Source: Nonomuraea basaltis (GTDB taxonomy: Bacteria; Actinomycetota; Actinomycetes; Streptosporangiales; Streptosporangiaceae). From it: a DNA stretch of 64,000 nucleotides. The position numbers and the translations under genes were made by a program. The DNA is taken from the NCBI RefSeq assembly GCF_005893125.1, contig NZ_VCJS01000009.1, positions 62,001 through 126,000 on the forward strand. Direction: 5' to 3'. Shown piece after piece: positions 1 to 64,000 of the stretch (within the stretch, counting starts at the first letter, position 1; the number at the start of each line of letters is the position of its first letter). Under the pieces are notes generated by a model that saw only the letters and a list, made by a program, of their open reading frames with translations, did not search any database and was not told the origin of the DNA.

Positions 1-3000
1 AGTCGAGCGACGGCGGCACGCTCTCCCTGCCCTCCCGCTCAGGAGGCACCGCCGACTCCACCTCGATCCTCGACATCTGGGGCACCGAGGAGCTCACGAT
101 CGAGTTCGGCCGCCAGTACATCGTGCGAGCCCCCGTGGACCTCACCCTCACCGGCTCGGAGAGCGCGGCGCAGGCGCTGCCGCTGGCGGACCGCCTTACG
201 CCCGGCAAGACCCTGGCGGACACGGCGCAGGGCACCGCGCTGTTCTCGATCCCCGAGTTCGACGCGCTCGTGATGTACGCGGAGGGCGAGCTCGCGCTGC
301 CGGGAGCCCTGGTGGGCGACGCGGTCGAGTGTTTCCTCAACGGCAGCATGACCCTCGACCGAACCCTCGCCGTGCCTCTGGTCCAGCGGTACCTCAAGGA
401 CATGGCCCAGGCCGGGCCCGCGAATCCGGGGTTCGCGAGGCGGCACACCCCGCAGGCCCTGCTCGCCAAGATCAGGGAGGTCGCGGGTCTCGGCCCGGCG
501 GCGACCACGGCCCAGCAGGGCAACGAGAGACAGCAGCTCGACCAGACACTGAGCGAGGCCGCGGACCTGATCGAGCGCTCCAGCGACGTCGTGCTGGCCC
601 CGTCGTACGACCGGGCGACGAGCATGGGCGCGGCCAAGTCGCTCGACTTTACCGACGAACAGGGCAATCCGGTCGACATACGGAACGCGGTGCTGGACGC
701 CGTCCGCGCCGCCGACCCCAAGGCGCTGGACGGGAGCCCGACGCTGAGCGAGGAGCTCGACGTCGACTTCTCCAGCGACTCCGCGCTGATCCACATCACC
801 GACATGTGGTCGCCGCGCGGTTTCGAGAAGAGCTATCACTTGCAGGCCGACCCGCAGGTGAGGCGGGCCGAGGAACTGACGGTCCGGACCCGGCTGGTCT
901 ACGCCGACGCCGCGGACTCCCGCCGGGGCACCCTCCTCACGCACACCTCGCAGGCCGGCGTCATCGTCCAGCACTACCGCTACATCGATCTGTCGCACTC
1001 TGAGGCGTACAACGGCTCCTACTCGGCAGGGCTGGACCACGGCGCCGCGGACGAGGGCGGCGGGCACGGGATCGGCGTGTCGACGGACCGGGGGCGCTCG
1101 TACTCGGGCTCCGTCAACCAGCAGGGAATCCGGCTGCAGCGGATGGCCGTCTTCAACGGCCTCAACCGGGTCCGGCAGAAGATGACCCTGGTCATCGAGG
1201 TCGAGCGCAGGCCGGTGCGCGCGCGCACGATCCCGGCGAAGGTGGACCGGTGGATCGGCGTGCTCCGGGGCAGGCACCGCACGCCTCCCCCGGTCACGTA
1301 CGGCGCCTCGCTCGTACGGAGCATCCCGACCGGCATGATCCGGCCCGTCGCGGAGGATCCGGGACCGCTCGTCGTCGTGCCCGATCCCCGGCAGGTCGAG
1401 CTGCACCCCGGCCACTTCCCACAGGCGCTCTGGGAGGACCCGCACGGGCCGAGCCTCTTCGAGGTGGTCACCGCCCAGCTCGGGAAGATGCTGGGCGCCA
1501 AGACGGTCGAGGAGCACCGATCCGAGTTGGTCGCACGACTGTCCCCGTCGGCCCTGCTGACCGGCTTCGAGCGGATGGCGGGGGCCGCGGGCGACATCGC
1601 CGTGCGGGTGGCCAGGCAGAAGTTCAAGGACCAGGGCGCCGAGGTCACGATCCAGGCCCGCATGTCGGACCTCACCATCGTCGCCGGGCCTTTCGAGGCC
1701 GAGAGGGGAGAGGTCGACAGGAAGGCCGACGCCCAGAACGCGACCGTGTCCCGGAGCCGAGTGCTGCCCGTCAGCATGAGCGGCAGCGCGAGGCACGGCG
1801 ACTCGGGCCTCGACGGCGGCATACGGACCGGCGAGCAGGCGTCGGAGAGCGTGACCGACCACCACGGGGCGCGCCGCGAGCGCAGCATGTTCGCGAAGGG
1901 CACCGCCGCCTACACCGTCCGGTTCAGAGTCGACTACGACCTGACCTTCCAGCACGTCGCGCGGCTGCGGGACGGCAGCGAGCGCGCCGTCGGAGATCCT
2001 GCCCACCTTCCGTTCGCCGCCGGCACCCAGGTGGACGTGATGCTCTTCGAGGACGAGATCGATGAGCTGCGCTCCCGGATGGAGTCGAACGTGCGGCTCG
2101 CGCCCCCGCGCTCCGGCGATCCCGGATGGACGACGTTCACCTTCGTCCCCGGCTCCGGCTCCCAGAGGCCGATCCAGGTCCTGCAGGCCGCGCGCCTGGC
2201 CGCCCGAGAGCGCGGCGCGGTGGCCCGCGTGGCGGTCCGGGAGGCGGACGGCCTCCATCGCTACCGGGCCGCTCCCGACGGCACCGTGCACAGCGAGACC
2301 CCCGACGGGGGGTTCGCCGAGGCTTTCGCCACCCTCTCCCCGGCGCTGCTTGACGCGGCCGACCGAGCCGGCGTCGACCTGCGCCACGTCTTCATGAGCT
2401 CTGCGGAGCCCGGCACGTTCGCCCGGCAGGTCGAGGCCGACCTGACGGCGCGCGGCGTCCCCGTGGCGGGCCCGGACAAGCCGGCCTGGCCAGCCCGCCA
2501 GCCGGCGTCGAGCTCGCCGGTGGGCGGGAGCGTCGCCCAGGGGATCACGTCCGTGAGCTCTCCCGCGATCGAGGGCACGCCGTTCAGCAGGTCCGGCCGG
2601 CCCGCCGGGGATCCGGACCTGGCCCTGGCCGAGGTACGCGCGCAGCACGTCTTCGCGGCCGACGTGGGCGGGGTCGGCGCGCACCTGTCCTGGTCCGCGG
2701 ACGACCAGCTGACCCTCCAGCTGCCCGCCGCGCCCGACCAGCACGTCCGCGTGCTGATCAGCGACCCGGGGGAGGGCTTCAACGCCGCCACCGAGCTGCA
2801 CGCGGGGACGGAGGAGGATCCGCACGTCATGCGCGTCTGGCCGAGGGTGCACCCGGACGCCGTGTCGTCGGTCCTCGTGCACGAGCTCTCGCACGTCGCG
2901 CAGGCCGCCGCCGCGACGGCGGCGGGCGCGCCGCAGGGCGTGATCAGGACGTCGCTGTCGGACCACCAGGCCGAGGGCACGGACCTTTGCCTGACTCCCC

Positions 3001-4397
3001 GCCTGGACGAGCACGCCCATCTGTCGCGCAAATGGCGGGCGGCCACCGACCCCGCCGTACGCTCGCGCCTGGCCGACGCGATCGACGCCATCGGCGCGGA
3101 CATCGAACGCCGCGGCCACACCCCGCCCCCGCCTCCGTGGGGAACGGGGCCGCGCGCACCGGCCGACGCCCAGCCGCAGGGCAGGATCGCGAGGCTGCTC
3201 AATGGCGGAACCACCGCCGGGCTGGACACCTCGGCGGCCGGGCTCGCCAGGCTGGCGGAGATCGCCGGCGTCGCCGAGGTGGCTCCGGTGGCCGGCCACG
3301 CGGGCGAGTTCACCGTGACCACCAGCGGCGGGGCCTTCACGCTGGTGCTGGACGCCGCAGCGCAGAATGCCACGGAGGTGAGCGTCGGCTCGCAGACGCC
3401 GGACCGGCTGGCGCTCCAGGTGCCCGGTGGAGGGAGGCACACAGGCGTCGTCGCTGTGGCCGAGCAGATCGCGGCACACGCGGCAACGCTGGCCGGCCGG
3501 CTGCCCGGCCGAGCACTCGGGCCAGGACCGATGACGCCCGGAACGGGCCCTACGGCGCCAGGCCAGGCGCTCGGCGTACCCGACGCCGTGACGCTCGCGA
3601 GGCTTCGCGGGCTGGCCCTCGCGGTCTCCGAAGCCGGGCCGGTCGGCGCGGCCGGCGCTGCGGCCGCGCTGCGCACCGCGGCGGAGCGGGCAGGTGTGGC
3701 GCCGGGCCAGGCCGGGGCGGCCCCCCGGTTGCTGGCGCTGGCGCGGGCCGGCGAGCTCTCTCCCGCTCACGTCGCGGCGATCCGTGGCCACGAGACGCTG
3801 CCGGAGGCGGCCGCGGCCAGGGCCATCGAGCGCGGAGCGGCGCTCATGGGCGCCCGGGTCCACGCGTACGGTGCCGGCCTGGCGGACATCGTGCTGCCCG
3901 GCCGCGCGCCCATCCCCGTCGAGGTGAGGCCGGCCCAGGCCGGTGACCCCGAGCCGGGCATGCTGACCTACCAGGTGGACGGCCGCCTCACGATCGGCGC
4001 GAACGAGCGCGCCGCCGCCGCGACGGCCGCGGGAGCGGTCGCCCGGGCGCTGGGCGCGGCGGCAGGCGATCACGAGGCCCTGGCCGAGCTGTACGAAGCC
4101 GTGCGCCAGGTGCGAGCGGCCACCCCGGCGCAGCGGCCGGCACGGCTGGGCGTGCTGCACGGCCTGCTCACCACCACCGATCCGGAGGTGTGGCGGCTCA
4201 TCCCGGAACCGCTGGCCGCCGAACTCGGCACGCTGGCGGGCGGTCGACGCCCCCGGGACTGGCCCGCGCACCTGAACCGCCTCCGCGCGCTCGCCAACGC
4301 GACGGGCTGGTACCCGCCGGAAATGGAGTGCCGGTGCCCTGCCGGCGTGCCGTGCGTGTGCGGCCGCCGCCCCGGACCGCAACGGGTCCGGGCGTGA
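1..4397 (+). CDS. Large polymorphic-toxin-like protein with HExxH motif (5' end outside window)
   Basis: The frame is open to the first base of the window, so the N-terminus is missing; about 1,465 residues are visible. I do not recognise the whole protein. One clear motif is HELSH (bases 2880-2894) in the context VLVHELSHVAQ, which matches the zinc-metallopeptidase HExxH signature seen in DUF4157-like and other peptidase domains of polymorphic toxins. The rest is Ala/Gly/Arg/Pro-rich with long low-complexity linkers. The extreme C-terminus carries a Cys cluster (CRCPAGVPCVC) that could bind metal or form disulfides. Two small tandem paralogous genes follow at once, the arrangement expected of a toxin followed by immunity genes, but no toxin domain could be named. 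A long antisense frame over the same bases is a GC-bias artefact. Confidence 0.7.
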   Translation, partial: SSDGGTLSLPSRSGGTADSTSILDIWGTEELTIEFGRQYIVRAPVDLTLTGSESAAQALPLADRLTPGKTLADTAQGTALFSIPEFDALVMYAEGELALPGALVGDAVECFLNGSMTLDRTLAVPLVQRYLKDMAQAGPANPGFARRHTPQALLAKIREVAGLGPAATTAQQGNERQQLDQTLSEAADLIERSSDVVLAPSYDRATSMGAAKSLDFTDEQGNPVDIRNAVLDAVRAADPKALDGSPTLSEELDVDFSSDSALIHITDMWSPRGFEKSYHLQADPQVRRAEELTVRTRLVYADAADSRRGTLLTHTSQAGVIVQHYRYIDLSHSEAYNGSYSAGLDHGAADEGGGHGIGVSTDRGRSYSGSVNQQGIRLQRMAVFNGLNRVRQKMTLVIEVERRPVRARTIPAKVDRWIGVLRGRHRTPPPVTYGASLVRSIPTGMIRPVAEDPGPLVVVPDPRQVELHPGHFPQALWEDPHGPSLFEVVTAQLGKMLGAKTVEEHRSELVARLSPSALLTGFERMAGAAGDIAVRVARQKFKDQGAEVTIQARMSDLTIVAGPFEAERGEVDRKADAQNATVSRSRVLPVSMSGSARHGDSGLDGGIRTGEQASESVTDHHGARRERSMFAKGTAAYTVRFRVDYDLTFQHVARLRDGSERAVGDPAHLPFAAGTQVDVMLFEDEIDELRSRMESNVRLAPPRSGDPGWTTFTFVPGSGSQRPIQVLQAARLAARERGAVARVAVREADGLHRYRAAPDGTVHSETPDGGFAEAFATLSPALLDAADRAGVDLRHVFMSSAEPGTFARQVEADLTARGVPVAGPDKPAWPARQPASSSPVGGSVAQGITSVSSPAIEGTPFSRSGRPAGDPDLALAEVRAQHVFAADVGGVGAHLSWSADDQLTLQLPAAPDQHVRVLISDPGEGFNAATELHAGTEEDPHVMRVWPRVHPDAVSSVLVHELSHVAQAAAATAAGAPQGVIRTSLSDHQAEGTDLCLTPRLDEHAHLSRKWRAATDPAVRSRLADAIDAIGADIERRGHTPPPPPWGTGPRAPADAQPQGRIARLLNGGTTAGLDTSAAGLARLAEIAGVAEVAPVAGHAGEFTVTTSGGAFTLVLDAAAQNATEVSVGSQTPDRLALQVPGGGRHTGVVAVAEQIAAHAATLAGRLPGRALGPGPMTPGTGPTAPGQALGVPDAVTLARLRGLALAVSEAGPVGAAGAAAALRTAAERAGVAPGQAGAAPRLLALARAGELSPAHVAAIRGHETLPEAAAARAIERGAALMGARVHAYGAGLADIVLPGRAPIPVEVRPAQAGDPEPGMLTYQVDGRLTIGANERAAAATAAGAVARALGAAAGDHEALAELYEAVRQVRAATPAQRPARLGVLHGLLTTTDPEVWRLIPEPLAAELGTLAGGRRPRDWPAHLNRLRALANATGWYPPEMECRCPAGVPCVCGRRPGPQRVRA

Positions 4398-4446
4398 GCG
4401 GGATCACGCATTCCGGCATGATGGGACTCCCGAAGAGAGGACGGCT

Positions 4447-4971
4447 ATGGCATTCGCGGTGGCGCGGACGAGGGATGAGGCACACCTCTACCTCGATCTG
4501 CACCCGTGCGCTTGCGGGTCGGTGGACACCACCTGGCAGAGCGGGCTGGTCAGCGTCGAAGGAGGGCTGGCCAACCGCTATTCCGGCACGTGCGAGGAGT
4601 GCGGGACACGACGGGAACACCTGTTCGGGCTGCCGGAGCGTCCTGTGATGCCCTCCGGATATCCGACATTCGGCGGGGCGGAGCCATCGGAGCTGCTCGA
4701 CGCGGGTGAGTGGCTGTGGGTGGCCGACCTGACGGCGGGCAACGTCCCGGTGGACGACGAGGCCGAGGCCCGGCGCGCGCTGAAGATCGCGACCGCGGCC
4801 GTCGAGGAGGTCGTCAAGTTCGTGCCGCCCGGCGCGGACGCGGTGCCCGACGACGGGTTCTGGTCCGAGCGCGGGCAGCGGATACGAGCGGCCGAGCCCG
4901 GCAGGTTCCAGCTCGACCGGCTGCTGGTCGTCAGGGACACCTACCAGGACCTGGCGGGCCGGCATGCCTGA
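4447..4971 (+). CDS. Small protein, possible immunity protein (paralogue 1, Cys-rich)
   Basis: 174 residues, ATG start with an AGAGG element just upstream. No family recognised. Near the N-terminus are CAC (residues about 21-23) and CEEC, four Cys that could form a zinc knuckle. It aligns along its length with the next gene: YLDL near the start, SELLDAGEWLW versus SELIDPGQWVL in the middle, and FWSERGQRIRAAEP versus FWSEMGRSLRESEP near the end. The second copy lacks the Cys pairs. The stop overlaps the next start by 8 bases, so the two are translationally coupled. A role as immunity protein for the large upstream gene is inferred only from position and duplication. Confidence 0.65.
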   Translation: MAFAVARTRDEAHLYLDLHPCACGSVDTTWQSGLVSVEGGLANRYSGTCEECGTRREHLFGLPERPVMPSGYPTFGGAEPSELLDAGEWLWVADLTAGNVPVDDEAEARRALKIATAAVEEVVKFVPPGADAVPDDGFWSERGQRIRAAEPGRFQLDRLLVVRDTYQDLAGRHA

Positions 4972-5512
4972 GCGCGGTCTCGCACGTTCACTCGTGGAGT
5001 CGTACGTCTACCTCGACCTGGTGGCTCACGGTGGCGAGACGGGCGCGTCGCGCCAGGCGGTGGTCACACAGGAGGAGGACGGCTGGCTGCTGCGTCTCGG
5101 CGACGCGGAGGTTCTCGTCCCCTTCGAGGCCGAGGCAGGGGCGAGACAGGAGGAGCTGACCTTCGGCTTCGGCCTCTCCGAACTGATCGACCCCGGCCAG
5201 TGGGTGCTCATCGCCGCCACATACGCGAGCAGGGCCTTGGAGGGCGGACTCCTCTTCGCCGTCGATCCCTCGGACGCCGGGGCGTTCGACAAGGTGGCGG
5301 CCGACTGGCGCTTCGCCGCCGACGCCGTGGCCGAGGCGCTGAAGTTCTTCCCCGACGGCGCCGCCGAGCTGGCCCCGGAGGCGTTCTGGAGCGAGATGGG
5401 CAGGTCGCTCCGGGAGTCCGAGCCCTATCGGCTCACCAGGAGGAAGCTGGAGAGCGACCTCGCCTTCTACCGCCAGAGCCTGGACGACTTCCGCCGCCTC
5501 CACGCCCGCTGA
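4964..5512 (+). CDS. Small protein, possible immunity protein (paralogue 2)
   Basis: 182 residues, overlapping the previous gene by 8 bases. It is a diverged tandem copy of that gene (shared YVYLDL, SELIDPGQW, ALKFFPDGA and EAFWSEMGRSLRESEP blocks). It lacks the N-terminal CxC and CxxC pairs, so if these bind metal in the first copy, this copy has lost the site. No signal peptide or membrane segment is visible, so it should be cytosolic. Function unknown. A tandem immunity pair after a toxin-like gene is the simplest reading but is unproven. Confidence 0.65.
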   Translation: MPERGLARSLVESYVYLDLVAHGGETGASRQAVVTQEEDGWLLRLGDAEVLVPFEAEAGARQEELTFGFGLSELIDPGQWVLIAATYASRALEGGLLFAVDPSDAGAFDKVAADWRFAADAVAEALKFFPDGAAELAPEAFWSEMGRSLRESEPYRLTRRKLESDLAFYRQSLDDFRRLHAR

Positions 5513-5829
5513 CCGCCGGTCGGATGAGAGCGCTCACTGCTTCCACCCTGTGACGCCTTGGTCACACGATCAACCTCCGGCTGCGGCGGCGTTACGGTCA
5601 CCACGAATCGAAAGACGGCCGGAACGACGCCGACGGCACGCTCGACTCCTACAACGTCAAGAGGGAATGAAGCTGACGCTCTACCTGGGCGCCGCGGGCC
5701 CATGCCGAAGGGAGCGTTAGGCGTCCTGCTGACGGCCGCGCTCATGGTCGCCAGAACACGGGACGTGTCCGGCTCCGACGCGCCACCGACGATCTGAAGG
5801 AGGGCGATCCCGCACGAGACAGGCATACC
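5513..5829. other. Intergenic region, no supported gene
   Basis: 317 bases between the small paralogue and the acylase gene. It has short frames with poor codon bias and no convincing gene. It contains a perfect inverted repeat, TGTGAC-GCCTTG-GTCACA, at 5549-5566, which may be an operator or a weak terminator hairpin. A GGAGG sequence at about 5801-5805 is the only strong ribosome-binding-like element, about 24 bases before the TTG chosen as acylase start. Confidence 0.5.
5549..5566. promoter_or_regulatory. Inverted repeat TGTGAC-N6-GTCACA
   Basis: Perfect 6-base arms around a 6-base spacer, in the gap that separates the toxin-like locus from the NRPS cluster. It has no T-run after it, so an operator is more likely than a terminator. 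It resembles a CRP-type half-site pair, but the spacing is not the CRP spacing, so I do not assign a regulator. Confidence 0.4.
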
Positions 5830-8541
5830 TTGATACCCGACGACACTCTGCGAACCGGTGAGACGGACGTCGAACGAGCCAAGCCGCCCAAGCACGTTCC
5901 GCGTCGTGGCCGGCGGCGCCTGCGCAGGGCCCTGCGGTGGACGGCCGGTGTGGTCACGGCGCTGGCACTCGTGGTCTCCGCGCTGGTGGTCTGGTCGGTG
6001 CGGCGCGGCTTCCCCCAATACTCCGGGCAGCTCTCACTGACCGGGCTCACGGCACGGGTGACCGTCTACCGCGACGCCTACGGCGTGCCCCAGCTGCATG
6101 CCAGGTCCGCGGAGGATCTGTTCAAGGCGCAGGGCTACGTGACCGCCCAGGACCGCTTCTGGCAGATGGACTACCGCCGCCACCTCACCTCGGGACGGCT
6201 CGCCGAGCTGTTCGGCGACCCGCTCGTGCCCACCGACGCCTTCCTGCGCACGCTGGGCTGGCGGCGCGTCGCCGAGCGCGAATGGGCGCTGATCTCCCCG
6301 GAAACGCGGAACTACCTGCGCGCCTACGCGGACGGCGTCAACGCCTGGATCGCCGCGAACGGCGGCGCGGACCCGGCGGGCAAGGGCCTGGAGTACACGC
6401 TGGTCGGCCTGCAGAACTCCGCCTACACGGTAGAGAAGTGGGACCCGGTGGACTCCCTCGCGTGGCTCAAGGCGATGGCGTGGGAGCTGCTGGGCAACAT
6501 GGACGCCGAGATCGACAGGTCACTCCTGCTGGCTCACGGGCTGAGCAGGAGCCAGATCGAGCAGTTGTACCCGCCTTACCCGTACGCGAGGAACAGTCCC
6601 ATCTCCGGCGACAGCGCGTTCCACACCGGCGTGACGGCTCCGGCGGCGTACTCCCGCCCAGGCGAACGCCTCTCCCGCCAGGCGGCGCCCGCGCTCGCCG
6701 CGCTCGGTGACACGATGCGGTCCCTCCGGCTGCGGCCGTGGAAGGACCCCGCCGGCATCGGGTCGAACGCCTGGGCCGTCAGCGGCGCGCACACGGCGTC
6801 GGGCAAGCCGATGCTGGCCAACGACCCACATCTGGCGGCCTCCATGCCGGGGACCTGGTACCAGGTGGGGATGCGCTGCGACTGCTCGTACAACGTCCAG
6901 GGCCTGTCGATGCCCGGGGTTCCCGGGGTGGTCATCGGGCGCAACGATCGCATCGCCTGGGGCCTGACCAACCTGGCCGCCGACGTGACCGACCTCTACC
7001 TGGAGAAGGTCAAGGACAACCGCTACTTCGACGGTACGGCGTGGCGCGACCTCACGACGAGGCAGGAAGTGATCAAGGTGGCCGGCGGGAGACCAGTCGC
7101 CATCACGGTGCGAGCCACCAGGCACGGCCCGCTCCTGTCCGACCGCAGGCCCGACATGCTCGGGGTCGCGGCGCGGCCGCCCATCGACCCGTCGGGCAGA
7201 CCGCTGAGCAACGTCACCCCGGCGCTATTGAGCGACGTCACTCCGGGGCCGCTGCCCAGCCTCGATACGGGCGAGCCCGGCGTGCCCGCGCAGGCGGCGG
7301 CGCGGCCGTACGCCGTGGCGTTGCGCTGGACCGCGTTCGAGCCTGGCCGCACGATGGACGCGCTGTTCGCCGTCAACACGGCGGCGAACTGGACGCAGTT
7401 TCGCGCCGCGGCGGCGCTGTTCGACGAGCCCGCCCAGGACATGGTCTACGCCGACGTGGACGGCCACATCGGCTACCAGGCGCCGGGGCGCATACCGATC
7501 CGCACCAAGGGCGACGGCAGGTGGCCGGTGCCGGGCTGGGACCCCGCCTACGACTGGAAGGGGCGCATCCCCTTCAACGAGCTCCCGAGCGTGTTCGACC
7601 CGCCCGGCGGCGTCATCGTGACCGCGAACCATGCCGTCGCAGGACCGGAATACTCCCACCTCATCACCGCCGACTGGACCTACGGCTACCGGGGCCAGCG
7701 CATCCTCGACCTGCTCGCCGAGCAGACCGCACGCGGCAAGCTCGATGTCGCGGCCGTGCGGCGGACGCAGTTCGACAATCGCAACGGCTTCGCGCCCGTG
7801 GTGGTACCCGCGCTGCTGGCCGCGCCTCTCGGCGGTGACGCCACCGTCGCGCGGGCGCGGGATCTGCTGAAGGGCTGGGACTTCCAGCAGGATGCCGACT
7901 CGCCCGCCGCGGCCTTCTACAACGCCACCTGGCGGCACTTGCTGGGCCGTACCTTCGACGAGTTGCCGGAGGATCGCCGCCCGAGTGGCGGCGATCGCTG
8001 GTGGGAGGTCGTCAGACCGCTGATGGAAGAGCAGGCGTCACCGTGGTGGAACGACAGACGCACCGCGAAGACCGAGTCGATGAACGACATCCTCGCCGCC
8101 GCCATGAGCGACGCGGCGGCCGAACTCACCGACCGGCTCGGCGCGGACCCCGCCGGCTGGCGCTGGGGCGACCTGCACACGCTCACGCTCCAGGGATACG
8201 GGCCAGGCCAGTCGGGCATCGCGCCGGTCGAGTGGCTCTTCAACCGCGGTCCCGTGCCGATCGCGGGTGGCAGCGACGCCGTCAACTCCACCAGCTGGTC
8301 GGCGGGCAACGACTATGAGGCCGGCTTCGTGCCCACGGCGCGAATGATCGTTGACATGTCCGATCTTGACGGCTCACGCTGGATCCAGCTGGCAGGCGCC
8401 TCCGGGCATGCCTTCCACGACAACTACGGCGACCAGCTGGACCTGTGGCGTACCGGAAGGGACACGCCGATGCCGTGGACGCGACAGCGCGTCGAGGCGG
8501 CGGAGCACGTCCTCACCTTGGCGCCGACCTCTGTCCGATGA
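5830..8541 (+). CDS. Penicillin-acylase family Ntn-hydrolase, membrane-anchored
   Basis: 903 residues. An Arg-rich cytoplasmic tail is followed by one hydrophobic helix (about residues 38-58), so the enzyme should sit outside the membrane as a signal-anchored or exported protein. The family is an Ntn-hydrolase cut by autoproteolysis; the expected N-terminal nucleophile of the beta chain is Ser312 in GSNAWAVSG, followed by NDPH. The upstream part (residues 80-300) matches an acylase alpha chain (AQGYVTAQDRFWQMD). Family members hydrolyse amides of fatty or aryl acids (penicillin G, acyl-homoserine lactones, cyclic lipopeptides, the pyoverdine acyl chain). It leads an operon with a PLP enzyme, a phosphoesterase and the PPTase. 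In a cluster with a fatty-acyl starter, deacylation of the exported lipopeptide is an attractive inference. The start (TTG) is uncertain. Confidence 0.85.
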   Translation: MIPDDTLRTGETDVERAKPPKHVPRRGRRRLRRALRWTAGVVTALALVVSALVVWSVRRGFPQYSGQLSLTGLTARVTVYRDAYGVPQLHARSAEDLFKAQGYVTAQDRFWQMDYRRHLTSGRLAELFGDPLVPTDAFLRTLGWRRVAEREWALISPETRNYLRAYADGVNAWIAANGGADPAGKGLEYTLVGLQNSAYTVEKWDPVDSLAWLKAMAWELLGNMDAEIDRSLLLAHGLSRSQIEQLYPPYPYARNSPISGDSAFHTGVTAPAAYSRPGERLSRQAAPALAALGDTMRSLRLRPWKDPAGIGSNAWAVSGAHTASGKPMLANDPHLAASMPGTWYQVGMRCDCSYNVQGLSMPGVPGVVIGRNDRIAWGLTNLAADVTDLYLEKVKDNRYFDGTAWRDLTTRQEVIKVAGGRPVAITVRATRHGPLLSDRRPDMLGVAARPPIDPSGRPLSNVTPALLSDVTPGPLPSLDTGEPGVPAQAAARPYAVALRWTAFEPGRTMDALFAVNTAANWTQFRAAAALFDEPAQDMVYADVDGHIGYQAPGRIPIRTKGDGRWPVPGWDPAYDWKGRIPFNELPSVFDPPGGVIVTANHAVAGPEYSHLITADWTYGYRGQRILDLLAEQTARGKLDVAAVRRTQFDNRNGFAPVVVPALLAAPLGGDATVARARDLLKGWDFQQDADSPAAAFYNATWRHLLGRTFDELPEDRRPSGGDRWWEVVRPLMEEQASPWWNDRRTAKTESMNDILAAAMSDAAAELTDRLGADPAGWRWGDLHTLTLQGYGPGQSGIAPVEWLFNRGPVPIAGGSDAVNSTSWSAGNDYEAGFVPTARMIVDMSDLDGSRWIQLAGASGHAFHDNYGDQLDLWRTGRDTPMPWTRQRVEAAEHVLTLAPTSVR

Positions 8542-8572
8542 ACCTCGCCCCCGGCGTGAAGGGATGAAGACC

Positions 8573-9706
8573 ATGGATGTCGCCTTGGCCAAGCTTGAGG
8601 AATGGATGCGGCTTTACTACCACAAGGTCGACCACGACATCGGCAGCAGCGGAGTGCGGGACCTGACGATCGAGGAGCTGCGCACGATGTGCGGGTTCGA
8701 GCTGTCCGAACTCGACTCGATGATCTTCCACGACAGCGAGAGCTTCGGTGGCAGCAGGTTACGCGCGGCTCTCGCGGACCGGTGGGCGGGTGGCGACGTG
8801 GAGGGGGTGATGGTCACCCACGGCTCCAGCGAGGCGATCTACATCGTCATGCACACGTTGCTCGACCCGGGTGACGAGGTGATCGTGGTCGACCCCGCCT
8901 ACCAGCAGCTCTACGATATCGCCGCCGGGCTGGGCTGCCGGATCACCCGATGGCCGCTGCGCCCGCGCGAGTGGTCCGTGGACCTGCCGCTGCTCAGGAA
9001 GCTGGCGGCGTCAGGGCCGCGGATGATCGTCGTGAACTTCCCGCACAACCCCACGGGCGTCTCCATCACGCCCGCCGAGCAGCGGGAACTGGTGGCGATC
9101 GCCGCCGAGGTCGGCGCCTGGCTGGTGTGGGATCACGCGTTCGGCGAGCTTACGTACACGGCGGACCCGCTGCCGCTGCCCAACGGCTCCTACGACAAGT
9201 GCATCTCGTTCGGCACCTTCTCCAAGAGCTACGGGATGGCGGGCCTGAGGGTCGGCTGGTGCCTGGCGCCGCCCGACCTCCTGTCCAGGATGGCGGTGCT
9301 GCGCGACTACATCGCGCTGTACGTCTCGCCGGTGCTGGAGTTCTTCGCGGAGAAGGCGGTCAGGAACGCCGACCGGATCGTCTCCATGCAACGTGAGCAC
9401 GCGCACGCCAACCTGCGGCTGTTGCTGGACTGGGCGGCGAAGATACCGGACCAGGTGCGGGTGAGCCCGCCCGCCGGCGGGGTGACCGCGTTCGTCGAGT
9501 TCCCCGGCCACCCCGACGCGACGTCGTTGTGCCGCCACCTCGCGGAGCGCGACCGGGTCCTGCTGGTGCCCGGCGAGTGCTTCGGCGACGACTTCGTCAG
9601 CTTCGCGCGGCTGGGCTTCGGCGGCACCACAGCCGAGCTGACGGCCGGGCTGTCGTGCCTCCAGCGGGCGCTGCTCGGCAGCACCCGGATGGCGGAGGTC
9701 CTGTGA
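8573..9706 (+). CDS. VioD/capreomycidine-synthase-like PLP enzyme (fold type I)
   Basis: 377 residues. ATG at 8573 was chosen because GAAGGG lies 9 bases upstream; an in-frame ATG at 8564 is possible. The sequence resembles capreomycidine synthase VioD and the streptolidine enzyme OrfR: an N-terminal SSGVRDLTIEEL block, VMVTHGSSEA, NFPHNPTG, and the PLP lysine in TFSKSYG. That family cyclises the guanidine of beta-hydroxyarginine by PLP-dependent elimination and addition. A plain aminotransferase role is the alternative. The presence of a VioC-type arginine hydroxylase (25861-26889) and an MppP-type arginine oxidase (17581-18729) supports arginine chemistry. The stop overlaps the next GTG start (GTGA), so the two are coupled. 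Confidence 0.7.
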   Translation: MDVALAKLEEWMRLYYHKVDHDIGSSGVRDLTIEELRTMCGFELSELDSMIFHDSESFGGSRLRAALADRWAGGDVEGVMVTHGSSEAIYIVMHTLLDPGDEVIVVDPAYQQLYDIAAGLGCRITRWPLRPREWSVDLPLLRKLAASGPRMIVVNFPHNPTGVSITPAEQRELVAIAAEVGAWLVWDHAFGELTYTADPLPLPNGSYDKCISFGTFSKSYGMAGLRVGWCLAPPDLLSRMAVLRDYIALYVSPVLEFFAEKAVRNADRIVSMQREHAHANLRLLLDWAAKIPDQVRVSPPAGGVTAFVEFPGHPDATSLCRHLAERDRVLLVPGECFGDDFVSFARLGFGGTTAELTAGLSCLQRALLGSTRMAEVL

Positions 9707-10542
9707 CCGGCTCCCTGCTCGCGGTCAGCGACCTGCACGTCGGCAACAAGGAGAACCGGGAGCTGCTCCTCGGCCTCTGGCCGAACTCCCCCGCCGACTG
9801 GCTGATCGTGGCCGGCGACGTGGCCGAGCGGGTCGGCGAGATCAGGTGGGCGCTCGAACTGCTGAGCGCGCGATTCGCTCGCGTGATCTGGACACCAGGC
9901 AACCACGAGCTGTGGACCCTCCCGCGCGACCCGCACGCCCCGCGTGGCGACTATCGCTACCGCGGCCTGGTCGAGATGTGCAGGGAGCTGGGCGTCGTCA
10001 CCCCCGAGGACCCCTACCCGGTCTGGGAGGGGCCAGGAGGGCCGGTCACGGTGGCGCCGTTGTTCCTGCTGTACGACTACAGCTTCCGCCCCGAGGGGAC
10101 GAGCACGAAGGAGGAGGCGCTCTCGCTCGCCTACGAGTCGGGCGTGGTCTGCACGGACGAGCTGCTGCTCCATCCCGATCCGTACGTCAGCAGGGAGGCC
10201 TGGTGCGAGGCGCGCGTCAAGGAGACCGAGCAGCGCCTGGCCGGACTGGATCCCAGCGTCCCGACGGTGCTGGTGAACCACTATCCGTTGGTGCGGGATC
10301 CGACGAGCGTGCTGCGGTATCCGCAGTTCGCGCAGTGGTGCGGCACGGAGCGCACCGCGGACTGGCATCTCCGCTTCAACGCCGTCGCCGTCGTCTACGG
10401 CCACCTGCACATCCGCAGGACCACGTGGCACGACGGCGTGCCGTTCATGGAGGTCTCCGTGGGCTATCCCAAGGAATGGTCGAGACCCGGCAGGTCCACC
10501 GGACCACGCCAGGTCCTGCCCTTTCCCGGCGGCACGACGTGA
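9703..10542 (+). CDS. Metallophosphoesterase
   Basis: 279 residues; GTG start overlapping the upstream stop. It carries the full calcineurin-like metallophosphoesterase set: DLHVG, GDVAE, GNHE, NHYP and GHLHI, the ligands of a two-metal centre. Cytosolic, no signal. In actinomycetes this gene is often found next to a Sfp-type phosphopantetheinyl transferase, as here, where the two overlap by 4 bases. Its substrate is unknown; a role linked to carrier-protein cofactor turnover has been guessed from this pairing but is not shown by the sequence. Confidence 0.85.
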   Translation: MTGSLLAVSDLHVGNKENRELLLGLWPNSPADWLIVAGDVAERVGEIRWALELLSARFARVIWTPGNHELWTLPRDPHAPRGDYRYRGLVEMCRELGVVTPEDPYPVWEGPGGPVTVAPLFLLYDYSFRPEGTSTKEEALSLAYESGVVCTDELLLHPDPYVSREAWCEARVKETEQRLAGLDPSVPTVLVNHYPLVRDPTSVLRYPQFAQWCGTERTADWHLRFNAVAVVYGHLHIRRTTWHDGVPFMEVSVGYPKEWSRPGRSTGPRQVLPFPGGTT

Positions 10543-11219
10543 TCGAGGATTTGCTCCCGCCGGCCGCCGTGGCGCTCGAAGCCTTCGACGACCCGCCGGG
10601 CCTCCGGCTGTACCCGGAGGAGGCGGCGTGCATGGCACGCGCGATGGAGTGCCGCCGCCGGGAGTTCGCGACCACCAGGCAGCTCGCCCGCTCGGGTCTC
10701 ACCAGGCTCGGGCTGCCTCCGGCCGGGATCCCCAAGGGGGAACGCGGCGCGCCGCGCTGGCCGGACGGCGTGGTGGGCAGCATCACGCACTGCGCCGGGT
10801 ACCGCGCGGCCGCGGTGGCGCGGGCGGCTGACCTCCTCAGCATCGGCATCGACGCCGAGCCGCATGGTCCGCTGCCGCCCGACATCCTCGAATTCGTGGC
10901 GACACCGGCGGAGCGCGCCAGGCTCGCCGGCCTCGCCGCGGCGAACCCCAAGATCGCCTGGGACCGCCTGCTGTTCAGCGCGAAGGAGTCGGTGTACAAG
11001 GCGTGGTTCCCGCTCGCCCGGTCCTTCCTCGACTTCGAGAGCGCCGACGTCGAGTTCGATGAGGCGACGGCGACGTTCGTCGCCCGCCTCCTCGTGCCGG
11101 GACCGGCCGTCGCCGGCAAGGAGCTGCGCGAGCTCACCGGCCGCTTCGCCGTCCGCGACGGCCTGGCGGTCACCGCGGTCGCGCTCGGTCCGTGCTTACT
11201 CCCTGACCTCCTGCGGTGA
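10539..11219 (+). CDS. Sfp/EntD-type 4'-phosphopantetheinyl transferase
   Basis: 226 residues. GTG start in a GTGA overlap with the phosphoesterase stop. The magnesium-binding motif GIDAEP and the catalytic FSAKESVYKAW block are both intact, as in EntD/NpsC-type PPTases. It transfers phosphopantetheine from CoA to the conserved Ser of carrier proteins and is the natural activator of the eight T/ACP domains encoded in this window. It is the last gene of the acylase operon and its stop lies inside a strong hairpin. Confidence 0.92.
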   Translation: MIEDLLPPAAVALEAFDDPPGLRLYPEEAACMARAMECRRREFATTRQLARSGLTRLGLPPAGIPKGERGAPRWPDGVVGSITHCAGYRAAAVARAADLLSIGIDAEPHGPLPPDILEFVATPAERARLAGLAAANPKIAWDRLLFSAKESVYKAWFPLARSFLDFESADVEFDEATATFVARLLVPGPAVAGKELRELTGRFAVRDGLAVTAVALGPCLLPDLLR

Positions 11220-11233
11220 TGGCACCGCAGGAG
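11208..11233. terminator. Strong hairpin at the PPTase stop
   Basis: Perfect 11-base inverted repeat CTCCTGCGGTG and CACCGCAGGAG around the 4-base loop ATGG. The stop codon of the PPTase lies in the hairpin. There is no T-run, which is usual for actinomycete terminators. It sits between convergent genes (PPTase and the LuxR regulator) and could stop both. Confidence 0.75.
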
Positions 11234-11295
11234 CGTCATGGCGTTCCCCCACCGACCGCCATCCTCCCGGCCAGAGGCCCGGCTGGGCCGACCGC

Positions 11296-12015
11296 CTAGG
11301 GAAGGGCTCCAGGCCTGTCTAATACGTCCTGGTACTGCGGGTGCTCGGCCCCGGCCCGCGAGGAGTCGTGAGCCGGGGCCAGGTCCCTCGCCGGGGACCC
11401 GGCGGCGCCGCCGGCCTCGCCTCCGACCAGCCGGCCGAGCAGGGCTGCCCGGGTGAGTTCCGCCTTGTTGCCCACTCCGAGCTTGGTCCGGATCCGCTTG
11501 ACGTAGGTGTCGACGGTGTGCGGGCTGATGCCCAGTCTGGTGGCGATCTGCCCGTGGGTCAGTCCCCGGGAGATCTGGCGGAGCACCTGCTCCTCCCGTC
11601 CCGAGAGGTGGTGGCCGGGCATCTCCGTCCGTTCGAGGGTGGGCCTGCCGCCATGGTCCGCGGGGAAGACCCGGGATCCGGAAGTCACGGCCCGCACCGC
11701 CGAGACCACACGTTCCGCCGTCTCCCGCTTGCCGATCACACCCGACGCTCCCGCGTGCAGGTAGCTGTCGGCGTCGTCGGCCGCGCCATCGTTCAGGATC
11801 AGGACCTCCATGCACTTGGCCACTTCTCCGATGTACGCGAGATCGTCGGCTGGCGAAAGGGCGTCGACGTCGATCAATGCGGCATCGGCTATCCAGGATG
11901 GTTCTTCGTCGGGTGATGTTCTCTCTGCCACTACTTGGATCCCGGCGCTGGTCAGGGCCTGGACAAGACCAGCGAGAAAGATAGGCGAACTGATAAGGAC
12001 GTCGATTCTAATCAC
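11296..12015 (-). CDS. LuxR/NarL-type response-regulator-like transcription factor
   Basis: 239 residues, GTG start. Residues 1-115 look like a diverged receiver domain (IDVLISSP at the start, ALIDVDAL near the phosphorylation position, ASGVIGK). A LuxR-type helix-turn-helix follows at about 135-200 (LSGREEQVLRQISRGLTHGQIATRLGISPHTVDTYVKR region). The usual acidic pocket of a receiver is incomplete and no histidine kinase lies nearby, so it may be phosphorylation-independent. It is a candidate to bind the GTCCCC-N6-GGGGAC palindromes of the cluster. A palindrome 61 bases upstream of its own start suggests autoregulation. The C-terminal 30 residues are Ala/Gly/Pro-rich. Confidence 0.88.
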   Translation of the reverse strand: MIRIDVLISSPIFLAGLVQALTSAGIQVVAERTSPDEEPSWIADAALIDVDALSPADDLAYIGEVAKCMEVLILNDGAADDADSYLHAGASGVIGKRETAERVVSAVRAVTSGSRVFPADHGGRPTLERTEMPGHHLSGREEQVLRQISRGLTHGQIATRLGISPHTVDTYVKRIRTKLGVGNKAELTRAALLGRLVGGEAGGAAGSPARDLAPAHDSSRAGAEHPQYQDVLDRPGALP

Positions 12016-12626
12016 AATGCCCCCGTAGGCTACGCCAGTCCAGCAGCGTGAGGAGAGTGATTCATCATGGGTAACTATATACCCCTCTTACCTAGGTTTT
12101 CACGTCTTCCTACAATTTTCTACATTGCTTGTTTGGGTTTGCTGACGGGGCTTTGGGGACGTAAAGCGGAGATCTTCATCACCGTGCAACGGCGTCGTCC
12201 GGTTACGGTCACGACAGGTCCTTGTGATCACGGCGTGGGACGCTGCCGCCGCGGCGAAACCGGCCCTGGACCTGGTGGCGGACAGCCGGCGAACTGGCCT
12301 CGCGCCACGCCGCCCACCTGCGGCGTCGGCGGATGTGGCGTCGCAGCCGCGGGGATACCCGGTGAGCCCTGGAATGGTCAACCACTGCACGAATTCCTGC
12401 CACTCTCCGCGCATTTCATGTGACCCTGCATAACAACCGCGCGATCGACGGGGCGGAATCTTGCTGGCAATGGCAAATTAAACCAATAAAAGGATTCTCC
12501 GCTGTGGAATCTGGGAGGCGGGCACCGCGCCGCGCTCAATTATCGGATGACAGATCACGACCGATGGCCTTGTGAGATCAAGTAATATGTGCACTGCGAC
12601 GAATGGCCTGCCCGGCGCTGTCACAT
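12016..12626. other. Long intergenic region with AT-rich stretches, no supported gene
   Basis: 611 bases between the LuxR gene start and the aminotransferase stop. Bases 12060-12180 and 12430-12600 are clearly poorer in GC than the rest of the window. A frame of 118 codons at 12067-12423 has an AGGAGAG upstream, but its codons are AT-rich, it includes TTA and ATA, and its start overlaps a palindrome; I do not call it. Promoters of the LuxR gene are expected at the left end. Confidence 0.55.
12069..12084. promoter_or_regulatory. Palindrome GGGTA-N6-TACCC upstream of the LuxR gene
   Basis: Perfect 5-base arms around ACTATA, centred about 61 bases before the LuxR start codon. NarL/LuxR proteins bind short inverted repeats of this size, so it may be an autoregulatory site. 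The spacer length (6) equals that of the GTCCCC palindromes of the cluster, but the arm sequence is different. Confidence 0.45.
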
Positions 12627-13784
12627 TCATGCGGCGGCTGCGACGAGGCGCTTGGCGAAATCGTCGAAGGCAGCGTGGCCGACATTGCCGAAGCTGATCC
12701 GGAGCATGCCGCGGTCGTCGGGCTGGAACGCCGTGCCGGGGATGACCAGCGTGTCATACGTGATGGCGAGATCGCGGACGACGTCCTCGGTGGAGCGCCC
12801 GGCGAACGGATGGCGTACCCAGCCGAAGAAGGCGCCGGCGGACAGCAGCTCGAAGCCGCCAGGCCGCTCCTCCATCATGGACACGAACCGGCGCCGCTTG
12901 TCGGCGGCCTCTCGCGCCCGCTCGCGCCGCCACTCCTGGGCCATGCTCAGACCCGCCCACGCGGCCTCCTGACCGATCCGCGGAGCGCAGACGGCCACGC
13001 AGTCGAGCAACTTCATCACCTCGCGGTTGAGCCGCGGCGAGGCGGCCATGGCCCCCACCCGGTAGCCGGGGATGGCGAAGTCCTTGGAAAAGCTGTGCAG
13101 GCTGACCAGGGTCTCCGCCCATTCCGGATCGGAGAAGAGGCTGTGGGCCGGTTCGCCGGTGTCGCGGAAGGAGCGGTAGGTCTCGTCGAGGATCAGCGCG
13201 AGGCCGTGCCGCCTGGCCACCTCCGCGATGGCCGCGATCCTGGCGGGATCGACCGTCGCCCCGCTGGGATTGCCCGGCGTCACCAGGACGATCGCCCGGG
13301 TCCGCTCGGTGATCAGACTCCGCGCCGCCTCCGGGCTCGGCGTGAGGTCCGGTCCGTGCTCAAGGTAGACCGGCCTGATCCCGTTCAGGCGCAGCCACAT
13401 GTCGTGGTTGGGGTAGTACGGCAGGGCGAGCATGACCTCGTCGCCGGGATCGGCCAGCGCCGAGACGACGAGGCAGAACGCCTGGTTGCAGCCGGCGGTG
13501 ACGACGACGTGCTCCTCGCGCACCTGCCCCCGGTAAGCCTGGGAGAGTTCGGCGGCGAAGGCCTCACGCAGGTGCGGGAGTCCGGCGATCTCCACGTAGT
13601 CGCCGCCGTGGGTGTCTCGCGCGATGGAGGCGATGTGCTCGACCACCGCGGGCGCGGTCGGATACTGCGGTGCCGCCTGGGCCAGGTCGAGCAGCTCACC
13701 GTTCTTGCGCCGGTGGTCTAGGAGCGCGTATGCCGCGCCGAACGGCGAGTCGATCTGATGGACCGTCCTGGGATTCAGTCGCAA
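12627..13784 (-). CDS. Class I/II PLP aminotransferase
   Basis: 385 residues from a TTG start at 13784, preceded by AAGGGAG at a 7-base spacing; further upstream codons have no such site. Fold-type I aminotransferase with GCNQA, PGNPSG, DETYR and the PLP lysine in HSFSKDFAIPGYR. In enduracididine pathways MppP is partnered by an aminotransferase (MppQ) that re-aminates the oxidised 2-keto-arginine. This gene could play that part for the MppP-like enzyme at 17581-18729, though sequence alone does not fix the substrate. It has its own promoter with a copy of the GTCCCC-type palindrome. Confidence 0.8.
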   Translation of the reverse strand: MRLNPRTVHQIDSPFGAAYALLDHRRKNGELLDLAQAAPQYPTAPAVVEHIASIARDTHGGDYVEIAGLPHLREAFAAELSQAYRGQVREEHVVVTAGCNQAFCLVVSALADPGDEVMLALPYYPNHDMWLRLNGIRPVYLEHGPDLTPSPEAARSLITERTRAIVLVTPGNPSGATVDPARIAAIAEVARRHGLALILDETYRSFRDTGEPAHSLFSDPEWAETLVSLHSFSKDFAIPGYRVGAMAASPRLNREVMKLLDCVAVCAPRIGQEAAWAGLSMAQEWRRERAREAADKRRRFVSMMEERPGGFELLSAGAFFGWVRHPFAGRSTEDVVRDLAITYDTLVIPGTAFQPDDRGMLRISFGNVGHAAFDDFAKRLVAAAA

Positions 13785-13846
13785 GGGGATGCTCCCTTCA
13801 CATGCTTGACTGCGCTGAGCCTCTCCGCCACCAAGCGGTGCGGCCA

Positions 13847-13864
13847 TTCCCCCCTTCAGGGGAC
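13847..13864. promoter_or_regulatory. GTCCCC-N6-GGGGAC-type operator (one mismatch), aminotransferase promoter
   Basis: On the minus strand it reads GTCCCC-TGAAGG-GGGGAA, 11 of 12 arm bases matching the perfect sites at 17476 and 25757. Forty-one bases downstream of the site start on the minus strand is GAGGCT, close to the TAGGCT -10 seen at the same spacing before the MppP-like gene. The centre lies about 71 bases before the TTG start. Confidence 0.65.
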
Positions 13865-13903
13865 ATTGCGGTCGATGCACACCGTGGTACCGCCCCAAAT
13901 GGG

Positions 13904-15013
13904 CTAACAAACCTTGTGAATCCAGGTAAACGGGTCGGGATCGCGCCCGTACTGAATGCCCATGAGGGCCTCCCGGAGCCTGAGCGTGACGGGACCCGCC
14001 TCGCCGTCACCGACGAGCCAGTCGCCCGACGCGCTCCTGACCTTGCCGACAGGCACCACAGTCGCCGCCGTGCCGCAGGCGAACACCTCGGTGAGCTCGC
14101 CCGACTCGCACTGCCGCCGCCACTGACCGACTGAGATCCGCCCCTCCTCGGCGTCGAGGGCGAGCGTGGGCGCGAGCTGAAGCAGCGAGTCGCGGGTCAC
14201 CCCGGGCAGCAGTGTCCCGGTCAACGCGGGCGTCATGATCCGCGGGCGGCCGCAGTCCTTGGCTGCGTAGACGAAGAACAGGTTCATCCCGCCCATCTCC
14301 TCCACCCAGACGTGCTCCGCGGCGTCCAGCCAGACCACCTGGTCACATCCCTGGGACACCGCGTGCCGCTGGGCGGCGAAGGCGGGGGCGTAGTTGCACG
14401 CCGCCTTGACCTCGCCTGTTCCGCCGGGAGCGGCGCGTGTGTAGTCCTCGGACAGCCATACGCTGAGCGGTTTCGGTGCGCCTCCGCCGAGATAGGTCGC
14501 CGGCGAGGCGATGGCGCAGAGCAGGTAGCTGCGCGAGGGCAAGGTGAAGCCGAGGCCGCGCTGGGTCGCGATCATGAACGGGCGCAAGTACAGGCTGTAG
14601 CCGTCGCCGCTGGGCACCCAACTCCGCTCCTGGGCGATCAGCAGCTCCAGCATGCGGATAAAGGTGTCCTCGGGCAGCTCGGGCATCGCCAGCCGCCGCG
14701 CGGTCCTGTTGAACCTGGCGGCGTTCTCCATCGGCCTGAACAGCACGATGGCCCCGCTCTCCTGGCGGTAGGCCTTCATGCCCTCGAAGAACTCCTGGGC
14801 GTAGTGGAACACGACGGTGGCCGGGTCGAGGCTCAGCGGCCCGTACGGTTCGAGGCACCCGTCGTGCCAGCCGTGTTCCGCGGACCACCGCAGGGTGACC
14901 ATGTGGTCGGTGAAGTGTTCACCGAACCCCGGGGAGGCGAGGACCGCCTCCCGCTCGGCGTCCGGCACGGGGTGGTCGCTTGGACGGATCTCGAAGTGGG
15001 GGGAGGCGCTCAT
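13904..15013 (-). CDS. ilvE: Branched-chain amino acid aminotransferase (class IV)
   Basis: 369 residues, full length for the family. ATG start with GAGGAGA 8 bases upstream. Class IV (D-amino-acid transaminase fold) features: FEGMKAYR, LYLRPFMIA, KAACNYAPA with the PLP lysine, and FACGTAATV. It interconverts Val, Leu and Ile with their 2-keto acids. A second copy inside a cluster usually supplies a branched-chain precursor, and a free-standing A-T protein with a Val-like pocket (23546-25372) lies in the same cluster. It lies 13 bases after the P450 gene and probably shares its transcript. Confidence 0.9.
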   Translation of the reverse strand: MSASPHFEIRPSDHPVPDAEREAVLASPGFGEHFTDHMVTLRWSAEHGWHDGCLEPYGPLSLDPATVVFHYAQEFFEGMKAYRQESGAIVLFRPMENAARFNRTARRLAMPELPEDTFIRMLELLIAQERSWVPSGDGYSLYLRPFMIATQRGLGFTLPSRSYLLCAIASPATYLGGGAPKPLSVWLSEDYTRAAPGGTGEVKAACNYAPAFAAQRHAVSQGCDQVVWLDAAEHVWVEEMGGMNLFFVYAAKDCGRPRIMTPALTGTLLPGVTRDSLLQLAPTLALDAEEGRISVGQWRRQCESGELTEVFACGTAATVVPVGKVRSASGDWLVGDGEAGPVTLRLREALMGIQYGRDPDPFTWIHKVC

Positions 15014-15026
15014 GGGGCAGTTCTCC

Positions 15027-16223
15027 TCAGACGACGGCCAACGGCTTCGGGCGGCGCTTGATCTCGGAGGGCAGCGAGGCGAACCCGCGCTGGTGCGGCG
15101 AGTGGACGCGGCGTGCCCTGGACATGTCGATGTCGTAGTCCGACACCAGTGCGCCGACCTCCTGCAGAGCGACCGTGATCTCCAGCTGGGCCAGCGCCGC
15201 GCCGAGGCAGTAGTGCGGACCGTGACCGTAGCCGATGTGCTTGCTCGTGTTGCGGTCCAGGTCGAAGGTGTCAGGGTCGGGGAAGACCCGCTCGTCGCGG
15301 TTCGCCGACGCGGGCAGCAGGGCCACCCGGGCGCCCTTCGGCAGGCGGGTGCCGTGGATGGTCGTGTCCTCGGTGAGCGTCCTCGCCATCATCTGGCTCG
15401 GCGAGTCGTAGCGCAGCGTCTCGTTCCCCCAGTCCTCCGCCCGCCCGTCCAGGCCCGCGCGCCCGATGTCGGGAAGGCGCCAGCCGTGGTACCAGGCGTT
15501 GCCGATCAGCTTGCCGGTCGACTCGTTGGTGGCGCTGACGAGCAGGAAGAGGAAGGCGACGAGCTGCGCGTCCGTGAGCGCCTCACCGTCGGCCCGCGCC
15601 TCGATCATGGCCGAGGTGAGGTCGTCTCGAGGATGCTTGCGCCGATCGTTGACCAGGCTGACGTAGTAGAGGGCCAGGCGCAGCCCCGCGCCGATGGTGG
15701 CCCTGGACCTCTTGTCGGTGCCGTCCTCGCAGTGGTTCAGCAGGTCGTTGTCGGCGCGGATGCGCTCCCGGTCGGCGGCGGGTATCCCGACGACCTCGCA
15801 CATGACGTCGTTCGGCAGCGCGGCGGCGAAGTCGGCGGCGAAGTCGAAGGTGCCGCCGTCCCGTAATGGCGCCAGCCTCGCGCGCGTCAGCTCGCGGACC
15901 CTCGGTTCGAGCAAGGCGACCCAGCGCGGCTTGAACGTGTTCCCCAGCAGGCGGCGCATCGTGCCGTGCTCGGGAGGGTCCATGGCGAGGAAGAAGCTGG
16001 TCTTGACCGCTTCAGGACCCCACAGGTCCGGCTCCAGGGAGATGCCGTTGCGACTGGAGAACAGAGCCGGGTTCCGCAGCGCGGACAGGACGTCGTCGTA
16101 GCGGGACAGGGCCCAGAAGTCGCGCTCGGTGCTGTGCCACAGGGGCGCGTGCTCACGCATCCAGGCGTACACCGGGTACGGGTCCTCGTGAATCCGATAG
16201 GAGAACGGGTCATAGACGCGCAT
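15027..16223 (-). CDS. Cytochrome P450 (paralogue of the one at 19450-20679)
   Basis: 398 residues from ATG at 16223, with TGGAG 8 bases upstream; the frame is open further up but without a better start. Heme motif GYGHGPHYCLG and the ExxR helix (NETLRYDS) are present. In the I-helix the usual acid-alcohol pair reads SATNEST. It is a close paralogue of the P450 at 19450-20679: both begin YDPF-Y-EDP-PVYAWMREHAP and share KTSFFLAMDPPEHG. Bacterial class I P450, cytosolic, needing ferredoxin and reductase in trans. Probable role: hydroxylation of a peptide or amino-acid building block. It sits between the AlkZ-like gene and the ilvE-like gene in one operon. Confidence 0.92.
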   Translation of the reverse strand: MRVYDPFSYRIHEDPYPVYAWMREHAPLWHSTERDFWALSRYDDVLSALRNPALFSSRNGISLEPDLWGPEAVKTSFFLAMDPPEHGTMRRLLGNTFKPRWVALLEPRVRELTRARLAPLRDGGTFDFAADFAAALPNDVMCEVVGIPAADRERIRADNDLLNHCEDGTDKRSRATIGAGLRLALYYVSLVNDRRKHPRDDLTSAMIEARADGEALTDAQLVAFLFLLVSATNESTGKLIGNAWYHGWRLPDIGRAGLDGRAEDWGNETLRYDSPSQMMARTLTEDTTIHGTRLPKGARVALLPASANRDERVFPDPDTFDLDRNTSKHIGYGHGPHYCLGAALAQLEITVALQEVGALVSDYDIDMSRARRVHSPHQRGFASLPSEIKRRPKPLAVV

Positions 16224-16304
16224 GTAGACAACTCCAGTGCGAAGGCCGCGATACTCGGAAGGTACGCACATGCCATGGGCGTTTCCTGTCACCCGAACCA
16301 GGGG

Positions 16305-17441
16305 CTACCCGGCGAGCAGCCGCGTCTCCACCCCGGGCAGTTTGCTCCACCAACTGTCGTAGCGGCGGTAGGGATGCGGCTCGCGGTCGGCGAGCAGCGC
16401 CACGAGCGCCCCGGCCTCGGCGGCGAACTCCTCCCAGACCTCGCCGGGCAGGTCGTGGAAGGCGGCCGCTTCGATTCCTCCCTCGGCAGGGCGCCACACG
16501 CCGGCCACGTAGCCGTCGACCAGCAGAGTGGGGAGCACGTCGCCGTTGGAGCGGATGACCAGCCTGCGGTACTCGGGCGGGATGAGGCGGTTGCGATCGA
16601 CGTGGGCCAGCAGCGTGTTGTCCCACATGGCCATCAGCCGGGGCGGGGCCGCCGTGTCCTCGGCCGGGCGCGGCGCGCCGGGCAGGTCGAACACCGCCTT
16701 GCCGTCGGGGCCCTCCATCCGCTCGACGGCGCCGTCCATCTCACGCAATGCGGCCTTGACCCTGGCCTGCTGGACCAGGGCGAACTGCGCGATGTCGGCC
16801 ACCGTCGCCGGTCCGAACGCCGCCAGGTAGCGCAGCACCAGCGCCTCCAGCGCCTTGGCTGAGGCCTCCAGGTCGAGCACGGGCCGCGTCCGCGCCGCGA
16901 TGTAGGTCGAGCGTGAGGTGAACGACCACGGGCCCCCGGTGGGCACGCGCTGCATCGGCGTGTACGACCGCAGGATCGCCCACACGCCGGTCGGGGACAC
17001 AGCGCCGCAGCGTGGTTCGAGCCAGGCCTTCAGCTCCTCGCCGGTCCGCGGCTGATCGGCGAACTCCAGCAGATCCCGCACGAGCGCCCTGCCGGCGTCG
17101 AGGGTGAGCCCGGCCGGGGTGAAGCGGCCGTTCAGGTGGGTGGCGTACATCGTCGGCTCGATGGCGTCGCGGAAGGCCGCGTAGTCGTCGGTGTGCACGG
17201 CGTGCAGGGTCATCCGCATCAGCGTCCCCTTGACGACCGTGTAATCGGCGAAGGCGGCGTCGACGTCGGCGGGGTCCAGGTCGATGATCCGGTTCCACAT
17301 CGCCAGGTACGGCGAGGCCGCGTGCTGCGCCTGCAAGGCCATCACCCGGTGCATCGCGTCGGCGACGCTGAGCGGCTCCCGTCGCAGCAGCAGTTGCCGG
17401 GCGAGCGTGGCCCGGTTGATGGCCCGTGCTGTGACCTTCAT
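16305..17441 (-). CDS. AlkZ-like DNA glycosylase (HTH_42, winged-helix family), possible self-resistance
   Basis: 378 residues. The family signature is clear: LQAQHAASPYLAMWNR near the N-terminus and WDNTLLAHVDRNRLIPPEY in the C-terminal half. The QxQ pair falls at Gln37 and Gln39, the QPhiQ motif of AlkZ, the glycosylase that excises azinomycin adducts; YcaQ-type members have QxD instead. Many AlkZ-like genes sit in clusters for DNA-damaging products and act as resistance, but others lie outside clusters. There is no Shine-Dalgarno before the ATG, while GACAAT lies 6 bases upstream, so a leaderless mRNA is likely. It diverges from the MppP-like gene, with a shared operator in between. Confidence 0.85.
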   Translation of the reverse strand: MKVTARAINRATLARQLLLRREPLSVADAMHRVMALQAQHAASPYLAMWNRIIDLDPADVDAAFADYTVVKGTLMRMTLHAVHTDDYAAFRDAIEPTMYATHLNGRFTPAGLTLDAGRALVRDLLEFADQPRTGEELKAWLEPRCGAVSPTGVWAILRSYTPMQRVPTGGPWSFTSRSTYIAARTRPVLDLEASAKALEALVLRYLAAFGPATVADIAQFALVQQARVKAALREMDGAVERMEGPDGKAVFDLPGAPRPAEDTAAPPRLMAMWDNTLLAHVDRNRLIPPEYRRLVIRSNGDVLPTLLVDGYVAGVWRPAEGGIEAAAFHDLPGEVWEEFAAEAGALVALLADREPHPYRRYDSWWSKLPGVETRLLAG

Positions 17442-17475
17442 TAGGGAATTGTCTCAGCTGGTAAGCCACAGGTGG

Positions 17476-17522
17476 GTCCCCAGTAGAGGGGACAGGTACA
17501 CGGATTTGCCGCCGCCTAGGCT
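17476..17522 (+). promoter_or_regulatory. Divergent promoter with perfect GTCCCC-N6-GGGGAC operator
   Basis: GTCCCC-AGTAGA-GGGGAC at 17476-17493 is a perfect palindrome. TAGGCT at 17517-17522 fits a TANNNT -10, starting 41 bases after the operator start. No -35 consensus lies at the right spacing (AGGTAC), which suggests an activator-dependent promoter with the operator at about -53 to -36. On the other strand GACAAT at 17453-17448 sits at the mirror spacing and would start the AlkZ-like mRNA at its ATG. The arrangement is repeated before the VioC-like gene. Confidence 0.7.
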
Positions 17523-17580
17523 TCCCGATGCAGCGGCATTTGCCGCGTACACCGATGTCATGCCGCTGGGAGGCCCACAC

Positions 17581-18729
17581 ATGATTGAGGTTGGCAACCT
17601 CACCACGATGGAAGTTGACGCACTGACCGACATCGATGGCGGCCTCAACCTAACCGACGGCCACGCGAGGCTCGTTCTCTCCGCGGAGCAGGCGGCCATC
17701 GTCGCGAGGGTTCCGGAGATGTTCGCCGAAGCCTCACGCCGTCCTTTCCCCGACATCGAGCGCGAGGCGCACGGCACGTTCCTGCGCGCGATCGGGCAGC
17801 ACAGCGCTCCCATCGGATCAGGGCGCATCCTGAGCTGCTACTCCTCAACGCTCGCCACGGACATCGTGGCGCGGGCGCTGCCGGTCGGCTCGACCATCGC
17901 GGTGCTGCATCCCACCTTCGACAACATCGCCGACCTCTTTGTCACCCGTGGGCTGAAGCTGGTGCCGTTGTCCGAGAAAGCGCTCATGGACATGGACTGG
18001 CCGGAGCCACCGGTGAGCGCGATCGTCGCGACGCACCCGAACAACCCGACCGGGCTGATCACTCCGGAGGGCCATCTCAGGTCGCTGGCCGAGCACGCCG
18101 CGAGCCACGACCAGCTGGTCATCGTCGACGCCAGCTTCCGAGGGCAGGTCCGCGACGCCCAGTACGACACCTACGCGGTCCTCGACGACGCCGGCGCCGA
18201 CTGGATCGTCATCGAGGACACCGGCAAGTTGTGGCCGACGCACGAGCTCAAGGTCGGGATGCTGGCCTACAGCGAGCGCACGAAGCTGCCCATCGAGCGG
18301 GCGTTCTCCGAGTCGCTGCTGTCCGCCTCGCCGGTCGTCCTGCTGCTGGCCACCGCCCTGGCCCGCGACTGGGTCGACGGCGGCTACGAGCGCGCCCAGG
18401 CCGTGGTGAAGCGCAATCGCGCCGTGCTGAAGGACACGATCGCCGAGGCCGGTCTGTGCCTGGCCGACCCGGACTCGCAGATCAGCGTCGCGCGGATCGA
18501 GCTGCCCCCGCACGGGCCGGACTCCTCGCTGTTGTACAAGGACATGGTCGCGCGCGGGGTTCACGTGCTGCCGTGCGCGCCGTTCCACTGGGCCGACCCG
18601 AACGGCGGCCTGCGCTACATCCGGGTGTCGCTGGCGCGGCCGTACACCACGGTGGAGGCGGCGGCGCAGCGGCTGGTGCAGTCGTATCGGGAGCTGTCCG
18701 CGACGACGGCGACCGCGCCGCCCCGCTGA
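17581..18729 (+). CDS. MppP-like PLP-dependent L-arginine oxidase/hydroxylase
   Basis: 382 residues from ATG 17581 with GGGAGG 7 bases upstream. It strongly resembles MppP of the enduracididine pathway and its relatives: LNLTDGHARL near the N-terminus (MppP needs this region for oxygen chemistry), CYSST, HPTFDNIADL, THPNNPTG, EDTGKLWPT with the PLP lysine at residue 216, and LPCAPFHWA near the end. MppP uses PLP and O2, without a metal, to convert L-Arg to 4-hydroxy-2-keto-arginine plus 2-keto-arginine. The partner MppR (cyclase) is not encoded in this window, so enduracididine itself is not assured. Alternative: a related arginine 4,5-desaturase/oxidase such as Ind4. Confidence 0.85.
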   Translation: MIEVGNLTTMEVDALTDIDGGLNLTDGHARLVLSAEQAAIVARVPEMFAEASRRPFPDIEREAHGTFLRAIGQHSAPIGSGRILSCYSSTLATDIVARALPVGSTIAVLHPTFDNIADLFVTRGLKLVPLSEKALMDMDWPEPPVSAIVATHPNNPTGLITPEGHLRSLAEHAASHDQLVIVDASFRGQVRDAQYDTYAVLDDAGADWIVIEDTGKLWPTHELKVGMLAYSERTKLPIERAFSESLLSASPVVLLLATALARDWVDGGYERAQAVVKRNRAVLKDTIAEAGLCLADPDSQISVARIELPPHGPDSSLLYKDMVARGVHVLPCAPFHWADPNGGLRYIRVSLARPYTTVEAAAQRLVQSYRELSATTATAPPR

Positions 18730-18764
18730 TCATGCCTTCAGGGGTACGGCGGAGCCTCCCGGGC

Positions 18765-19307
18765 CTACTCCCCCGTCTGCCCGTCCACCGACTCCCGGAT
18801 GAGATCAGCATGGCCGTTGTGCCGCGCGTACTCCTCGATCATGTGGCACAGGATCCACCGCAGGCTCGGCGCCTGGCCGTTGGCCCAGGTGCGCCGGGCC
18901 AGCCGGTCGAGGCCGCCGTCGGCCAGCGCCTCGCCGATCGCCACACGGGAGCGGGACACGGAGTTCTCCCACAGCGCGAAGAGCTCCTCGGAGGTGTCGG
19001 CCGCGGCGGAGTTCCACTCCCAGTCGGGGTCGGCGCCCCAGTCCACCGTGTTCCACGGGGCGGGCCGGTCGCGCCCGTGCAGCCATCGAGTGAACCAGTC
19101 GTCCTCCACATAGGCCAAATGCTTGAGCATTCCGCCCAGGGTCATCGAGGTGACGCCGACGGTCGCCTTCAGCCCGGCCGCGTCCAGTCCTCCGCACTTC
19201 CAGGCCAGCGTCGCGCGCTGGTAGTCGAGGAATCCCAGCAGGGTCGCGCTCTCATCGCCGGCGAGGGGCGGAGACGGCCGGCCGTACTCGTCCACGTGGC
19301 TGCTCAT
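18765..19307 (-). CDS. DinB-family protein (DUF664)
   Basis: 180 residues, four-helix DinB/MST fold. Family marks are LGGMLKHLAYVEDDWF and, near the end, CHMIEEYARHNGHADLIRE, whose His residues are the expected metal ligands. Members are metal-dependent thiol (mycothiol or bacillithiol) transferases or isomerases in actinobacteria, often of unknown substrate. In this cluster it might conjugate or detoxify a reactive intermediate, but this is inference from position only. It is convergent with the MppP-like gene. Confidence 0.85.
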   Translation of the reverse strand: MSSHVDEYGRPSPPLAGDESATLLGFLDYQRATLAWKCGGLDAAGLKATVGVTSMTLGGMLKHLAYVEDDWFTRWLHGRDRPAPWNTVDWGADPDWEWNSAAADTSEELFALWENSVSRSRVAIGEALADGGLDRLARRTWANGQAPSLRWILCHMIEEYARHNGHADLIRESVDGQTGE

Positions 19308-19374
19308 AGGCGGCGAGTTTACTGGGCGGAGCTCGTCGCCGGGCTAGAAGTTCTCGCCGTTCCTCCCACGGTGG

Positions 19375-19422
19375 GCCCCCGGTTCTGGGGACGCGACGGG
19401 TCGCCGCGGCCCGCCGTACATT
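19375..19422 (+). promoter_or_regulatory. GTCCCC-type operator (one mismatch) and -10 before the second paralogous P450
   Basis: GCCCCC-GGTTCT-GGGGAC at 19375-19392, one mismatch from the perfect sites. TACATT at 19417-19422 fits TANNNT and starts 42 bases after the operator start. The P450 start codon (19450) carries GGAG 8 bases upstream. Confidence 0.6.
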
Positions 19423-19449
19423 CGCCGTGACAGCAGTGGAGTGGTGTTG

Positions 19450-20679
19450 ATGGGTACAGACGGCCTGACCATCCCCGACGGGCCCGAGGACGCGGTGGCC
19501 TCGCGTCACTACGACCCGTTCGACTACAAGGTGCAGGAGGATCCGCACCCTGTCTACGCGTGGATGCGCGAGCACGCGCCGGTCTACCGGAACGAGGAAC
19601 GCGACTTCTGGGCGCTGTCCCGCCATGCCGACGTCCACGCCGCGCTGCGCGATCCGGTCCGTTTCTCCAACGGGCACGGTATCTCGCTGGAGCCGGAGCT
19701 GTGGGGGCCGCAGGCGAGGAAGACCAGCTTCTTCCTCGCCATGGACCCGCCCGAGCACGGCGTCTACCGCGGCCTGGTGACCTCCGCCTTCACCCCCCGC
19801 CGGGTGGCCGCGCTCGAACCCCGGATCCGGGAGCTCGCGCGTGCCCGGCTGAGGTCGCTGTGGGACCAGCCGACGTTCGACTTCGCCGCCGACTTCGCCG
19901 CTCCGCTGCCGAACGACGTCCTCTGCGAGATGCTGGGCATCCCCGCCGCCGAGTGGGACCAGGTACGCGTGGACACCGACCAGCTGAACTACCGCCAGAA
20001 CGGCTCGGACGGGCGCAGCGCGACCTCGATGACCGCGGCCCTGCGCCTGGCCGGCCGCTTCGCCGGCTTGGTCGGGAAACTGCGCCGCCGCCCTGGCGAC
20101 GATCTGACCTCGACGCTGATCCAGGGGGAGGTCGACGGGGTCAAGCTCACCGACGCGCAGATCGTCGCGTTCCTGTTCGTGATGATCGGCGCGGGCAACG
20201 AGTCCACCGGCAAGACGCTCGGCAACGCCTGGTACCACGGCTGGCTCCGCCCGGACGTGCAGCGGGCGGGTCTCAACGGGCGCGCGGAGGACTGGGTCAA
20301 CGAGACGCTGCGTTACGACTCGTCGAGCCAGATGGTGGCGCGGGTGCTCACCGAGGAGACGGTCATCCACGGGACCCGGCTGCCCGCGGGTGCCCGGATG
20401 GCGATCCTGCCCGCCTCGGCCAACCGTGACAGGCGCGTCTTCGCCGACCCCGACACCTTCGACCTGGACCGCGACACCAAGCGGATGATCAGCTTCGGCC
20501 ATGGGCCGCACCACTGCCTCGGGGCCGCGCTCGCCAAGCTGGAGATGAAGATCGCCCTCGAGGAGATCGGCGCGCTGGTGTCGGGCTACGAGATCGACAT
20601 GGCCCACGCCCATCGATCGCACTCTCCGCACCAGCGCGGGTTCGCATCCCTGCCGTGCAAAGTGACCCGCCGCCGTTGA
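19450..20679 (+). CDS. Cytochrome P450 (paralogue of the one at 15027-16223)
   Basis: 409 residues from ATG 19450, with GGAG 8 bases before; GTG codons at 19441 and 19444 are less likely. Heme motif FGHGPHHCLG, ExxR in NETLRYDS, I-helix IGAGNEST. It shares long blocks with the P450 at 15027-16223 (YAWMREHAP, RDFWALSR, GISLEPELWGP, KTSFFLAMDPPEHG), so the two arose by duplication within the cluster and flank the MppP-like gene. Both carry or follow operators of the GTCCCC type, suggesting co-expression with the arginine-modifying enzymes. Likely a hydroxylase; substrate not readable from sequence. Confidence 0.92.
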   Translation: MGTDGLTIPDGPEDAVASRHYDPFDYKVQEDPHPVYAWMREHAPVYRNEERDFWALSRHADVHAALRDPVRFSNGHGISLEPELWGPQARKTSFFLAMDPPEHGVYRGLVTSAFTPRRVAALEPRIRELARARLRSLWDQPTFDFAADFAAPLPNDVLCEMLGIPAAEWDQVRVDTDQLNYRQNGSDGRSATSMTAALRLAGRFAGLVGKLRRRPGDDLTSTLIQGEVDGVKLTDAQIVAFLFVMIGAGNESTGKTLGNAWYHGWLRPDVQRAGLNGRAEDWVNETLRYDSSSQMVARVLTEETVIHGTRLPAGARMAILPASANRDRRVFADPDTFDLDRDTKRMISFGHGPHHCLGAALAKLEMKIALEEIGALVSGYEIDMAHAHRSHSPHQRGFASLPCKVTRRR

Positions 20680-20707
20680 TCGCGCTTTGGAGGCCATTGG
20701 GTACGGC

Positions 20708-20730
20708 GGGCCCTTAGAACAGGGCCCTTT
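20708..20730. terminator. Rho-independent terminator between convergent genes
   Basis: GGGCCCT-TAGAAC-AGGGCCC, a perfect 7-base stem with a 6-base loop, followed by TTT. It lies between the P450 stop (20679) and the convergent thioesterase stop (20763); a T-rich CTTTTT follows at about 20741. Confidence 0.8.
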
Positions 20731-20762
20731 GGGCAGCAGGCTTTTTGCGGAAAAGGCCGGGA

Positions 20763-21503
20763 TCACGCCAGGTCGTGGCTGATGGCCCGGATCACTTGGT
20801 GCTCGCCGTCGGAGTCGAAGAAGTGCCCGCCGGGCACCGGGTCGAGGTCGAAGCGCACGGACGTCTCGGCTCGCCAGCCGTCCATCTGCTCAGGGGGCGC
20901 CTCTGGGTCCTCGGTGCCGGCGAACGCGCGGATCGGCACCTCCAGCGGCGTCAGCGGGCGGAAGCCGTGCGTGCTGAGCACGGTCAGGTCGGCGTCCAGC
21001 GTGGGCAGCAGGCCCGCGAGCAGCTCCGGCTCGGCGAGGACCTCGGCCGGGGTGCCGCCCATCTCACGGACGTAGCCCTCCAGGCCGTCGTCGCGCCCCT
21101 CCCAGGCCCAGGTGCCGTCGTCGAAGCAGGGCGAGGCACTGGCCGCCACGAACATCATGCTCGGCATCGGCATCGCGCGCTCGCGCAACTCGTGCGCGAG
21201 CGCCCAGGCCACCCTGGCCCCCATGCTGACGCCATAGCAGGCGAACGGGCGGTCGAGCAGGGGCTTGATCATCTCGATGAGCTCGTCGACGAGCGGCGCC
21301 ATCCTGTCGTAGGGCGGCTCGGCGAACCTGTCGGCCCGACCCGGCAGCTGCACCGCGATCGGCTCGACGAAGTGCGGCATCAGCCGCGGCCAGTGCCGGT
21401 ACATCGCCGCGCTGCCGCCCGCGTGGTGAAAGCACAGCAACTGTACTTCGGCGGGCGCGCTACGCCCGAAACGTTTGAGCCAGCGGCGATCGCAGTCCTG
21501 CAC
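20763..21503 (-). CDS. Type II thioesterase (Ser nucleophile)
   Basis: 246 residues from GTG 21503, chosen because AAGGA lies 7 bases upstream; the frame opens earlier but overlaps the upstream gene. Alpha/beta hydrolase of the GrsT/TEII family: LLCFHHAGGSAAMYRHW, VQLPGRADR, nucleophile Ser93 in YGVSMG, and GGHFF with the catalytic His near the C-terminus. TEII enzymes free stalled or wrong acyl groups from carrier proteins. As no cis thioesterase exists in the cluster, it is also a candidate for final release. It is the last gene of an MbtH, A-T, P450, Cys-hydrolase, TE operon. Confidence 0.9.
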   Translation of the reverse strand: MQDCDRRWLKRFGRSAPAEVQLLCFHHAGGSAAMYRHWPRLMPHFVEPIAVQLPGRADRFAEPPYDRMAPLVDELIEMIKPLLDRPFACYGVSMGARVAWALAHELRERAMPMPSMMFVAASASPCFDDGTWAWEGRDDGLEGYVREMGGTPAEVLAEPELLAGLLPTLDADLTVLSTHGFRPLTPLEVPIRAFAGTEDPEAPPEQMDGWRAETSVRFDLDPVPGGHFFDSDGEHQVIRAISHDLA

Positions 21504-21517
21504 GTGGCCGTCCTTCC

Positions 21518-22258
21518 CTATGACGTCCTGAGCCCGGAGCACAGCAGGTCGAGCAGTTCAGCGGGCGCCTCGATGAACCGGTGATGGCGTCCCTCCAGGA
21601 GCACGGACGTCGTCTCGCCGCACTCCCCCCATCCGCCCATGGTCGAGAACGGGATCTCGTCGTCCTGGCTCCAGCCGATCGCGGTGATCGGGCAGGACAG
21701 GCGGAACGGGTCGGGCATCACGTAACGCTTGTTGGTCTCGACGTCGGCCCGCAGCACCTCGAGGTAGAGGGCGATCAGCTCGGCGCTGGGCTTGCCGCCG
21801 AGCTCGCGGATCAGCTTCTCCAGCTCGGCGCCGAGCTCGTCGTCGTCCATCGACAGGAACCTGCCGGCGGGCCCGTCCTGGGGGGCCACCTCGGACGAGA
21901 CGTACACCCGGGCCGGCGCCGGCATCCCGGTCCGCACCAGCTCCGCCGACACCTCGTAGGCGGCCAGCGCCGACCCGCAGTGGCCGAAGAAGCCGAACGG
22001 GACGTCAAGACAGGGTTCGAGCCCGATCACCATGAGCTTGGCCAGCTCCTGGTAGGAGTCGAAGTTCGGCTCGGCGAAGCGGGTCTCGTGGCCGGGCAGC
22101 TCGACCGGGAGGAACTCGACGCCGTCGTGCTGGTGCGGCCACTGGCGGTACATGCTGGCGCCGCAGCCCGAGTACGGGATCAGGAAGATCCGGCCCGTCG
22201 CCGCAGCCGATGGCCGGTGTGGCAGCCACGGGTTCCGCTGGTTCGGGCGTTGAGGCAT
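21518..22258 (-). CDS. TEII-like alpha/beta hydrolase with Cys nucleophile (possible aminoacyl shuttle)
   Basis: 246 residues. It looks like a TEII (IPYSGCGASMYRQW, VELPGHETRF), but the nucleophile elbow reads GHCGS, with Cys94 in place of Ser. The His region is kept (GRHHRF). Cys in this place is known from CmaE and SyrC, transferases that move aminoacyl groups between carrier proteins during coronamate and syringomycin assembly. The gene follows a free-standing A-T protein (Val-like pocket) and a P450 in one operon, so transfer of the modified aminoacyl group to a module with a dead A domain is the favoured role. A Cys-type hydrolytic thioesterase is the alternative. Confidence 0.8.
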   Translation of the reverse strand: MPQRPNQRNPWLPHRPSAAATGRIFLIPYSGCGASMYRQWPHQHDGVEFLPVELPGHETRFAEPNFDSYQELAKLMVIGLEPCLDVPFGFFGHCGSALAAYEVSAELVRTGMPAPARVYVSSEVAPQDGPAGRFLSMDDDELGAELEKLIRELGGKPSAELIALYLEVLRADVETNKRYVMPDPFRLSCPITAIGWSQDDEIPFSTMGGWGECGETTSVLLEGRHHRFIEAPAELLDLLCSGLRTS

Positions 22259-22290
22259 GTGCGGCCCTCCGGGAGTCGAGCGGGTCGGGG

Positions 22291-23562
22291 TCAGGCGGCG
22301 GGCTTGACCGCCCGCGCCGTGATCGGCAGGTGCTTGTAACCGGAGATGAAGTTCGACTGCAGGCGGACGGGCTCGCCGGCCGGCTCGAAGGCGGTGAAGC
22401 GCGAGAGCAGCTCGTTGAACAGGATCCGCAGGGTGACCCGGGCGACGGTGTGGCCGACGCAGTAGTGCGGGCCGATCCCGAAGGCGACATGCTTGTTGGG
22501 CCTGCGGCGCAGGTCGAACCGCTCGGCATCCGGGAAGGCCTCCTCGTCGCGGTTGGCCGCGCCGAGCCAGGTGACCACCGCCTCGCCGGCCTTGATCTTC
22601 GTCCCGCGCACCTCGGTGTCCTGGACGGCATACCGCATGAAGTGGCTGACCGGGGAGGCCAGGCGCAGCCCCTCCTCGACGGCGGTGGGAGTGACGCTCA
22701 GGTCGGCCGCCCAGGTGTCCAGCAGGCCGTCGCCGATGTGCTCGGTCATCATGTAGTTGGGTGAGTGCGGGGTGGTGACGACCGCGCCGAGCAGGACGCT
22801 GTAGCAGTTGGACATGACCTCGCCGGGCGTCATGGTCCGGCCGTCCACCTCGGTGGTGATCAGGATGCTGATCAGGTCGTCGCCGAGGTTGCGGCGGCGC
22901 TCCTTGTAGATGTCCTGGAAGTAGGCGAACAACTCGCGGTGCGCCTGGTCGAGGGTGGCCTGGCCGCCACCGGGCACCCGGTACTCAGGGTCCTCGGCCG
23001 CGATCGAGGCGTTGAGCAGGTGACCGAGCCGCGGCCAGTCGGCACGCGGCAGGCCCATCGACTCACCGCCCACCGCCACCGGCAGGGCCAGCATCGCCTG
23101 GGCGAAGTCGAAGGGACCGCCGTCGCCGAGCGGGCCGATCACCTCAAGGACCAGGTCGCGGATCAGCTGGTGCTGGGCCTCGATCGCCTTGATGGCCAGG
23201 GCCTTCTGCAGGCGGGCCCGCATGATCGTGTGCCGGGGCGGATCGGTCGCGGCGATCTGCCGTCCGCCCGCCGGGTCCTCGACGCCGAGGATGTTCAGCA
23301 GCGTGCCCCGCTCGGAGGTGAAGGTCTGGGCGTCGCGCAGCACGCGGTCGGCGTCGTGGTACTTCACCACCGACCAGAACCCGTTCCGCTCGTCGGCCTG
23401 CTGCCACTCCAGGTGGTCCAGTTCCCGGAGGCGCTCCCAGGTCGAACGGAAGCGGAAGTCGAGGTCGGCGTAGAGCATCGGATCGGCCAGCCCCTGCGCG
23501 GCCGCGGTGACCGGGCATCCGGGCGCGACCTGCTCGTCGGCGGCGCTACTGGGTTGCTGCAT
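22291..23562 (-). CDS. Cytochrome P450 (no acid in the I-helix), with the Val-type A-T operon
   Basis: 423 residues from ATG 23562, with AAGGAGAG 7 bases upstream and a 17-base overlap with the A-T gene end. Heme motif FGIGPHYCVG and ExxR in EEGLRLAS are present. The I-helix reads LLGAVVTTPHS, so the usual acid before the Thr is Val, a departure seen in P450s whose substrate helps deliver protons. Because the gene is flanked by an A-T didomain gene and a Cys-hydrolase, it most likely oxidises the aminoacyl group while it is on the PCP of that A-T protein, as in NovH/NovI and NikP1/NikQ pairs. Confidence 0.9.
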   Translation of the reverse strand: MQQPSSAADEQVAPGCPVTAAAQGLADPMLYADLDFRFRSTWERLRELDHLEWQQADERNGFWSVVKYHDADRVLRDAQTFTSERGTLLNILGVEDPAGGRQIAATDPPRHTIMRARLQKALAIKAIEAQHQLIRDLVLEVIGPLGDGGPFDFAQAMLALPVAVGGESMGLPRADWPRLGHLLNASIAAEDPEYRVPGGGQATLDQAHRELFAYFQDIYKERRRNLGDDLISILITTEVDGRTMTPGEVMSNCYSVLLGAVVTTPHSPNYMMTEHIGDGLLDTWAADLSVTPTAVEEGLRLASPVSHFMRYAVQDTEVRGTKIKAGEAVVTWLGAANRDEEAFPDAERFDLRRRPNKHVAFGIGPHYCVGHTVARVTLRILFNELLSRFTAFEPAGEPVRLQSNFISGYKHLPITARAVKPAA

Positions 23563-25372
23563 CCGCGCTCTCCTTCCCGGGCGGCGTTTCCGGCGGCTCT
23601 CGTCTCGGGTGCAGCTCCTCGGCGAGGGCGGCGATCGTCGGCCGCAGGTACAGGATGCGGGCCGGCAGGTTGACGTCGAACTCCTGCTGCAGCGCGGAGA
23701 GCAGCTCGGCGGCCAGCAGCGAGTGCCCGCCCAGGTCAAAGAAGTTGTCCTGCACCCCGATCGGCTCGACGTCCAGCGCGTCGCTCCAGATCGCGGCCAG
23801 GCGGTCCTCGACCGGGCCGCTCGGCTCGACGTAGTCGTTCCAGACGTTGCGCGGGATCTTCTCAGTGGGCAGCGCGGAGCGGTCCACCTTGCCGTTGGGG
23901 TTGAGCGGGATGTCGCTGACCACGATGACGGCCCAGGGCACGAGGTGGGCGGGGACGGTTCCCAGCAGCTTCTCCCGCAGCGCCGTACCGAAGGAGGTCC
24001 ATTCGGCCGGGTCCATCTCCCCCACGGCCACGTAGGCGATGAGCCGGGTGTCACCGGCCCCGTTGGTGCGGGTGACGACCGCGGCCTGCTCGACGCCCGG
24101 CTGGCGTAGCAGCTCCATCTCCACCGTGCTCAGCTCGACCCGGTAGCCGCGGATTTTGACCTGCCGGTCGGAGCGGCCGAGGTAGTCGAGCGTGCCGTCC
24201 TCGGACCGGCGCGCGAGGTCGCCGGTGCGGTACATCCGGCTGCCCGGCGGCGCCGCCGGGTCGGGGTCGGCGACGAACCGTTCGGCCGTGGCGCCGGGCC
24301 GGTTCAGGTAGCCGGTGGCGACGCCGTTCCCGCCGACCCACAACTCGCCGACGTCCCCGTCAGCGACGGGCCTGAGCCGCTCGTCCAGCACGACGGCGGT
24401 GCTGCCGTCGATCGGCACGCCGATGGGCACGCGCGCGGCCGAGCCGCTCGTGCGAGTCGTCCAGCACGTGCTGAACGTGGTGTTCTCCGTGGGCCCGTAG
24501 CCGTTGGTGAAGACGAGGCCGGGGTAGGCGGCCATCACCCTCTGCACGTGCGCGGGGGACAGGACGTCGCCGCCGGCCAGCAGGTGGCGGATGCCGTTCA
24601 GGCCGTCGAGGTGGTGTGTGACGATCTTGTGGAACAGGCCGGTGGTCAGCCACAACACGCTGACCCCTTCGTCGCGGAGCGTCGCCACGATCTCCGCCAG
24701 GTCGGCGTGCCCGGTCGGCGCGAGCGCGAGCCGGCAACCCCGCACCAGGGGCATCCAGATCTCGAAGGTGGAGACGTCGAACCCGACCCGGGTCAGCTGC
24801 AGAAAGACGTCGTCGTCACGCACGTCGATCCAGGTGGGCGCGTTGATCAGCCGCCAGACCGCGCGGTGGGGGACGACGACGCCCTTGGGCTCGCCGGTGG
24901 AGCCCGAGGTGTAGCAGACGTAGGCGGGGGTGTCCGGGTGCGTCTCAGGCGCGGTGACGGGCTCGTTCACCTCAGGCTCAGTGACGTCGTACGGCAGGAC
25001 GTGCGCCACGTCCGGCGCCTGGTCGTGAAACTGCGATCCGACGACGGCGAAGCGCGCCCGCGCGTCGCTCACGATCCGCGCCCGCTGCTCGGAAGGTTCG
25101 GCCGGATCGAGGTAGAGGTAGGCACCACCCGCCTTGAGGATCCCGGTCAGGGTGACGATGAGCTCCGGCGTGCGGCCCAGGACCACCGCCACCACCGCCC
25201 CGCCGCCGACACCGGTCGCCCGCAGGCGCCGCGCCATGGCCTCCGCAGATCGATCGAGCTCCCCGTAGGTCAGGGTGTGGCCGCGGAAGCTGACCGCGAC
25301 CCGGTCCGGCGTCCGCGCGCACTGCTCGGCCACCATCTCGTGGACGCACCGTGGTGTTCCGCTGTCGGTCAT
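23546..25372 (-). CDS. Free-standing NRPS A-T didomain, Val-like pocket
   Basis: 608 residues from ATG 25372 (GGGAG 5 bases upstream). A domain at about residues 20-500 with CYTSGSTGEPKG, GYGPTE, YRTGD, and NGKVDR; T domain at about 525-600 with LGGHSLL. The eight pocket positions plus ends read DVFWLGGTFK by eye, two conservative changes from the known Val code DAFWIGGTFK. So it should load Val (or a close branched residue) on its own PCP. No C or TE domain is present. It follows the MbtH gene and precedes a P450 and two alpha/beta hydrolases in the same operon, which points to off-line loading, oxidation and shuttling of the residue. Confidence 0.9.
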   Translation of the reverse strand: MTDSGTPRCVHEMVAEQCARTPDRVAVSFRGHTLTYGELDRSAEAMARRLRATGVGGGAVVAVVLGRTPELIVTLTGILKAGGAYLYLDPAEPSEQRARIVSDARARFAVVGSQFHDQAPDVAHVLPYDVTEPEVNEPVTAPETHPDTPAYVCYTSGSTGEPKGVVVPHRAVWRLINAPTWIDVRDDDVFLQLTRVGFDVSTFEIWMPLVRGCRLALAPTGHADLAEIVATLRDEGVSVLWLTTGLFHKIVTHHLDGLNGIRHLLAGGDVLSPAHVQRVMAAYPGLVFTNGYGPTENTTFSTCWTTRTSGSAARVPIGVPIDGSTAVVLDERLRPVADGDVGELWVGGNGVATGYLNRPGATAERFVADPDPAAPPGSRMYRTGDLARRSEDGTLDYLGRSDRQVKIRGYRVELSTVEMELLRQPGVEQAAVVTRTNGAGDTRLIAYVAVGEMDPAEWTSFGTALREKLLGTVPAHLVPWAVIVVSDIPLNPNGKVDRSALPTEKIPRNVWNDYVEPSGPVEDRLAAIWSDALDVEPIGVQDNFFDLGGHSLLAAELLSALQQEFDVNLPARILYLRPTIAALAEELHPRREPPETPPGKESADAATQ

Positions 25373-25392
25373 CGCCGCTCCCATCGAAGCCA

Positions 25393-25614
25393 CTACTCGT
25401 GGGCGGAGGTCGCGACGGCTTCGCGCCGTGCGCTGCGGGGGCGCAGGTCTGTCCAGTTGGCCTCGATATAGTCCAGGCATGCCTGCCGCGTGTCCTCGCC
25501 GTGCACGACCCGCCACCCGGCCGGGACGTCCAGCGCCGCGGGCCACAGCGAATGCTGGTCCTCGTCGTTGACGAGCACCGTGAAGCTGCCATCGGGGTCA
25601 TCAAACGGGTTCAT
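25393..25614 (-). CDS. MbtH-like protein
   Basis: 73 residues from ATG 25614 (AAGGAG 11 bases upstream; a GTG at 25626 is too close to it). MbtH signature: [15 protein letters not shown] and the later [12 protein letters not shown]. Small chaperones of this family bind A domains and help them fold and act. It is the only MbtH gene in the window and heads the A-T/P450/hydrolase operon, so it may serve all A domains of the cluster. Confidence 0.95.
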
Positions 25615-25690
25615 GACGTGAACCACTCCTTATCAGGACGTCCACAACGGTGCGGCTAGTCAGCAAAGCTATCGAGATCGGCATCGCCGG

Positions 25691-25716
25691 TACTGTCACG
25701 TGAAATGAGGACAGTA
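25691..25716. promoter_or_regulatory. Inverted repeat TACTGTC-N12-GACAGTA upstream of the MbtH operon
   Basis: Perfect 7-base arms with a 12-base spacer, ending about 76 bases before the MbtH start. On the minus strand each arm includes TACTGT, which also fits a TANNNT -10. It is distinct from the GTCCCC palindrome 40 bases away in the same divergent region. Regulator unknown. Confidence 0.5.
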
Positions 25717-25756
25717 GGCCCGGCACCCGCCTGAAACACGGCTGGGACGGCCGGAT

Positions 25757-25803
25757 GTCCCCTCTAACGGGGACCAATGCAGGCTGCCGATGGCTCCTAA
25801 ACT
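25757..25803 (+). promoter_or_regulatory. Promoter with perfect GTCCCC-N6-GGGGAC operator, VioC-like gene
   Basis: GTCCCC-TCTAAC-GGGGAC at 25757-25774, perfect palindrome with arms identical to those at 17476. TAAACT at 25798-25803 fits TANNNT and starts exactly 41 bases after the operator start, the same offset as before the MppP-like gene. The -10 context also matches (CCTAAACTTC here, CCTAGGCTTC there). The start codon lies 95 bases from the operator centre. No -35 consensus is visible, which fits an activator-dependent promoter. Confidence 0.72.
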
Positions 25804-25860
25804 TCGGGACATCACCCGACATCGACACGCCTGTCTGCTGCCCGGGGAAGGGAACGTGCG

Positions 25861-26889
25861 GTGCACCATCTGACACTGACGCCTGACGACAACGCGGTGC
25901 TGTCCCCGATGCTCGCCGAGATCGCCAAGGGCTACGACACGATCGAGAATCTTGAGCTGATCCGGCGGGCGCCGGTGCTCGCCCAGTCCTTGCCGGTCCA
26001 CGTGCTGGAGTTCCTGGAGGAGTTCCGCATCGGGGAGCCGTCGGCCCTGTGCGTCATCTCCGGCCTCGACATCGACGAGGGGCAGCTCGGGCCCACTCCC
26101 ACGCACTGGCGGGACAGCCAGTTCAACTCCCCGGCCTTCGCGCAGGAGGTCTTCTTCCTGCTGTGCGGCTCGGTGCTCGGTGACGTGTTCGGCTGGGCGA
26201 CCCAGCAGGACGGCCGCATCATGCACGACGTCCTGCCGATCAAGGGGCACGAGAACTACGAGATCGGCTCCAACAGCCTGCAGCACCTGTCGTGGCACAC
26301 CGAGGACGCCTTCCACCCCTGCCGTGGCGACTACGTGGCGCTGATGTGCCTGAAGAACCCGGACGCGGTGGAGACGATGGTGTGTGACGCCGCCGATCTC
26401 GACTGGTCCGCGGTGGACGTGGAGGCGTTGTTCGAGGCTGAGTTCACCCAGATGCCCGACAACTCGCACCAGCCGCAGAACGCCACGCAGTCCACCGGCG
26501 ACCCGACGGTCGACCGCCTGCGGGCGCGGAGCTTCGCGCTCATCCAGTCGTGGAACGACCACCCGGCGAAGCGGCCGATCCTCTTCGGGGACCGCGACAA
26601 GCCGTACATGGCGCTCGACCCGTACCACATGCGGACGGAGGGCTGGCCCGAGCGGTCGCTGGCGGCCTTCCAGGGGTTGTGCGACCAGATCGAGGCGAAC
26701 ATGAAGGACGTGATCCTCCGTCCCGGTGACTGCGTGTTCATCGACAACTTCCGGGCCGTGCACGGACGCAAGTCGTTCCGCCCGCGCTACGACGGGTCGG
26801 ACCGGTGGCTCAAGCGGCTCAACGTCACCCGCAACCTCCGCGGCTCGCGCGCATGGCGGCCGGCGGCCGACAACCGCATCATCTACTGA
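25861..26889 (+). CDS. VioC-like Fe(II)/2-oxoglutarate arginine beta-hydroxylase
   Basis: 342 residues; GTG start with GAAGGGA upstream. Clear member of the VioC/OrfP/MppO group: GDVFGWATQQDGR, DVLPIKG, the metal-binding HxE in SWHTEDAF (His146, Glu148), distal His301 in FRAVHGRKSF, and RYDGSDRWLKR, whose Arg binds 2-oxoglutarate. VioC hydroxylates free L-Arg at C3, OrfP at C3 and C4, MppO hydroxylates enduracididine at C3. With the VioD-like gene (8573-9706) the pair suggests 3-hydroxyarginine going to a cyclic guanidine residue; with the MppP-like gene, a doubly oxidised arginine is possible. The fatty-acyl NRPS gene follows directly. Confidence 0.92.
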   Translation: MHHLTLTPDDNAVLSPMLAEIAKGYDTIENLELIRRAPVLAQSLPVHVLEFLEEFRIGEPSALCVISGLDIDEGQLGPTPTHWRDSQFNSPAFAQEVFFLLCGSVLGDVFGWATQQDGRIMHDVLPIKGHENYEIGSNSLQHLSWHTEDAFHPCRGDYVALMCLKNPDAVETMVCDAADLDWSAVDVEALFEAEFTQMPDNSHQPQNATQSTGDPTVDRLRARSFALIQSWNDHPAKRPILFGDRDKPYMALDPYHMRTEGWPERSLAAFQGLCDQIEANMKDVILRPGDCVFIDNFRAVHGRKSFRPRYDGSDRWLKRLNVTRNLRGSRAWRPAADNRIIY

Positions 26890-26922
26890 CCCGTGCCACA
26901 GCCGCCCGGAGGTACCTGGGAC

Positions 26923-33534
<6,612 letters not shown>

Positions 33535-33551
33535 TCAGGAGGCGCGGCCTC

Positions 33552-35039
33552 ATGGGCGCGATGTCACTACCCGAGGTGTTCACGGAGGTCTGCGCGCGGC
33601 AGCCGGAGCGGACGGCGGTGGTCTGCGGCACGCGGAGCCTGACCTACGGCGAGCTGGCCACGGCCGCGCGGAGCCTCGCTGCCGAGCTCGTGCGCCGCGG
33701 GGTCGCCCGCGGCGAGCTGGTGGGCCTGCGGGTCAGCCGCTCGGCCGACGTCCCGGTGGCCGTTCTCGGCATCACGCTGGCCGGGGCCGCGTACGTGCCG
33801 CTCGATCCGCAGTATCCGGCGGATCGCCTGCGTCTCATGGTGGCCGAGGCCGGGATCAGGTATGTCGTGGGCGAGCCCGGCGAACACCCCGGCATGAACG
33901 TCCAGAACCACGTGCCGGTCTGGGATCACGCCCCGGCCCCGGCGGACGGCCTGCCCGCGCTGAACCGCGACGATCTCGCCTACGTGATCTACACCTCCGG
34001 CTCCACGGGACGGCCGAAGGGCTGCGTCGTCACGCACGGGAACGTGCTGAGCCTGCTCGACGGCGCGCTGCCGCTGTTCGCCGTCGGGGCCGACGACCGG
34101 TGGGCCCTCTTCCACTCGATCAACTTCGACTTCTCGGTGTGGGAGCTGTGGGGCGCGCTGGCCACGGGAGCGGCCGTTATCGTCGTGGACGCCGATACGG
34201 CCGTTGACCCTGAGGAGTTCCTGGAGCTGCTGATCCGCGAGCGGGTGAGCGTGCTGAACCAGGTGCCCCCGGTCTTCCGCGTGCTGGCGGAGACGCACGC
34301 CGACGCCGGGCGGCCGCCGTTGCCGCTGCGCTATCTGATCTTCGGCGGGGACGCAGTCGACCTCGACGTGACGGCGGCCTTCCTGGCGGCGCTGCCCGAG
34401 GGCGCCAGGCCCGTCGCCGTCAACATGTACGGCATCACCGAGACCACGGTGCACGTCACCTTCAAGGAGCTCGATGCGGCGGCCCTGCACGGCTCCAACA
34501 GGTCGCCGATCGGCCGTCCGCTGCCCCACCTGGACATCGTGCTGCGCGACGAGTCCGGTGCTGAGGTGCCGGTGGGCGAGGTCGGCGAGATGTGGGTGTC
34601 GGGCGGCGGCGTGGCCGTCGGCTATCTGGGCCGGGAGGAGCTGACGGCCGAGCGGTTCGTGACGAGCGGCGGCGTGCGCTTCTACCGGTCGGGGGACCTG
34701 GCCCGCCGCCTGCCAGACGGCGAGCTGCAGTACCTCGGCCGCGCCGACCGCCAGGTGAAGTTGCGCGGGATCCGCATCGAACTGGGCGAGATCGAGGCGG
34801 TGCTCCGGGGGTGCACCGGCGTGCGGGACGCGGTCGTGCGGCTGGTCACCGACCGGGCCTTGGGCGAGCTGCTGGCCGCGTGCGTGGTGGCCGACGACGG
34901 GTTCGACGCCGAGCTGGTGCGGGCGGAATGCGGGCGGGTGCTGCCGTCGCCCATGGTGCCCACCCGGTACGAGCTGCTGCCTGCCATACCGCTGTCCACC
35001 ACCGGGAAGGTCGATCGGGCGGCGCTGCCGTACGCCTGA
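33552..35039 (+). CDS. Free-standing NRPS A domain, Thr pocket
   Basis: 495 residues from ATG 33552 with AGGAGG (33537-33542) 9 bases upstream; an in-frame ATG at 33531 overlaps the upstream stop. Only an A domain: [31 protein letters not shown], then the end, with no T domain. Pocket reads DFWNIGMVHK, the textbook Thr code. It follows a protein ending in a C domain, and a T domain opens the NRPS at 37391-40624. The simplest reading is one module split as C, A and T over three proteins, with Thr loaded in trans on that T. Confidence 0.92.
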
Positions 35040-35040
35040 A

Positions 35041-35056
35041 CTCGCTTGTGAGCGAG
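35041..35056. terminator. Hairpin between convergent A-domain and LanB-like genes
   Basis: CTCGCT-TGTG-AGCGAG, perfect 6-base stem with a 4-base loop, right after the stop of the A-domain gene and 17 bases before the stop of the convergent LanB-like gene. Short and without a T-run, so a modest candidate. Confidence 0.5.
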
Positions 35057-35072
35057 GCGCACGGCAGGCGCG

Positions 35073-37394
35073 TCACGCCCGGCCGATGGCGATCATCCGC
35101 ACCTCGGCGGTGTAGCGGGCGCCACTGGCGTCCTTCAGCCAGAGGCGGTCGACGTCCGGCATCATCTCCGCGATCGTGACCGTGCCAGGCCCGGCCTCGG
35201 CCGTGCGCCGGATCGACTTGCCGAGCAGGTTCACCAGGGACAGGCTCCGGAAGTCCACGGCCATCGGCTTGCGCTCTGTCGCCACCCGGACGAAGCCCCG
35301 CTCCGGGATCCCGTGCTCCGCCCGCCAGCGGCGGGCCTGCGCGTAGCGCAGCCGCTCGTCCTTGACGAAGGCCCAGGCCAGCTTGGCGGCCGGCAACGTC
35401 CACGCCTCGCGGCTGGCGACCAAGCTGTCGATGGTGATGCGCGGCCGGTGAGGCGCGCCGCCGAACGGCTGGAACGCGTCGACGACCAGCGAACTCAGCA
35501 GGTCGCCCACGGCCTCCAGGAAGGTGTGTTCGCCGCCTCCGGCACGGTGGCGCACGACCAGGTCGTCACCGCGGCGCCCGGCCACCAAGTCCAGCACGGA
35601 GACCATGGTGGCGCCGGGCGGCGGCTCGATCGACTCGTTGCCGATGCACAGGTAGGTGTAGCCCGGCAGCATCATCTCGCCGGCCCGCGACATGCGCGTG
35701 GTGGCCAGCGGCGAGTCCGCGCGTGGGATGAGCAGCATCCGCTTGTCGAGGTGGCTGGCCAGCGCGGCCTCGCGCAACCGGGCGGGGTCGGGGTGCTGGT
35801 TGACGAAGACCTTGTTCTCCAGCGTGTTGCACGCGCAGTGCAGCTCGCCGAGCACGTAGTCGAGCTCGCCGCGGTCCAGGGCGGCCTGGTCGTCGGCGAC
35901 CAGCATGACGTCCGGAGAGAAGCATCGCGCGCCGCTCCAGCGCGGCGCTCCCGTGGCGAATTCCTGGGCCACGCGACCGGCGATCGCCGCGGCGCTCACC
36001 CGGTGCTCCCGCGTCCCGTCGAACGCCTCCAGGGGCAGATCGAGCACCCGCCGCCACTTCTGCCTGTGCTCGGCCACGACCTCGTCGACGATCTCCGATC
36101 CCGGCGTCAGCGTGAGCTTGCCGAGCTCCGGCATGACGGAGGTCAGCAACTGCAGGAAGGGCATCTCGCGACTGTCCGTCCTGGACAGCTCCCGGTCGAG
36201 CACCTGCCGCGCCCGGGCCTCGTACCGCTCGGCGACCGTGTTGGCCAGCCACCGTGCGCTGTCCAGCAGCAGCCCGAGCGGCGCGGCCAGGCCGTCGGTC
36301 ACCCGGCGGCCGAGCTGGACCTCGACCTCCCGGACGGTGTCCTCGTAGACCAGCGTGCGTCCCGCGTAGACGCTGCCGGAGCGGCGGGTGGCCGCGCGGC
36401 CGGTGATCCGCTCGAAGGTCTCCGCCAGCGCCCGCTGCGCCTCCATCAGCCGCTCGGCGTCACCGGCCGCGGCCGACACGGCGTCGCGCGCGCCGACCAG
36501 CTCGTCGAGCGGCGCCCGGGCCTGGGCCCGGACCGCGGTGTCGGCGATCAGGTCGATCCGCTCCGCCAGCGCCCGCTCAGGCCAGGTGTCCAGCGGACCG
36601 GCCAGGTCGATCCGCACCGCGCCACGCTCGCGCAGCCGCAACAGGGTGGCCACGGTCGCCGGATCCAGCGGGTCGCCGGCGATGTCCCGCACGGTGCGGC
36701 GGCCGTCACACTGCCGCAGCACGCTCACCTCGGCGGCCGCCAACGTCGCCGGCTTCCGGAACGGCAGCCGCAGGACCCCTCCGGTGAGCGTCGCCGACGG
36801 CTCCATGCGGGGGCGCAACCACGGCCACACCTCGCGCCTGGCCGCGACCGTCTCGGCGATCGCGTCGATCGCCCACCCCTCGAAGTAGGTGGTACGGCGA
36901 GCCAGCAGGCCGGGCCCGGGCACCACCGACACGCCCGTGTCCTCCGGCCCGATCCGCGCCCAGCCGAGGGGGCCGAAGAAGCCGACGGTGTCGTTCTTGA
37001 GGCTGTAGCGCTGCAGGTAGCTGGTGATGGTGAGCTCATGACGGCGGCCCTCGCGCAGGCTGCGCGGCTCGCCGCCCGCCACCTTGTCCAGGCAGACCCG
37101 GACGACCTGCGGGTTCTGCCAGGCCACGGCCTCGCGGAAGGCGGCGTCGCGCGCCGCCCTGCGCATAACGGCGGTCAGCCGGTCGGCCGCGGCGGCGAAG
37201 ACCTTCTCGTACTGGTCGCGGGTGGCGGGCACGCCGTCGTCCAGCAGGTCAGCCGCACTGGCGAGCTTGTCGTCACAGATCTCGACGAACCACTCGGCCG
37301 GGAATCCCGTGCTGCGCAGGGCGGCGTCGCGCCACACCATCCACCCCGACTCACCCAGCGGCGTATGGTGATCTGTTGCCGGCACCACGGTCAT
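35073..37394 (-). CDS. LanB-like protein (lantibiotic dehydratase N-domain family)
   Basis: 773 residues. ATG overlaps the stop of the upstream NRPS (ATGA), so the two are translationally coupled. The sequence fits Lant_dehydr_N: LQRYSLKNDTVGFFGPLGW at about residue 130, PGYTYLCIGN, and near the end GFVRVATERKPMAVDF followed by SLVNLLGKSI. LanB glutamylation domains add Glu from tRNA-Glu to Ser/Thr; related PEARL proteins add an amino acid from aminoacyl-tRNA to a peptide end. Full LanB proteins are about 1,000 residues with a separate elimination domain; this one ends near the size of glutamylation-only or PEARL proteins, and no separate elimination gene or precursor peptide is visible. Its role on an NRPS product is unknown. 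Confidence 0.8.
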   Translation of the reverse strand: MTVVPATDHHTPLGESGWMVWRDAALRSTGFPAEWFVEICDDKLASAADLLDDGVPATRDQYEKVFAAAADRLTAVMRRAARDAAFREAVAWQNPQVVRVCLDKVAGGEPRSLREGRRHELTITSYLQRYSLKNDTVGFFGPLGWARIGPEDTGVSVVPGPGLLARRTTYFEGWAIDAIAETVAARREVWPWLRPRMEPSATLTGGVLRLPFRKPATLAAAEVSVLRQCDGRRTVRDIAGDPLDPATVATLLRLRERGAVRIDLAGPLDTWPERALAERIDLIADTAVRAQARAPLDELVGARDAVSAAAGDAERLMEAQRALAETFERITGRAATRRSGSVYAGRTLVYEDTVREVEVQLGRRVTDGLAAPLGLLLDSARWLANTVAERYEARARQVLDRELSRTDSREMPFLQLLTSVMPELGKLTLTPGSEIVDEVVAEHRQKWRRVLDLPLEAFDGTREHRVSAAAIAGRVAQEFATGAPRWSGARCFSPDVMLVADDQAALDRGELDYVLGELHCACNTLENKVFVNQHPDPARLREAALASHLDKRMLLIPRADSPLATTRMSRAGEMMLPGYTYLCIGNESIEPPPGATMVSVLDLVAGRRGDDLVVRHRAGGGEHTFLEAVGDLLSSLVVDAFQPFGGAPHRPRITIDSLVASREAWTLPAAKLAWAFVKDERLRYAQARRWRAEHGIPERGFVRVATERKPMAVDFRSLSLVNLLGKSIRRTAEAGPGTVTIAEMMPDVDRLWLKDASGARYTAEVRMIAIGRA

Positions 37395-40300
37395 GGTTGG
37401 TCACGCTCCAGTCCGGCCGACTCGATTTCGTTCAGCAGCGCTTCGAGGTCCGCCGCGCCGTACGACTCTCCCTGGGTCCTGACGATCAGCTGCGCGAGGT
37501 TCTCCACGGTCGGCGAGCCGAAGACCTCCCGCAGCGACAGCTCGATGGTGAACGTCTCCCGGATCCGCGAGGCGAGCTGGGTGGCCAGCAGGGAGAAGCC
37601 GCTCAGCTCGAAGAAGGTGTCGTGGATGCCGACCCTGTCGATGCCGAGGAGCTCCTCGAAGATCGTGGTCAGCCTGCTCTCGATCGGCGTGCGCGGGGCC
37701 ACGTAGTCGTCGATTTGGGCGCTGTCGGCGTCCGGCTCTGGCAGGGCGTCGAGGTCGTAGTCGCCGTCGGGGGTGAGGGGCAGGTCGTCGAGGATGAACA
37801 GATGCTCGGGGATCAGCCGGTCGGGCAGCTGGGTCAGCAGGTACTGGCGAACCCGGGCGGTGCCCTGCTCGGGATCGGGACCGGTGAGGTAGCCGAGGAG
37901 GATGAGGCGGCCGTCGGCGGCGACATGCTCGGTCACGAGCGCGTCGCGGATCTCGGGGACGTCGCGCAGCGCGGCCAGCGTCTCGATGGGGTCGAGGCTC
38001 GGGCTCGTGCCCACGCGGCCGACGAATTCGAGGGTGCCGTCGCTCCAGCGGCGGGCCAGGTCTCCGGTGTGGTGGGAGCCTGAGCACAGTTCGGCGACCT
38101 CTCCGACGGCGGCGGGCTGCCCGCCGGGGTGGCGAAGCTCTGCCAAACCGTCGGCCAGGTCGGCGCTGAGGGGAAGGCGCACGGGTGCGGTCAGCCCCTG
38201 CCAGTCGTCAGGGACGGGATAGGCGGCGATGGGTCGCCCGTCGCGGCCCACGCGGTAGACGCCGACGGCGTGGCAGCCGGGCGACAGGCGGCGCAGCGCG
38301 TCGACGTCGTGGGAGAGCAGGGTGCCGTGGTTGTCGAGGAAGGCGTGCCGCAGCCCAGGGAGCGGGTCGCCGGTGGCGGCGAGGGCTCGCAGGATCGGTG
38401 GCGTGAGGTAGGCGACCGTGACGCCGTTGGCGCTTAGCCAGGTGGTGAGCGAGGAGATGTCACCGGCGAAGGAGTGCTCGGGCAGGATCAGCGCCGCCCC
38501 CGCGCGGAACGCGCTGGACATCGCCGAGGTCAGGTGAGGGGGCAGGGGTGACAGGACCGCGAACCGGTCGTCGCCGGTCAGGCCGAAGCGCTCGACCGCC
38601 CAGTCGCCTCCCGGCTCGGGCGGCGGGTCGCCCGGCCTCGGTTCCGGTTCCACGTCGTCGAACAGCGTGCTCAGATCGATGGTATCGTCGGCGGCCCCGC
38701 CGGCCGGGTTCACATCCACCACCGTGGAGACCCCGAGGTAGTGGGCGGGGACCGGGCCGTCCTCCTCGATCACCGAGAAGGTCGCGCCGGCCTTCCCGCA
38801 GCCCAGAACCGCGGCCACGAACGCGGCCGTCGGCCTCCGCACGACTCCGAAGTGCTCCATCCGCGCCGCGGACCGCTGCTCCAGGACCTCCGCCACCCGA
38901 TGGGCGGCGTGGCTGAGCCACCGGTAGCTCCGTGCACCGTCCCGGTCGATCACCGCGACCCGGTCCCGGCCCTGGGCGAAGCCGTCCACCGCGAGATACG
39001 GCGCGGCCACGGGCCGATCACCGGTCTCGGTCTCATCCTCGACCGGCTCCAGCGGGTAGTCCAGCAGGCCTCTGGCGGGGTCCTCCACCACCGCGTGGAG
39101 GAACACGCGCAGGTGGTCCAGGAGCGTCCGCATCATCGCCGTCTGGTAACGCTCGGCGTTGAACTCGAGGTTGGCCTGGAGCGCGCCGTGCACCTCCTGC
39201 GCGGTCAGCGTGAGATCGAACTTGCTGGCCAGCGCGGGCATGTCCACGGGCTCGACCACGACGTCGCTGATCCGCTCGGCCTCCGGGCTGCCGATCACGT
39301 TCAGGATCACCTGGAACAGCGGTGTGCGCCGCGGGTCACGCGGCACCTGAAGCTCCTTCACCAGCACGTCGAACGGGGCGTCGGAATGCGCGTAGCCGTC
39401 CAGCGAGACCTGGCGCACCCGCGCCAGCAGATCAGCGAAGGTCGGCTCGCCCGACAGGTCCACGCGGAAGGGCAGCGTGTTGACGAAGAACCCGATCAGC
39501 TTGTCCGTTCCCTCGTCGGTACGGCTGGCCAGCGGAACCCCGATCACGATGTCCCGCTGGCCGGACCAGCGGCCTAACACCGTGGCCAGGCTCGCCAGCA
39601 TCACCATGAACGTCGACACGCCGTGCTTGCGGCACATGTCGTGCAGCGCGGCCGTCTCCTCCTCCGACATCGCGAAGAGCACCCGGTCGCCCCGCGCTCC
39701 CCTGACCGGCGAGAAGCGCTGGGCGGTCGGCAGGGCGAGCGGGGGCGGCGCGTCCGCCAGGTGCTCCCGCCAGTAGCTCACCTCCCGCTTGAGCGCCTCG
39801 CCTGCCAGCGATGCGCGCTGCCACACCGCATAGTCCCGGTACTGGACGGGAAGCTCGGGCAGGCCGGCCTTCTCCACGTCGCCGCCCGCCTCGTACAGCG
39901 CCGACAGCTCGCGCACGAACAGGCCGACCGACCAGGCGTCGGAGACGATGTGGTGCATAGTGACGGCGAGCACGTGCTCGGTGTCGCTCAGCTTGACCAG
40001 CAGGCACCGGAACAGCGGTCCCTGAGCCAGGTCGAAGGGGGCGGTGGCCTGCTCGTCGGCCAGCCGGCGGGCCTCGCCGTCGCGGTCGCCCCCGGCGGCG
40101 GTGAGATCCACGAGGTCCAGCCGCCAGTCCTCGCCGAGATCGTCCACAACCTGGATCGGGCGGCCGTCCACCGTGGGGAAGCGCGTGCGCAGCGTCTCGT
40201 GGCGCAGGAGGATCGCGCGGACACTGGCCTCCATGGCTGCGGCGTCGAGCGGGCCGACCAGGCGCCGCCGCCCATGGACGTTGTACGCCGTGCCGGGCCG

Positions 40301-40624
40301 CAGCTCGTTCTCCAGCCACAGCCGCTCCTGGTCGAAGGAGAGCACCGGGTCGGCGTCCGCGGGCCGCCGCGCGACGACGCGGGATTCTGAGGGCGACCGC
40401 GCCGCCACCGCCGAGGCCAGCGCGGCGACCGTGGGTGAGGCGAAGAAGTCCTTCACCGGGATCCGCACACCCAGTGTCTTGCGGATCCGCGCCACCACCT
40501 TGGGAGCCAGCAGCGAGTGGCCGCCCAGCTCGAAGAAGTCGTCGAACACGCTCATATCGGAGCGGCCGAGGACGTCGTGCCAGATCGCGACAATGGTCTC
40601 CTCGTAGGGTGTGCGCGGCGCCAT
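37391..40624 (-). CDS. NRPS T-C-A*-T with degenerate adenylation domain
   Basis: 1,077 residues from ATG 40624; an ATG at 40702 is possible, neither has a good ribosome-binding site. T1 at 1-75 (Ser37 in LGGHSLL), C at about 95-530 (HHIVSDAW, His224-225), A* at about 555-925, then a C-terminal A subdomain and T2 (Ser1011 in LSGFSLL, the usual GGHS changed to SGFS). A* keeps HHTGDLARRW but has no YTSGSTGxPKG, no FDxxxxE and no YGPTE; the P-loop zone reads DDRFAVLSPLPPH. It cannot bind ATP in the normal way, so T2 must be charged in trans. A close paralogue of C-A*-T ends the NRPS at 52977-58565 plus 58562-59149. Confidence 0.9.
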   Translation of the reverse strand: MAPRTPYEETIVAIWHDVLGRSDMSVFDDFFELGGHSLLAPKVVARIRKTLGVRIPVKDFFASPTVAALASAVAARSPSESRVVARRPADADPVLSFDQERLWLENELRPGTAYNVHGRRRLVGPLDAAAMEASVRAILLRHETLRTRFPTVDGRPIQVVDDLGEDWRLDLVDLTAAGGDRDGEARRLADEQATAPFDLAQGPLFRCLLVKLSDTEHVLAVTMHHIVSDAWSVGLFVRELSALYEAGGDVEKAGLPELPVQYRDYAVWQRASLAGEALKREVSYWREHLADAPPPLALPTAQRFSPVRGARGDRVLFAMSEEETAALHDMCRKHGVSTFMVMLASLATVLGRWSGQRDIVIGVPLASRTDEGTDKLIGFFVNTLPFRVDLSGEPTFADLLARVRQVSLDGYAHSDAPFDVLVKELQVPRDPRRTPLFQVILNVIGSPEAERISDVVVEPVDMPALASKFDLTLTAQEVHGALQANLEFNAERYQTAMMRTLLDHLRVFLHAVVEDPARGLLDYPLEPVEDETETGDRPVAAPYLAVDGFAQGRDRVAVIDRDGARSYRWLSHAAHRVAEVLEQRSAARMEHFGVVRRPTAAFVAAVLGCGKAGATFSVIEEDGPVPAHYLGVSTVVDVNPAGGAADDTIDLSTLFDDVEPEPRPGDPPPEPGGDWAVERFGLTGDDRFAVLSPLPPHLTSAMSSAFRAGAALILPEHSFAGDISSLTTWLSANGVTVAYLTPPILRALAATGDPLPGLRHAFLDNHGTLLSHDVDALRRLSPGCHAVGVYRVGRDGRPIAAYPVPDDWQGLTAPVRLPLSADLADGLAELRHPGGQPAAVGEVAELCSGSHHTGDLARRWSDGTLEFVGRVGTSPSLDPIETLAALRDVPEIRDALVTEHVAADGRLILLGYLTGPDPEQGTARVRQYLLTQLPDRLIPEHLFILDDLPLTPDGDYDLDALPEPDADSAQIDDYVAPRTPIESRLTTIFEELLGIDRVGIHDTFFELSGFSLLATQLASRIRETFTIELSLREVFGSPTVENLAQLIVRTQGESYGAADLEALLNEIESAGLERDQP

Positions 40625-40875
40625 ATGGCGGCTCGACCGTGCGCCGGAGGTTTCCCTCCCGGCACCTGTGTCAGCTTCGGAAGCCCAGGAAGGGTGTGCC
40701 ATAGTCCGAACGGTACGTGGCCGCTGTGGTCGTGCGGATGTCACACAAAATGGGGATCGCCCGAGGGATAACCAACGCAGCATGGAACGTTCCGTCCACC
40801 GATCGGCGCAGCGTGATGGAGGGCAGGAGGGAGCCGCGCTCTGAGCATGAGGGCCGCCTGCCGTACGGGAAAGCT
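40625..40875. other. Gap before the T-C-A*-T gene, with a GAAA-loop hairpin
   Basis: 251 bases between the A-T stop (40876) and the NRPS start used here. On the minus strand a hairpin (40643-40663) pairs GCCGGGAGG with CCTCCGGC around a GAAA tetraloop, one base bulged, ending 18 bases before ATG 40624. If that start is right, the hairpin would hide the only GGGAGG. If translation starts at 40702 the hairpin is within the coding sequence. No separate gene is supported. Confidence 0.4.
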
Positions 40876-42663
40876 CTACAGCGCCGACGCGGACGAGGCG
40901 TCGAGCGACGGCCGGGCCTGGTCGATCACCTTGGCCAGATCCTCGACCACGCTGTTCTCGAACACCACCTCAGGAGGCAGGTCGGTCTGCAGGTCGCGCC
41001 GGATGCGCATCCGGCCGCGCGCCGCGAGCAGGGAGTGGCCGCCGAGACCGAAGAAGTCGTCGTGCACGCTGATCGCCTCGACGCGTAGCAGTTCCTCCCA
41101 CAGCTGGACGAGGTAGCGCTCGGTGTCGGTGCGCGGCGGCTCGTAGGAGCGGCGCCTGCGCGAGCGGTCGTCGGCCACCTCGCGCAGCCGCCCCCAGTCC
41201 CGCTTGCCGTGCGGGTCCAGCGGCATCGCGTCCAGGACGATGAACTCGGCCGGCACGTACGGCGAGGGCAGCCGCTCGGTCAGGAAGGCACGCAGCTCCA
41301 TCGGGGAGAACTCGTCGGCCGTCGGGATGACGAAGGCCACCAGGCGCAGGTCACCGGCCTCCCCCACGGCGGTGATCGCCACCTCCCGCACCTGCGGGTG
41401 CTGGTAGAGCGTCCGCTCCACCTCGGCGGGCTCGACCCGGTGCCCGGAGATCTTCACCTGGTTGTCGACACGGCCGAGGTACTCCAGGGCTCCGTCGGCA
41501 TCCGGGCGCACCCGGTCGCCAGTGGCGTACATCCGGCTGCCGTCCCCGGCGAACGGGTCGGCGACGAACCGCTGCGCGGTGTGCCCGGGCTGCTCCAGGT
41601 AGCCTCGCCCGACGGCGGCGCCGCCCACGTACAGCTCCCCCGCCTCGCCGGGCGGCACCTGCGCGAGCCGGTCGTCCAGCACGTACAGGCACGCCGATGC
41701 CAGCGGGTAGCCGATCGGCACCCGGGTGCACTGCGCGGGGAGGTCGCGGATCTCCTGGGCGGTGCTGGCCACGGTGGCCTCGGTCGGGCCGTAGAGGTTC
41801 AGCAGCTCACCGGTGAAGCCGCCGGCCCGCAGCTCACGGCAGGTGTCAGCCAGCAGGACGTCCCCGCCGGAGCACAACACCCGCAGAGACGCGAAGGCCT
41901 CGCGGTCGTGGCGGGCGACGTGGTTGAGCGCGATGGCGGGGGCGAGCATCGCGGTGATGCGGTGGCGCCGGAGCTGGCGCCGCAGGTCGACGCCGATGAG
42001 GTCGGCGATCGCCGGTATGACCACCATCTGGGCTCCGCCCGCGATGCTGCGCAGCAGTTCGAAGGTGAAGGTGTCGAAGGACAGGTTCGACGACTGCGCC
42101 ACCCGGTCCTGCGGGCCCACCGCGGGGATCGCCGTGTCCACCGCGAACGCGATCATCTGCCGGTGCTCCAGGATGACGCCCTTGGGCTGACCGGTCGAGC
42201 CCGAGGTGAACAACACGCACGCCGCGCTCTTCTGGTCGATGTGCCGCGCGGGCGCGGGCGCGGGGGCGGAGTCGAGCACGCGCCAGTCCAGCTCCGCGAC
42301 CTCCACGGGCAGGGGGGCCAAGCGCCGGGCCCTGCCGGGTTCGGTGAGCAGCAGGCGCAACCGGCCGGCGGCGGCCATCTGGTCACGCCGGAGGTTGGGA
42401 TAGCTGACGTCGATCGGCACGTACGCGGCCCCGGCGCTCAGCACGCCGAGCACCGTCACCACGGCGCCCACTCCGCGCGGCAGGTAGATGCCGATCCGGT
42501 CCTCAGCCTGTACCCCGAGCCTGATCAGCTCGTCCGCGACGGCCTCGACGCGGTCGGCCAGCTCCGCGTAGCTGAGCCGGGTCTCGTGGTCGCTGACGGC
42601 GGTCAGGTCCGGGTGGGTGCTGACGGTCCTGGCGAACAGCTCGGGAATCGTCGCTACGGACAC
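40876..42663 (-). CDS. Free-standing NRPS A-T didomain, pocket not recognised
   Basis: 595 residues, GTG start with GAGGA 7 bases upstream. A domain at about 1-500: LFTSGSTGQPKG, LYGPTE, YATGDRVR, and HGKRDW with the catalytic Lys. T domain at about 515-585 with LGGHSLL. Pocket read by eye is DTFLCGLVAK, hydrophobic, matching no code I know; an aromatic or large aliphatic acid is a guess. It follows a Cys-type alpha/beta hydrolase gene and precedes the T-C-A*-T NRPS and the LanB-like gene on the same strand. A P450 gene (43570) diverges from the head of this operon. The set repeats the A-T, P450, Cys-hydrolase trio of the 21.5-25.4 kb block. Confidence 0.9.
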   Translation of the reverse strand: MSVATIPELFARTVSTHPDLTAVSDHETRLSYAELADRVEAVADELIRLGVQAEDRIGIYLPRGVGAVVTVLGVLSAGAAYVPIDVSYPNLRRDQMAAAGRLRLLLTEPGRARRLAPLPVEVAELDWRVLDSAPAPAPARHIDQKSAACVLFTSGSTGQPKGVILEHRQMIAFAVDTAIPAVGPQDRVAQSSNLSFDTFTFELLRSIAGGAQMVVIPAIADLIGVDLRRQLRRHRITAMLAPAIALNHVARHDREAFASLRVLCSGGDVLLADTCRELRAGGFTGELLNLYGPTEATVASTAQEIRDLPAQCTRVPIGYPLASACLYVLDDRLAQVPPGEAGELYVGGAAVGRGYLEQPGHTAQRFVADPFAGDGSRMYATGDRVRPDADGALEYLGRVDNQVKISGHRVEPAEVERTLYQHPQVREVAITAVGEAGDLRLVAFVIPTADEFSPMELRAFLTERLPSPYVPAEFIVLDAMPLDPHGKRDWGRLREVADDRSRRRRSYEPPRTDTERYLVQLWEELLRVEAISVHDDFFGLGGHSLLAARGRMRIRRDLQTDLPPEVVFENSVVEDLAKVIDQARPSLDASSASAL

Positions 42664-42692
42664 AGGCTCATCCTCTTCGCAGTCTCGTCGGA

Positions 42693-43454
42693 TCAGAACT
42701 CGAGGTCGTCCTCGATGATCTTCCTGAGCCCACTGGGCCCTGCCAGGAATGTCAGCGGGTCGCCGGGCAGCACGTACTCACGCGTCTCCCCGTACTCTCG
42801 CCACTCCGCCAGGTCGTCCGGGCCCACGTCGGGATCGTCCTCCCACCCGATCGCGCTGATCGGCACGCCGATCGCCTTGGCCGGCGGCGCGTGGTCGAGG
42901 CACATCTGAACGTCCCTGCGCAGCACGCGGACTGACAGCGCCACCAGCTCGGCCGGTATCTCGCCGTCTCCGAGATCGTTCGCGACGCGTCGCAGCTCTC
43001 CCGCGATGCGGCGGTCGGACATCCAGGGGTGGTAGAAGCCGTAGAAGCCGCGGCTCGGCACCAGCGACGCCGAGACGAACAGCCGCTCGGGAGGCGGCGC
43101 ACCCAGCTCCAGCGCGCGGTTGGTGAACGCGTGCGCGAGCAGCGCGCCCATGCAGTGGCCGATGACGGCGTAGGGCCGCTCCAGATAGGGGCCGAGCGCC
43201 CGCACCGCGTCCCCGGCGAACGTCTCGAAGTCCCGGTACGGCTCTTCCTTGATCCGGTGTTCGCGGCCGGGCAGCTGCACCGGATGGACCTCGGCCTCCC
43301 CGATCCGCCCCGGCCAGCGGCGCAACGAGGACGCGCCCGAGCCCGCGTACGGGAAGGCGAACAGCAGCGGCCCACCTCCGGCCGACGGCTCCTGCAGCAG
43401 CCAGCGCGTGGATGGTTGGCGCACGTGCCCTCCAGGGATCTCGACTGCCGACAT
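42693..43454 (-). CDS. TEII-like alpha/beta hydrolase with Cys nucleophile and altered His region
   Basis: 253 residues. TEII fold marks: FAFPYAGSGASSLRRW, VQLPGREHRI. The nucleophile elbow is IGHCMG with Cys101 in place of Ser. Where TEII enzymes have G-x-H-F-F near the C-terminus this one reads PGDPLTFL, so the usual catalytic His is absent there. Loss of hydrolysis with retention of a Cys acceptor fits an aminoacyl transferase like CmaE/SyrC better than a thioesterase, though a dead protein or a shifted His cannot be excluded. It heads the operon with the A-T gene at 40876 and the T-C-A*-T NRPS. Confidence 0.82.
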   Translation of the reverse strand: MSAVEIPGGHVRQPSTRWLLQEPSAGGGPLLFAFPYAGSGASSLRRWPGRIGEAEVHPVQLPGREHRIKEEPYRDFETFAGDAVRALGPYLERPYAVIGHCMGALLAHAFTNRALELGAPPPERLFVSASLVPSRGFYGFYHPWMSDRRIAGELRRVANDLGDGEIPAELVALSVRVLRRDVQMCLDHAPPAKAIGVPISAIGWEDDPDVGPDDLAEWREYGETREYVLPGDPLTFLAGPSGLRKIIEDDLEF

Positions 43455-43474
43455 TCGAGACGCTAGAGGCGAGG

Positions 43475-43519
43475 GGTTAGCCGCCGGTTACGCGTCGGCG
43501 GCGTAACCACGCGCTAACC
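43475..43519. promoter_or_regulatory. Symmetrical SARP-like heptamer repeats in a divergent promoter
   Basis: GGTTAGC-CGCC-GGTTACG at 43475-43492 is a pair of heptamers 11 bases apart (7+4), the layout SARP regulators bind. After 9 bases, CGTAACC-ACGC-GCTAACC (43502-43519) is the same pair on the other strand. The result is two nested perfect inverted repeats between the Cys-hydrolase operon and the P450 gene. A SARP gene lies at 49185-50066. The heptamer differs from the common TCGAG-type, so the match is to layout, not sequence. Confidence 0.65.
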
Positions 43520-43569
43520 ATCGCGCGGGATAGTCGGAGGGTGTTCATCGGCGGACCGAAGGGGTGCGC

Positions 43570-44799
43570 GTGTCCCAGCTGCTGCCCGAGCTCGACCCGG
43601 ACCAGGTGGAGACCCTGGACCTGACCTCGCCCACCGTCCACGCCGAGCACGACCTGTCCGCGGTGTGGCGGCGCCTGCGGTCGGACCACCCGCTGTACTG
43701 GCACCCGCCGCGAGACCAGAATCCGGGATTCTGGGTGATCACCCGCCACGCGGACGCGCTCAGCGTCTTCCGCGACAGCCAGCGCTTCACCTCGACCTCG
43801 GGCAACGTGCTGGAGACGCTGCTCGTGGGGAGCGACTCCGCCACCGGGAAGATGCTCGCGGTGACCGACGGCTCCCGCCACACCGAGGTGCGCCGCATCA
43901 TCACCACGGCGCTGACCCCCGCCGTCTTCGACCGGCTGGAGAAGCGGATCGAGGGTCAGGTGCGGCAGCTCATGGCGCGGGCCCTGGAGCGTGGGCAGTG
44001 CGACTTCGGTGATGACGTGGCCGCCCAGGTCCCGCTGGCCACCATCTGCGACATGCTCGCGGTGCCCGACGCCGACCGGCCGTACATCCACCGGCTCGGC
44101 TCGTCCTCGGTCAGCTCCCACGAGCCCGCGCACACCACGACCAACGCCTGGACCTCGAAGAACGAGATCCTCGCCTACTTCATCGAGCTGGCCGAGGAGC
44201 GGCGCGGAGGCTCGGGCGACGACCTGGTCACCATCCTGGCCAACGCCGACGTCAGGGGCCGCCCGCTCGGCACCGACGAGATCGTCTTCAACTGCTACAG
44301 CCTCATCCTGGGTGGCGATGAGACGACCCGGCTGGCCATGACGGGCGCGGTGCTCGCGCTGGCCGAGAATCCCGAGCAGTGGCAGGAGCTCCAGCGAGGC
44401 GAGGCCGGCCTGGACAGCGCGGTCGAGGAGGTGCTGCGCTGGACGACGCCGTCGAGGCACCTCGGCCGCCTGGCCACCGAGCCCGTCGAGGTCGGCGGGG
44501 GACGGATCGAGGCCGGAGACGTCGTCACGGTCTGGCTCGCGTCGGCCAACTTCGACGAGCGGGAGTTCTCCCACTCCGAGCGGTTCCTGCTGGACCGCAC
44601 GCCCAACCGCCATCTGACCTTCGCCTACGGACCGCACTTCTGCCTCGGCGCGCGGCTGGGCCGCATCCAGCTCGCGGCCACGCTCACCGCCCTTCGCGAC
44701 ATGGTCGCCGGGATCGAGGTGACCGGGAGCCCGAAGCGGGTCTACTCCAACTTCCTCGGCGGCACGTGCAACCTTCCTGTCCTGCTCAAGGCTCGCTGA
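43570..44799 (+). CDS. Cytochrome P450 (canonical I-helix)
   Basis: 409 residues from GTG 43570 with AAGGGG 6 bases upstream; GTG 43564 is less well placed. Heme motif FAYGPHFCLG, ExxR in EEVLRWTT, I-helix LGGDETT with the normal acid and Thr. It resembles P450s that hydroxylate PCP-bound amino acids at the beta carbon (NovI, NikQ type) in size and motif, but specificity is not readable. It diverges from the Cys-hydrolase/A-T operon and overlaps the convergent Gln-type A-T gene by 14 bases, so its substrate could be loaded by either A-T. Confidence 0.92.
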   Translation: MSQLLPELDPDQVETLDLTSPTVHAEHDLSAVWRRLRSDHPLYWHPPRDQNPGFWVITRHADALSVFRDSQRFTSTSGNVLETLLVGSDSATGKMLAVTDGSRHTEVRRIITTALTPAVFDRLEKRIEGQVRQLMARALERGQCDFGDDVAAQVPLATICDMLAVPDADRPYIHRLGSSSVSSHEPAHTTTNAWTSKNEILAYFIELAEERRGGSGDDLVTILANADVRGRPLGTDEIVFNCYSLILGGDETTRLAMTGAVLALAENPEQWQELQRGEAGLDSAVEEVLRWTTPSRHLGRLATEPVEVGGGRIEAGDVVTVWLASANFDEREFSHSERFLLDRTPNRHLTFAYGPHFCLGARLGRIQLAATLTALRDMVAGIEVTGSPKRVYSNFLGGTCNLPVLLKAR

Positions 44800-46621
44800 G
44801 GGGCGGCGCCGTACCGGACCACTCGGCGTCGAAGTGGGCGGCGAGCTCGCGCAGCACGGGATGCTTGAACACCGCGACGAGCGGGATGGCCCGCCCGGCC
44901 TGGCGGCGAAGGTGGGCCACCAGCCGGATCGCGAGCAGCGACTGGCCGCCGAGCTCGAAGAAGTTGTCGTCCGCGCCGACCAGCTCGACCTGGAGCACCT
45001 CGCGCCACGCGTCGGCGATCAGCCGCTCGGTCGGGGTCCGCGGCGCGGTCGCCTCCCGGTCGGCGCTCTCCGGCCTGGCCGGTGGTGGCAGCGCCGCGCG
45101 GTCCACCTTGCCGTTGCGGGTGAGCGGAAACCGCTCAAGCGCCACCAGTACGGCCGGCACCATGTATTCGGGCAGGTGCTCGGCGGCCACGCGCCGCACC
45201 TCCTCAGCATCGAACCCGGCGGCGGCCCGTTCCAGGCGGCAGTAGCCGACGAGACCGGCGCCGCCCGGCATGTCGTCGCGGACCAGGGCGACCCCCTGGA
45301 CCACCCCAGGGCAGCGGCTCAGCACCGCCTCGACCTCGCCCAGCTCGATGCGGTACCCGCGCAGCTTGACCTGGTCGTCGCAGCGGCCGAGGAACTCCAG
45401 CCTGCCGTCCTGCCCGATCCGCGCCCGGTCGCCGGTCCGGTACATCCGCCCGCCGTCCCCGGCGACCACGTCGGGCACGAAGCGCTGCGCGGTCAGCCCG
45501 GGCATGCCGAGGTAGCCGCGTGACACACCGGCTCCGGCCACGTACAGCTCGCCCTCGACCTCGGGAGGGACCGGCCGCAGCTTCTCGTCGAGCAGGTGCA
45601 CCCGGACGCCGGGCAGCGGATCGCCCAGATGTGGCCGGCTGGCGTGGTCGATCCGCGCGCACGTGGCATCGACCGTGCATTCGGTCGGGCCGTACAGGTT
45701 GACCGGCGCGAGGACTCCGGCGGCGCGCTGATCCGCCAGGCGGCGCCACAGCGCGGGAGTGACGGCCTCGCCGCCGACGAGCAGCCGCAGCGGCGCGCCG
45801 CCGCGCTCCTTCGGCAGGTATTCGAGCAGCGAAACCACGTGCGACGGGGTGATGTCGAGCTCGTCGAGCCGCTCCTCGGCGATGAGCGCCGCGAGTGCCT
45901 GCGGGTCGCTGCGGACGTGGTCGCCGATGAGGACGACGGTGTCGCCGCGGCACAACCGCGACCACTGCTGCACCGAGGCGTCGAACGACGGGCTGGCGTT
46001 CCAGCCGACCCTGGCCGGTACGGGCCCGGTGACGGACGCCAGGCCGTCCAGCAGCGAGGCCAGCGATCCATGCGTGACCTCGACGCCCTTCGGGAGGCCG
46101 GTCGAGCCTGAGGTGTAGATCGCGTAGGCACGCTGTCCCGGGCGGATGGCGGCGCGGCGGGACGGCCCGCCGGTGGCGACGCGGGCGCAGGTGTCCACGC
46201 TGAGGATCTGCCTCGCCAGTGCCGGCGAGACGCGGCGGCGGGTGGCGGCGTCGGACAGCACCAGTGCGGTGCCGGCCTGCTCACACATGTATCGCAGCCG
46301 GCCGATGGGCAGGGCGGGGTCGAGAGGCAGGTATCCGGCTCCGGCGCGCAGCGTGCCGAGCAGGCCGACCACGAGGTCGAAGCCGCGCGGCATCAGCAGG
46401 CCGACGAGGGACTCCGCGCCGATGCCCCGCCCGGCCAGGCCGGCCGCGACCGCGGCGCTGCGCGCGGCCAGCTCGCCGAAGGTGAGGACGTCGCCGTCGC
46501 AGACCAGCGCCGGGCGGTCGGGGTGTGCCGCGGCCACCTGCTCGAATCGGCTGACGGCCGACCGCCAGCCCGCAGCCTTCGTGTCGTCTGCCGCGGCGAC
46601 CGCCTCGGCCGGTGAGGTCAT
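44786..46621 (-). CDS. Free-standing NRPS A-T didomain, Gln-like pocket
   Basis: 611 residues; ATG 46621 with GGAGGG about 9 bases upstream. A domain at about 20-515 (YTSGSTGLPKG, LYGPTE, YRTGD, NGKVDR), T domain at about 535-600 (LGGQSLL). Pocket reads DAQDLGLVDK, one change from the known Gln code DAQDLGVVDK. It is the last gene of a DUF2306, radical SAM, A-T operon, so the loaded Gln may be C-methylated, and it faces a P450 gene. Only two A* modules are in the window but three A-T proteins exist, so one of the three may serve another purpose. Confidence 0.9.
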   Translation of the reverse strand: MTSPAEAVAAADDTKAAGWRSAVSRFEQVAAAHPDRPALVCDGDVLTFGELAARSAAVAAGLAGRGIGAESLVGLLMPRGFDLVVGLLGTLRAGAGYLPLDPALPIGRLRYMCEQAGTALVLSDAATRRRVSPALARQILSVDTCARVATGGPSRRAAIRPGQRAYAIYTSGSTGLPKGVEVTHGSLASLLDGLASVTGPVPARVGWNASPSFDASVQQWSRLCRGDTVVLIGDHVRSDPQALAALIAEERLDELDITPSHVVSLLEYLPKERGGAPLRLLVGGEAVTPALWRRLADQRAAGVLAPVNLYGPTECTVDATCARIDHASRPHLGDPLPGVRVHLLDEKLRPVPPEVEGELYVAGAGVSRGYLGMPGLTAQRFVPDVVAGDGGRMYRTGDRARIGQDGRLEFLGRCDDQVKLRGYRIELGEVEAVLSRCPGVVQGVALVRDDMPGGAGLVGYCRLERAAAGFDAEEVRRVAAEHLPEYMVPAVLVALERFPLTRNGKVDRAALPPPARPESADREATAPRTPTERLIADAWREVLQVELVGADDNFFELGGQSLLAIRLVAHLRRQAGRAIPLVAVFKHPVLRELAAHFDAEWSGTAPPLSEP

Positions 46622-46645
46622 GGGAGCGGCCCTCCATCGATGTGG

Positions 46646-48271
46646 TCAGTAGCTGAACTTGGCCGGTTCCACGTTCAGGGCGGCCACGCCGTCGGCGAAG
46701 CGTTGTTCCAGAGCGGCCAGCCGCGCGGGCCCGCCCCCTCGGTTGCGCACGCCCATCAGCTCCTGGCTGGTACGGAGCAGCTGCGTCAGCTCCCCCACGC
46801 CCACGCCCTTGCCCTCCAGGTAGGGCAGCGACCAGAAGTCGAAGTCGTACAGAGGCAGCCAGACCGACTCCGTCACCCGCTCGAACATCTCGTCGGTGAG
46901 CGCCGCGGCCTCCGCTGAGGACATGCTGAAGTGCGACCAGCTGTAGCCCTCGCCCGCGATCGCCAGCTGCTCCTTCTGCTGGTAGATCGGCGAGCGGGGA
47001 TTGGCCCACCAGGCCTGCGCCCGCCACAGGTCGGGCGCGGTCTCGTTGAGGAAGTCGATGGTGTTGCCCACCGTCTTCTCGGTCTCGCCAGGGAATCCGA
47101 CGATGATCGAGGCGAAGGTGGCGATGCCGCGTTCCTTGAGCCGGGCGATGCCGACGCGGTACTGGCTGTCCTGCGCGAGCTTGTGCATGTTGGCCAGCAC
47201 CTCGCTGTCGCCGGACTCGATGCCCAGGAAGACGCCGGCGCAACCGCTGCGGGCGGCCAGGTCGAACGACTCCTCGTCACGAGCGTTGGAGCAGCGGAAG
47301 TAGGAGTACCACCGCAGGCCGAGATCCTCGTCGATCATCATCTGACACAGCTGATTGAACCGTTTGGGCGGCACGTTGAAGGTGTCGTCCACGAAGACCA
47401 CGTTCTGCACACCCAGCTCGGCCAGCGCGCGCAACTCCTTCCGCACGGTCTCCACCGACGCCGTGGCCAGCGCGCCGGCGCGGGTCGGGTAGTCGCAGAA
47501 GCTGCACTTGAACGCGCAGCTGCGCGCGGTGCGCAGCTGGGCGGTCCTGCCGATGAGGTCAGGGCTGAAGCCGGCCCAGTCGATCGAGCACTCGTCGAGG
47601 TTGTTGTTCTCCGGGCGGCGACGGGTGCGGACCCACTCCCCGTCCGGGCAGTGGATCAGGTTGTCCACGGCGGCGATGTCGGCGCCACTGCGAATGGCGT
47701 GGCACAGCCGGCCCAGGCTGAGCTCGCCCTGCGACTCCTGGATGTAGGAGTCGGCGCCCATGGCGAAGAAGAAGTCCTGGACCGCGCCGGTCATGCCCGA
47801 CTGGCACAGGTTGTCGACGAGAGGGCCGCCGACCACGATGTGGCTCGACGGCGACATCTGGCGGACGTATTCGACGATCGGGCCCACCGGCAGGATGTTG
47901 ACGTAGAACGTGGTGGTGATGGCGACGACGGCGGGCTGCTCGGCCAGCAGCGCCGCGAGGCGGTCAGGCTCGGCGCTGAACAGCGAGACCGGTTCTGCCC
48001 GCAAGCCCCGCCTGCGCAGGTAGCTGGTCAGGTACAGCGCCGCCAGGTTGAACACCTCGCCCACGTGGTACCTGTCGGCACGGCCTGTGTCACGGTTTCT
48101 GATGCGGCTGAACGCGTCGAGCCATGGCATCGCCGTACCATCGACCACCAGGTGCTCCGAGCGCATGATCTGGAACTCCGGCGTGCCTGGACCGGCCCGC
48201 TCGCACATGACCCGGTAGTCGTCGAAGTCGCCTTCGTTGTATCCGATCACTACGCAGTCGAGACCGTCCAT
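46646..48271 (-). CDS. B12-binding radical SAM enzyme (PhpK-like), probable C-methyltransferase
   Basis: 541 residues from ATG 48271 (AGGAG 5 bases upstream), in a TGATG overlap with the upstream stop. N-terminal half: Rossmann-like cobalamin-binding region (VVAITTTFYVN, HIVVGGPLVDN). Radical SAM core: C252-x3-C256-x2-C259 (CAFKCSFC) for the 4Fe-4S cluster, then VFVDDTFNVP, GCAGVFLGIESG and IVGFPGET. It resembles PhpK, the P-methyltransferase of phosphinothricin, and others in peptide clusters that methylate unactivated carbon. With no phosphinate genes here, C-methylation of an amino acid or the peptide is likelier. The adjacent Gln-type A-T gene suggests a methylated glutamine. Confidence 0.9.
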   Translation of the reverse strand: MDGLDCVVIGYNEGDFDDYRVMCERAGPGTPEFQIMRSEHLVVDGTAMPWLDAFSRIRNRDTGRADRYHVGEVFNLAALYLTSYLRRRGLRAEPVSLFSAEPDRLAALLAEQPAVVAITTTFYVNILPVGPIVEYVRQMSPSSHIVVGGPLVDNLCQSGMTGAVQDFFFAMGADSYIQESQGELSLGRLCHAIRSGADIAAVDNLIHCPDGEWVRTRRRPENNNLDECSIDWAGFSPDLIGRTAQLRTARSCAFKCSFCDYPTRAGALATASVETVRKELRALAELGVQNVVFVDDTFNVPPKRFNQLCQMMIDEDLGLRWYSYFRCSNARDEESFDLAARSGCAGVFLGIESGDSEVLANMHKLAQDSQYRVGIARLKERGIATFASIIVGFPGETEKTVGNTIDFLNETAPDLWRAQAWWANPRSPIYQQKEQLAIAGEGYSWSHFSMSSAEAAALTDEMFERVTESVWLPLYDFDFWSLPYLEGKGVGVGELTQLLRTSQELMGVRNRGGGPARLAALEQRFADGVAALNVEPAKFSY

Positions 48272-49089
48272 CACGTCTCCTGTACGATCGCCGGCGCCTG
48301 GTCGGCGGAGAGTTCCTCGTCAGCCGGCGAGAGTCGCGGCTCCGGCCTGCGGCGTTGCTCACGGTCCAGCCACCACTCCACCGTGATGAAGGCGACGGTC
48401 CACGGCAGCCAGGTCGCGGCGGCGGAGGCCGCCTGCTCCATGAAGTGCTTGTTGCCCATGAACGTCGTGTCGAGCTGGGAGGCGAGGTACATCCCGATCG
48501 GCAGACCGAGGATCCGGTTGAAGATGATCGAGATGGTCAGGGTGAAGCTGCGCAGCATCCACCGGCGGTGATCGGCGTACCACCCTTGGCGGGCGAGCAC
48601 GAATCCGTAGGTCGTGACGGAGAACCACAGCAGGGCCAGCACGATGTCGCTCAGCGCGCTGACGGGACCGAACGGCCAGATCACCGAGATCACCAGCGCG
48701 CCGGCCGCGGCAGGCCAGACGCCCGCGAGAACGTAGATCCGGCCGGCGTACCTGTGCACCCGGCGGTGTCGGCGCCGCAACCACGGCCAGACCTGCAGGA
48801 CGCAGGTGGACATGGCCACGGTCGCGCCCAGCACGTGCGTCATGAGCACCGGGAAGTACAGGGGGTGCTCGGCCGGTGAGAGCCTGCCCACGCTCGGATC
48901 GAAGCTGAGGTACCTCGGGATGAAGAGGCTGAGGAACACGACGACCGCGGCCGCCAGCACTCCCAGGGCAATGCGGCCACCGAGCCGGCGTCGACCGGGA
49001 CGGGCGGCGCGGCCTTGATGACCGTTCCGCTTCTCGTCGCCGGCCCGCGTCCGGCTGACAGACGGTTGCGGTACGGATGACATACGCAC
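48271..49089 (-). CDS. DUF2306 membrane protein
   Basis: 272 residues. Seven or so hydrophobic helices after a basic N-terminus; conserved DUF2306 blocks HRRVHRYAGRIYVLAG and ADHRRWMLRSFTLT, which resemble cytochrome b561-like membrane proteins and include paired His that could bind heme. Function in this cluster unknown; electron supply or a maturation step for the neighbouring radical SAM or P450 enzymes is possible but speculative. First gene of the radical SAM operon. GTG at 49089 and ATG at 49083 are both possible starts. Confidence 0.82.
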   Translation of the reverse strand: MRMSSVPQPSVSRTRAGDEKRNGHQGRAARPGRRRLGGRIALGVLAAAVVVFLSLFIPRYLSFDPSVGRLSPAEHPLYFPVLMTHVLGATVAMSTCVLQVWPWLRRRHRRVHRYAGRIYVLAGVWPAAAGALVISVIWPFGPVSALSDIVLALLWFSVTTYGFVLARQGWYADHRRWMLRSFTLTISIIFNRILGLPIGMYLASQLDTTFMGNKHFMEQAASAAATWLPWTVAFITVEWWLDREQRRRPEPRLSPADEELSADQAPAIVQET

Positions 49090-49184
49090 AAGGATGACCG
49101 CGCGACCCGTGATCAGCGCATCCCTTCTTCATGTGACATCACTGGGCGAGGGCGGTCCGGATAGCTTCGAGTACCCGCAGAGAG

Positions 49185-50066
49185 GTGCTAAGAACGGCGG
49201 CAACTGTGGAAGAACCCGGCGTCGGTGTGTCCATTCGCACGTTCGGCACGTTCGAGCTCGCGTTCGAAGGCTGCCCGGTGGAGCGGTGGAAGGCGGGGAA
49301 GGCTCGCAACCTGCTGCAATTCCTCCTCCTGCGTCGCGGGCGGACCGTGTCGCGCGACGTGCTGTACGAGTCGTTGTGGCCGGACGCGTCATGGTCCAAG
49401 GACTCCAGCTCGCTCAAGGTCGCCGCCCACATGCTCCGGCGGGTCCTGGAGACGCGGCAGGCGGAGGACGGGCCTGCGCTGCGCCTGCTCACCCGCGAGT
49501 CCGGCTACCTTCTTGAGGTCGTCGACGTGCCGATCGACTTCGAGACCTTCGTCTCCCTGGTCGACGAGGCGCACGCGGCGCAGCTGCGCGGCAACGACCG
49601 GGCCACGGCCGCGGCGCTCTACCGGCGGGCCGCCCGGCTGTACCGGGGCGACTTCCTGCCGGACGAGGCGTACGAGTGGGCGGCCGCGCAACGGGAGTGG
49701 CTGCGCAGCCGGCTGCTGTGCGCCCTGACCTACCTGGCCGAGACGGACATCCTGCGCGGCGACCACGTCGGCGTGATCCGGTGGTGCCAGCGGATGCTGG
49801 AGGTCGAGCCGTTCCATGAGGAGGCCTACCGGGCGCTGATGCTGGTCCACGGCCACCTCGGCCAGCGTGAGCAGGTCCAGCGCTGGTACCGCCTGTGCGC
49901 GGGCCGACTGCGCGACCACCTGCAGATGGCGCCGGACCTGGCCACCCGGCGGCTCTACACCCGGGCGGTACGCGGCGACTTCACCGGCCGCGCCATCGAT
50001 CCGCGGGCCTGGCAGCGCGAGCTGCAGCCGAACGGCCGCACCTCGCTGCTCCAGACGACCGCGTGA
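49185..50066 (+). CDS. SARP-family pathway regulator (OmpR-HTH plus BTAD)
   Basis: About 293 residues from GTG 49185; in-frame GTGs at 49206 and 49227 could also start it. Winged-helix DNA-binding domain at about 15-110 (IRTFGTFEL, LLRRGRTVSRDVLYESLWPD, VAAHMLRRVLE) followed by a bacterial transcriptional activation domain of TPR-like helices (RLYRGDFLPDEAYEWA, EVEPFHEEAYRALM). SARPs activate antibiotic clusters by binding heptamer direct repeats at 11-base spacing. Two such repeat sets, built on GGTTA, occur in the window at 43475 and 51348. It diverges from the DUF2306/radical SAM operon. Confidence 0.92.
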   Translation: MLRTAATVEEPGVGVSIRTFGTFELAFEGCPVERWKAGKARNLLQFLLLRRGRTVSRDVLYESLWPDASWSKDSSSLKVAAHMLRRVLETRQAEDGPALRLLTRESGYLLEVVDVPIDFETFVSLVDEAHAAQLRGNDRATAAALYRRAARLYRGDFLPDEAYEWAAAQREWLRSRLLCALTYLAETDILRGDHVGVIRWCQRMLEVEPFHEEAYRALMLVHGHLGQREQVQRWYRLCAGRLRDHLQMAPDLATRRLYTRAVRGDFTGRAIDPRAWQRELQPNGRTSLLQTTA

Positions 50067-50083
50067 GGCTCCAGACGACCGCG
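50048..50083. repeat. 16-base tandem direct repeat at the SARP stop
   Basis: GCTCCAGACGACCGCG occurs at 50048-50063 and again at 50068-50083, separated by TGAG. The first copy is the last codons of the SARP gene; the second lies just after the stop and ends 2 bases before the stop of the convergent P450. It looks like a recent local duplication. Confidence 0.85.
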
Positions 50084-50084
50084 C

Positions 50085-51299
50085 TCAGCCGCTCGCCACC
50101 AGCTCGACCGGCAGGTGCTTGATGCCGAGCATGAAGTTCGAGCGCAGCCGGTCGATCTCGCCGGTCAGGGCGAAGCGCAGGCGGCGCCGCGCCAGCTCCT
50201 CCACCAACAGCGTGATCTCCATCCAGGCCGCCGACATGCCGACGCACCGGTGGTTGGCGACGCCGAAGGCCAGGTGGTGGTTCGGGGTGCGTCCGAGGTC
50301 GAGGCGGTCGGCGTGCGGGAACTGCTCCTCGTCGCGGTTGGCCGAGGAGTTCCACAACGTCAGCGTCTCCCCCGCCGGAATCGAGATCCCTCGCAGCGTC
50401 ACCTCCCGCATCGTGGTCCTGCGCACGTACGCGTTCGTCGACGTCCACCTGAACAGCTCATCCACCGCGGTGTTCACCAGGCTCGGGTCGGCGTGCAGGC
50501 GGCGCTCCTCCTCCGGGTGCCTGATCAGCGTCTCGACGATCGCCGACGCGGTGAACGGCGTGGTCTCGTTGCCGCCGACCGCCACGTTGAGCGCGTTGTA
50601 GAGGATCTGGCTCTCCGACAGCTTCCGCCCGTTCGTCTCCGCGGCGATCAGGATGCTGACCAGGTCCTCGCCGGGGTCGCTGCGGCGCCGGTCAAGCAGG
50701 TCGGCGAGGAAGTCGAAGATCTCCACCTGCGCGCCGACGAGCGTCATCGCCTCGCCGTTGTCGCGGACGTACTCGCCGTCGCGGAAGCCGATCATCGTGC
50801 GGGTGAGCTGGAGGAGGTGGAAGGCGTCGTCCCGGCCGATGCCGAACATGGCGGCCAGCAGCCCGGCGGGCAGGTTCGGTGAGACGTCGGCCGCGAAGTC
50901 GCCGCCGCCGTCGGCGACGAGGCGGTCGAGCGCGTCGGTGAGATAGCGCCGCACGTGCCTGGCAGCCTCGTCCATCATCCGCCGCCCGAACGCCTTGTGC
51001 ACGTGCTGGCGCAGCAGCCGGTGCTCAGGCGGGTCGGAGCAGATCAGCATCTGTCCTGTCGCGGTGTCGGTCGCGCTGCGGTACGAGCCGCCGAGGACAG
51101 TTCCGTCCTTGGAGGAGAACGACGCCGGATCGCGGTACACGGCGCTCACGTCCGCGTACGTCGTCAGCGCCCAGTAGCCGCCGTCGGCGGTCGCGTTCCA
51201 GTAGACCGGTGCGGTCTCCCGCAACCGCGCCCACGCGGCGTGCGGATCGCCGGACACGAACAGGTCAAGATCGTCCAGATCGATGAGCGCTGTCGACAT
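50085..51299 (-). CDS. Cytochrome P450 with altered heme-loop Gly
   Basis: 404 residues, ATG start. I-helix AVGGNETT; ExxR in DELFRWTS; heme loop FGVANHRCVG, where the second Gly of FGxGxHxC is Ala. MQ: Cys and His are kept, so heme binding should hold. It resembles the NovI-type aminoacyl-PCP hydroxylases in overall size and in the NALNVAVGGNET region. It is alone on its strand, convergent with the SARP gene and divergent from the exporter. It is the fifth P450 of the cluster; the Gln-like A-T protein is a possible partner. Confidence 0.9.
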   Translation of the reverse strand: MSTALIDLDDLDLFVSGDPHAAWARLRETAPVYWNATADGGYWALTTYADVSAVYRDPASFSSKDGTVLGGSYRSATDTATGQMLICSDPPEHRLLRQHVHKAFGRRMMDEAARHVRRYLTDALDRLVADGGGDFAADVSPNLPAGLLAAMFGIGRDDAFHLLQLTRTMIGFRDGEYVRDNGEAMTLVGAQVEIFDFLADLLDRRRSDPGEDLVSILIAAETNGRKLSESQILYNALNVAVGGNETTPFTASAIVETLIRHPEEERRLHADPSLVNTAVDELFRWTSTNAYVRRTTMREVTLRGISIPAGETLTLWNSSANRDEEQFPHADRLDLGRTPNHHLAFGVANHRCVGMSAAWMEITLLVEELARRRLRFALTGEIDRLRSNFMLGIKHLPVELVASG

Positions 51300-51478
51300 T
51301 GTCCTACCTTTGCCGGTTAACAGGACGGGCCCAGCCTAGGCTCCGGCGGTTGGCCGCCGGTTACGCGCGCGAGGGATGTCCCATGAAGTAGGGAAGTGCC
51401 CGCGGGAGCCAAGTCCCCGACCATGGGACGCGTGCGCGGTGGCCGGACGGCTGTCGACGGCGAACGGAGTATTCGCTC
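51300..51478. promoter_or_regulatory. Divergent promoter region with SARP-like and GTCCC-type sites
   Basis: GGTTGGC-CGCC-GGTTACG at 51348-51365 repeats the layout and nearly the sequence of the site at 43475; a further GGTTAAC at 51315 lies 33 bases (three turns) upstream. A weaker GTCCC palindrome, GTCCCA-TGAAGT-AGGGAA (51378-51395), follows, and GTCCC-N7-GGGAC (51413-51429) has a 7-base spacer. The weaker palindromes lack a -10 at the 41-base offset, so only the SARP-like part is well supported. Confidence 0.5.
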
Positions 51479-52828
51479 ATGCGTAGGTTCACCACACTAT
51501 GGGCTGGCTATCTGGTCTCCGTACTGGGCTCGTCACTCACCAGCCTGGCGCTAGGCGTCTGGGTGTTCCAGCAGACCGGGTCGGCCACCCAGTACGGGCT
51601 GATCATCGTCATGAGCTTCCTTCCGGGGATCCTGGTCACGCCGCTGGCCGGCGCCCTCGTCGACCGCTGGAGCCGGCGGAGCATCCTCGCGGTGAGCAAC
51701 GCCCTGGCCGCCGTCACGATCTTCGCTCTGGCGGCGCTCTACATGGCCGGGGCGCTCCAGCCGTGGCACATCCTCATCGGCGTCGGCGTCCAGTCGCTCC
51801 TGCGGGCGCTTACCGCCCCGACCATGAACTCCATCGTCATCCTGCTCGTGCCCAAGGAGCAGGTCGGCCGCGCGAACGGGATGGTGCTGCTCGCCCAGGC
51901 GCTCGGCGGCACCGTGGGGTTCGCGGCGGGCGGCGTGCTCCTGCTCGCCATCGGGCTGGGCGGCGTGCTCCTGCTCGACTGCATGTCCTTCGTCCTCAAC
52001 ATGCTGGTCGTGCTGTTCGTCTCCATCCCCCGGCAGGCGAAGTCCGCCGCCGGGTCGGAGAACACGGGCACGCTGCTCAGCGAGATGCGGCAGGGCTGGA
52101 CGTACCTGTCCAGGCGGCGTGGCCTCGTCGCGCTCGTCGTCCTCTACGGCGCGGTCGGCGTCTGCGTCGCTCCCGCCGAGGTGCTGATCACGCCGGTGGT
52201 CCTCTCGTTCGCGTCAGCCGAAGCGCTGGGTCTGGTACTGGCGGCCGTCGGCGTGGGCGCGGTGGTGGGGAGCCTGATTCTGGCCACGTGGGGTGGTCCG
52301 CGCCGGCGCATCCATGCTCTGGCCGGTCTCACGCTGCCGATCGGCGTGTTCCTGTCCCTGGGCGCGCTGCAACCGAGCGTCGTCCTGATCATGATCGCGG
52401 CGTTCGGCTACTCGCTCTTCTCCACCATCGTGGACGGCACCGCCCGAGGCATCCTCCAGGTCGAGGTCGAACCCGACATCCAGGGCCGCGTGTTCGCGCT
52501 GTTCAACATGGTGGCCAGCGCCGTACAGTGCGTGGCCTTCGGGCTCGCCGGGCCGCTCGCCGACCTCGTCTTCGAGCCGCTGCTGCGCGAGGGCGGAGCG
52601 CTCACCTCCACCGTGGGCTCATTCCTCGGGGTCGGCGTGGGCCGGGGGACGGCGCTGCTCGTCCTGCTGTGCGGGCTGGCCGTCATCGTGACGGCGGCCG
52701 TCGCCTACCGGCAGCGTGATCTGCGCAACCTTCCCGATAGGCCGTCCGGCGGCATCACCCCGAAGGACGAGCCCATCCTGACGACCGTGTCCGACGGCGA
52801 GGACGGCGAGCGGCTGAGCCGCGGCTGA
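51479..52828 (+). CDS. MFS exporter (MFS_3 type)
   Basis: 449 residues. About ten to twelve hydrophobic helices, first at residues 8-30 (LWAGYLVSVLGSSLTSLALG), with the MFS loop signature DRWSRR after helix 2 and GRANGM after helix 4. Macrolide-efflux/enterobactin-exporter-like MFS_3 family; proton-driven export of the peptide or resistance is the expected role. A charged C-terminal tail of about 45 residues is cytoplasmic. No ABC exporter is seen in the window, so this is the only obvious export gene. Confidence 0.9.
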   Translation: MRRFTTLWAGYLVSVLGSSLTSLALGVWVFQQTGSATQYGLIIVMSFLPGILVTPLAGALVDRWSRRSILAVSNALAAVTIFALAALYMAGALQPWHILIGVGVQSLLRALTAPTMNSIVILLVPKEQVGRANGMVLLAQALGGTVGFAAGGVLLLAIGLGGVLLLDCMSFVLNMLVVLFVSIPRQAKSAAGSENTGTLLSEMRQGWTYLSRRRGLVALVVLYGAVGVCVAPAEVLITPVVLSFASAEALGLVLAAVGVGAVVGSLILATWGGPRRRIHALAGLTLPIGVFLSLGALQPSVVLIMIAAFGYSLFSTIVDGTARGILQVEVEPDIQGRVFALFNMVASAVQCVAFGLAGPLADLVFEPLLREGGALTSTVGSFLGVGVGRGTALLVLLCGLAVIVTAAVAYRQRDLRNLPDRPSGGITPKDEPILTTVSDGEDGERLSRG

Positions 52829-52976
52829 CCCCCGAGCCGTCCTGTGTTCCGGTGACGCCCTCTCTGATCGGCCCGCGGGTAGCGTCGCTCACCAGAAGCG
52901 CGCACAGCGGAGCCGGCGGGCGCTGTCCTTCGTTGAATGGCTCTTGCGCGAGAACCCGCGCGGATGGGGAGACCTC

Positions 52977-55900
52977 ATGACCGACCTGCAAAGCCGGATC
53001 GCGGCTCTCTCGTCAGAGCAGAGGGCGCAGTTGGAATCGCGGGTCGCCGACCTGATGGCGACCCGCGAGCCGGTCCGGGAAGAGCGGATCCGGCCACGCG
53101 ATCGTTCCCGCCCCACCCCGTTGGGCATCGCGCAGCAGCGGGAGTGGGCCATCGAGCGGCTGCGGTCGGCCAACAACATCAACAGCGCCTTCAGGATCGA
53201 CGGCGAGCTCGACCTGGAGTTGCTGAGCCGGGTCCTCACGGAGGTCGTCGAGCGGCACGAGGTGCTGCGCTCCACGGTGGAGTTGCAGGACGGGATCCCG
53301 GTCCAGGTGGTGCACCCGGTCACCCCGGTGCCCACTCCCGCGGTCGACCTGACGCACACCGCGCCTGACCGGCAGCGGGAGTCGGTGCGCCGGCACTGCA
53401 AGGCCGAGATCATGCGTCCCTTCGACCCCAGGGATCCGCAGCGATTGCGGGTCACCCTGATGCGCCTGGCCGAGAACCTGCACGTCGTCCTGTTCACCAC
53501 CGACCACGCCGCCTCGGACGCGTGGTCGTTGTCGATCGTGGTCCGCGAGCTCGTGACTTTGTATGGCATCCGGCTGAACGGCGGCGGCATCCTCCCGGCG
53601 CCGGATCTCCAGTTCGGTGACTTCGCCGCCTGGCAGCGTGAGCAGTTCGGGGAGGAGCGGGTGGCCGCCGAGCTGCAGCACTGGCGGCAGACGCTGGACG
53701 GCATCCCCGCGCCGCCGGTGTGGCCGACCGACCGGCCGTACCCGGCGCGGCCGACGTTCGCCGGCGACGTGCACATCGTGAACCTCTCCCCCGAGCTCAC
53801 CGCCTCCCTGCGCGACCTGAGCGAGCGCGAGAACGCGCCACTGGTCGCGATCCTGCTCGCCGGCTGTTCCATGCTGCTGCACCGCTACCTTGAGCAGGAC
53901 GACATCGTCATCGGCTCGCTCGTCTCGGGGCGCAACCGGGTGGAGACCGAACAGATCATCGGCTGCTTCGCCAACCCGCTGCCCCTGCGCATGCGGCTGA
54001 GCGAGGAGCTGACGCTGCGCGAGGTCGTGAGCCGGGCACGCGAGACCATGGCCACCGCTCTGGACCATCAGGACCTGCCCTTCGACCGGGTGATCGACGA
54101 GCTCGGCCTCGGGCGGGAGGCGTCGCAGACGTCGCTGAGCCGGTTGTGGATCAATGTGCTCACCGTGCCGGGGAACGACCTTGAGGTACCCGGCCTGCGC
54201 ATCACTCCGGAGCCGATCGACCTTGGGCTGGTGTCGGTCGACCTCACCCTGTCGGCCATCCCCCGCGGCGAGTCGCTGCAGCTGCAGTGGCACTACATGA
54301 CCGAGCTGTTCGACGCCGAGACGGTGGTGCTGCTCGCCGGCCAGTTTCAGGAGATCCTGCGCCAGCTCGCCATCGCGCCCGACGACGCGGTGCGGCAGGT
54401 GGAGCTGACCGTCGCCCCCGCGCCGGCGGCCCAGGCGCCGGTTCTCACGGCGCGTGACGTCGAGGCCGGGTTCGTCGAGCTGTTCCAGCGCAGGGTCGCG
54501 CTCGCGCCGAACGCGCCCGCCGTCGTCTGCGACGGGGTCGCCACCAGCTACGCCGACCTCAACCGGGAGGCCAACCGGCTGGCCCACTCGCTGCGTGCCA
54601 GGGGTGTCGGCAGGGAGACGCGCGTCGGCATCCTGGTGGAGCGCTCGCCTCAGCTGGCCGTGGCGATCCTCGGCGTGCTCAAGGCCGGTGGAGTCTACGT
54701 TCCCGTGGATCCGGCCTATCCGCCCGACCGCATCGCCTTCATCCTCGCCGACGCGGGCGCGAAGGTACTGGTCACTCAGGAACGGCTGGCGCCGGACACC
54801 GCAATCGAGATGGTCTTCCTCGACGGACCTTCTATGGCCGGTGGCGACGCGGACTGCGATCTGGCCGAGGCGCCTGATCCGGCCTCGCTCGCTTACGTCG
54901 TCTACACCTCGGGCTCGACCGGCCGCCCCAAGGGCGCCATGATCGAGCACCGCTCCCTGGTGACCTTCGCCCGCGACATCGTCGACCGGCTCGGGCTCGG
55001 CGCCGGAGACCGGTTCCTGCAATTCGCCTCGCCGAGCTTCGACGTGCTGGTCGAGGAGCTGTTCCCGATCTGGCTCGCGGGCGGCGCCGTGGTCATCCCG
55101 ACGCAGCACCTGATCAGCGGCGAAGCCGACCTCGCCGACCTGGTCGAGCGGGACCGGCTGACCGTGATGGAACTGCCCACGGCGTACTGGCACGAGTGGG
55201 TGCGCGAGCTCGACCGCCTGGACCGCAAGCTGCCGAGCTGCCTGCGACTCGTGATCATCGGCGGGGAACGGGTCCTGCCGGAACGGCTGGCCATGTGGCG
55301 GCGGCTCGGCGTGCCGTTGATGCATGTGTACGGGCTGACGGAGACCACGGTCAGCTCGACCTTCTTCCGCCTTGACCCGATCGACCGCTTCGACTGGCCG
55401 AACCTGCCGATCGGAACCGCCCTGCCCTCGGCCGACCTGCGCCTGCTCAACAGCCGGCTCAGGCCGGTGCCCCTGGGAGGCATCGGCGAGCTGTACATCG
55501 GCGGCATCAGCCTGGCCCGCGGCTATCTCGGCCGCTCCGGCCTGACCGCGCAGCGCTTCGTCGCCGATCCCGACCCGGCGCGCCCGGGGGAACGGCTCTA
55601 CCGCACCGGCGACCTGGTGCGCCTGCGCCCAGACGGCAACCTGGAGTTCATCTCCCGCGTCGACACGCAGATCAAGATCCGCGGCTTCCGGGTGGAACCC
55701 GCGGAGATCGAGTCGGCGCTCAGCAGGCATCCGCAGGTCGCCGAGTCGGTCGTGACCCTCTACGAGCCCGTGCCCGGCGACCGGCGCCTGCTGGCATACG
55801 TCGTCCCGCCGAGCGGCGAGACCGCGCCGAACCTCGGCGAACTGCGCCGCTACCTCGAACGCGAGCTGCCCGCCTACATGGTGCCCTCCACACTGGTGGA

Positions 55901-58565
55901 GCTCGACGCGCTCCCGCTCAGCCCCAACGGCAAGCTCGACCGCGCCCGCCTGCCCACGCCGGACGGCGGCAGGCCGGAGCTGACCGAGGACTACGTCGCG
56001 CCGAGCACGCCGTTGCAGCAGAAGCTGGCCGAGATCGTGGCGGCCGTGGTCGGCGTCGACACCGTCGGCATCCACGACAACTTCTTCGACCTCGGCGGCG
56101 ACTCGATCCAGGCCATCCAGGTCGTGGCCAGGGCCCAGGAGGAGGGCATCGGCCTGTCGCCGCTCGACTTCTTCGAGCAGCCCACGATCGCGCTGCTGGC
56201 GCACGCGGCCAGCGCCGCCGACCCCGACAGGGCCGTCCGTCCGCGACCGCCGGACGCCGAGCCGGTGCTCTCGTTCGACCAGGAGCGGCTCTGGCTGGAG
56301 CATCAGCTGCGGCCCAAGACGGCCTACCACGTCGGCGGGCGGTATCGCCTGGTCGGCCCGCTCAAGGTCGGCGACCTGGAGGCCAGCATCCGCGCGATCC
56401 TCACCCGCCACGAGGTGTTGCGCACGAGCTTCCCGACCGTGGACGGCCGGCCGGTTCCCGTCGTCGGCGAGATCGACGGCTGGAGTCTCGACATCGTGGA
56501 CCTCAGCGACGCCGACGACGGCGCCGAGGCCGCCAAGCGACTGCTGGACGAGGAGTTCAGCGCCGCCTTCGACCTGGCCGAGGGTCCCCTGTTCCGGTGC
56601 ACGCTGGTCAAGCTGAGCGACACCGAGCACATGCTCAACATCACCTCGCACCACGTCGTCTCGGACAACTGGTCGATCGGCCTGTTCGGGCTGGAGCTGG
56701 TGGCGCTGTACGAGGCGGGCGGCGACGTGGACCGGGCCGGACTGCTCCCGCTTCCCGTCCAGTACCGTGACTTCGCCGTGTGGCAGCGCGAGCGCCTGGT
56801 CGGCGAGGAGCTCGGCGAGAAGGTGGACTACTGGCGCCGTCACCTGGCCGGGGCACCGCCGGCGATCACGATGCCGATCGCGCCGCGCACTCCGGGAGCG
56901 GGCGGCGGTCGCAGCCTGACCAGGCTCTCCCCCGAGCAGACGATCGCCGTGCACGAGCTGTGCCGCAAGCACGGTGTGACCCCGTTCATGGTGGTGCTGG
57001 CCTGCCTGGCGACGGTGTTGCGCCGCTGGTCCGGCCAGTCGGACATCGTGATCGGGACGTCGGTCAGCGGACGGACAGACGTCGCGATCGAGAACCTGAT
57101 CGGCGTCTTCATCAACACCATGCCGCTCCATCTCGACCTGTCGGGCGACCCGGCCTTCACCGAGTTGCTGAAGCGCGCTCGCCAGGTCTCGGTGGACGGC
57201 TACGCCCACTCAGACGCGCCGTTCGACATCCTCGTGAAGGAGCTGCAGGTACCGCGCGATCCCCGGCGAACGCCGCTGTTCCAGGTGGTCCTGAACGTCT
57301 TCGAGCTGCCTTCGATCCGGCAGATCGGCGACGTCTCGCTCACCGCGATGCCTCTGCCCGAGCTGCTCAGCAGCTTCGACCTCGTCTTCACCGCGCTGGA
57401 GGCTTTCGGCGCCTACCAGCTCCGGCTCGAATACGACGCCGAGCGCTACCAGGCCTCGATGATGGAGATCCTCCTCGAACACCTGCGCACGATGCTGATC
57501 ACAGTGGCGCAGGACTCCACGCGAGGCATTCTCGACTACCCCCTGGACGATGCCGAGGCGGTCACCGTCGCCGAGACCTCGACCGGCGACCGGCCGCTGC
57601 CCGCGCTACACCTGGCGGTCGAGCGGCACGGACGATCCCCTGACCGGATCGCGGTCGTCGACAAGGACGGCGAATGGAGCTACCAGTGGCTCGCCGCGGC
57701 GGCCGATCGTGTCGCGCGGGTGCTGGCGGAGCGGGACCTGCCGCCTGGGGAACGCGTCACCATCGTCAGGCGGCCCACGGCCACTTTCGTGGCGGCGGTG
57801 CTCGGATGTGCGAAGGACGGGAGGAAGTTCACGGTCGTCGAGGAGGCCGACGGGGTCTCGACGGTCCTGGATGTGAGCTCTGGCGAGCTCGATCTCGGCG
57901 AACTGCCTCCGCGATCCGGCGACGACCCGCCCGCCGTACTCTCCGACTGGGCACTGGAGCGGTTCGAGCTCGGCGGCGACGACCGGTTCGCGGTGCTGTC
58001 CAACCAGCCCGGTCACCTGGTCTCGGCGATGTCGAGCGCCTTCCACACCGGGGCGACGCTGGTCATCCCGGACCGTTCGTTCACGGGCGACTTCAACGCT
58101 CTCGTGGCGTGGTTGCGGGACAACTCCGTCAGTGTCATCTACGTCAACCCGCCAGCCCTGCGGACCATAGCCGCCAGGAACCCGCTGCCGCAGCTGCCCG
58201 CGCTGAGGTACGCCTTCGTCGACAACTCCGGCGAGCTCATCTCCCACGACTTCGACGCGCTGCGCCGGTTGTCGCCTTCCTGCCGGTGCGTGGGCCTGTA
58301 TCGCATGGGCGGTGACGGCCGGCCGCTCGCCACGTACACGATGCCGGAGGACTGGCGGCGGGAGACCGCTCCCCCACGGGTCCCCCTCGGCACCGACTTG
58401 GACGACGCGCCGGCCCAGCTCCGGCACCCGTCGGGGCAGCCGGCCGCGGTCGGCGAGGTCACCGAGATCTGCTTCGGCGCCCACCACACCGGCGACCTCG
58501 GACGCCGGTGGGCCGACGGCACGCTGGAGTACGTCGGCAAGCTCGAAGGGGAAACCGCGCGATGA
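52977..58565 (+). CDS. NRPS C-A-T-C-A*, basic-residue A domain and degenerate second A
   Basis: 1,862 residues from ATG 52977 (GGGGAGA upstream). C1 at about 35-475 with DHAASDAW (first His of HHxxxDG is Asp, catalytic second His kept), A at about 500-975 ([23 protein letters not shown]; pocket DVEEIGVVSK, two Glu in the pocket, so a basic substrate), T with Ser1043 in LGGDSI, C2 at about 1090-1525 (HHVVSDNW), then A* to the end. A* has no YTSGSTG or YGPTE, reading DDRFAVLSNQPGH in place, but keeps HHTGDLGRRW. The frame ends right after it; the A subdomain and T continue in the next gene. C2-A* is a close paralogue of the NRPS at 37391-40624. Confidence 0.93.
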   Translation: MTDLQSRIAALSSEQRAQLESRVADLMATREPVREERIRPRDRSRPTPLGIAQQREWAIERLRSANNINSAFRIDGELDLELLSRVLTEVVERHEVLRSTVELQDGIPVQVVHPVTPVPTPAVDLTHTAPDRQRESVRRHCKAEIMRPFDPRDPQRLRVTLMRLAENLHVVLFTTDHAASDAWSLSIVVRELVTLYGIRLNGGGILPAPDLQFGDFAAWQREQFGEERVAAELQHWRQTLDGIPAPPVWPTDRPYPARPTFAGDVHIVNLSPELTASLRDLSERENAPLVAILLAGCSMLLHRYLEQDDIVIGSLVSGRNRVETEQIIGCFANPLPLRMRLSEELTLREVVSRARETMATALDHQDLPFDRVIDELGLGREASQTSLSRLWINVLTVPGNDLEVPGLRITPEPIDLGLVSVDLTLSAIPRGESLQLQWHYMTELFDAETVVLLAGQFQEILRQLAIAPDDAVRQVELTVAPAPAAQAPVLTARDVEAGFVELFQRRVALAPNAPAVVCDGVATSYADLNREANRLAHSLRARGVGRETRVGILVERSPQLAVAILGVLKAGGVYVPVDPAYPPDRIAFILADAGAKVLVTQERLAPDTAIEMVFLDGPSMAGGDADCDLAEAPDPASLAYVVYTSGSTGRPKGAMIEHRSLVTFARDIVDRLGLGAGDRFLQFASPSFDVLVEELFPIWLAGGAVVIPTQHLISGEADLADLVERDRLTVMELPTAYWHEWVRELDRLDRKLPSCLRLVIIGGERVLPERLAMWRRLGVPLMHVYGLTETTVSSTFFRLDPIDRFDWPNLPIGTALPSADLRLLNSRLRPVPLGGIGELYIGGISLARGYLGRSGLTAQRFVADPDPARPGERLYRTGDLVRLRPDGNLEFISRVDTQIKIRGFRVEPAEIESALSRHPQVAESVVTLYEPVPGDRRLLAYVVPPSGETAPNLGELRRYLERELPAYMVPSTLVELDALPLSPNGKLDRARLPTPDGGRPELTEDYVAPSTPLQQKLAEIVAAVVGVDTVGIHDNFFDLGGDSIQAIQVVARAQEEGIGLSPLDFFEQPTIALLAHAASAADPDRAVRPRPPDAEPVLSFDQERLWLEHQLRPKTAYHVGGRYRLVGPLKVGDLEASIRAILTRHEVLRTSFPTVDGRPVPVVGEIDGWSLDIVDLSDADDGAEAAKRLLDEEFSAAFDLAEGPLFRCTLVKLSDTEHMLNITSHHVVSDNWSIGLFGLELVALYEAGGDVDRAGLLPLPVQYRDFAVWQRERLVGEELGEKVDYWRRHLAGAPPAITMPIAPRTPGAGGGRSLTRLSPEQTIAVHELCRKHGVTPFMVVLACLATVLRRWSGQSDIVIGTSVSGRTDVAIENLIGVFINTMPLHLDLSGDPAFTELLKRARQVSVDGYAHSDAPFDILVKELQVPRDPRRTPLFQVVLNVFELPSIRQIGDVSLTAMPLPELLSSFDLVFTALEAFGAYQLRLEYDAERYQASMMEILLEHLRTMLITVAQDSTRGILDYPLDDAEAVTVAETSTGDRPLPALHLAVERHGRSPDRIAVVDKDGEWSYQWLAAAADRVARVLAERDLPPGERVTIVRRPTATFVAAVLGCAKDGRKFTVVEEADGVSTVLDVSSGELDLGELPPRSGDDPPAVLSDWALERFELGGDDRFAVLSNQPGHLVSAMSSAFHTGATLVIPDRSFTGDFNALVAWLRDNSVSVIYVNPPALRTIAARNPLPQLPALRYAFVDNSGELISHDFDALRRLSPSCRCVGLYRMGGDGRPLATYTMPEDWRRETAPPRVPLGTDLDDAPAQLRHPSGQPAAVGEVTEICFGAHHTGDLGRRWADGTLEYVGKLEGETAR

Positions 58566-59149
58566 GCCACTCCGGCACGCCGGTCGACCCGATCGAGACG
58601 CTGACCGCGCTGCGCGACGTGCCGGAGGTGTGCGGCGCGGTCGTGACCGAGCACGTCGCGGCGGACGGCCGCACCGCGCTTCTCGGCTACGTCACCGGCC
58701 CGGACCCGGCGCTCGGCACCGTCAGGATCCGGCAGTACCTGACCAGCCTGCTGCCTGACTATCTGATCCCGGAACACCTCTTCGTCCTGGAGGAGTTCCC
58801 GCTCACGCCGGCGGGCGACTACGACCTGAGCGCTCTGCCGGAGCCTCCGGCGGAAAGCGGCCCGGTCAACGGCTATGTGGCCCCGCGCACGCCGGTGGAA
58901 CACCGGCTCGCCGACATCATCAAGGAGCTCCTCCGGATCGACACCGTCGGAATCCACGACAACTACTTCGCTCTGGGCGGCTCCTCCATCCTGGCGACCC
59001 GGCTCGCCGCCCAGATCCACGAGATCTTCGCCGTGGAGGTGCCCCTGCTGGAGGTGCTCGCCTCTCCCACGGTCGACGAGCTGGCACAGCTGATCGACCA
59101 GCCCACGCCGAGCTCCAGGGACGTGATCGCGGAGGCGGCGAGAAGATGA
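58562..59149 (+). CDS. NRPS A-subdomain plus T, split from the previous module
   Basis: 195 residues; ATG overlaps the upstream stop (ATGA). It opens with DPIETLTALRDVPEV, the same sequence that directly follows A* in the other paralogue, so it is the second half of a module that there is one protein. It holds the small C-terminal A subdomain (YLIPEHLFVLEEFPLTPAGDYD region, where the catalytic Lys of NGKxD is Asp) and a T domain with Ser142 in LGGSS. It is the last carrier in the window and has no thioesterase, reductase or terminal C domain, so the way the chain leaves is unknown. The split may be a native gene fission or a single point change. Confidence 0.9.
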   Translation: MSHSGTPVDPIETLTALRDVPEVCGAVVTEHVAADGRTALLGYVTGPDPALGTVRIRQYLTSLLPDYLIPEHLFVLEEFPLTPAGDYDLSALPEPPAESGPVNGYVAPRTPVEHRLADIIKELLRIDTVGIHDNYFALGGSSILATRLAAQIHEIFAVEVPLLEVLASPTVDELAQLIDQPTPSSRDVIAEAARR

Positions 59150-59231
59150 AAGCCCACCGAGGAGGACCTGGCCAAGCTCCGCCGCCAGATCCGTGAGGCG
59201 CTCACCGACGGTGACGAACGGCCGAAGAAGG

Positions 59232-59280
59232 CGTTCCCAAAGGGAACGAACCAGGGGTCGAACCATTGGTTCGACCCCTG
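59232..59280. terminator. Two hairpins between the NRPS end and tRNA-Lys
   Basis: CGTTCCC-AAA-GGGAACG (59232-59248) and CAGGGGTCGAACC-ATT-GGTTCGACCCCTG (59252-59280), the second a perfect 13-base stem with a 3-base loop. They can end both the NRPS transcript and the tRNA transcript from the other strand. The second contains GGTTCGA in both orientations, like the T-arm of a tRNA. Confidence 0.8.
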
Positions 59281-59290
59281 TCCGAATCGG

Positions 59291-59364
59291 TGCGCCGCCA
59301 GGGACTCGAACCCCGGACCCGCTGATTAAGAGTCAGCTGCTCTAACCAACTGAGCTAGCGGCGC
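59291..59364 (-). tRNA. tRNA-Lys (CTT)
   Basis: On the minus strand: acceptor stem GCGCCGC pairing with GCGGCGC, D-loop AGCTCAGTTGGTTAGAGC, anticodon arm CTGACTCTTAATCAG with anticodon CTT, T-arm GGGTTCGAGTCCC. CCA is not encoded. It marks the right edge of the NRPS cluster. tRNA genes are common integration sites, but no integrase lies next to it. Confidence 0.95.
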
Positions 59365-59472
59365 TTGCAGAGAGAAATATACCGGTGATCCCTATCCTGG
59401 TCGAATCAGTATCAGCCGGGCCTGTGCCGCTAGAATAAAGTTCGGCCCGAGCTCCGGCAGACAGGATCATCG

Positions 59473-60312
59473 ATGTTCGACTCGCCCACCGACGTGACGG
59501 AGCGGCTCGCCGCCGTGGACTACCTCTCCGACGATGCCATCTCCACCTCGGTGTTCCTGGCCGCGGCGCTGGGCAAGCCGCTGCTGGTCGAGGGCCCGGC
59601 GGGGGTCGGGAAGACGCAGCTGGCCAAGGCGGTGGCGCTGGCGACCGGCGCCGAGCTGATCAGGCTGCAGTGCTACGAGGGGCTCGACGAGGCCCGGGCG
59701 CTGTACGAGTGGAACTACAAGAAGCAGCTGCTCAGGATCCAGGCCACCACTGCCGACGACGACATCTTCAGCGAGGAGTTCCTGCTGGAGCGCCCCCTGC
59801 TGAAGGCGATCAGGTCGGCGAACCCCACCGTGCTGCTCATCGACGAGACCGACAAGGCCGACGTCGAGGTCGAGGGGCTGCTGCTGGAGCTGCTGTCCGA
59901 CTTCCAGGTGACGATCCCGGAGCTGGGCACCATCACCGCGACGCGCCGGCCGTACGTGGTGCTGACCTCCAACGCGACCCGCGAGCTGTCCGAGGCGCTC
60001 AAGCGGCGCTGCCTCTACCTGCACATCGGATACCCGGCCCCCGAACGGGAGCGGGACATCGTGCTCGCCCAGGTGCCGACCATCCGGGCCGACCTCGCCG
60101 AGCAGCTCGCCAGGACGGTGGCGACGCTGCGGGCGCTGGAGCTGAAGAAGGCGCCCTCGGTGGCCGAGACCGTGGACTGGGCCAACACGCTGCTGGCCCT
60201 GGGCCGGCAGGAGCTGGATGAGGCGACCGTGGCGGGAACGCTGGGCGTGGTGCTGAAGCACGCCTCCGACCACGCGCGGGCGGTCAAGGAGCTGGGGCTG
60301 CCGGATGCCTGA
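59473..60312 (+). CDS. MoxR-family AAA ATPase
   Basis: 279 residues. P-loop GPAGVGKTQLAKA near residue 45, Walker B VLLIDETDKAD, sensor TSNATRELS. MoxR ATPases act as chaperones for metal insertion or complex maturation and nearly always pair with a von Willebrand A protein, which here starts 8 bases before this stop (60305). The arrangement resembles CoxD/CoxE pairs. Ordinary chromosomal gene outside the NRPS cluster. Confidence 0.92.
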   Translation: MFDSPTDVTERLAAVDYLSDDAISTSVFLAAALGKPLLVEGPAGVGKTQLAKAVALATGAELIRLQCYEGLDEARALYEWNYKKQLLRIQATTADDDIFSEEFLLERPLLKAIRSANPTVLLIDETDKADVEVEGLLLELLSDFQVTIPELGTITATRRPYVVLTSNATRELSEALKRRCLYLHIGYPAPERERDIVLAQVPTIRADLAEQLARTVATLRALELKKAPSVAETVDWANTLLALGRQELDEATVAGTLGVVLKHASDHARAVKELGLPDA

Positions 60313-61756
60313 CCGGATGTCGCTGGTCGACCGGCACATCGGCTTCGTGCACGCGTTGCGCGAGGCCGGAGTGCCGGTGTCGGTGGCCGAGGGGCTGGAC
60401 GCGGCGCACGCCCTGCGGGTGATCGAGCTGGCCGACCGGGAGTCGCTGCGCGCCGCCTACGCGGCGACGCTGGTCAAGAAGCCGGCGTACCGGCCGGGGT
60501 TCGACGTGCTGTTCGACCTGTGGTTCCCGGCGGCCACGACCGGCATGTACGCCCCACGCTCCGATGAGGCGATGAATCCGGAGACAGCCACGGTCGAGGA
60601 GCTCCGCGACCACCTCGCCGGCCTCCTGACCGGCGGCACGGACCCGGAGCTGGAGCGGCGAACGTTCAGGCCCGAGAGCGGTAGCTCGCGTGACCAGCGA
60701 GGGCCAAGTGAGCGCGACCATTCAGCACTGCGCGAGTTCGCCCAGGCCATGGTCGAGCGCTTCGGCCGCCAGCCCGCCGGTCCCGGCCGTCAGAACTGGT
60801 TCTCCTACAGCGTCATGCGGGCCCTGTCCCCCGAGACCCTGATGGCCCGCATCCTCCGCAACATCCTCGCCGGCCAGGAGCGCGGCGGCCTGGCCGAGAA
60901 GACCGTACGCCAGCAGGTCGGCACCGGCATCCGGCGCTTCGAGGAGGCCGTCGCCACCGACGTACGCCGCCGCATCGCCGAGGACTCCGGGATCGAGCGC
61001 ATCGCCCGCTCCGCCGTCCGCCCCCCGCTCGACCAGATCGACTTCCTGCGCGTCACGAAGGCCGACCTGGCCAGGCTGCGCAGGGAGGTCTACCCGCTGG
61101 CCAGGCGTTTGGCGGCGCGGCTGACGATCAAGCACAGGAAGGGCCGGCGCGGCCGCCTCGACTTCCGGCGCACGATGCGGGCCTCGCTGCAGACCGGCGG
61201 CGTGCCGCTGACCACCCATTTCCGGCCGCCCCGCCCGCACAAGCCCGAGCTGGTCATCCTCTGCGACACCAGCGACTCGGTCTCGTCGTTCGCGCACTTC
61301 ACGCTGCTGCTCACGTACGCGCTCAGGGAGCAGTTCACGAAGGTGCGCGCGTTCGGCTTCGTGGACACGGTGGACGAGATCACCAGGTTCTTCGTGCCGG
61401 GCGCCGACGTCGTCGAGGCCATGACCAGGCTGGCGAACGAGGCCGACATGGTCCGCTTCGGCCGCACCAACTACGGTCACTCGCTGGCACGTTTCGCCGA
61501 GCGGTACGGCGACGCGATCGGCTCCAAGACGTCGCTGCTGATCCTCGGCGACGCCCGGTCCAACTACCAGCCGCCCGCTCTGGACGTGCTCAGATCCCTG
61601 GTGTCCAGGTCCCGCCACGCGTACTGGCTCAACCCCGAGCCGCGGCGGCAGTGGGACACGGGAGACTCGGTGGCGGGCGAGTACGGCACGGTCGTCCCGA
61701 TGTACGAGTGCCGCAACGTCGCCCAGCTCACCGCGTTCATCGAGAACCTGGCTTAG
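60305..61756 (+). CDS. VWA-domain protein (CoxE-like)
   Basis: 483 residues, ATG overlapping the MoxR stop by 8 bases. C-terminal von Willebrand A domain with the MIDAS motif DTSDS in VILCDTSDSVSSF. The N-terminal half is basic and helical. Partner of the MoxR ATPase. It ends within 4 bases of the convergent NERD gene stop. Confidence 0.9.
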   Translation: MPDRMSLVDRHIGFVHALREAGVPVSVAEGLDAAHALRVIELADRESLRAAYAATLVKKPAYRPGFDVLFDLWFPAATTGMYAPRSDEAMNPETATVEELRDHLAGLLTGGTDPELERRTFRPESGSSRDQRGPSERDHSALREFAQAMVERFGRQPAGPGRQNWFSYSVMRALSPETLMARILRNILAGQERGGLAEKTVRQQVGTGIRRFEEAVATDVRRRIAEDSGIERIARSAVRPPLDQIDFLRVTKADLARLRREVYPLARRLAARLTIKHRKGRRGRLDFRRTMRASLQTGGVPLTTHFRPPRPHKPELVILCDTSDSVSSFAHFTLLLTYALREQFTKVRAFGFVDTVDEITRFFVPGADVVEAMTRLANEADMVRFGRTNYGHSLARFAERYGDAIGSKTSLLILGDARSNYQPPALDVLRSLVSRSRHAYWLNPEPRRQWDTGDSVAGEYGTVVPMYECRNVAQLTAFIENLA

Positions 61757-62520
61757 GCTTTCTGCAGCTCCCTGGCGGCGGTGCGGGTCAGCAGCTCGAT
61801 CTGCTCGTCGCTGTAGACTCCGGTCTCGGCCGTCTTGATCTCCTTGACCACCAGTCGCGGCTTGAGCAGCAGCACTCCCTCAGCCGCCAGCCTGCCGCCC
61901 TTGGGCAGCTGCCCGCAGTGGACCGCGATCATGGGCGTGATCGTCACCGGGATGCGCGTCTCGCGGGTGAGCAGCTCGGCGAACGCCTCGGCGGTCTCCA
62001 CCCGGGCCTTGGCCTCCTTGGTGCCGTACTTCTCGCCGAAGAACAGCCGTCCGTTGTAGCGGTCGATCTCGGTGTCGGGGCTCCAGGACTCGTTGTCGAT
62101 GACCCACACGCCGGCGGGACCGATCACCAGGTGGTCGATGGAGGCCTGGTCGCGGATGGCGCGGCCATCCAGGACGCTGTAGCCAAGCCGCCTGAGCGAC
62201 CTGCGCAGGAGCCTTCCGGTGACCACCTCGCCGCGCTTGGCCCCACGCCAGACGGCGGTCGCGTGGAACGAGCGCCAGTCAAGGAACCAGTCGCCCCCGG
62301 CCACCAGCCCGCCGAGCAGGAGGCCGATCAGCGGCGCGGCGCCGGTGATATCGAACCTGACCGCCAGCGCGGCCCCGATGACGAACCCCACAGCGGCCTT
62401 GATGTACCTGGACCTGCGCCGGCTCTGGGCGTCCTCGCGCCAGAACTTCTCGTACCACCACTGCGGGGAATTCCCTGTGTACTTCTCGCTGGGCTGCACG
62501 TAGATAGAGCCACCGGGCAC
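61753..62520 (-). CDS. NERD-domain membrane protein
   Basis: 255 residues from GTG 62520, chosen for GGGGAG 6 bases upstream; the frame runs open to 62655 but that part looks non-coding. Two hydrophobic helices at about 40-90, then a nuclease-related domain (NERD): RRLGYSVLDGRAIRD, IDHLVIGPAGVWVIDNESW. NERD domains are linked to DNA processing in bacteria, but most members are uncharacterised. Not part of the NRPS cluster. Confidence 0.85.
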   Translation of the reverse strand: MPGGSIYVQPSEKYTGNSPQWWYEKFWREDAQSRRRSRYIKAAVGFVIGAALAVRFDITGAAPLIGLLLGGLVAGGDWFLDWRSFHATAVWRGAKRGEVVTGRLLRRSLRRLGYSVLDGRAIRDQASIDHLVIGPAGVWVIDNESWSPDTEIDRYNGRLFFGEKYGTKEAKARVETAEAFAELLTRETRIPVTITPMIAVHCGQLPKGGRLAAEGVLLLKPRLVVKEIKTAETGVYSDEQIELLTRTAARELQKA

Positions 62521-62662
62521 GGCAAACTCCCCGAAAGAGTAGATGAGTTGCAGGATCTGCCACGCCGAAGATCCCTCGCCGGTCAAGGGATACCCGCCCC
62601 ATAACCAAGGCAAGCCTAAGGTGAGGAGATTGGCACCGGCAAGACGGGGTAACAACGCGGTA

Positions 62663-62676
62663 ACCGACCAGTCGGT
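62663..62676. promoter_or_regulatory. TetR-type operator ACCGAC-N2-GTCGGT
   Basis: Perfect 6-base arms with a 2-base spacer, 11 bases before the GTG of the TetR gene. Such palindromes are typical autoregulatory sites of TetR regulators that control acyl-CoA metabolism in actinomycetes. Confidence 0.7.
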
Positions 62677-62687
62677 ATGCTGGGGTT

Positions 62688-63287
62688 GTGACGCATGTGA
62701 AAGAGGAACCGGTCAGGCAGCGACTGCTGGCCGAGGCGACCCGGCTGTTCGCCGAGCGCGGGTTCGAGGGCACGTCAGTTCAGGAGATCGTCGTGGCGGC
62801 CGGCGTCACCAAGGGCGCCATGTACCACTACTTCGACTCCAAGGACGACCTGCTGCACGAGATCTACGCCCGGGTGCTGCGCATGCAGATGGACCGGCTG
62901 GCGCAGATCGCCGACGGGCCGGGGACGCTGAGGCAGCGCCTGCACAGGGCCGCGGCCGACGTCGTGGAGACCACGACCGCGAACCTCGACGACTCCAAGA
63001 TCTTCTTCAGGTCGATGCACCTGCTCGCTCCCGAGACGCAGAAGACCGTGCGCGCCGAACGCCGGCGTTACCACGAGCGCTTCCGCGGCCTGGTCGCCGA
63101 GGGGCAGCGCGCGGGCGTCTTCACCGGCACGGTTCCCGCGGAGCTGGTGGTGGACTACTTCTTCGGCTCGGTGCACCACCTGGGCACGTGGTTCCACGCG
63201 GACGGGCCGCTGACCGGCGCCCAGGTAGGCAGGCACTTCGCCGACCTGCTGCTCGCCTCACTCGGGGCCGGGGACGTCGACGAGTGA
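62688..63287 (+). CDS. TetR-family regulator
   Basis: 199 residues, GTG start. N-terminal helix-turn-helix at about 12-60: TSVQEIVVAAGVTKGAMYHYF. The rest is the helical ligand-binding domain. It overlaps the convergent acyl-CoA dehydrogenase gene by 30 bases, and an acyl-CoA-type ligand is likely by neighbourhood. A palindrome just before its start fits autoregulation. Confidence 0.92.
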   Translation: MTHVKEEPVRQRLLAEATRLFAERGFEGTSVQEIVVAAGVTKGAMYHYFDSKDDLLHEIYARVLRMQMDRLAQIADGPGTLRQRLHRAAADVVETTTANLDDSKIFFRSMHLLAPETQKTVRAERRRYHERFRGLVAEGQRAGVFTGTVPAELVVDYFFGSVHHLGTWFHADGPLTGAQVGRHFADLLLASLGAGDVDE

Positions 63288-64000
63288 GGCCAGCGCCTCC
63301 CGGTGGTCGCCGGGCGTTCCCAGCGCGATCTCGGTGGCCTTGGCGCGCTTGAGGTAGAGATGGATGGGGTGCTCCCACGTCATCCCGATCCCGCCGTGCA
63401 GCTGCAGGGCCTCCTCGGCGGCGTGTACGGCCACGCCGGCGTTCCATGACTGAGCCACCGCCACGGAGACGGCCGAGGGGTCCGCGACCGCGTTCCTGGC
63501 GGCGGCCCTGGCCCTGACCACGTCCAGCCACAGGTCGGCCAGGCGGTGCTTGATCGCCTGGAAGGAGCCGACCGGCCGGGCGAACTGGTGGCGTTCCTTG
63601 ACGTAGGCGAGCGTGGTGCCGAGGCACCACTCGGCCACCCCTAACTGCTCGGAGGCCAGCAGCCCCGCGCCGAAGCGCAGCACCGCGGCCAGGTCGCAGG
63701 CCCCGACCCGGCGGGCCTGCGTCCGCTCGAAGGTGACGGTGGCGACCGGTCTGGTCAGGTCGAGCGAGGGCACGACCTCGACGGCGGCCCCCTCGGCCGC
63801 GTACAGGTCGCCGTCCACCGGCACCAGCAGCACGTCGGCCACGTCCGCCCCGGCCACCCCGGACACGGACCCGGAGAGCCGCCCGTCCTCGGCCCGCACC
63901 GGCGAGCCGTGCGCCGGCCGGTACGGCGAGGCCGCGAACGACACCGCCAGCGCCGCCGTCGTCCGCCCCTCGGCCAGATCACTCAGGAGCGCGTCCCCGG
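63258..64000 (-). CDS. Acyl-CoA dehydrogenase, C-terminal part (start outside window)
   Basis: About 246 residues are visible; the frame is open to the last base, so the N-terminus lies beyond the window. Family C-terminal domain: RVGACDLAAVLRFG, KERHQFARPVGSFQAIKHRLAD, and EALQLHGGIGMTWEHPIHLYLKR, which lines the FAD site. Fatty-acid or branched-acyl oxidation, cytosolic. Its end overlaps the TetR gene end. Confidence 0.9.
   Translation of the reverse strand, partial: GDALLSDLAEGRTTAALAVSFAASPYRPAHGSPVRAEDGRLSGSVSGVAGADVADVLLVPVDGDLYAAEGAAVEVVPSLDLTRPVATVTFERTQARRVGACDLAAVLRFGAGLLASEQLGVAEWCLGTTLAYVKERHQFARPVGSFQAIKHRLADLWLDVVRARAAARNAVADPSAVSVAVAQSWNAGVAVHAAEEALQLHGGIGMTWEHPIHLYLKRAKATEIALGTPGDHREALASLVDVPGPE

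Follow-up and report, generated by a model that had tools for sequence, protein, structure and literature searches.

Putative Cys-type aminoacyl shuttles, free A-T proteins and dead adenylation domains in an actinobacterial NRPS cluster

Described transfer systems and the layout of the locus

Transfer of aminoacyl groups from A-T proteins to carrier domains by stand-alone TEII or SyrC/CmaE-type enzymes has been established or proposed, in the accessible literature, for legonindolizidine, WS9326A, rotihibin, syringomycin and coronamic acid. The WS9326A system is described as having the A-T didomains WS22 and WS23, the TEIIs WS5 and WS20 and a C-T module without an A domain (Kim et al., 2021, as described in PMC8748450 and PMC10956176). 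SyrC (syringomycin) and CmaE (coronamic acid) are presented in the sources available as aminoacyl shuttles between carriers, with SyrC acting after on-carrier chlorination. Dead A domains complemented by A-T proteins are on record for albicidin and bripiodionen, in the latter case, according to the account available, apparently with transfer independent of a TEII. For polyoxypeptin and aurantimycin, the accessible text proposes instead that discrete TEs (PlyI/PlyS and ArtI/ArtN) hydrolyse the hydroxylated residue, which modular A domains then reactivate (PMC3943440, PMC5031334).

The stretch of DNA analysed here (the window) comprises 64,000 nucleotides of the 14.3 Mb genome of a soil bacterium and carries an antibiotic-type NRPS cluster at about 5.8 to 59.1 kb (Table 1). 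Like WS9326A as described, it combines two A-T didomains and two stand-alone TEII-like enzymes with an acceptor that has no working A domain; unlike WS9326A, its acceptors bear dead A domains, its P450s lie within the cassette and its nucleophile is Cys, WS5 and WS20 being compared by description. The legonindolizidine system (LgnA/LgnB/LgnD) is similar in that a TEII transfers the aminoacyl group of an A-T protein onto a T domain that belongs to another NRPS, but LgnA has a Ser-Asp-His triad, the acceptor is A-less and the term P450 is absent from the available text (PMC8748450). In albicidin and cystobactamid an inactive in-line A domain is likewise complemented in trans by a stand-alone A-T protein, although the part of the source available describes neither a Cys TEII shuttle nor a P450 cassette (PMC8949500). 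Since TEII shuttles to A-less modules are known from WS9326A and legonindolizidine, we regard the present system as a variant that is Cys-type, hydroxylase-coupled and equipped with eroding A domains. A survey of the open literature, with subscription papers mostly outside its scope, gave no TEII family of Cys type for which a connection with both P450 hydroxylation and eroding A domains is described.

The best explanation of the locus, and in our judgement a probable one on the sequence evidence, is that amino acids would be loaded onto the free A-T proteins, oxidised there by P450s and transferred by the Cys-type TEIIs to the dead-A modules. The free A-T didomains, whose motifs are intact, would activate the amino acids and hold them as thioesters; homology and gene order suggest that P450s of the carrier-bound type would then oxidise them in place. 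The TEII-like enzymes would take over the aminoacyl group in thioester linkage to their Cys and deliver it to the T domain of a dead-A module, whose A domain would be retained as a structural linker rather than as a loader; the transfer by the Cys TEs is a step that we infer. The likeliest pairings would be A-T1, the code of which we take to be Val-like, with the P450 at 22291 and Cys TE 1 for the last T of N2, and A-T2 (or A-T3, presumably with a Gln-like code) with Cys TE 2 for the split N3/N4 module. For the first T of N2 we propose direct loading in trans, probably by the free A domain at 33522-35039, whose code we take to be that for Thr.

Table 1. Features of the cluster discussed in the text (positions in the window; A-star, dead A domain)
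Feature	Position	Strand	Remarks
Ser-type TEII	20763-21542	-	GVSMG; homologue in 9/9 A-star clusters
Cys-type TEII 1 (Cys TE 1)	21518-22258	-	PF00975; GHCGS; Cys-Asp-His; candidate shuttle
P450 beside A-T1	22291-~23568	-	start estimated; same strand and gene run as Cys TE 1
A-T didomain 1 (A-T1)	23546-25372	-	code DVFWLGGTFK
MbtH-like protein	25462-25614	-	domain match; upstream of A-T1
N1	26893-33534	+	FAAL-ACP-C-A-T-C; EHHMIHDG in last C
Free-standing A domain	33522-35039	+	code DFWNIGMVHK
Lant_dehydr_N (PEARL-like) protein	35073-37394	-	overlaps N2 stop
N2	37391-40783	-	T-C-A-star-T; first dead-A acceptor module
A-star 1 (in N2)	37943-39037	-	A3 loop deleted, A5 and A10 lost
A-T didomain 2 (A-T2)	40876-42663	-	code DTFLCGLVAK
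Cys-type TEII 2 (Cys TE 2)	42693-43454	-	PF00975; GHCMG; candidate shuttle
P450	43564-44799	+	opposite strand to neighbouring Cys TE 2
A-T didomain 3 (A-T3)	44786-46621	-	code DAQDLGLVDK
N3	52944-58565	+	C-A-T-C-A-star core; A code DVEEIGVVSK
A-star 2, core part (in N3)	57570-58562	+	59% identical to A-star 1 over compared part
N4	58562-59149	+	C-terminal part of A-star 2, then T; own gene

Dead adenylation domains and Cys nucleophiles

Two modules with carrier domains and dead A domains had been predicted at 37391-40624 and 52977-59149, and alignment against the functional A domains of the window and the FAAL bears this out, with the qualification that the second is a dead module but not a single gene, N3 and N4 overlapping by ATGA at 58562-58565. 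In both A-star domains the A3 P-loop segment is wholly deleted, the A4 consensus is lost, YRVGR or YRMGG stands where YGPTE is expected in A5, about 30 residues before A7 are missing, the A8 hinge is absent and the catalytic Lys of A10 is replaced by D (TPDGDYD and TPAGDYD). Neither domain therefore has any of the four motifs (A3, A5, A8 and A10) by which a functional A domain was recognised; A7 (TGD) is retained. The Pfam AMP-binding model matches the first A-star domain at residues 604-673 only, and the acceptor T domains keep their Ser (FFELSGFSL and FALGGSSIL).

Across this genome, G198 and G182, dN/dS is 0.23-0.37 for the A-star domain of N2 (0.17-0.30 for its C and T domains) and 0.42-0.46 for that of N3 (0.21-0.24 for the active A domain in the same gene). 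These values indicate that the A-star domains are retained under weakened constraint, A-star 2 more weakly. Together with the presence of N3 and N4 as two separate genes in G198 and G182 also, they speak against a sequencing error or a decaying pseudogene as the origin of the dead A domains. The faster evolution of A-star 2 does count against a shuttle.

The two TEII-like hydrolases for which Cys nucleophiles were claimed are indeed stand-alone PF00975 thioesterases, as TEII-type aminoacyl shuttles are, and they are encoded together with stand-alone A-T didomains and modules without a working A domain. In both, Cys occupies the position of the RifR Ser, so that the Ser of hydrolytic, RifR-type TEIIs is missing, as is the LgnA-like Ser-Asp-His triad with GHSxG. 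Cys TE 1 retains Cys, Asp and His, and an intact triad of this kind could hydrolyse, which counts against a shuttling role. In Cys TE 2 the catalytic His is Pro in all three orthologues seen, which is unusual in a hydrolase and would be unfavourable to hydrolysis. Cys is not required for transfer, because LgnA shuttles with Ser. An alpha/beta-hydrolase fold with a Cys nucleophile is a feature of CmaE and SyrC, and the GHCGS and GHCMG motifs agree with it; the two enzymes of the window are nevertheless PF00975 TEII-like and are set apart from SyrC and CmaE by family, not by sequence comparison. The Ser-type TEII is predicted to be an editing or release enzyme.

All three A-T didomains of the original prediction are present, each on the minus strand, and a P450 gene does lie next to each Cys hydrolase; with further genes at 15027, 19441 and 50085, the cluster has five P450s. 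For the P450 at 43564 the best PDB match is 4L0E (E 4e-132; 3MGX, 1.2e-67), while for that at 22291 both 4L0E (5.8e-62) and 3MGX (4.3e-53) are among the best five distinct PDB matches, outscored by two CYP125MRCA entries. We take 4L0E to be P450sky, and 4L0E and 3MGX together to represent the hydroxylases of carrier-bound amino acids (P450sky/OxyD), a group to which both P450s are similar.

Relatives of the cluster and other Cys-type loci

Long high-scoring matches to A-star were obtained in six of 345 genomes of the order, this one included (best four first-look candidates per genome scored); beyond these six, E falls from 1e-55 to 1e-42 and most such matches are to the ordinary C-terminal part only. 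As judged from these scores, the A-star domains are a discrete family. A pattern-based scan of an 84,980-species collection returned eight A-star loci, of which three are new clusters (Phytohabitans suffuscus, Nocardia sp. alder85J and Streptomyces sp. HmicA12), three were known already (G301 and two in G198) and two match the C-terminal part only. Named genomes with A-star relatives are those of Planomonospora, Streptosporangium, Phytohabitans, Nocardia and Streptomyces. At E<=1e-40, 26 proteins from 21 of the 345 genomes belong to the Cys TE 1 family (best eight candidates per genome scored; five in the search for Cys alpha/beta-hydrolases), and the nucleophile is Cys in all 26.

The original prediction had suggested looking for the Cys motif and dead-A modules together elsewhere, and they do coincide: eight of nine A-star clusters contain clear examples of stand-alone hydrolases with a Cys nucleophile, drawn from two fold families, and all 12 evaluable Cys-TE loci of another set contain non-active modules (see below). 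Six of the nine (G000, G198, G182, G302, G301 and G347) have a unit of A-T, P450, GHCGS TEII and G.SMG TEII, and in all six the A-T code is DVFWLGGTFK. Orthologues of the second A-star, A-T2 and Cys TE 2 co-occur in G000, G198 and G182. The stretches fetched for G302 and G301 yielded no orthologue of any of them, and N3 there carries, in place of the second A-star, a second C domain that looks inactive (HRLxAD). In the ninth cluster, G345, the picture is doubtful: its reading frames are broken, and the only Cys TE counted for it (54 bits) resembles the in-line terminal TE of G347 and is probably in-line itself. G345 has an A-T protein 49% identical to A-T2, without Cys TE 2, and its closest A-T protein has another code (DPFVIGMTAK); such a difference fits a passive acceptor. 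An AYCMA protein seen by eye beside the G345 A-T was left out of the counts.

In G219 and Nocardia, Cys hydrolases of another family adjoin the A-star genes, a position like that of SyrC and CmaE. The two G219 proteins match Pfam Abhydrolase_1, one above and one just under the cut-off, and the Nocardia proteins were found with a model of these two; both genomes also have a GHCWS TEII near VioD. A plasmid search with one of the G219 hydrolases matched three records (two annotated as alpha/beta hydrolase, one unannotated), with no CmaE among them.

The number of shuttles had been predicted to match that of dead-A modules, two and two. This holds here, in G198 and in G182 and breaks down as a strict rule, the numbers being unequal in several other relatives: G302 and G301 have three non-active modules against two Cys TEs, and in G347 one non-active module that is clear and another that is doubtful stand against two stand-alone Cys TEs and one in-line (the earlier module count used another A3 rule and is selection-biased for A-star clusters). 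A strict one shuttle per dead module is ruled out by these three clusters. The broader proposal of loading, oxidation and shuttling gains comparative support, from the eight of nine A-star clusters and from the recurrence of the cassette beside dead-A or A-less modules, even though its strict one-to-one count falls.

Outside the A-star clusters, we compared stretches of up to about 40 kb (48 kb for G275) from 17 Cys-TE loci, from 13 Ser-TEII loci defined by homologues of one Ser TEII of the present genome, and from a further 11 of its own NRPS contigs. One script classified every in-frame C-x-T module with domain models mostly built from this window, modules split between proteins being uncounted. 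Twelve Cys-TE loci were evaluable (in G035, G275, G316, G238 and G061 the sequence within reach holds no in-frame C-x-T module; G219b was excluded as part of an A-star cluster), together with nine Ser-TEII loci (from 14 non-own matches of one query, less G061, which is also in the Cys set) and nine own contigs. At least one non-active (A-dead or A-less) module is present in 12/12 evaluable Cys loci, 3/9 Ser loci and 1/9 own contigs (one-sided Fisher test, p 0.0015 for Cys against Ser and 2.1e-5 for Cys against both); counted by module, the fractions are 14/29, 3/24 and 1/20. The cassette of A-T or T, P450 and TE is found at 11 of the 17 Cys loci (two with T only), at none of the 13 Ser loci and on none of the 11 own contigs. 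Collapsing the loci by TE identity leaves a weak contrast with the Ser set, a single TEII family unmatched for cluster type (10/10 against 3/6, p 0.036 at 70%; 7/7 against 3/6, p 0.07 at 60%; 5/5 against 1/2, p 0.29 at 55%), while against the Ser loci and own contigs together, the latter uncollapsed, p is 0.0003 to 0.005. Own contig C39 is a counter-example, where a Cys TE that stands alone but differs in type (GYCSG) occurs with both evaluable modules active.

For 12 of the 14 non-active modules the A stretch, degenerate or missing, was read by eye (G313 and G037 were left out), and these stretches can be arranged as a series of A-domain erosion. Its early members are full-length domains with a broken P-loop (G285, G272) and one with internal loss (G136), followed by methyltransferase-bearing dead domains (G155, G237) and, late in the series, a C-terminal remnant (G136, G045, G301b) or no A domain at all (G091, G212). 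On the best explanation, the same scheme would operate more widely in Actinobacteria, with the bypassed A domain eroding stepwise.

Competing explanations and azinothricin-like clusters

Alternatively, a different A domain might load the dead-A modules directly in trans, or aminoacyl groups might move from A-T to T by spontaneous transthiolation, with the Cys TEs only editing. As far as the available descriptions go, the capreomycin protein CmnI is charged by an A domain that belongs to a different module, and in the bripiodionen system (BpdD/BpdC) deletion of the TEII gene bpd1 is without effect; a free Thr-type A domain is moreover present in this cluster. We consider this unlikely, as it leaves unexplained both the stand-alone Cys hydrolases of two fold families in eight of nine A-star clusters and the A-T/P450/Cys-TE cassette. 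If anything, we are more sceptical that the Cys TEs act hydrolytically and release hydroxylated amino acids for reactivation by the A domain of a module. This has been proposed for PlyI/PlyS and ArtI/ArtN, and Cys TE 1 keeps the residues for it, but Cys TE 2 has no His and the A-star modules, having lost their motifs, would be incapable of reactivation. The relatives of the published systems themselves also argue against it.

These relatives come from plasmid records with a Cys TE, which provide a replicate in another taxonomic order and of which 17 matched, 15 were listed and 12 examined (H5, H6, H9 and the two unlisted were left out). Eight of the 12 represent one cluster type (identities 0.75-1.00, six of them at least 0.97), giving about five types overall, and a non-active acceptor is found in 11 of the 12, or about four of the five types. 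A-less C-T modules accompany the P450/Cys-TE pair in S. clavuligerus pSCL4 and Streptomyces sp. NBC_01237, and a dead methyltransferase-bearing A domain does so in S. cattleyicolor. In S. tendae the cassette is present but no C-x-T module without an A domain was found within 40 kb; a protein with an A-domain remnant, a T domain and a GntD hydroxylase lies nearby. C39, G345, S. tendae and the unequal numbers of shuttles and dead modules in relatives all count against a shuttle.

The eight records of one type have the aurantimycin/polyoxypeptin order of P450, TE, four PKS genes and C-A-T, with a T domain before the P450 where covered; for six of them only the stretch from P450 to NRPS gene was fetched. 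According to the accessible text, PlyQ-PlyR-PlyS-PlyX and ArtL-ArtM-ArtN-ArtT likewise have PCP, P450 and TE in a row, then PKS genes and C-A-PCP (PMC3943440, PMC5031334). In all eight azinothricin-like clusters (about three sequence types, 75-100% identical) the TE nucleophile is Cys and, where PlyX/ArtT would stand, the A domain shows an A3 loop that is broken and has lost its Lys, with the A10 Lys changed to T or R and the A8 Lys to D or E. Relatives with the Ply/Art gene order thus combine a Cys TE with a dead acceptor A domain, whereas the published proposal, in the part available, is hydrolysis and reactivation. If PlyX and ArtT share these changes (the sequences read being those of relatives), that proposal could not hold.

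The 35073-37394 protein has Lant_dehydr_N (the PF04738 N-terminal domain) alone, with the elimination domain undetected, as expected of a PEARL. That this LanB-like protein loads the dead-A modules from aminoacyl-tRNA is very improbable: its gene does overlap the N2 stop and a homologue is present in seven of nine A-star clusters (in pieces in G345, weak in G347), but the A-star-bearing genome G219 has no match at E<=1e-60, for which reason the protein was set aside as probably not the loader, none is found in the stretches fetched for A-star-bearing G346, 60 of the 345 genomes encode LanB-like proteins (best three candidates per genome scored) against six with A-star, and the substrate that the known PEARL-like protein SnaE extends is a free carboxylate rather than a carrier thioester.

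Returning to transfer by the Cys TEs, we lean, with some reserve, towards a more general reading. The Cys TEIIs would make up a widespread family of aminoacyl transferases, recognisable from sequence, by which on-carrier P450 hydroxylation is coupled to delivery to the assembly line, and would so free the acceptor A domain from selection, which would account for its staged erosion (P-loop lost, core deleted, C-terminal part only, absent). The azinothricin family would be included, the accepted hydrolysis and reactivation then being wrong, and a second, unrelated Cys hydrolase family would be able to substitute. Such a reading would provide a sequence rule for non-colinear NRPSs, by which a free A-T (or T), a P450 and a GHCx[GS] TEII predict an off-line-hydroxylated residue for a module with an odd or missing A domain. 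The rule would mend structure prediction for such clusters, the cassette would be a transplantable means of placing hydroxylated residues, and the polyoxypeptin/aurantimycin proposal would become directly testable.

Among its other genes, the cluster contains a B12 radical-SAM gene, a penicillin amidase and a capreomycidine synthase, the last scoring 529 bits against a cut-off of 390.9.

Capreomycidine synthase and an A-domain code

Of the nine clusters compared that have an A* (an adenylation domain without ATP-binding motifs), eight combine a capreomycidine synthase (VioD) with the adenylation-domain code DVEEIGVVSK, which may specify capreomycidine. In the window the code lies in the A domain of N3, a C-A-T-C-A*core NRPS, and in genome G345 on a separate A-T, a free adenylation-carrier didomain protein. 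In G219 the synthase gene adjoins an N3-type module with the near-matching code DVEEIGCVTK, as read by eye.

Features of the window (positions in nt)
Feature	Position	Strand	Score
Penicillin-amidase-like protein	5830-8541	+	
Capreomycidine synthase VioD	8561-9706	+	529 bits
AlkZ-like (HTH_42) DNA glycosylase homologue	16305-17441	-	
N1, FAAL-ACP-C-A-T-C NRPS	26893-33534	+	
PEARL-like gene	35073-37394	-	
B12 radical-SAM protein, PhpK family	46646-48274	-	736 bits (cut-off 600)

Condensation domains of N1 and N3

N1's final C domain has the motif EHHMIHDG, which fits the published EHHXXHDG signature of ureido-forming C domains (PMC11212132). All five A* clusters with a complete N1 have EHHMIHDG or EHHMVHDG at this position, and all five likewise have a PEARL-like gene, a pairing that they share with the threopeptin cluster. 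In N1, any urea formation by this domain would have to follow N-acylation of the FAAL type.

Degenerate C domains, with HRxxAD replacing HHxxxDG, stand at NRPS C-termini in five genomes (G302, G301, G347, G346 and G219): they are the last domain of N3 homologues and, in G219 and G346, of an A-T that adjoins a P450. They look similar to the X domain with which glycopeptide synthetases recruit P450s.

Accessory genes and related proteins elsewhere

The B12 radical-SAM gene adjoins an A-T with a Gln-like code; of the nine A* clusters, it was found only in those of the window, G198 and G182. The AlkZ-like protein may provide self-resistance against a DNA-reactive product; it has near relatives in the latter two genomes, and G219 has a weak one. 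Six of the nine clusters have the penicillin-amidase-like protein, G345 in fragments; together with the FAAL-type starter, it makes a cryptic N-acyl prodrug scheme possible.

A further NRPS contig of the same Nonomuraea genome encodes a free-standing Cys-type TE of a different kind, with the motif GYCSG (13147-13872 of stretch L118). Since it directly follows a C-A-T gene whose A domains are active, a Cys alone is no marker of dead-A clusters. The 'gntD' protein of S. tendae (12262-13917 of stretch L149) appears to consist of three fused parts: the C-terminal remnant of an A domain, a T domain, and a hydroxylase similar to GntD.
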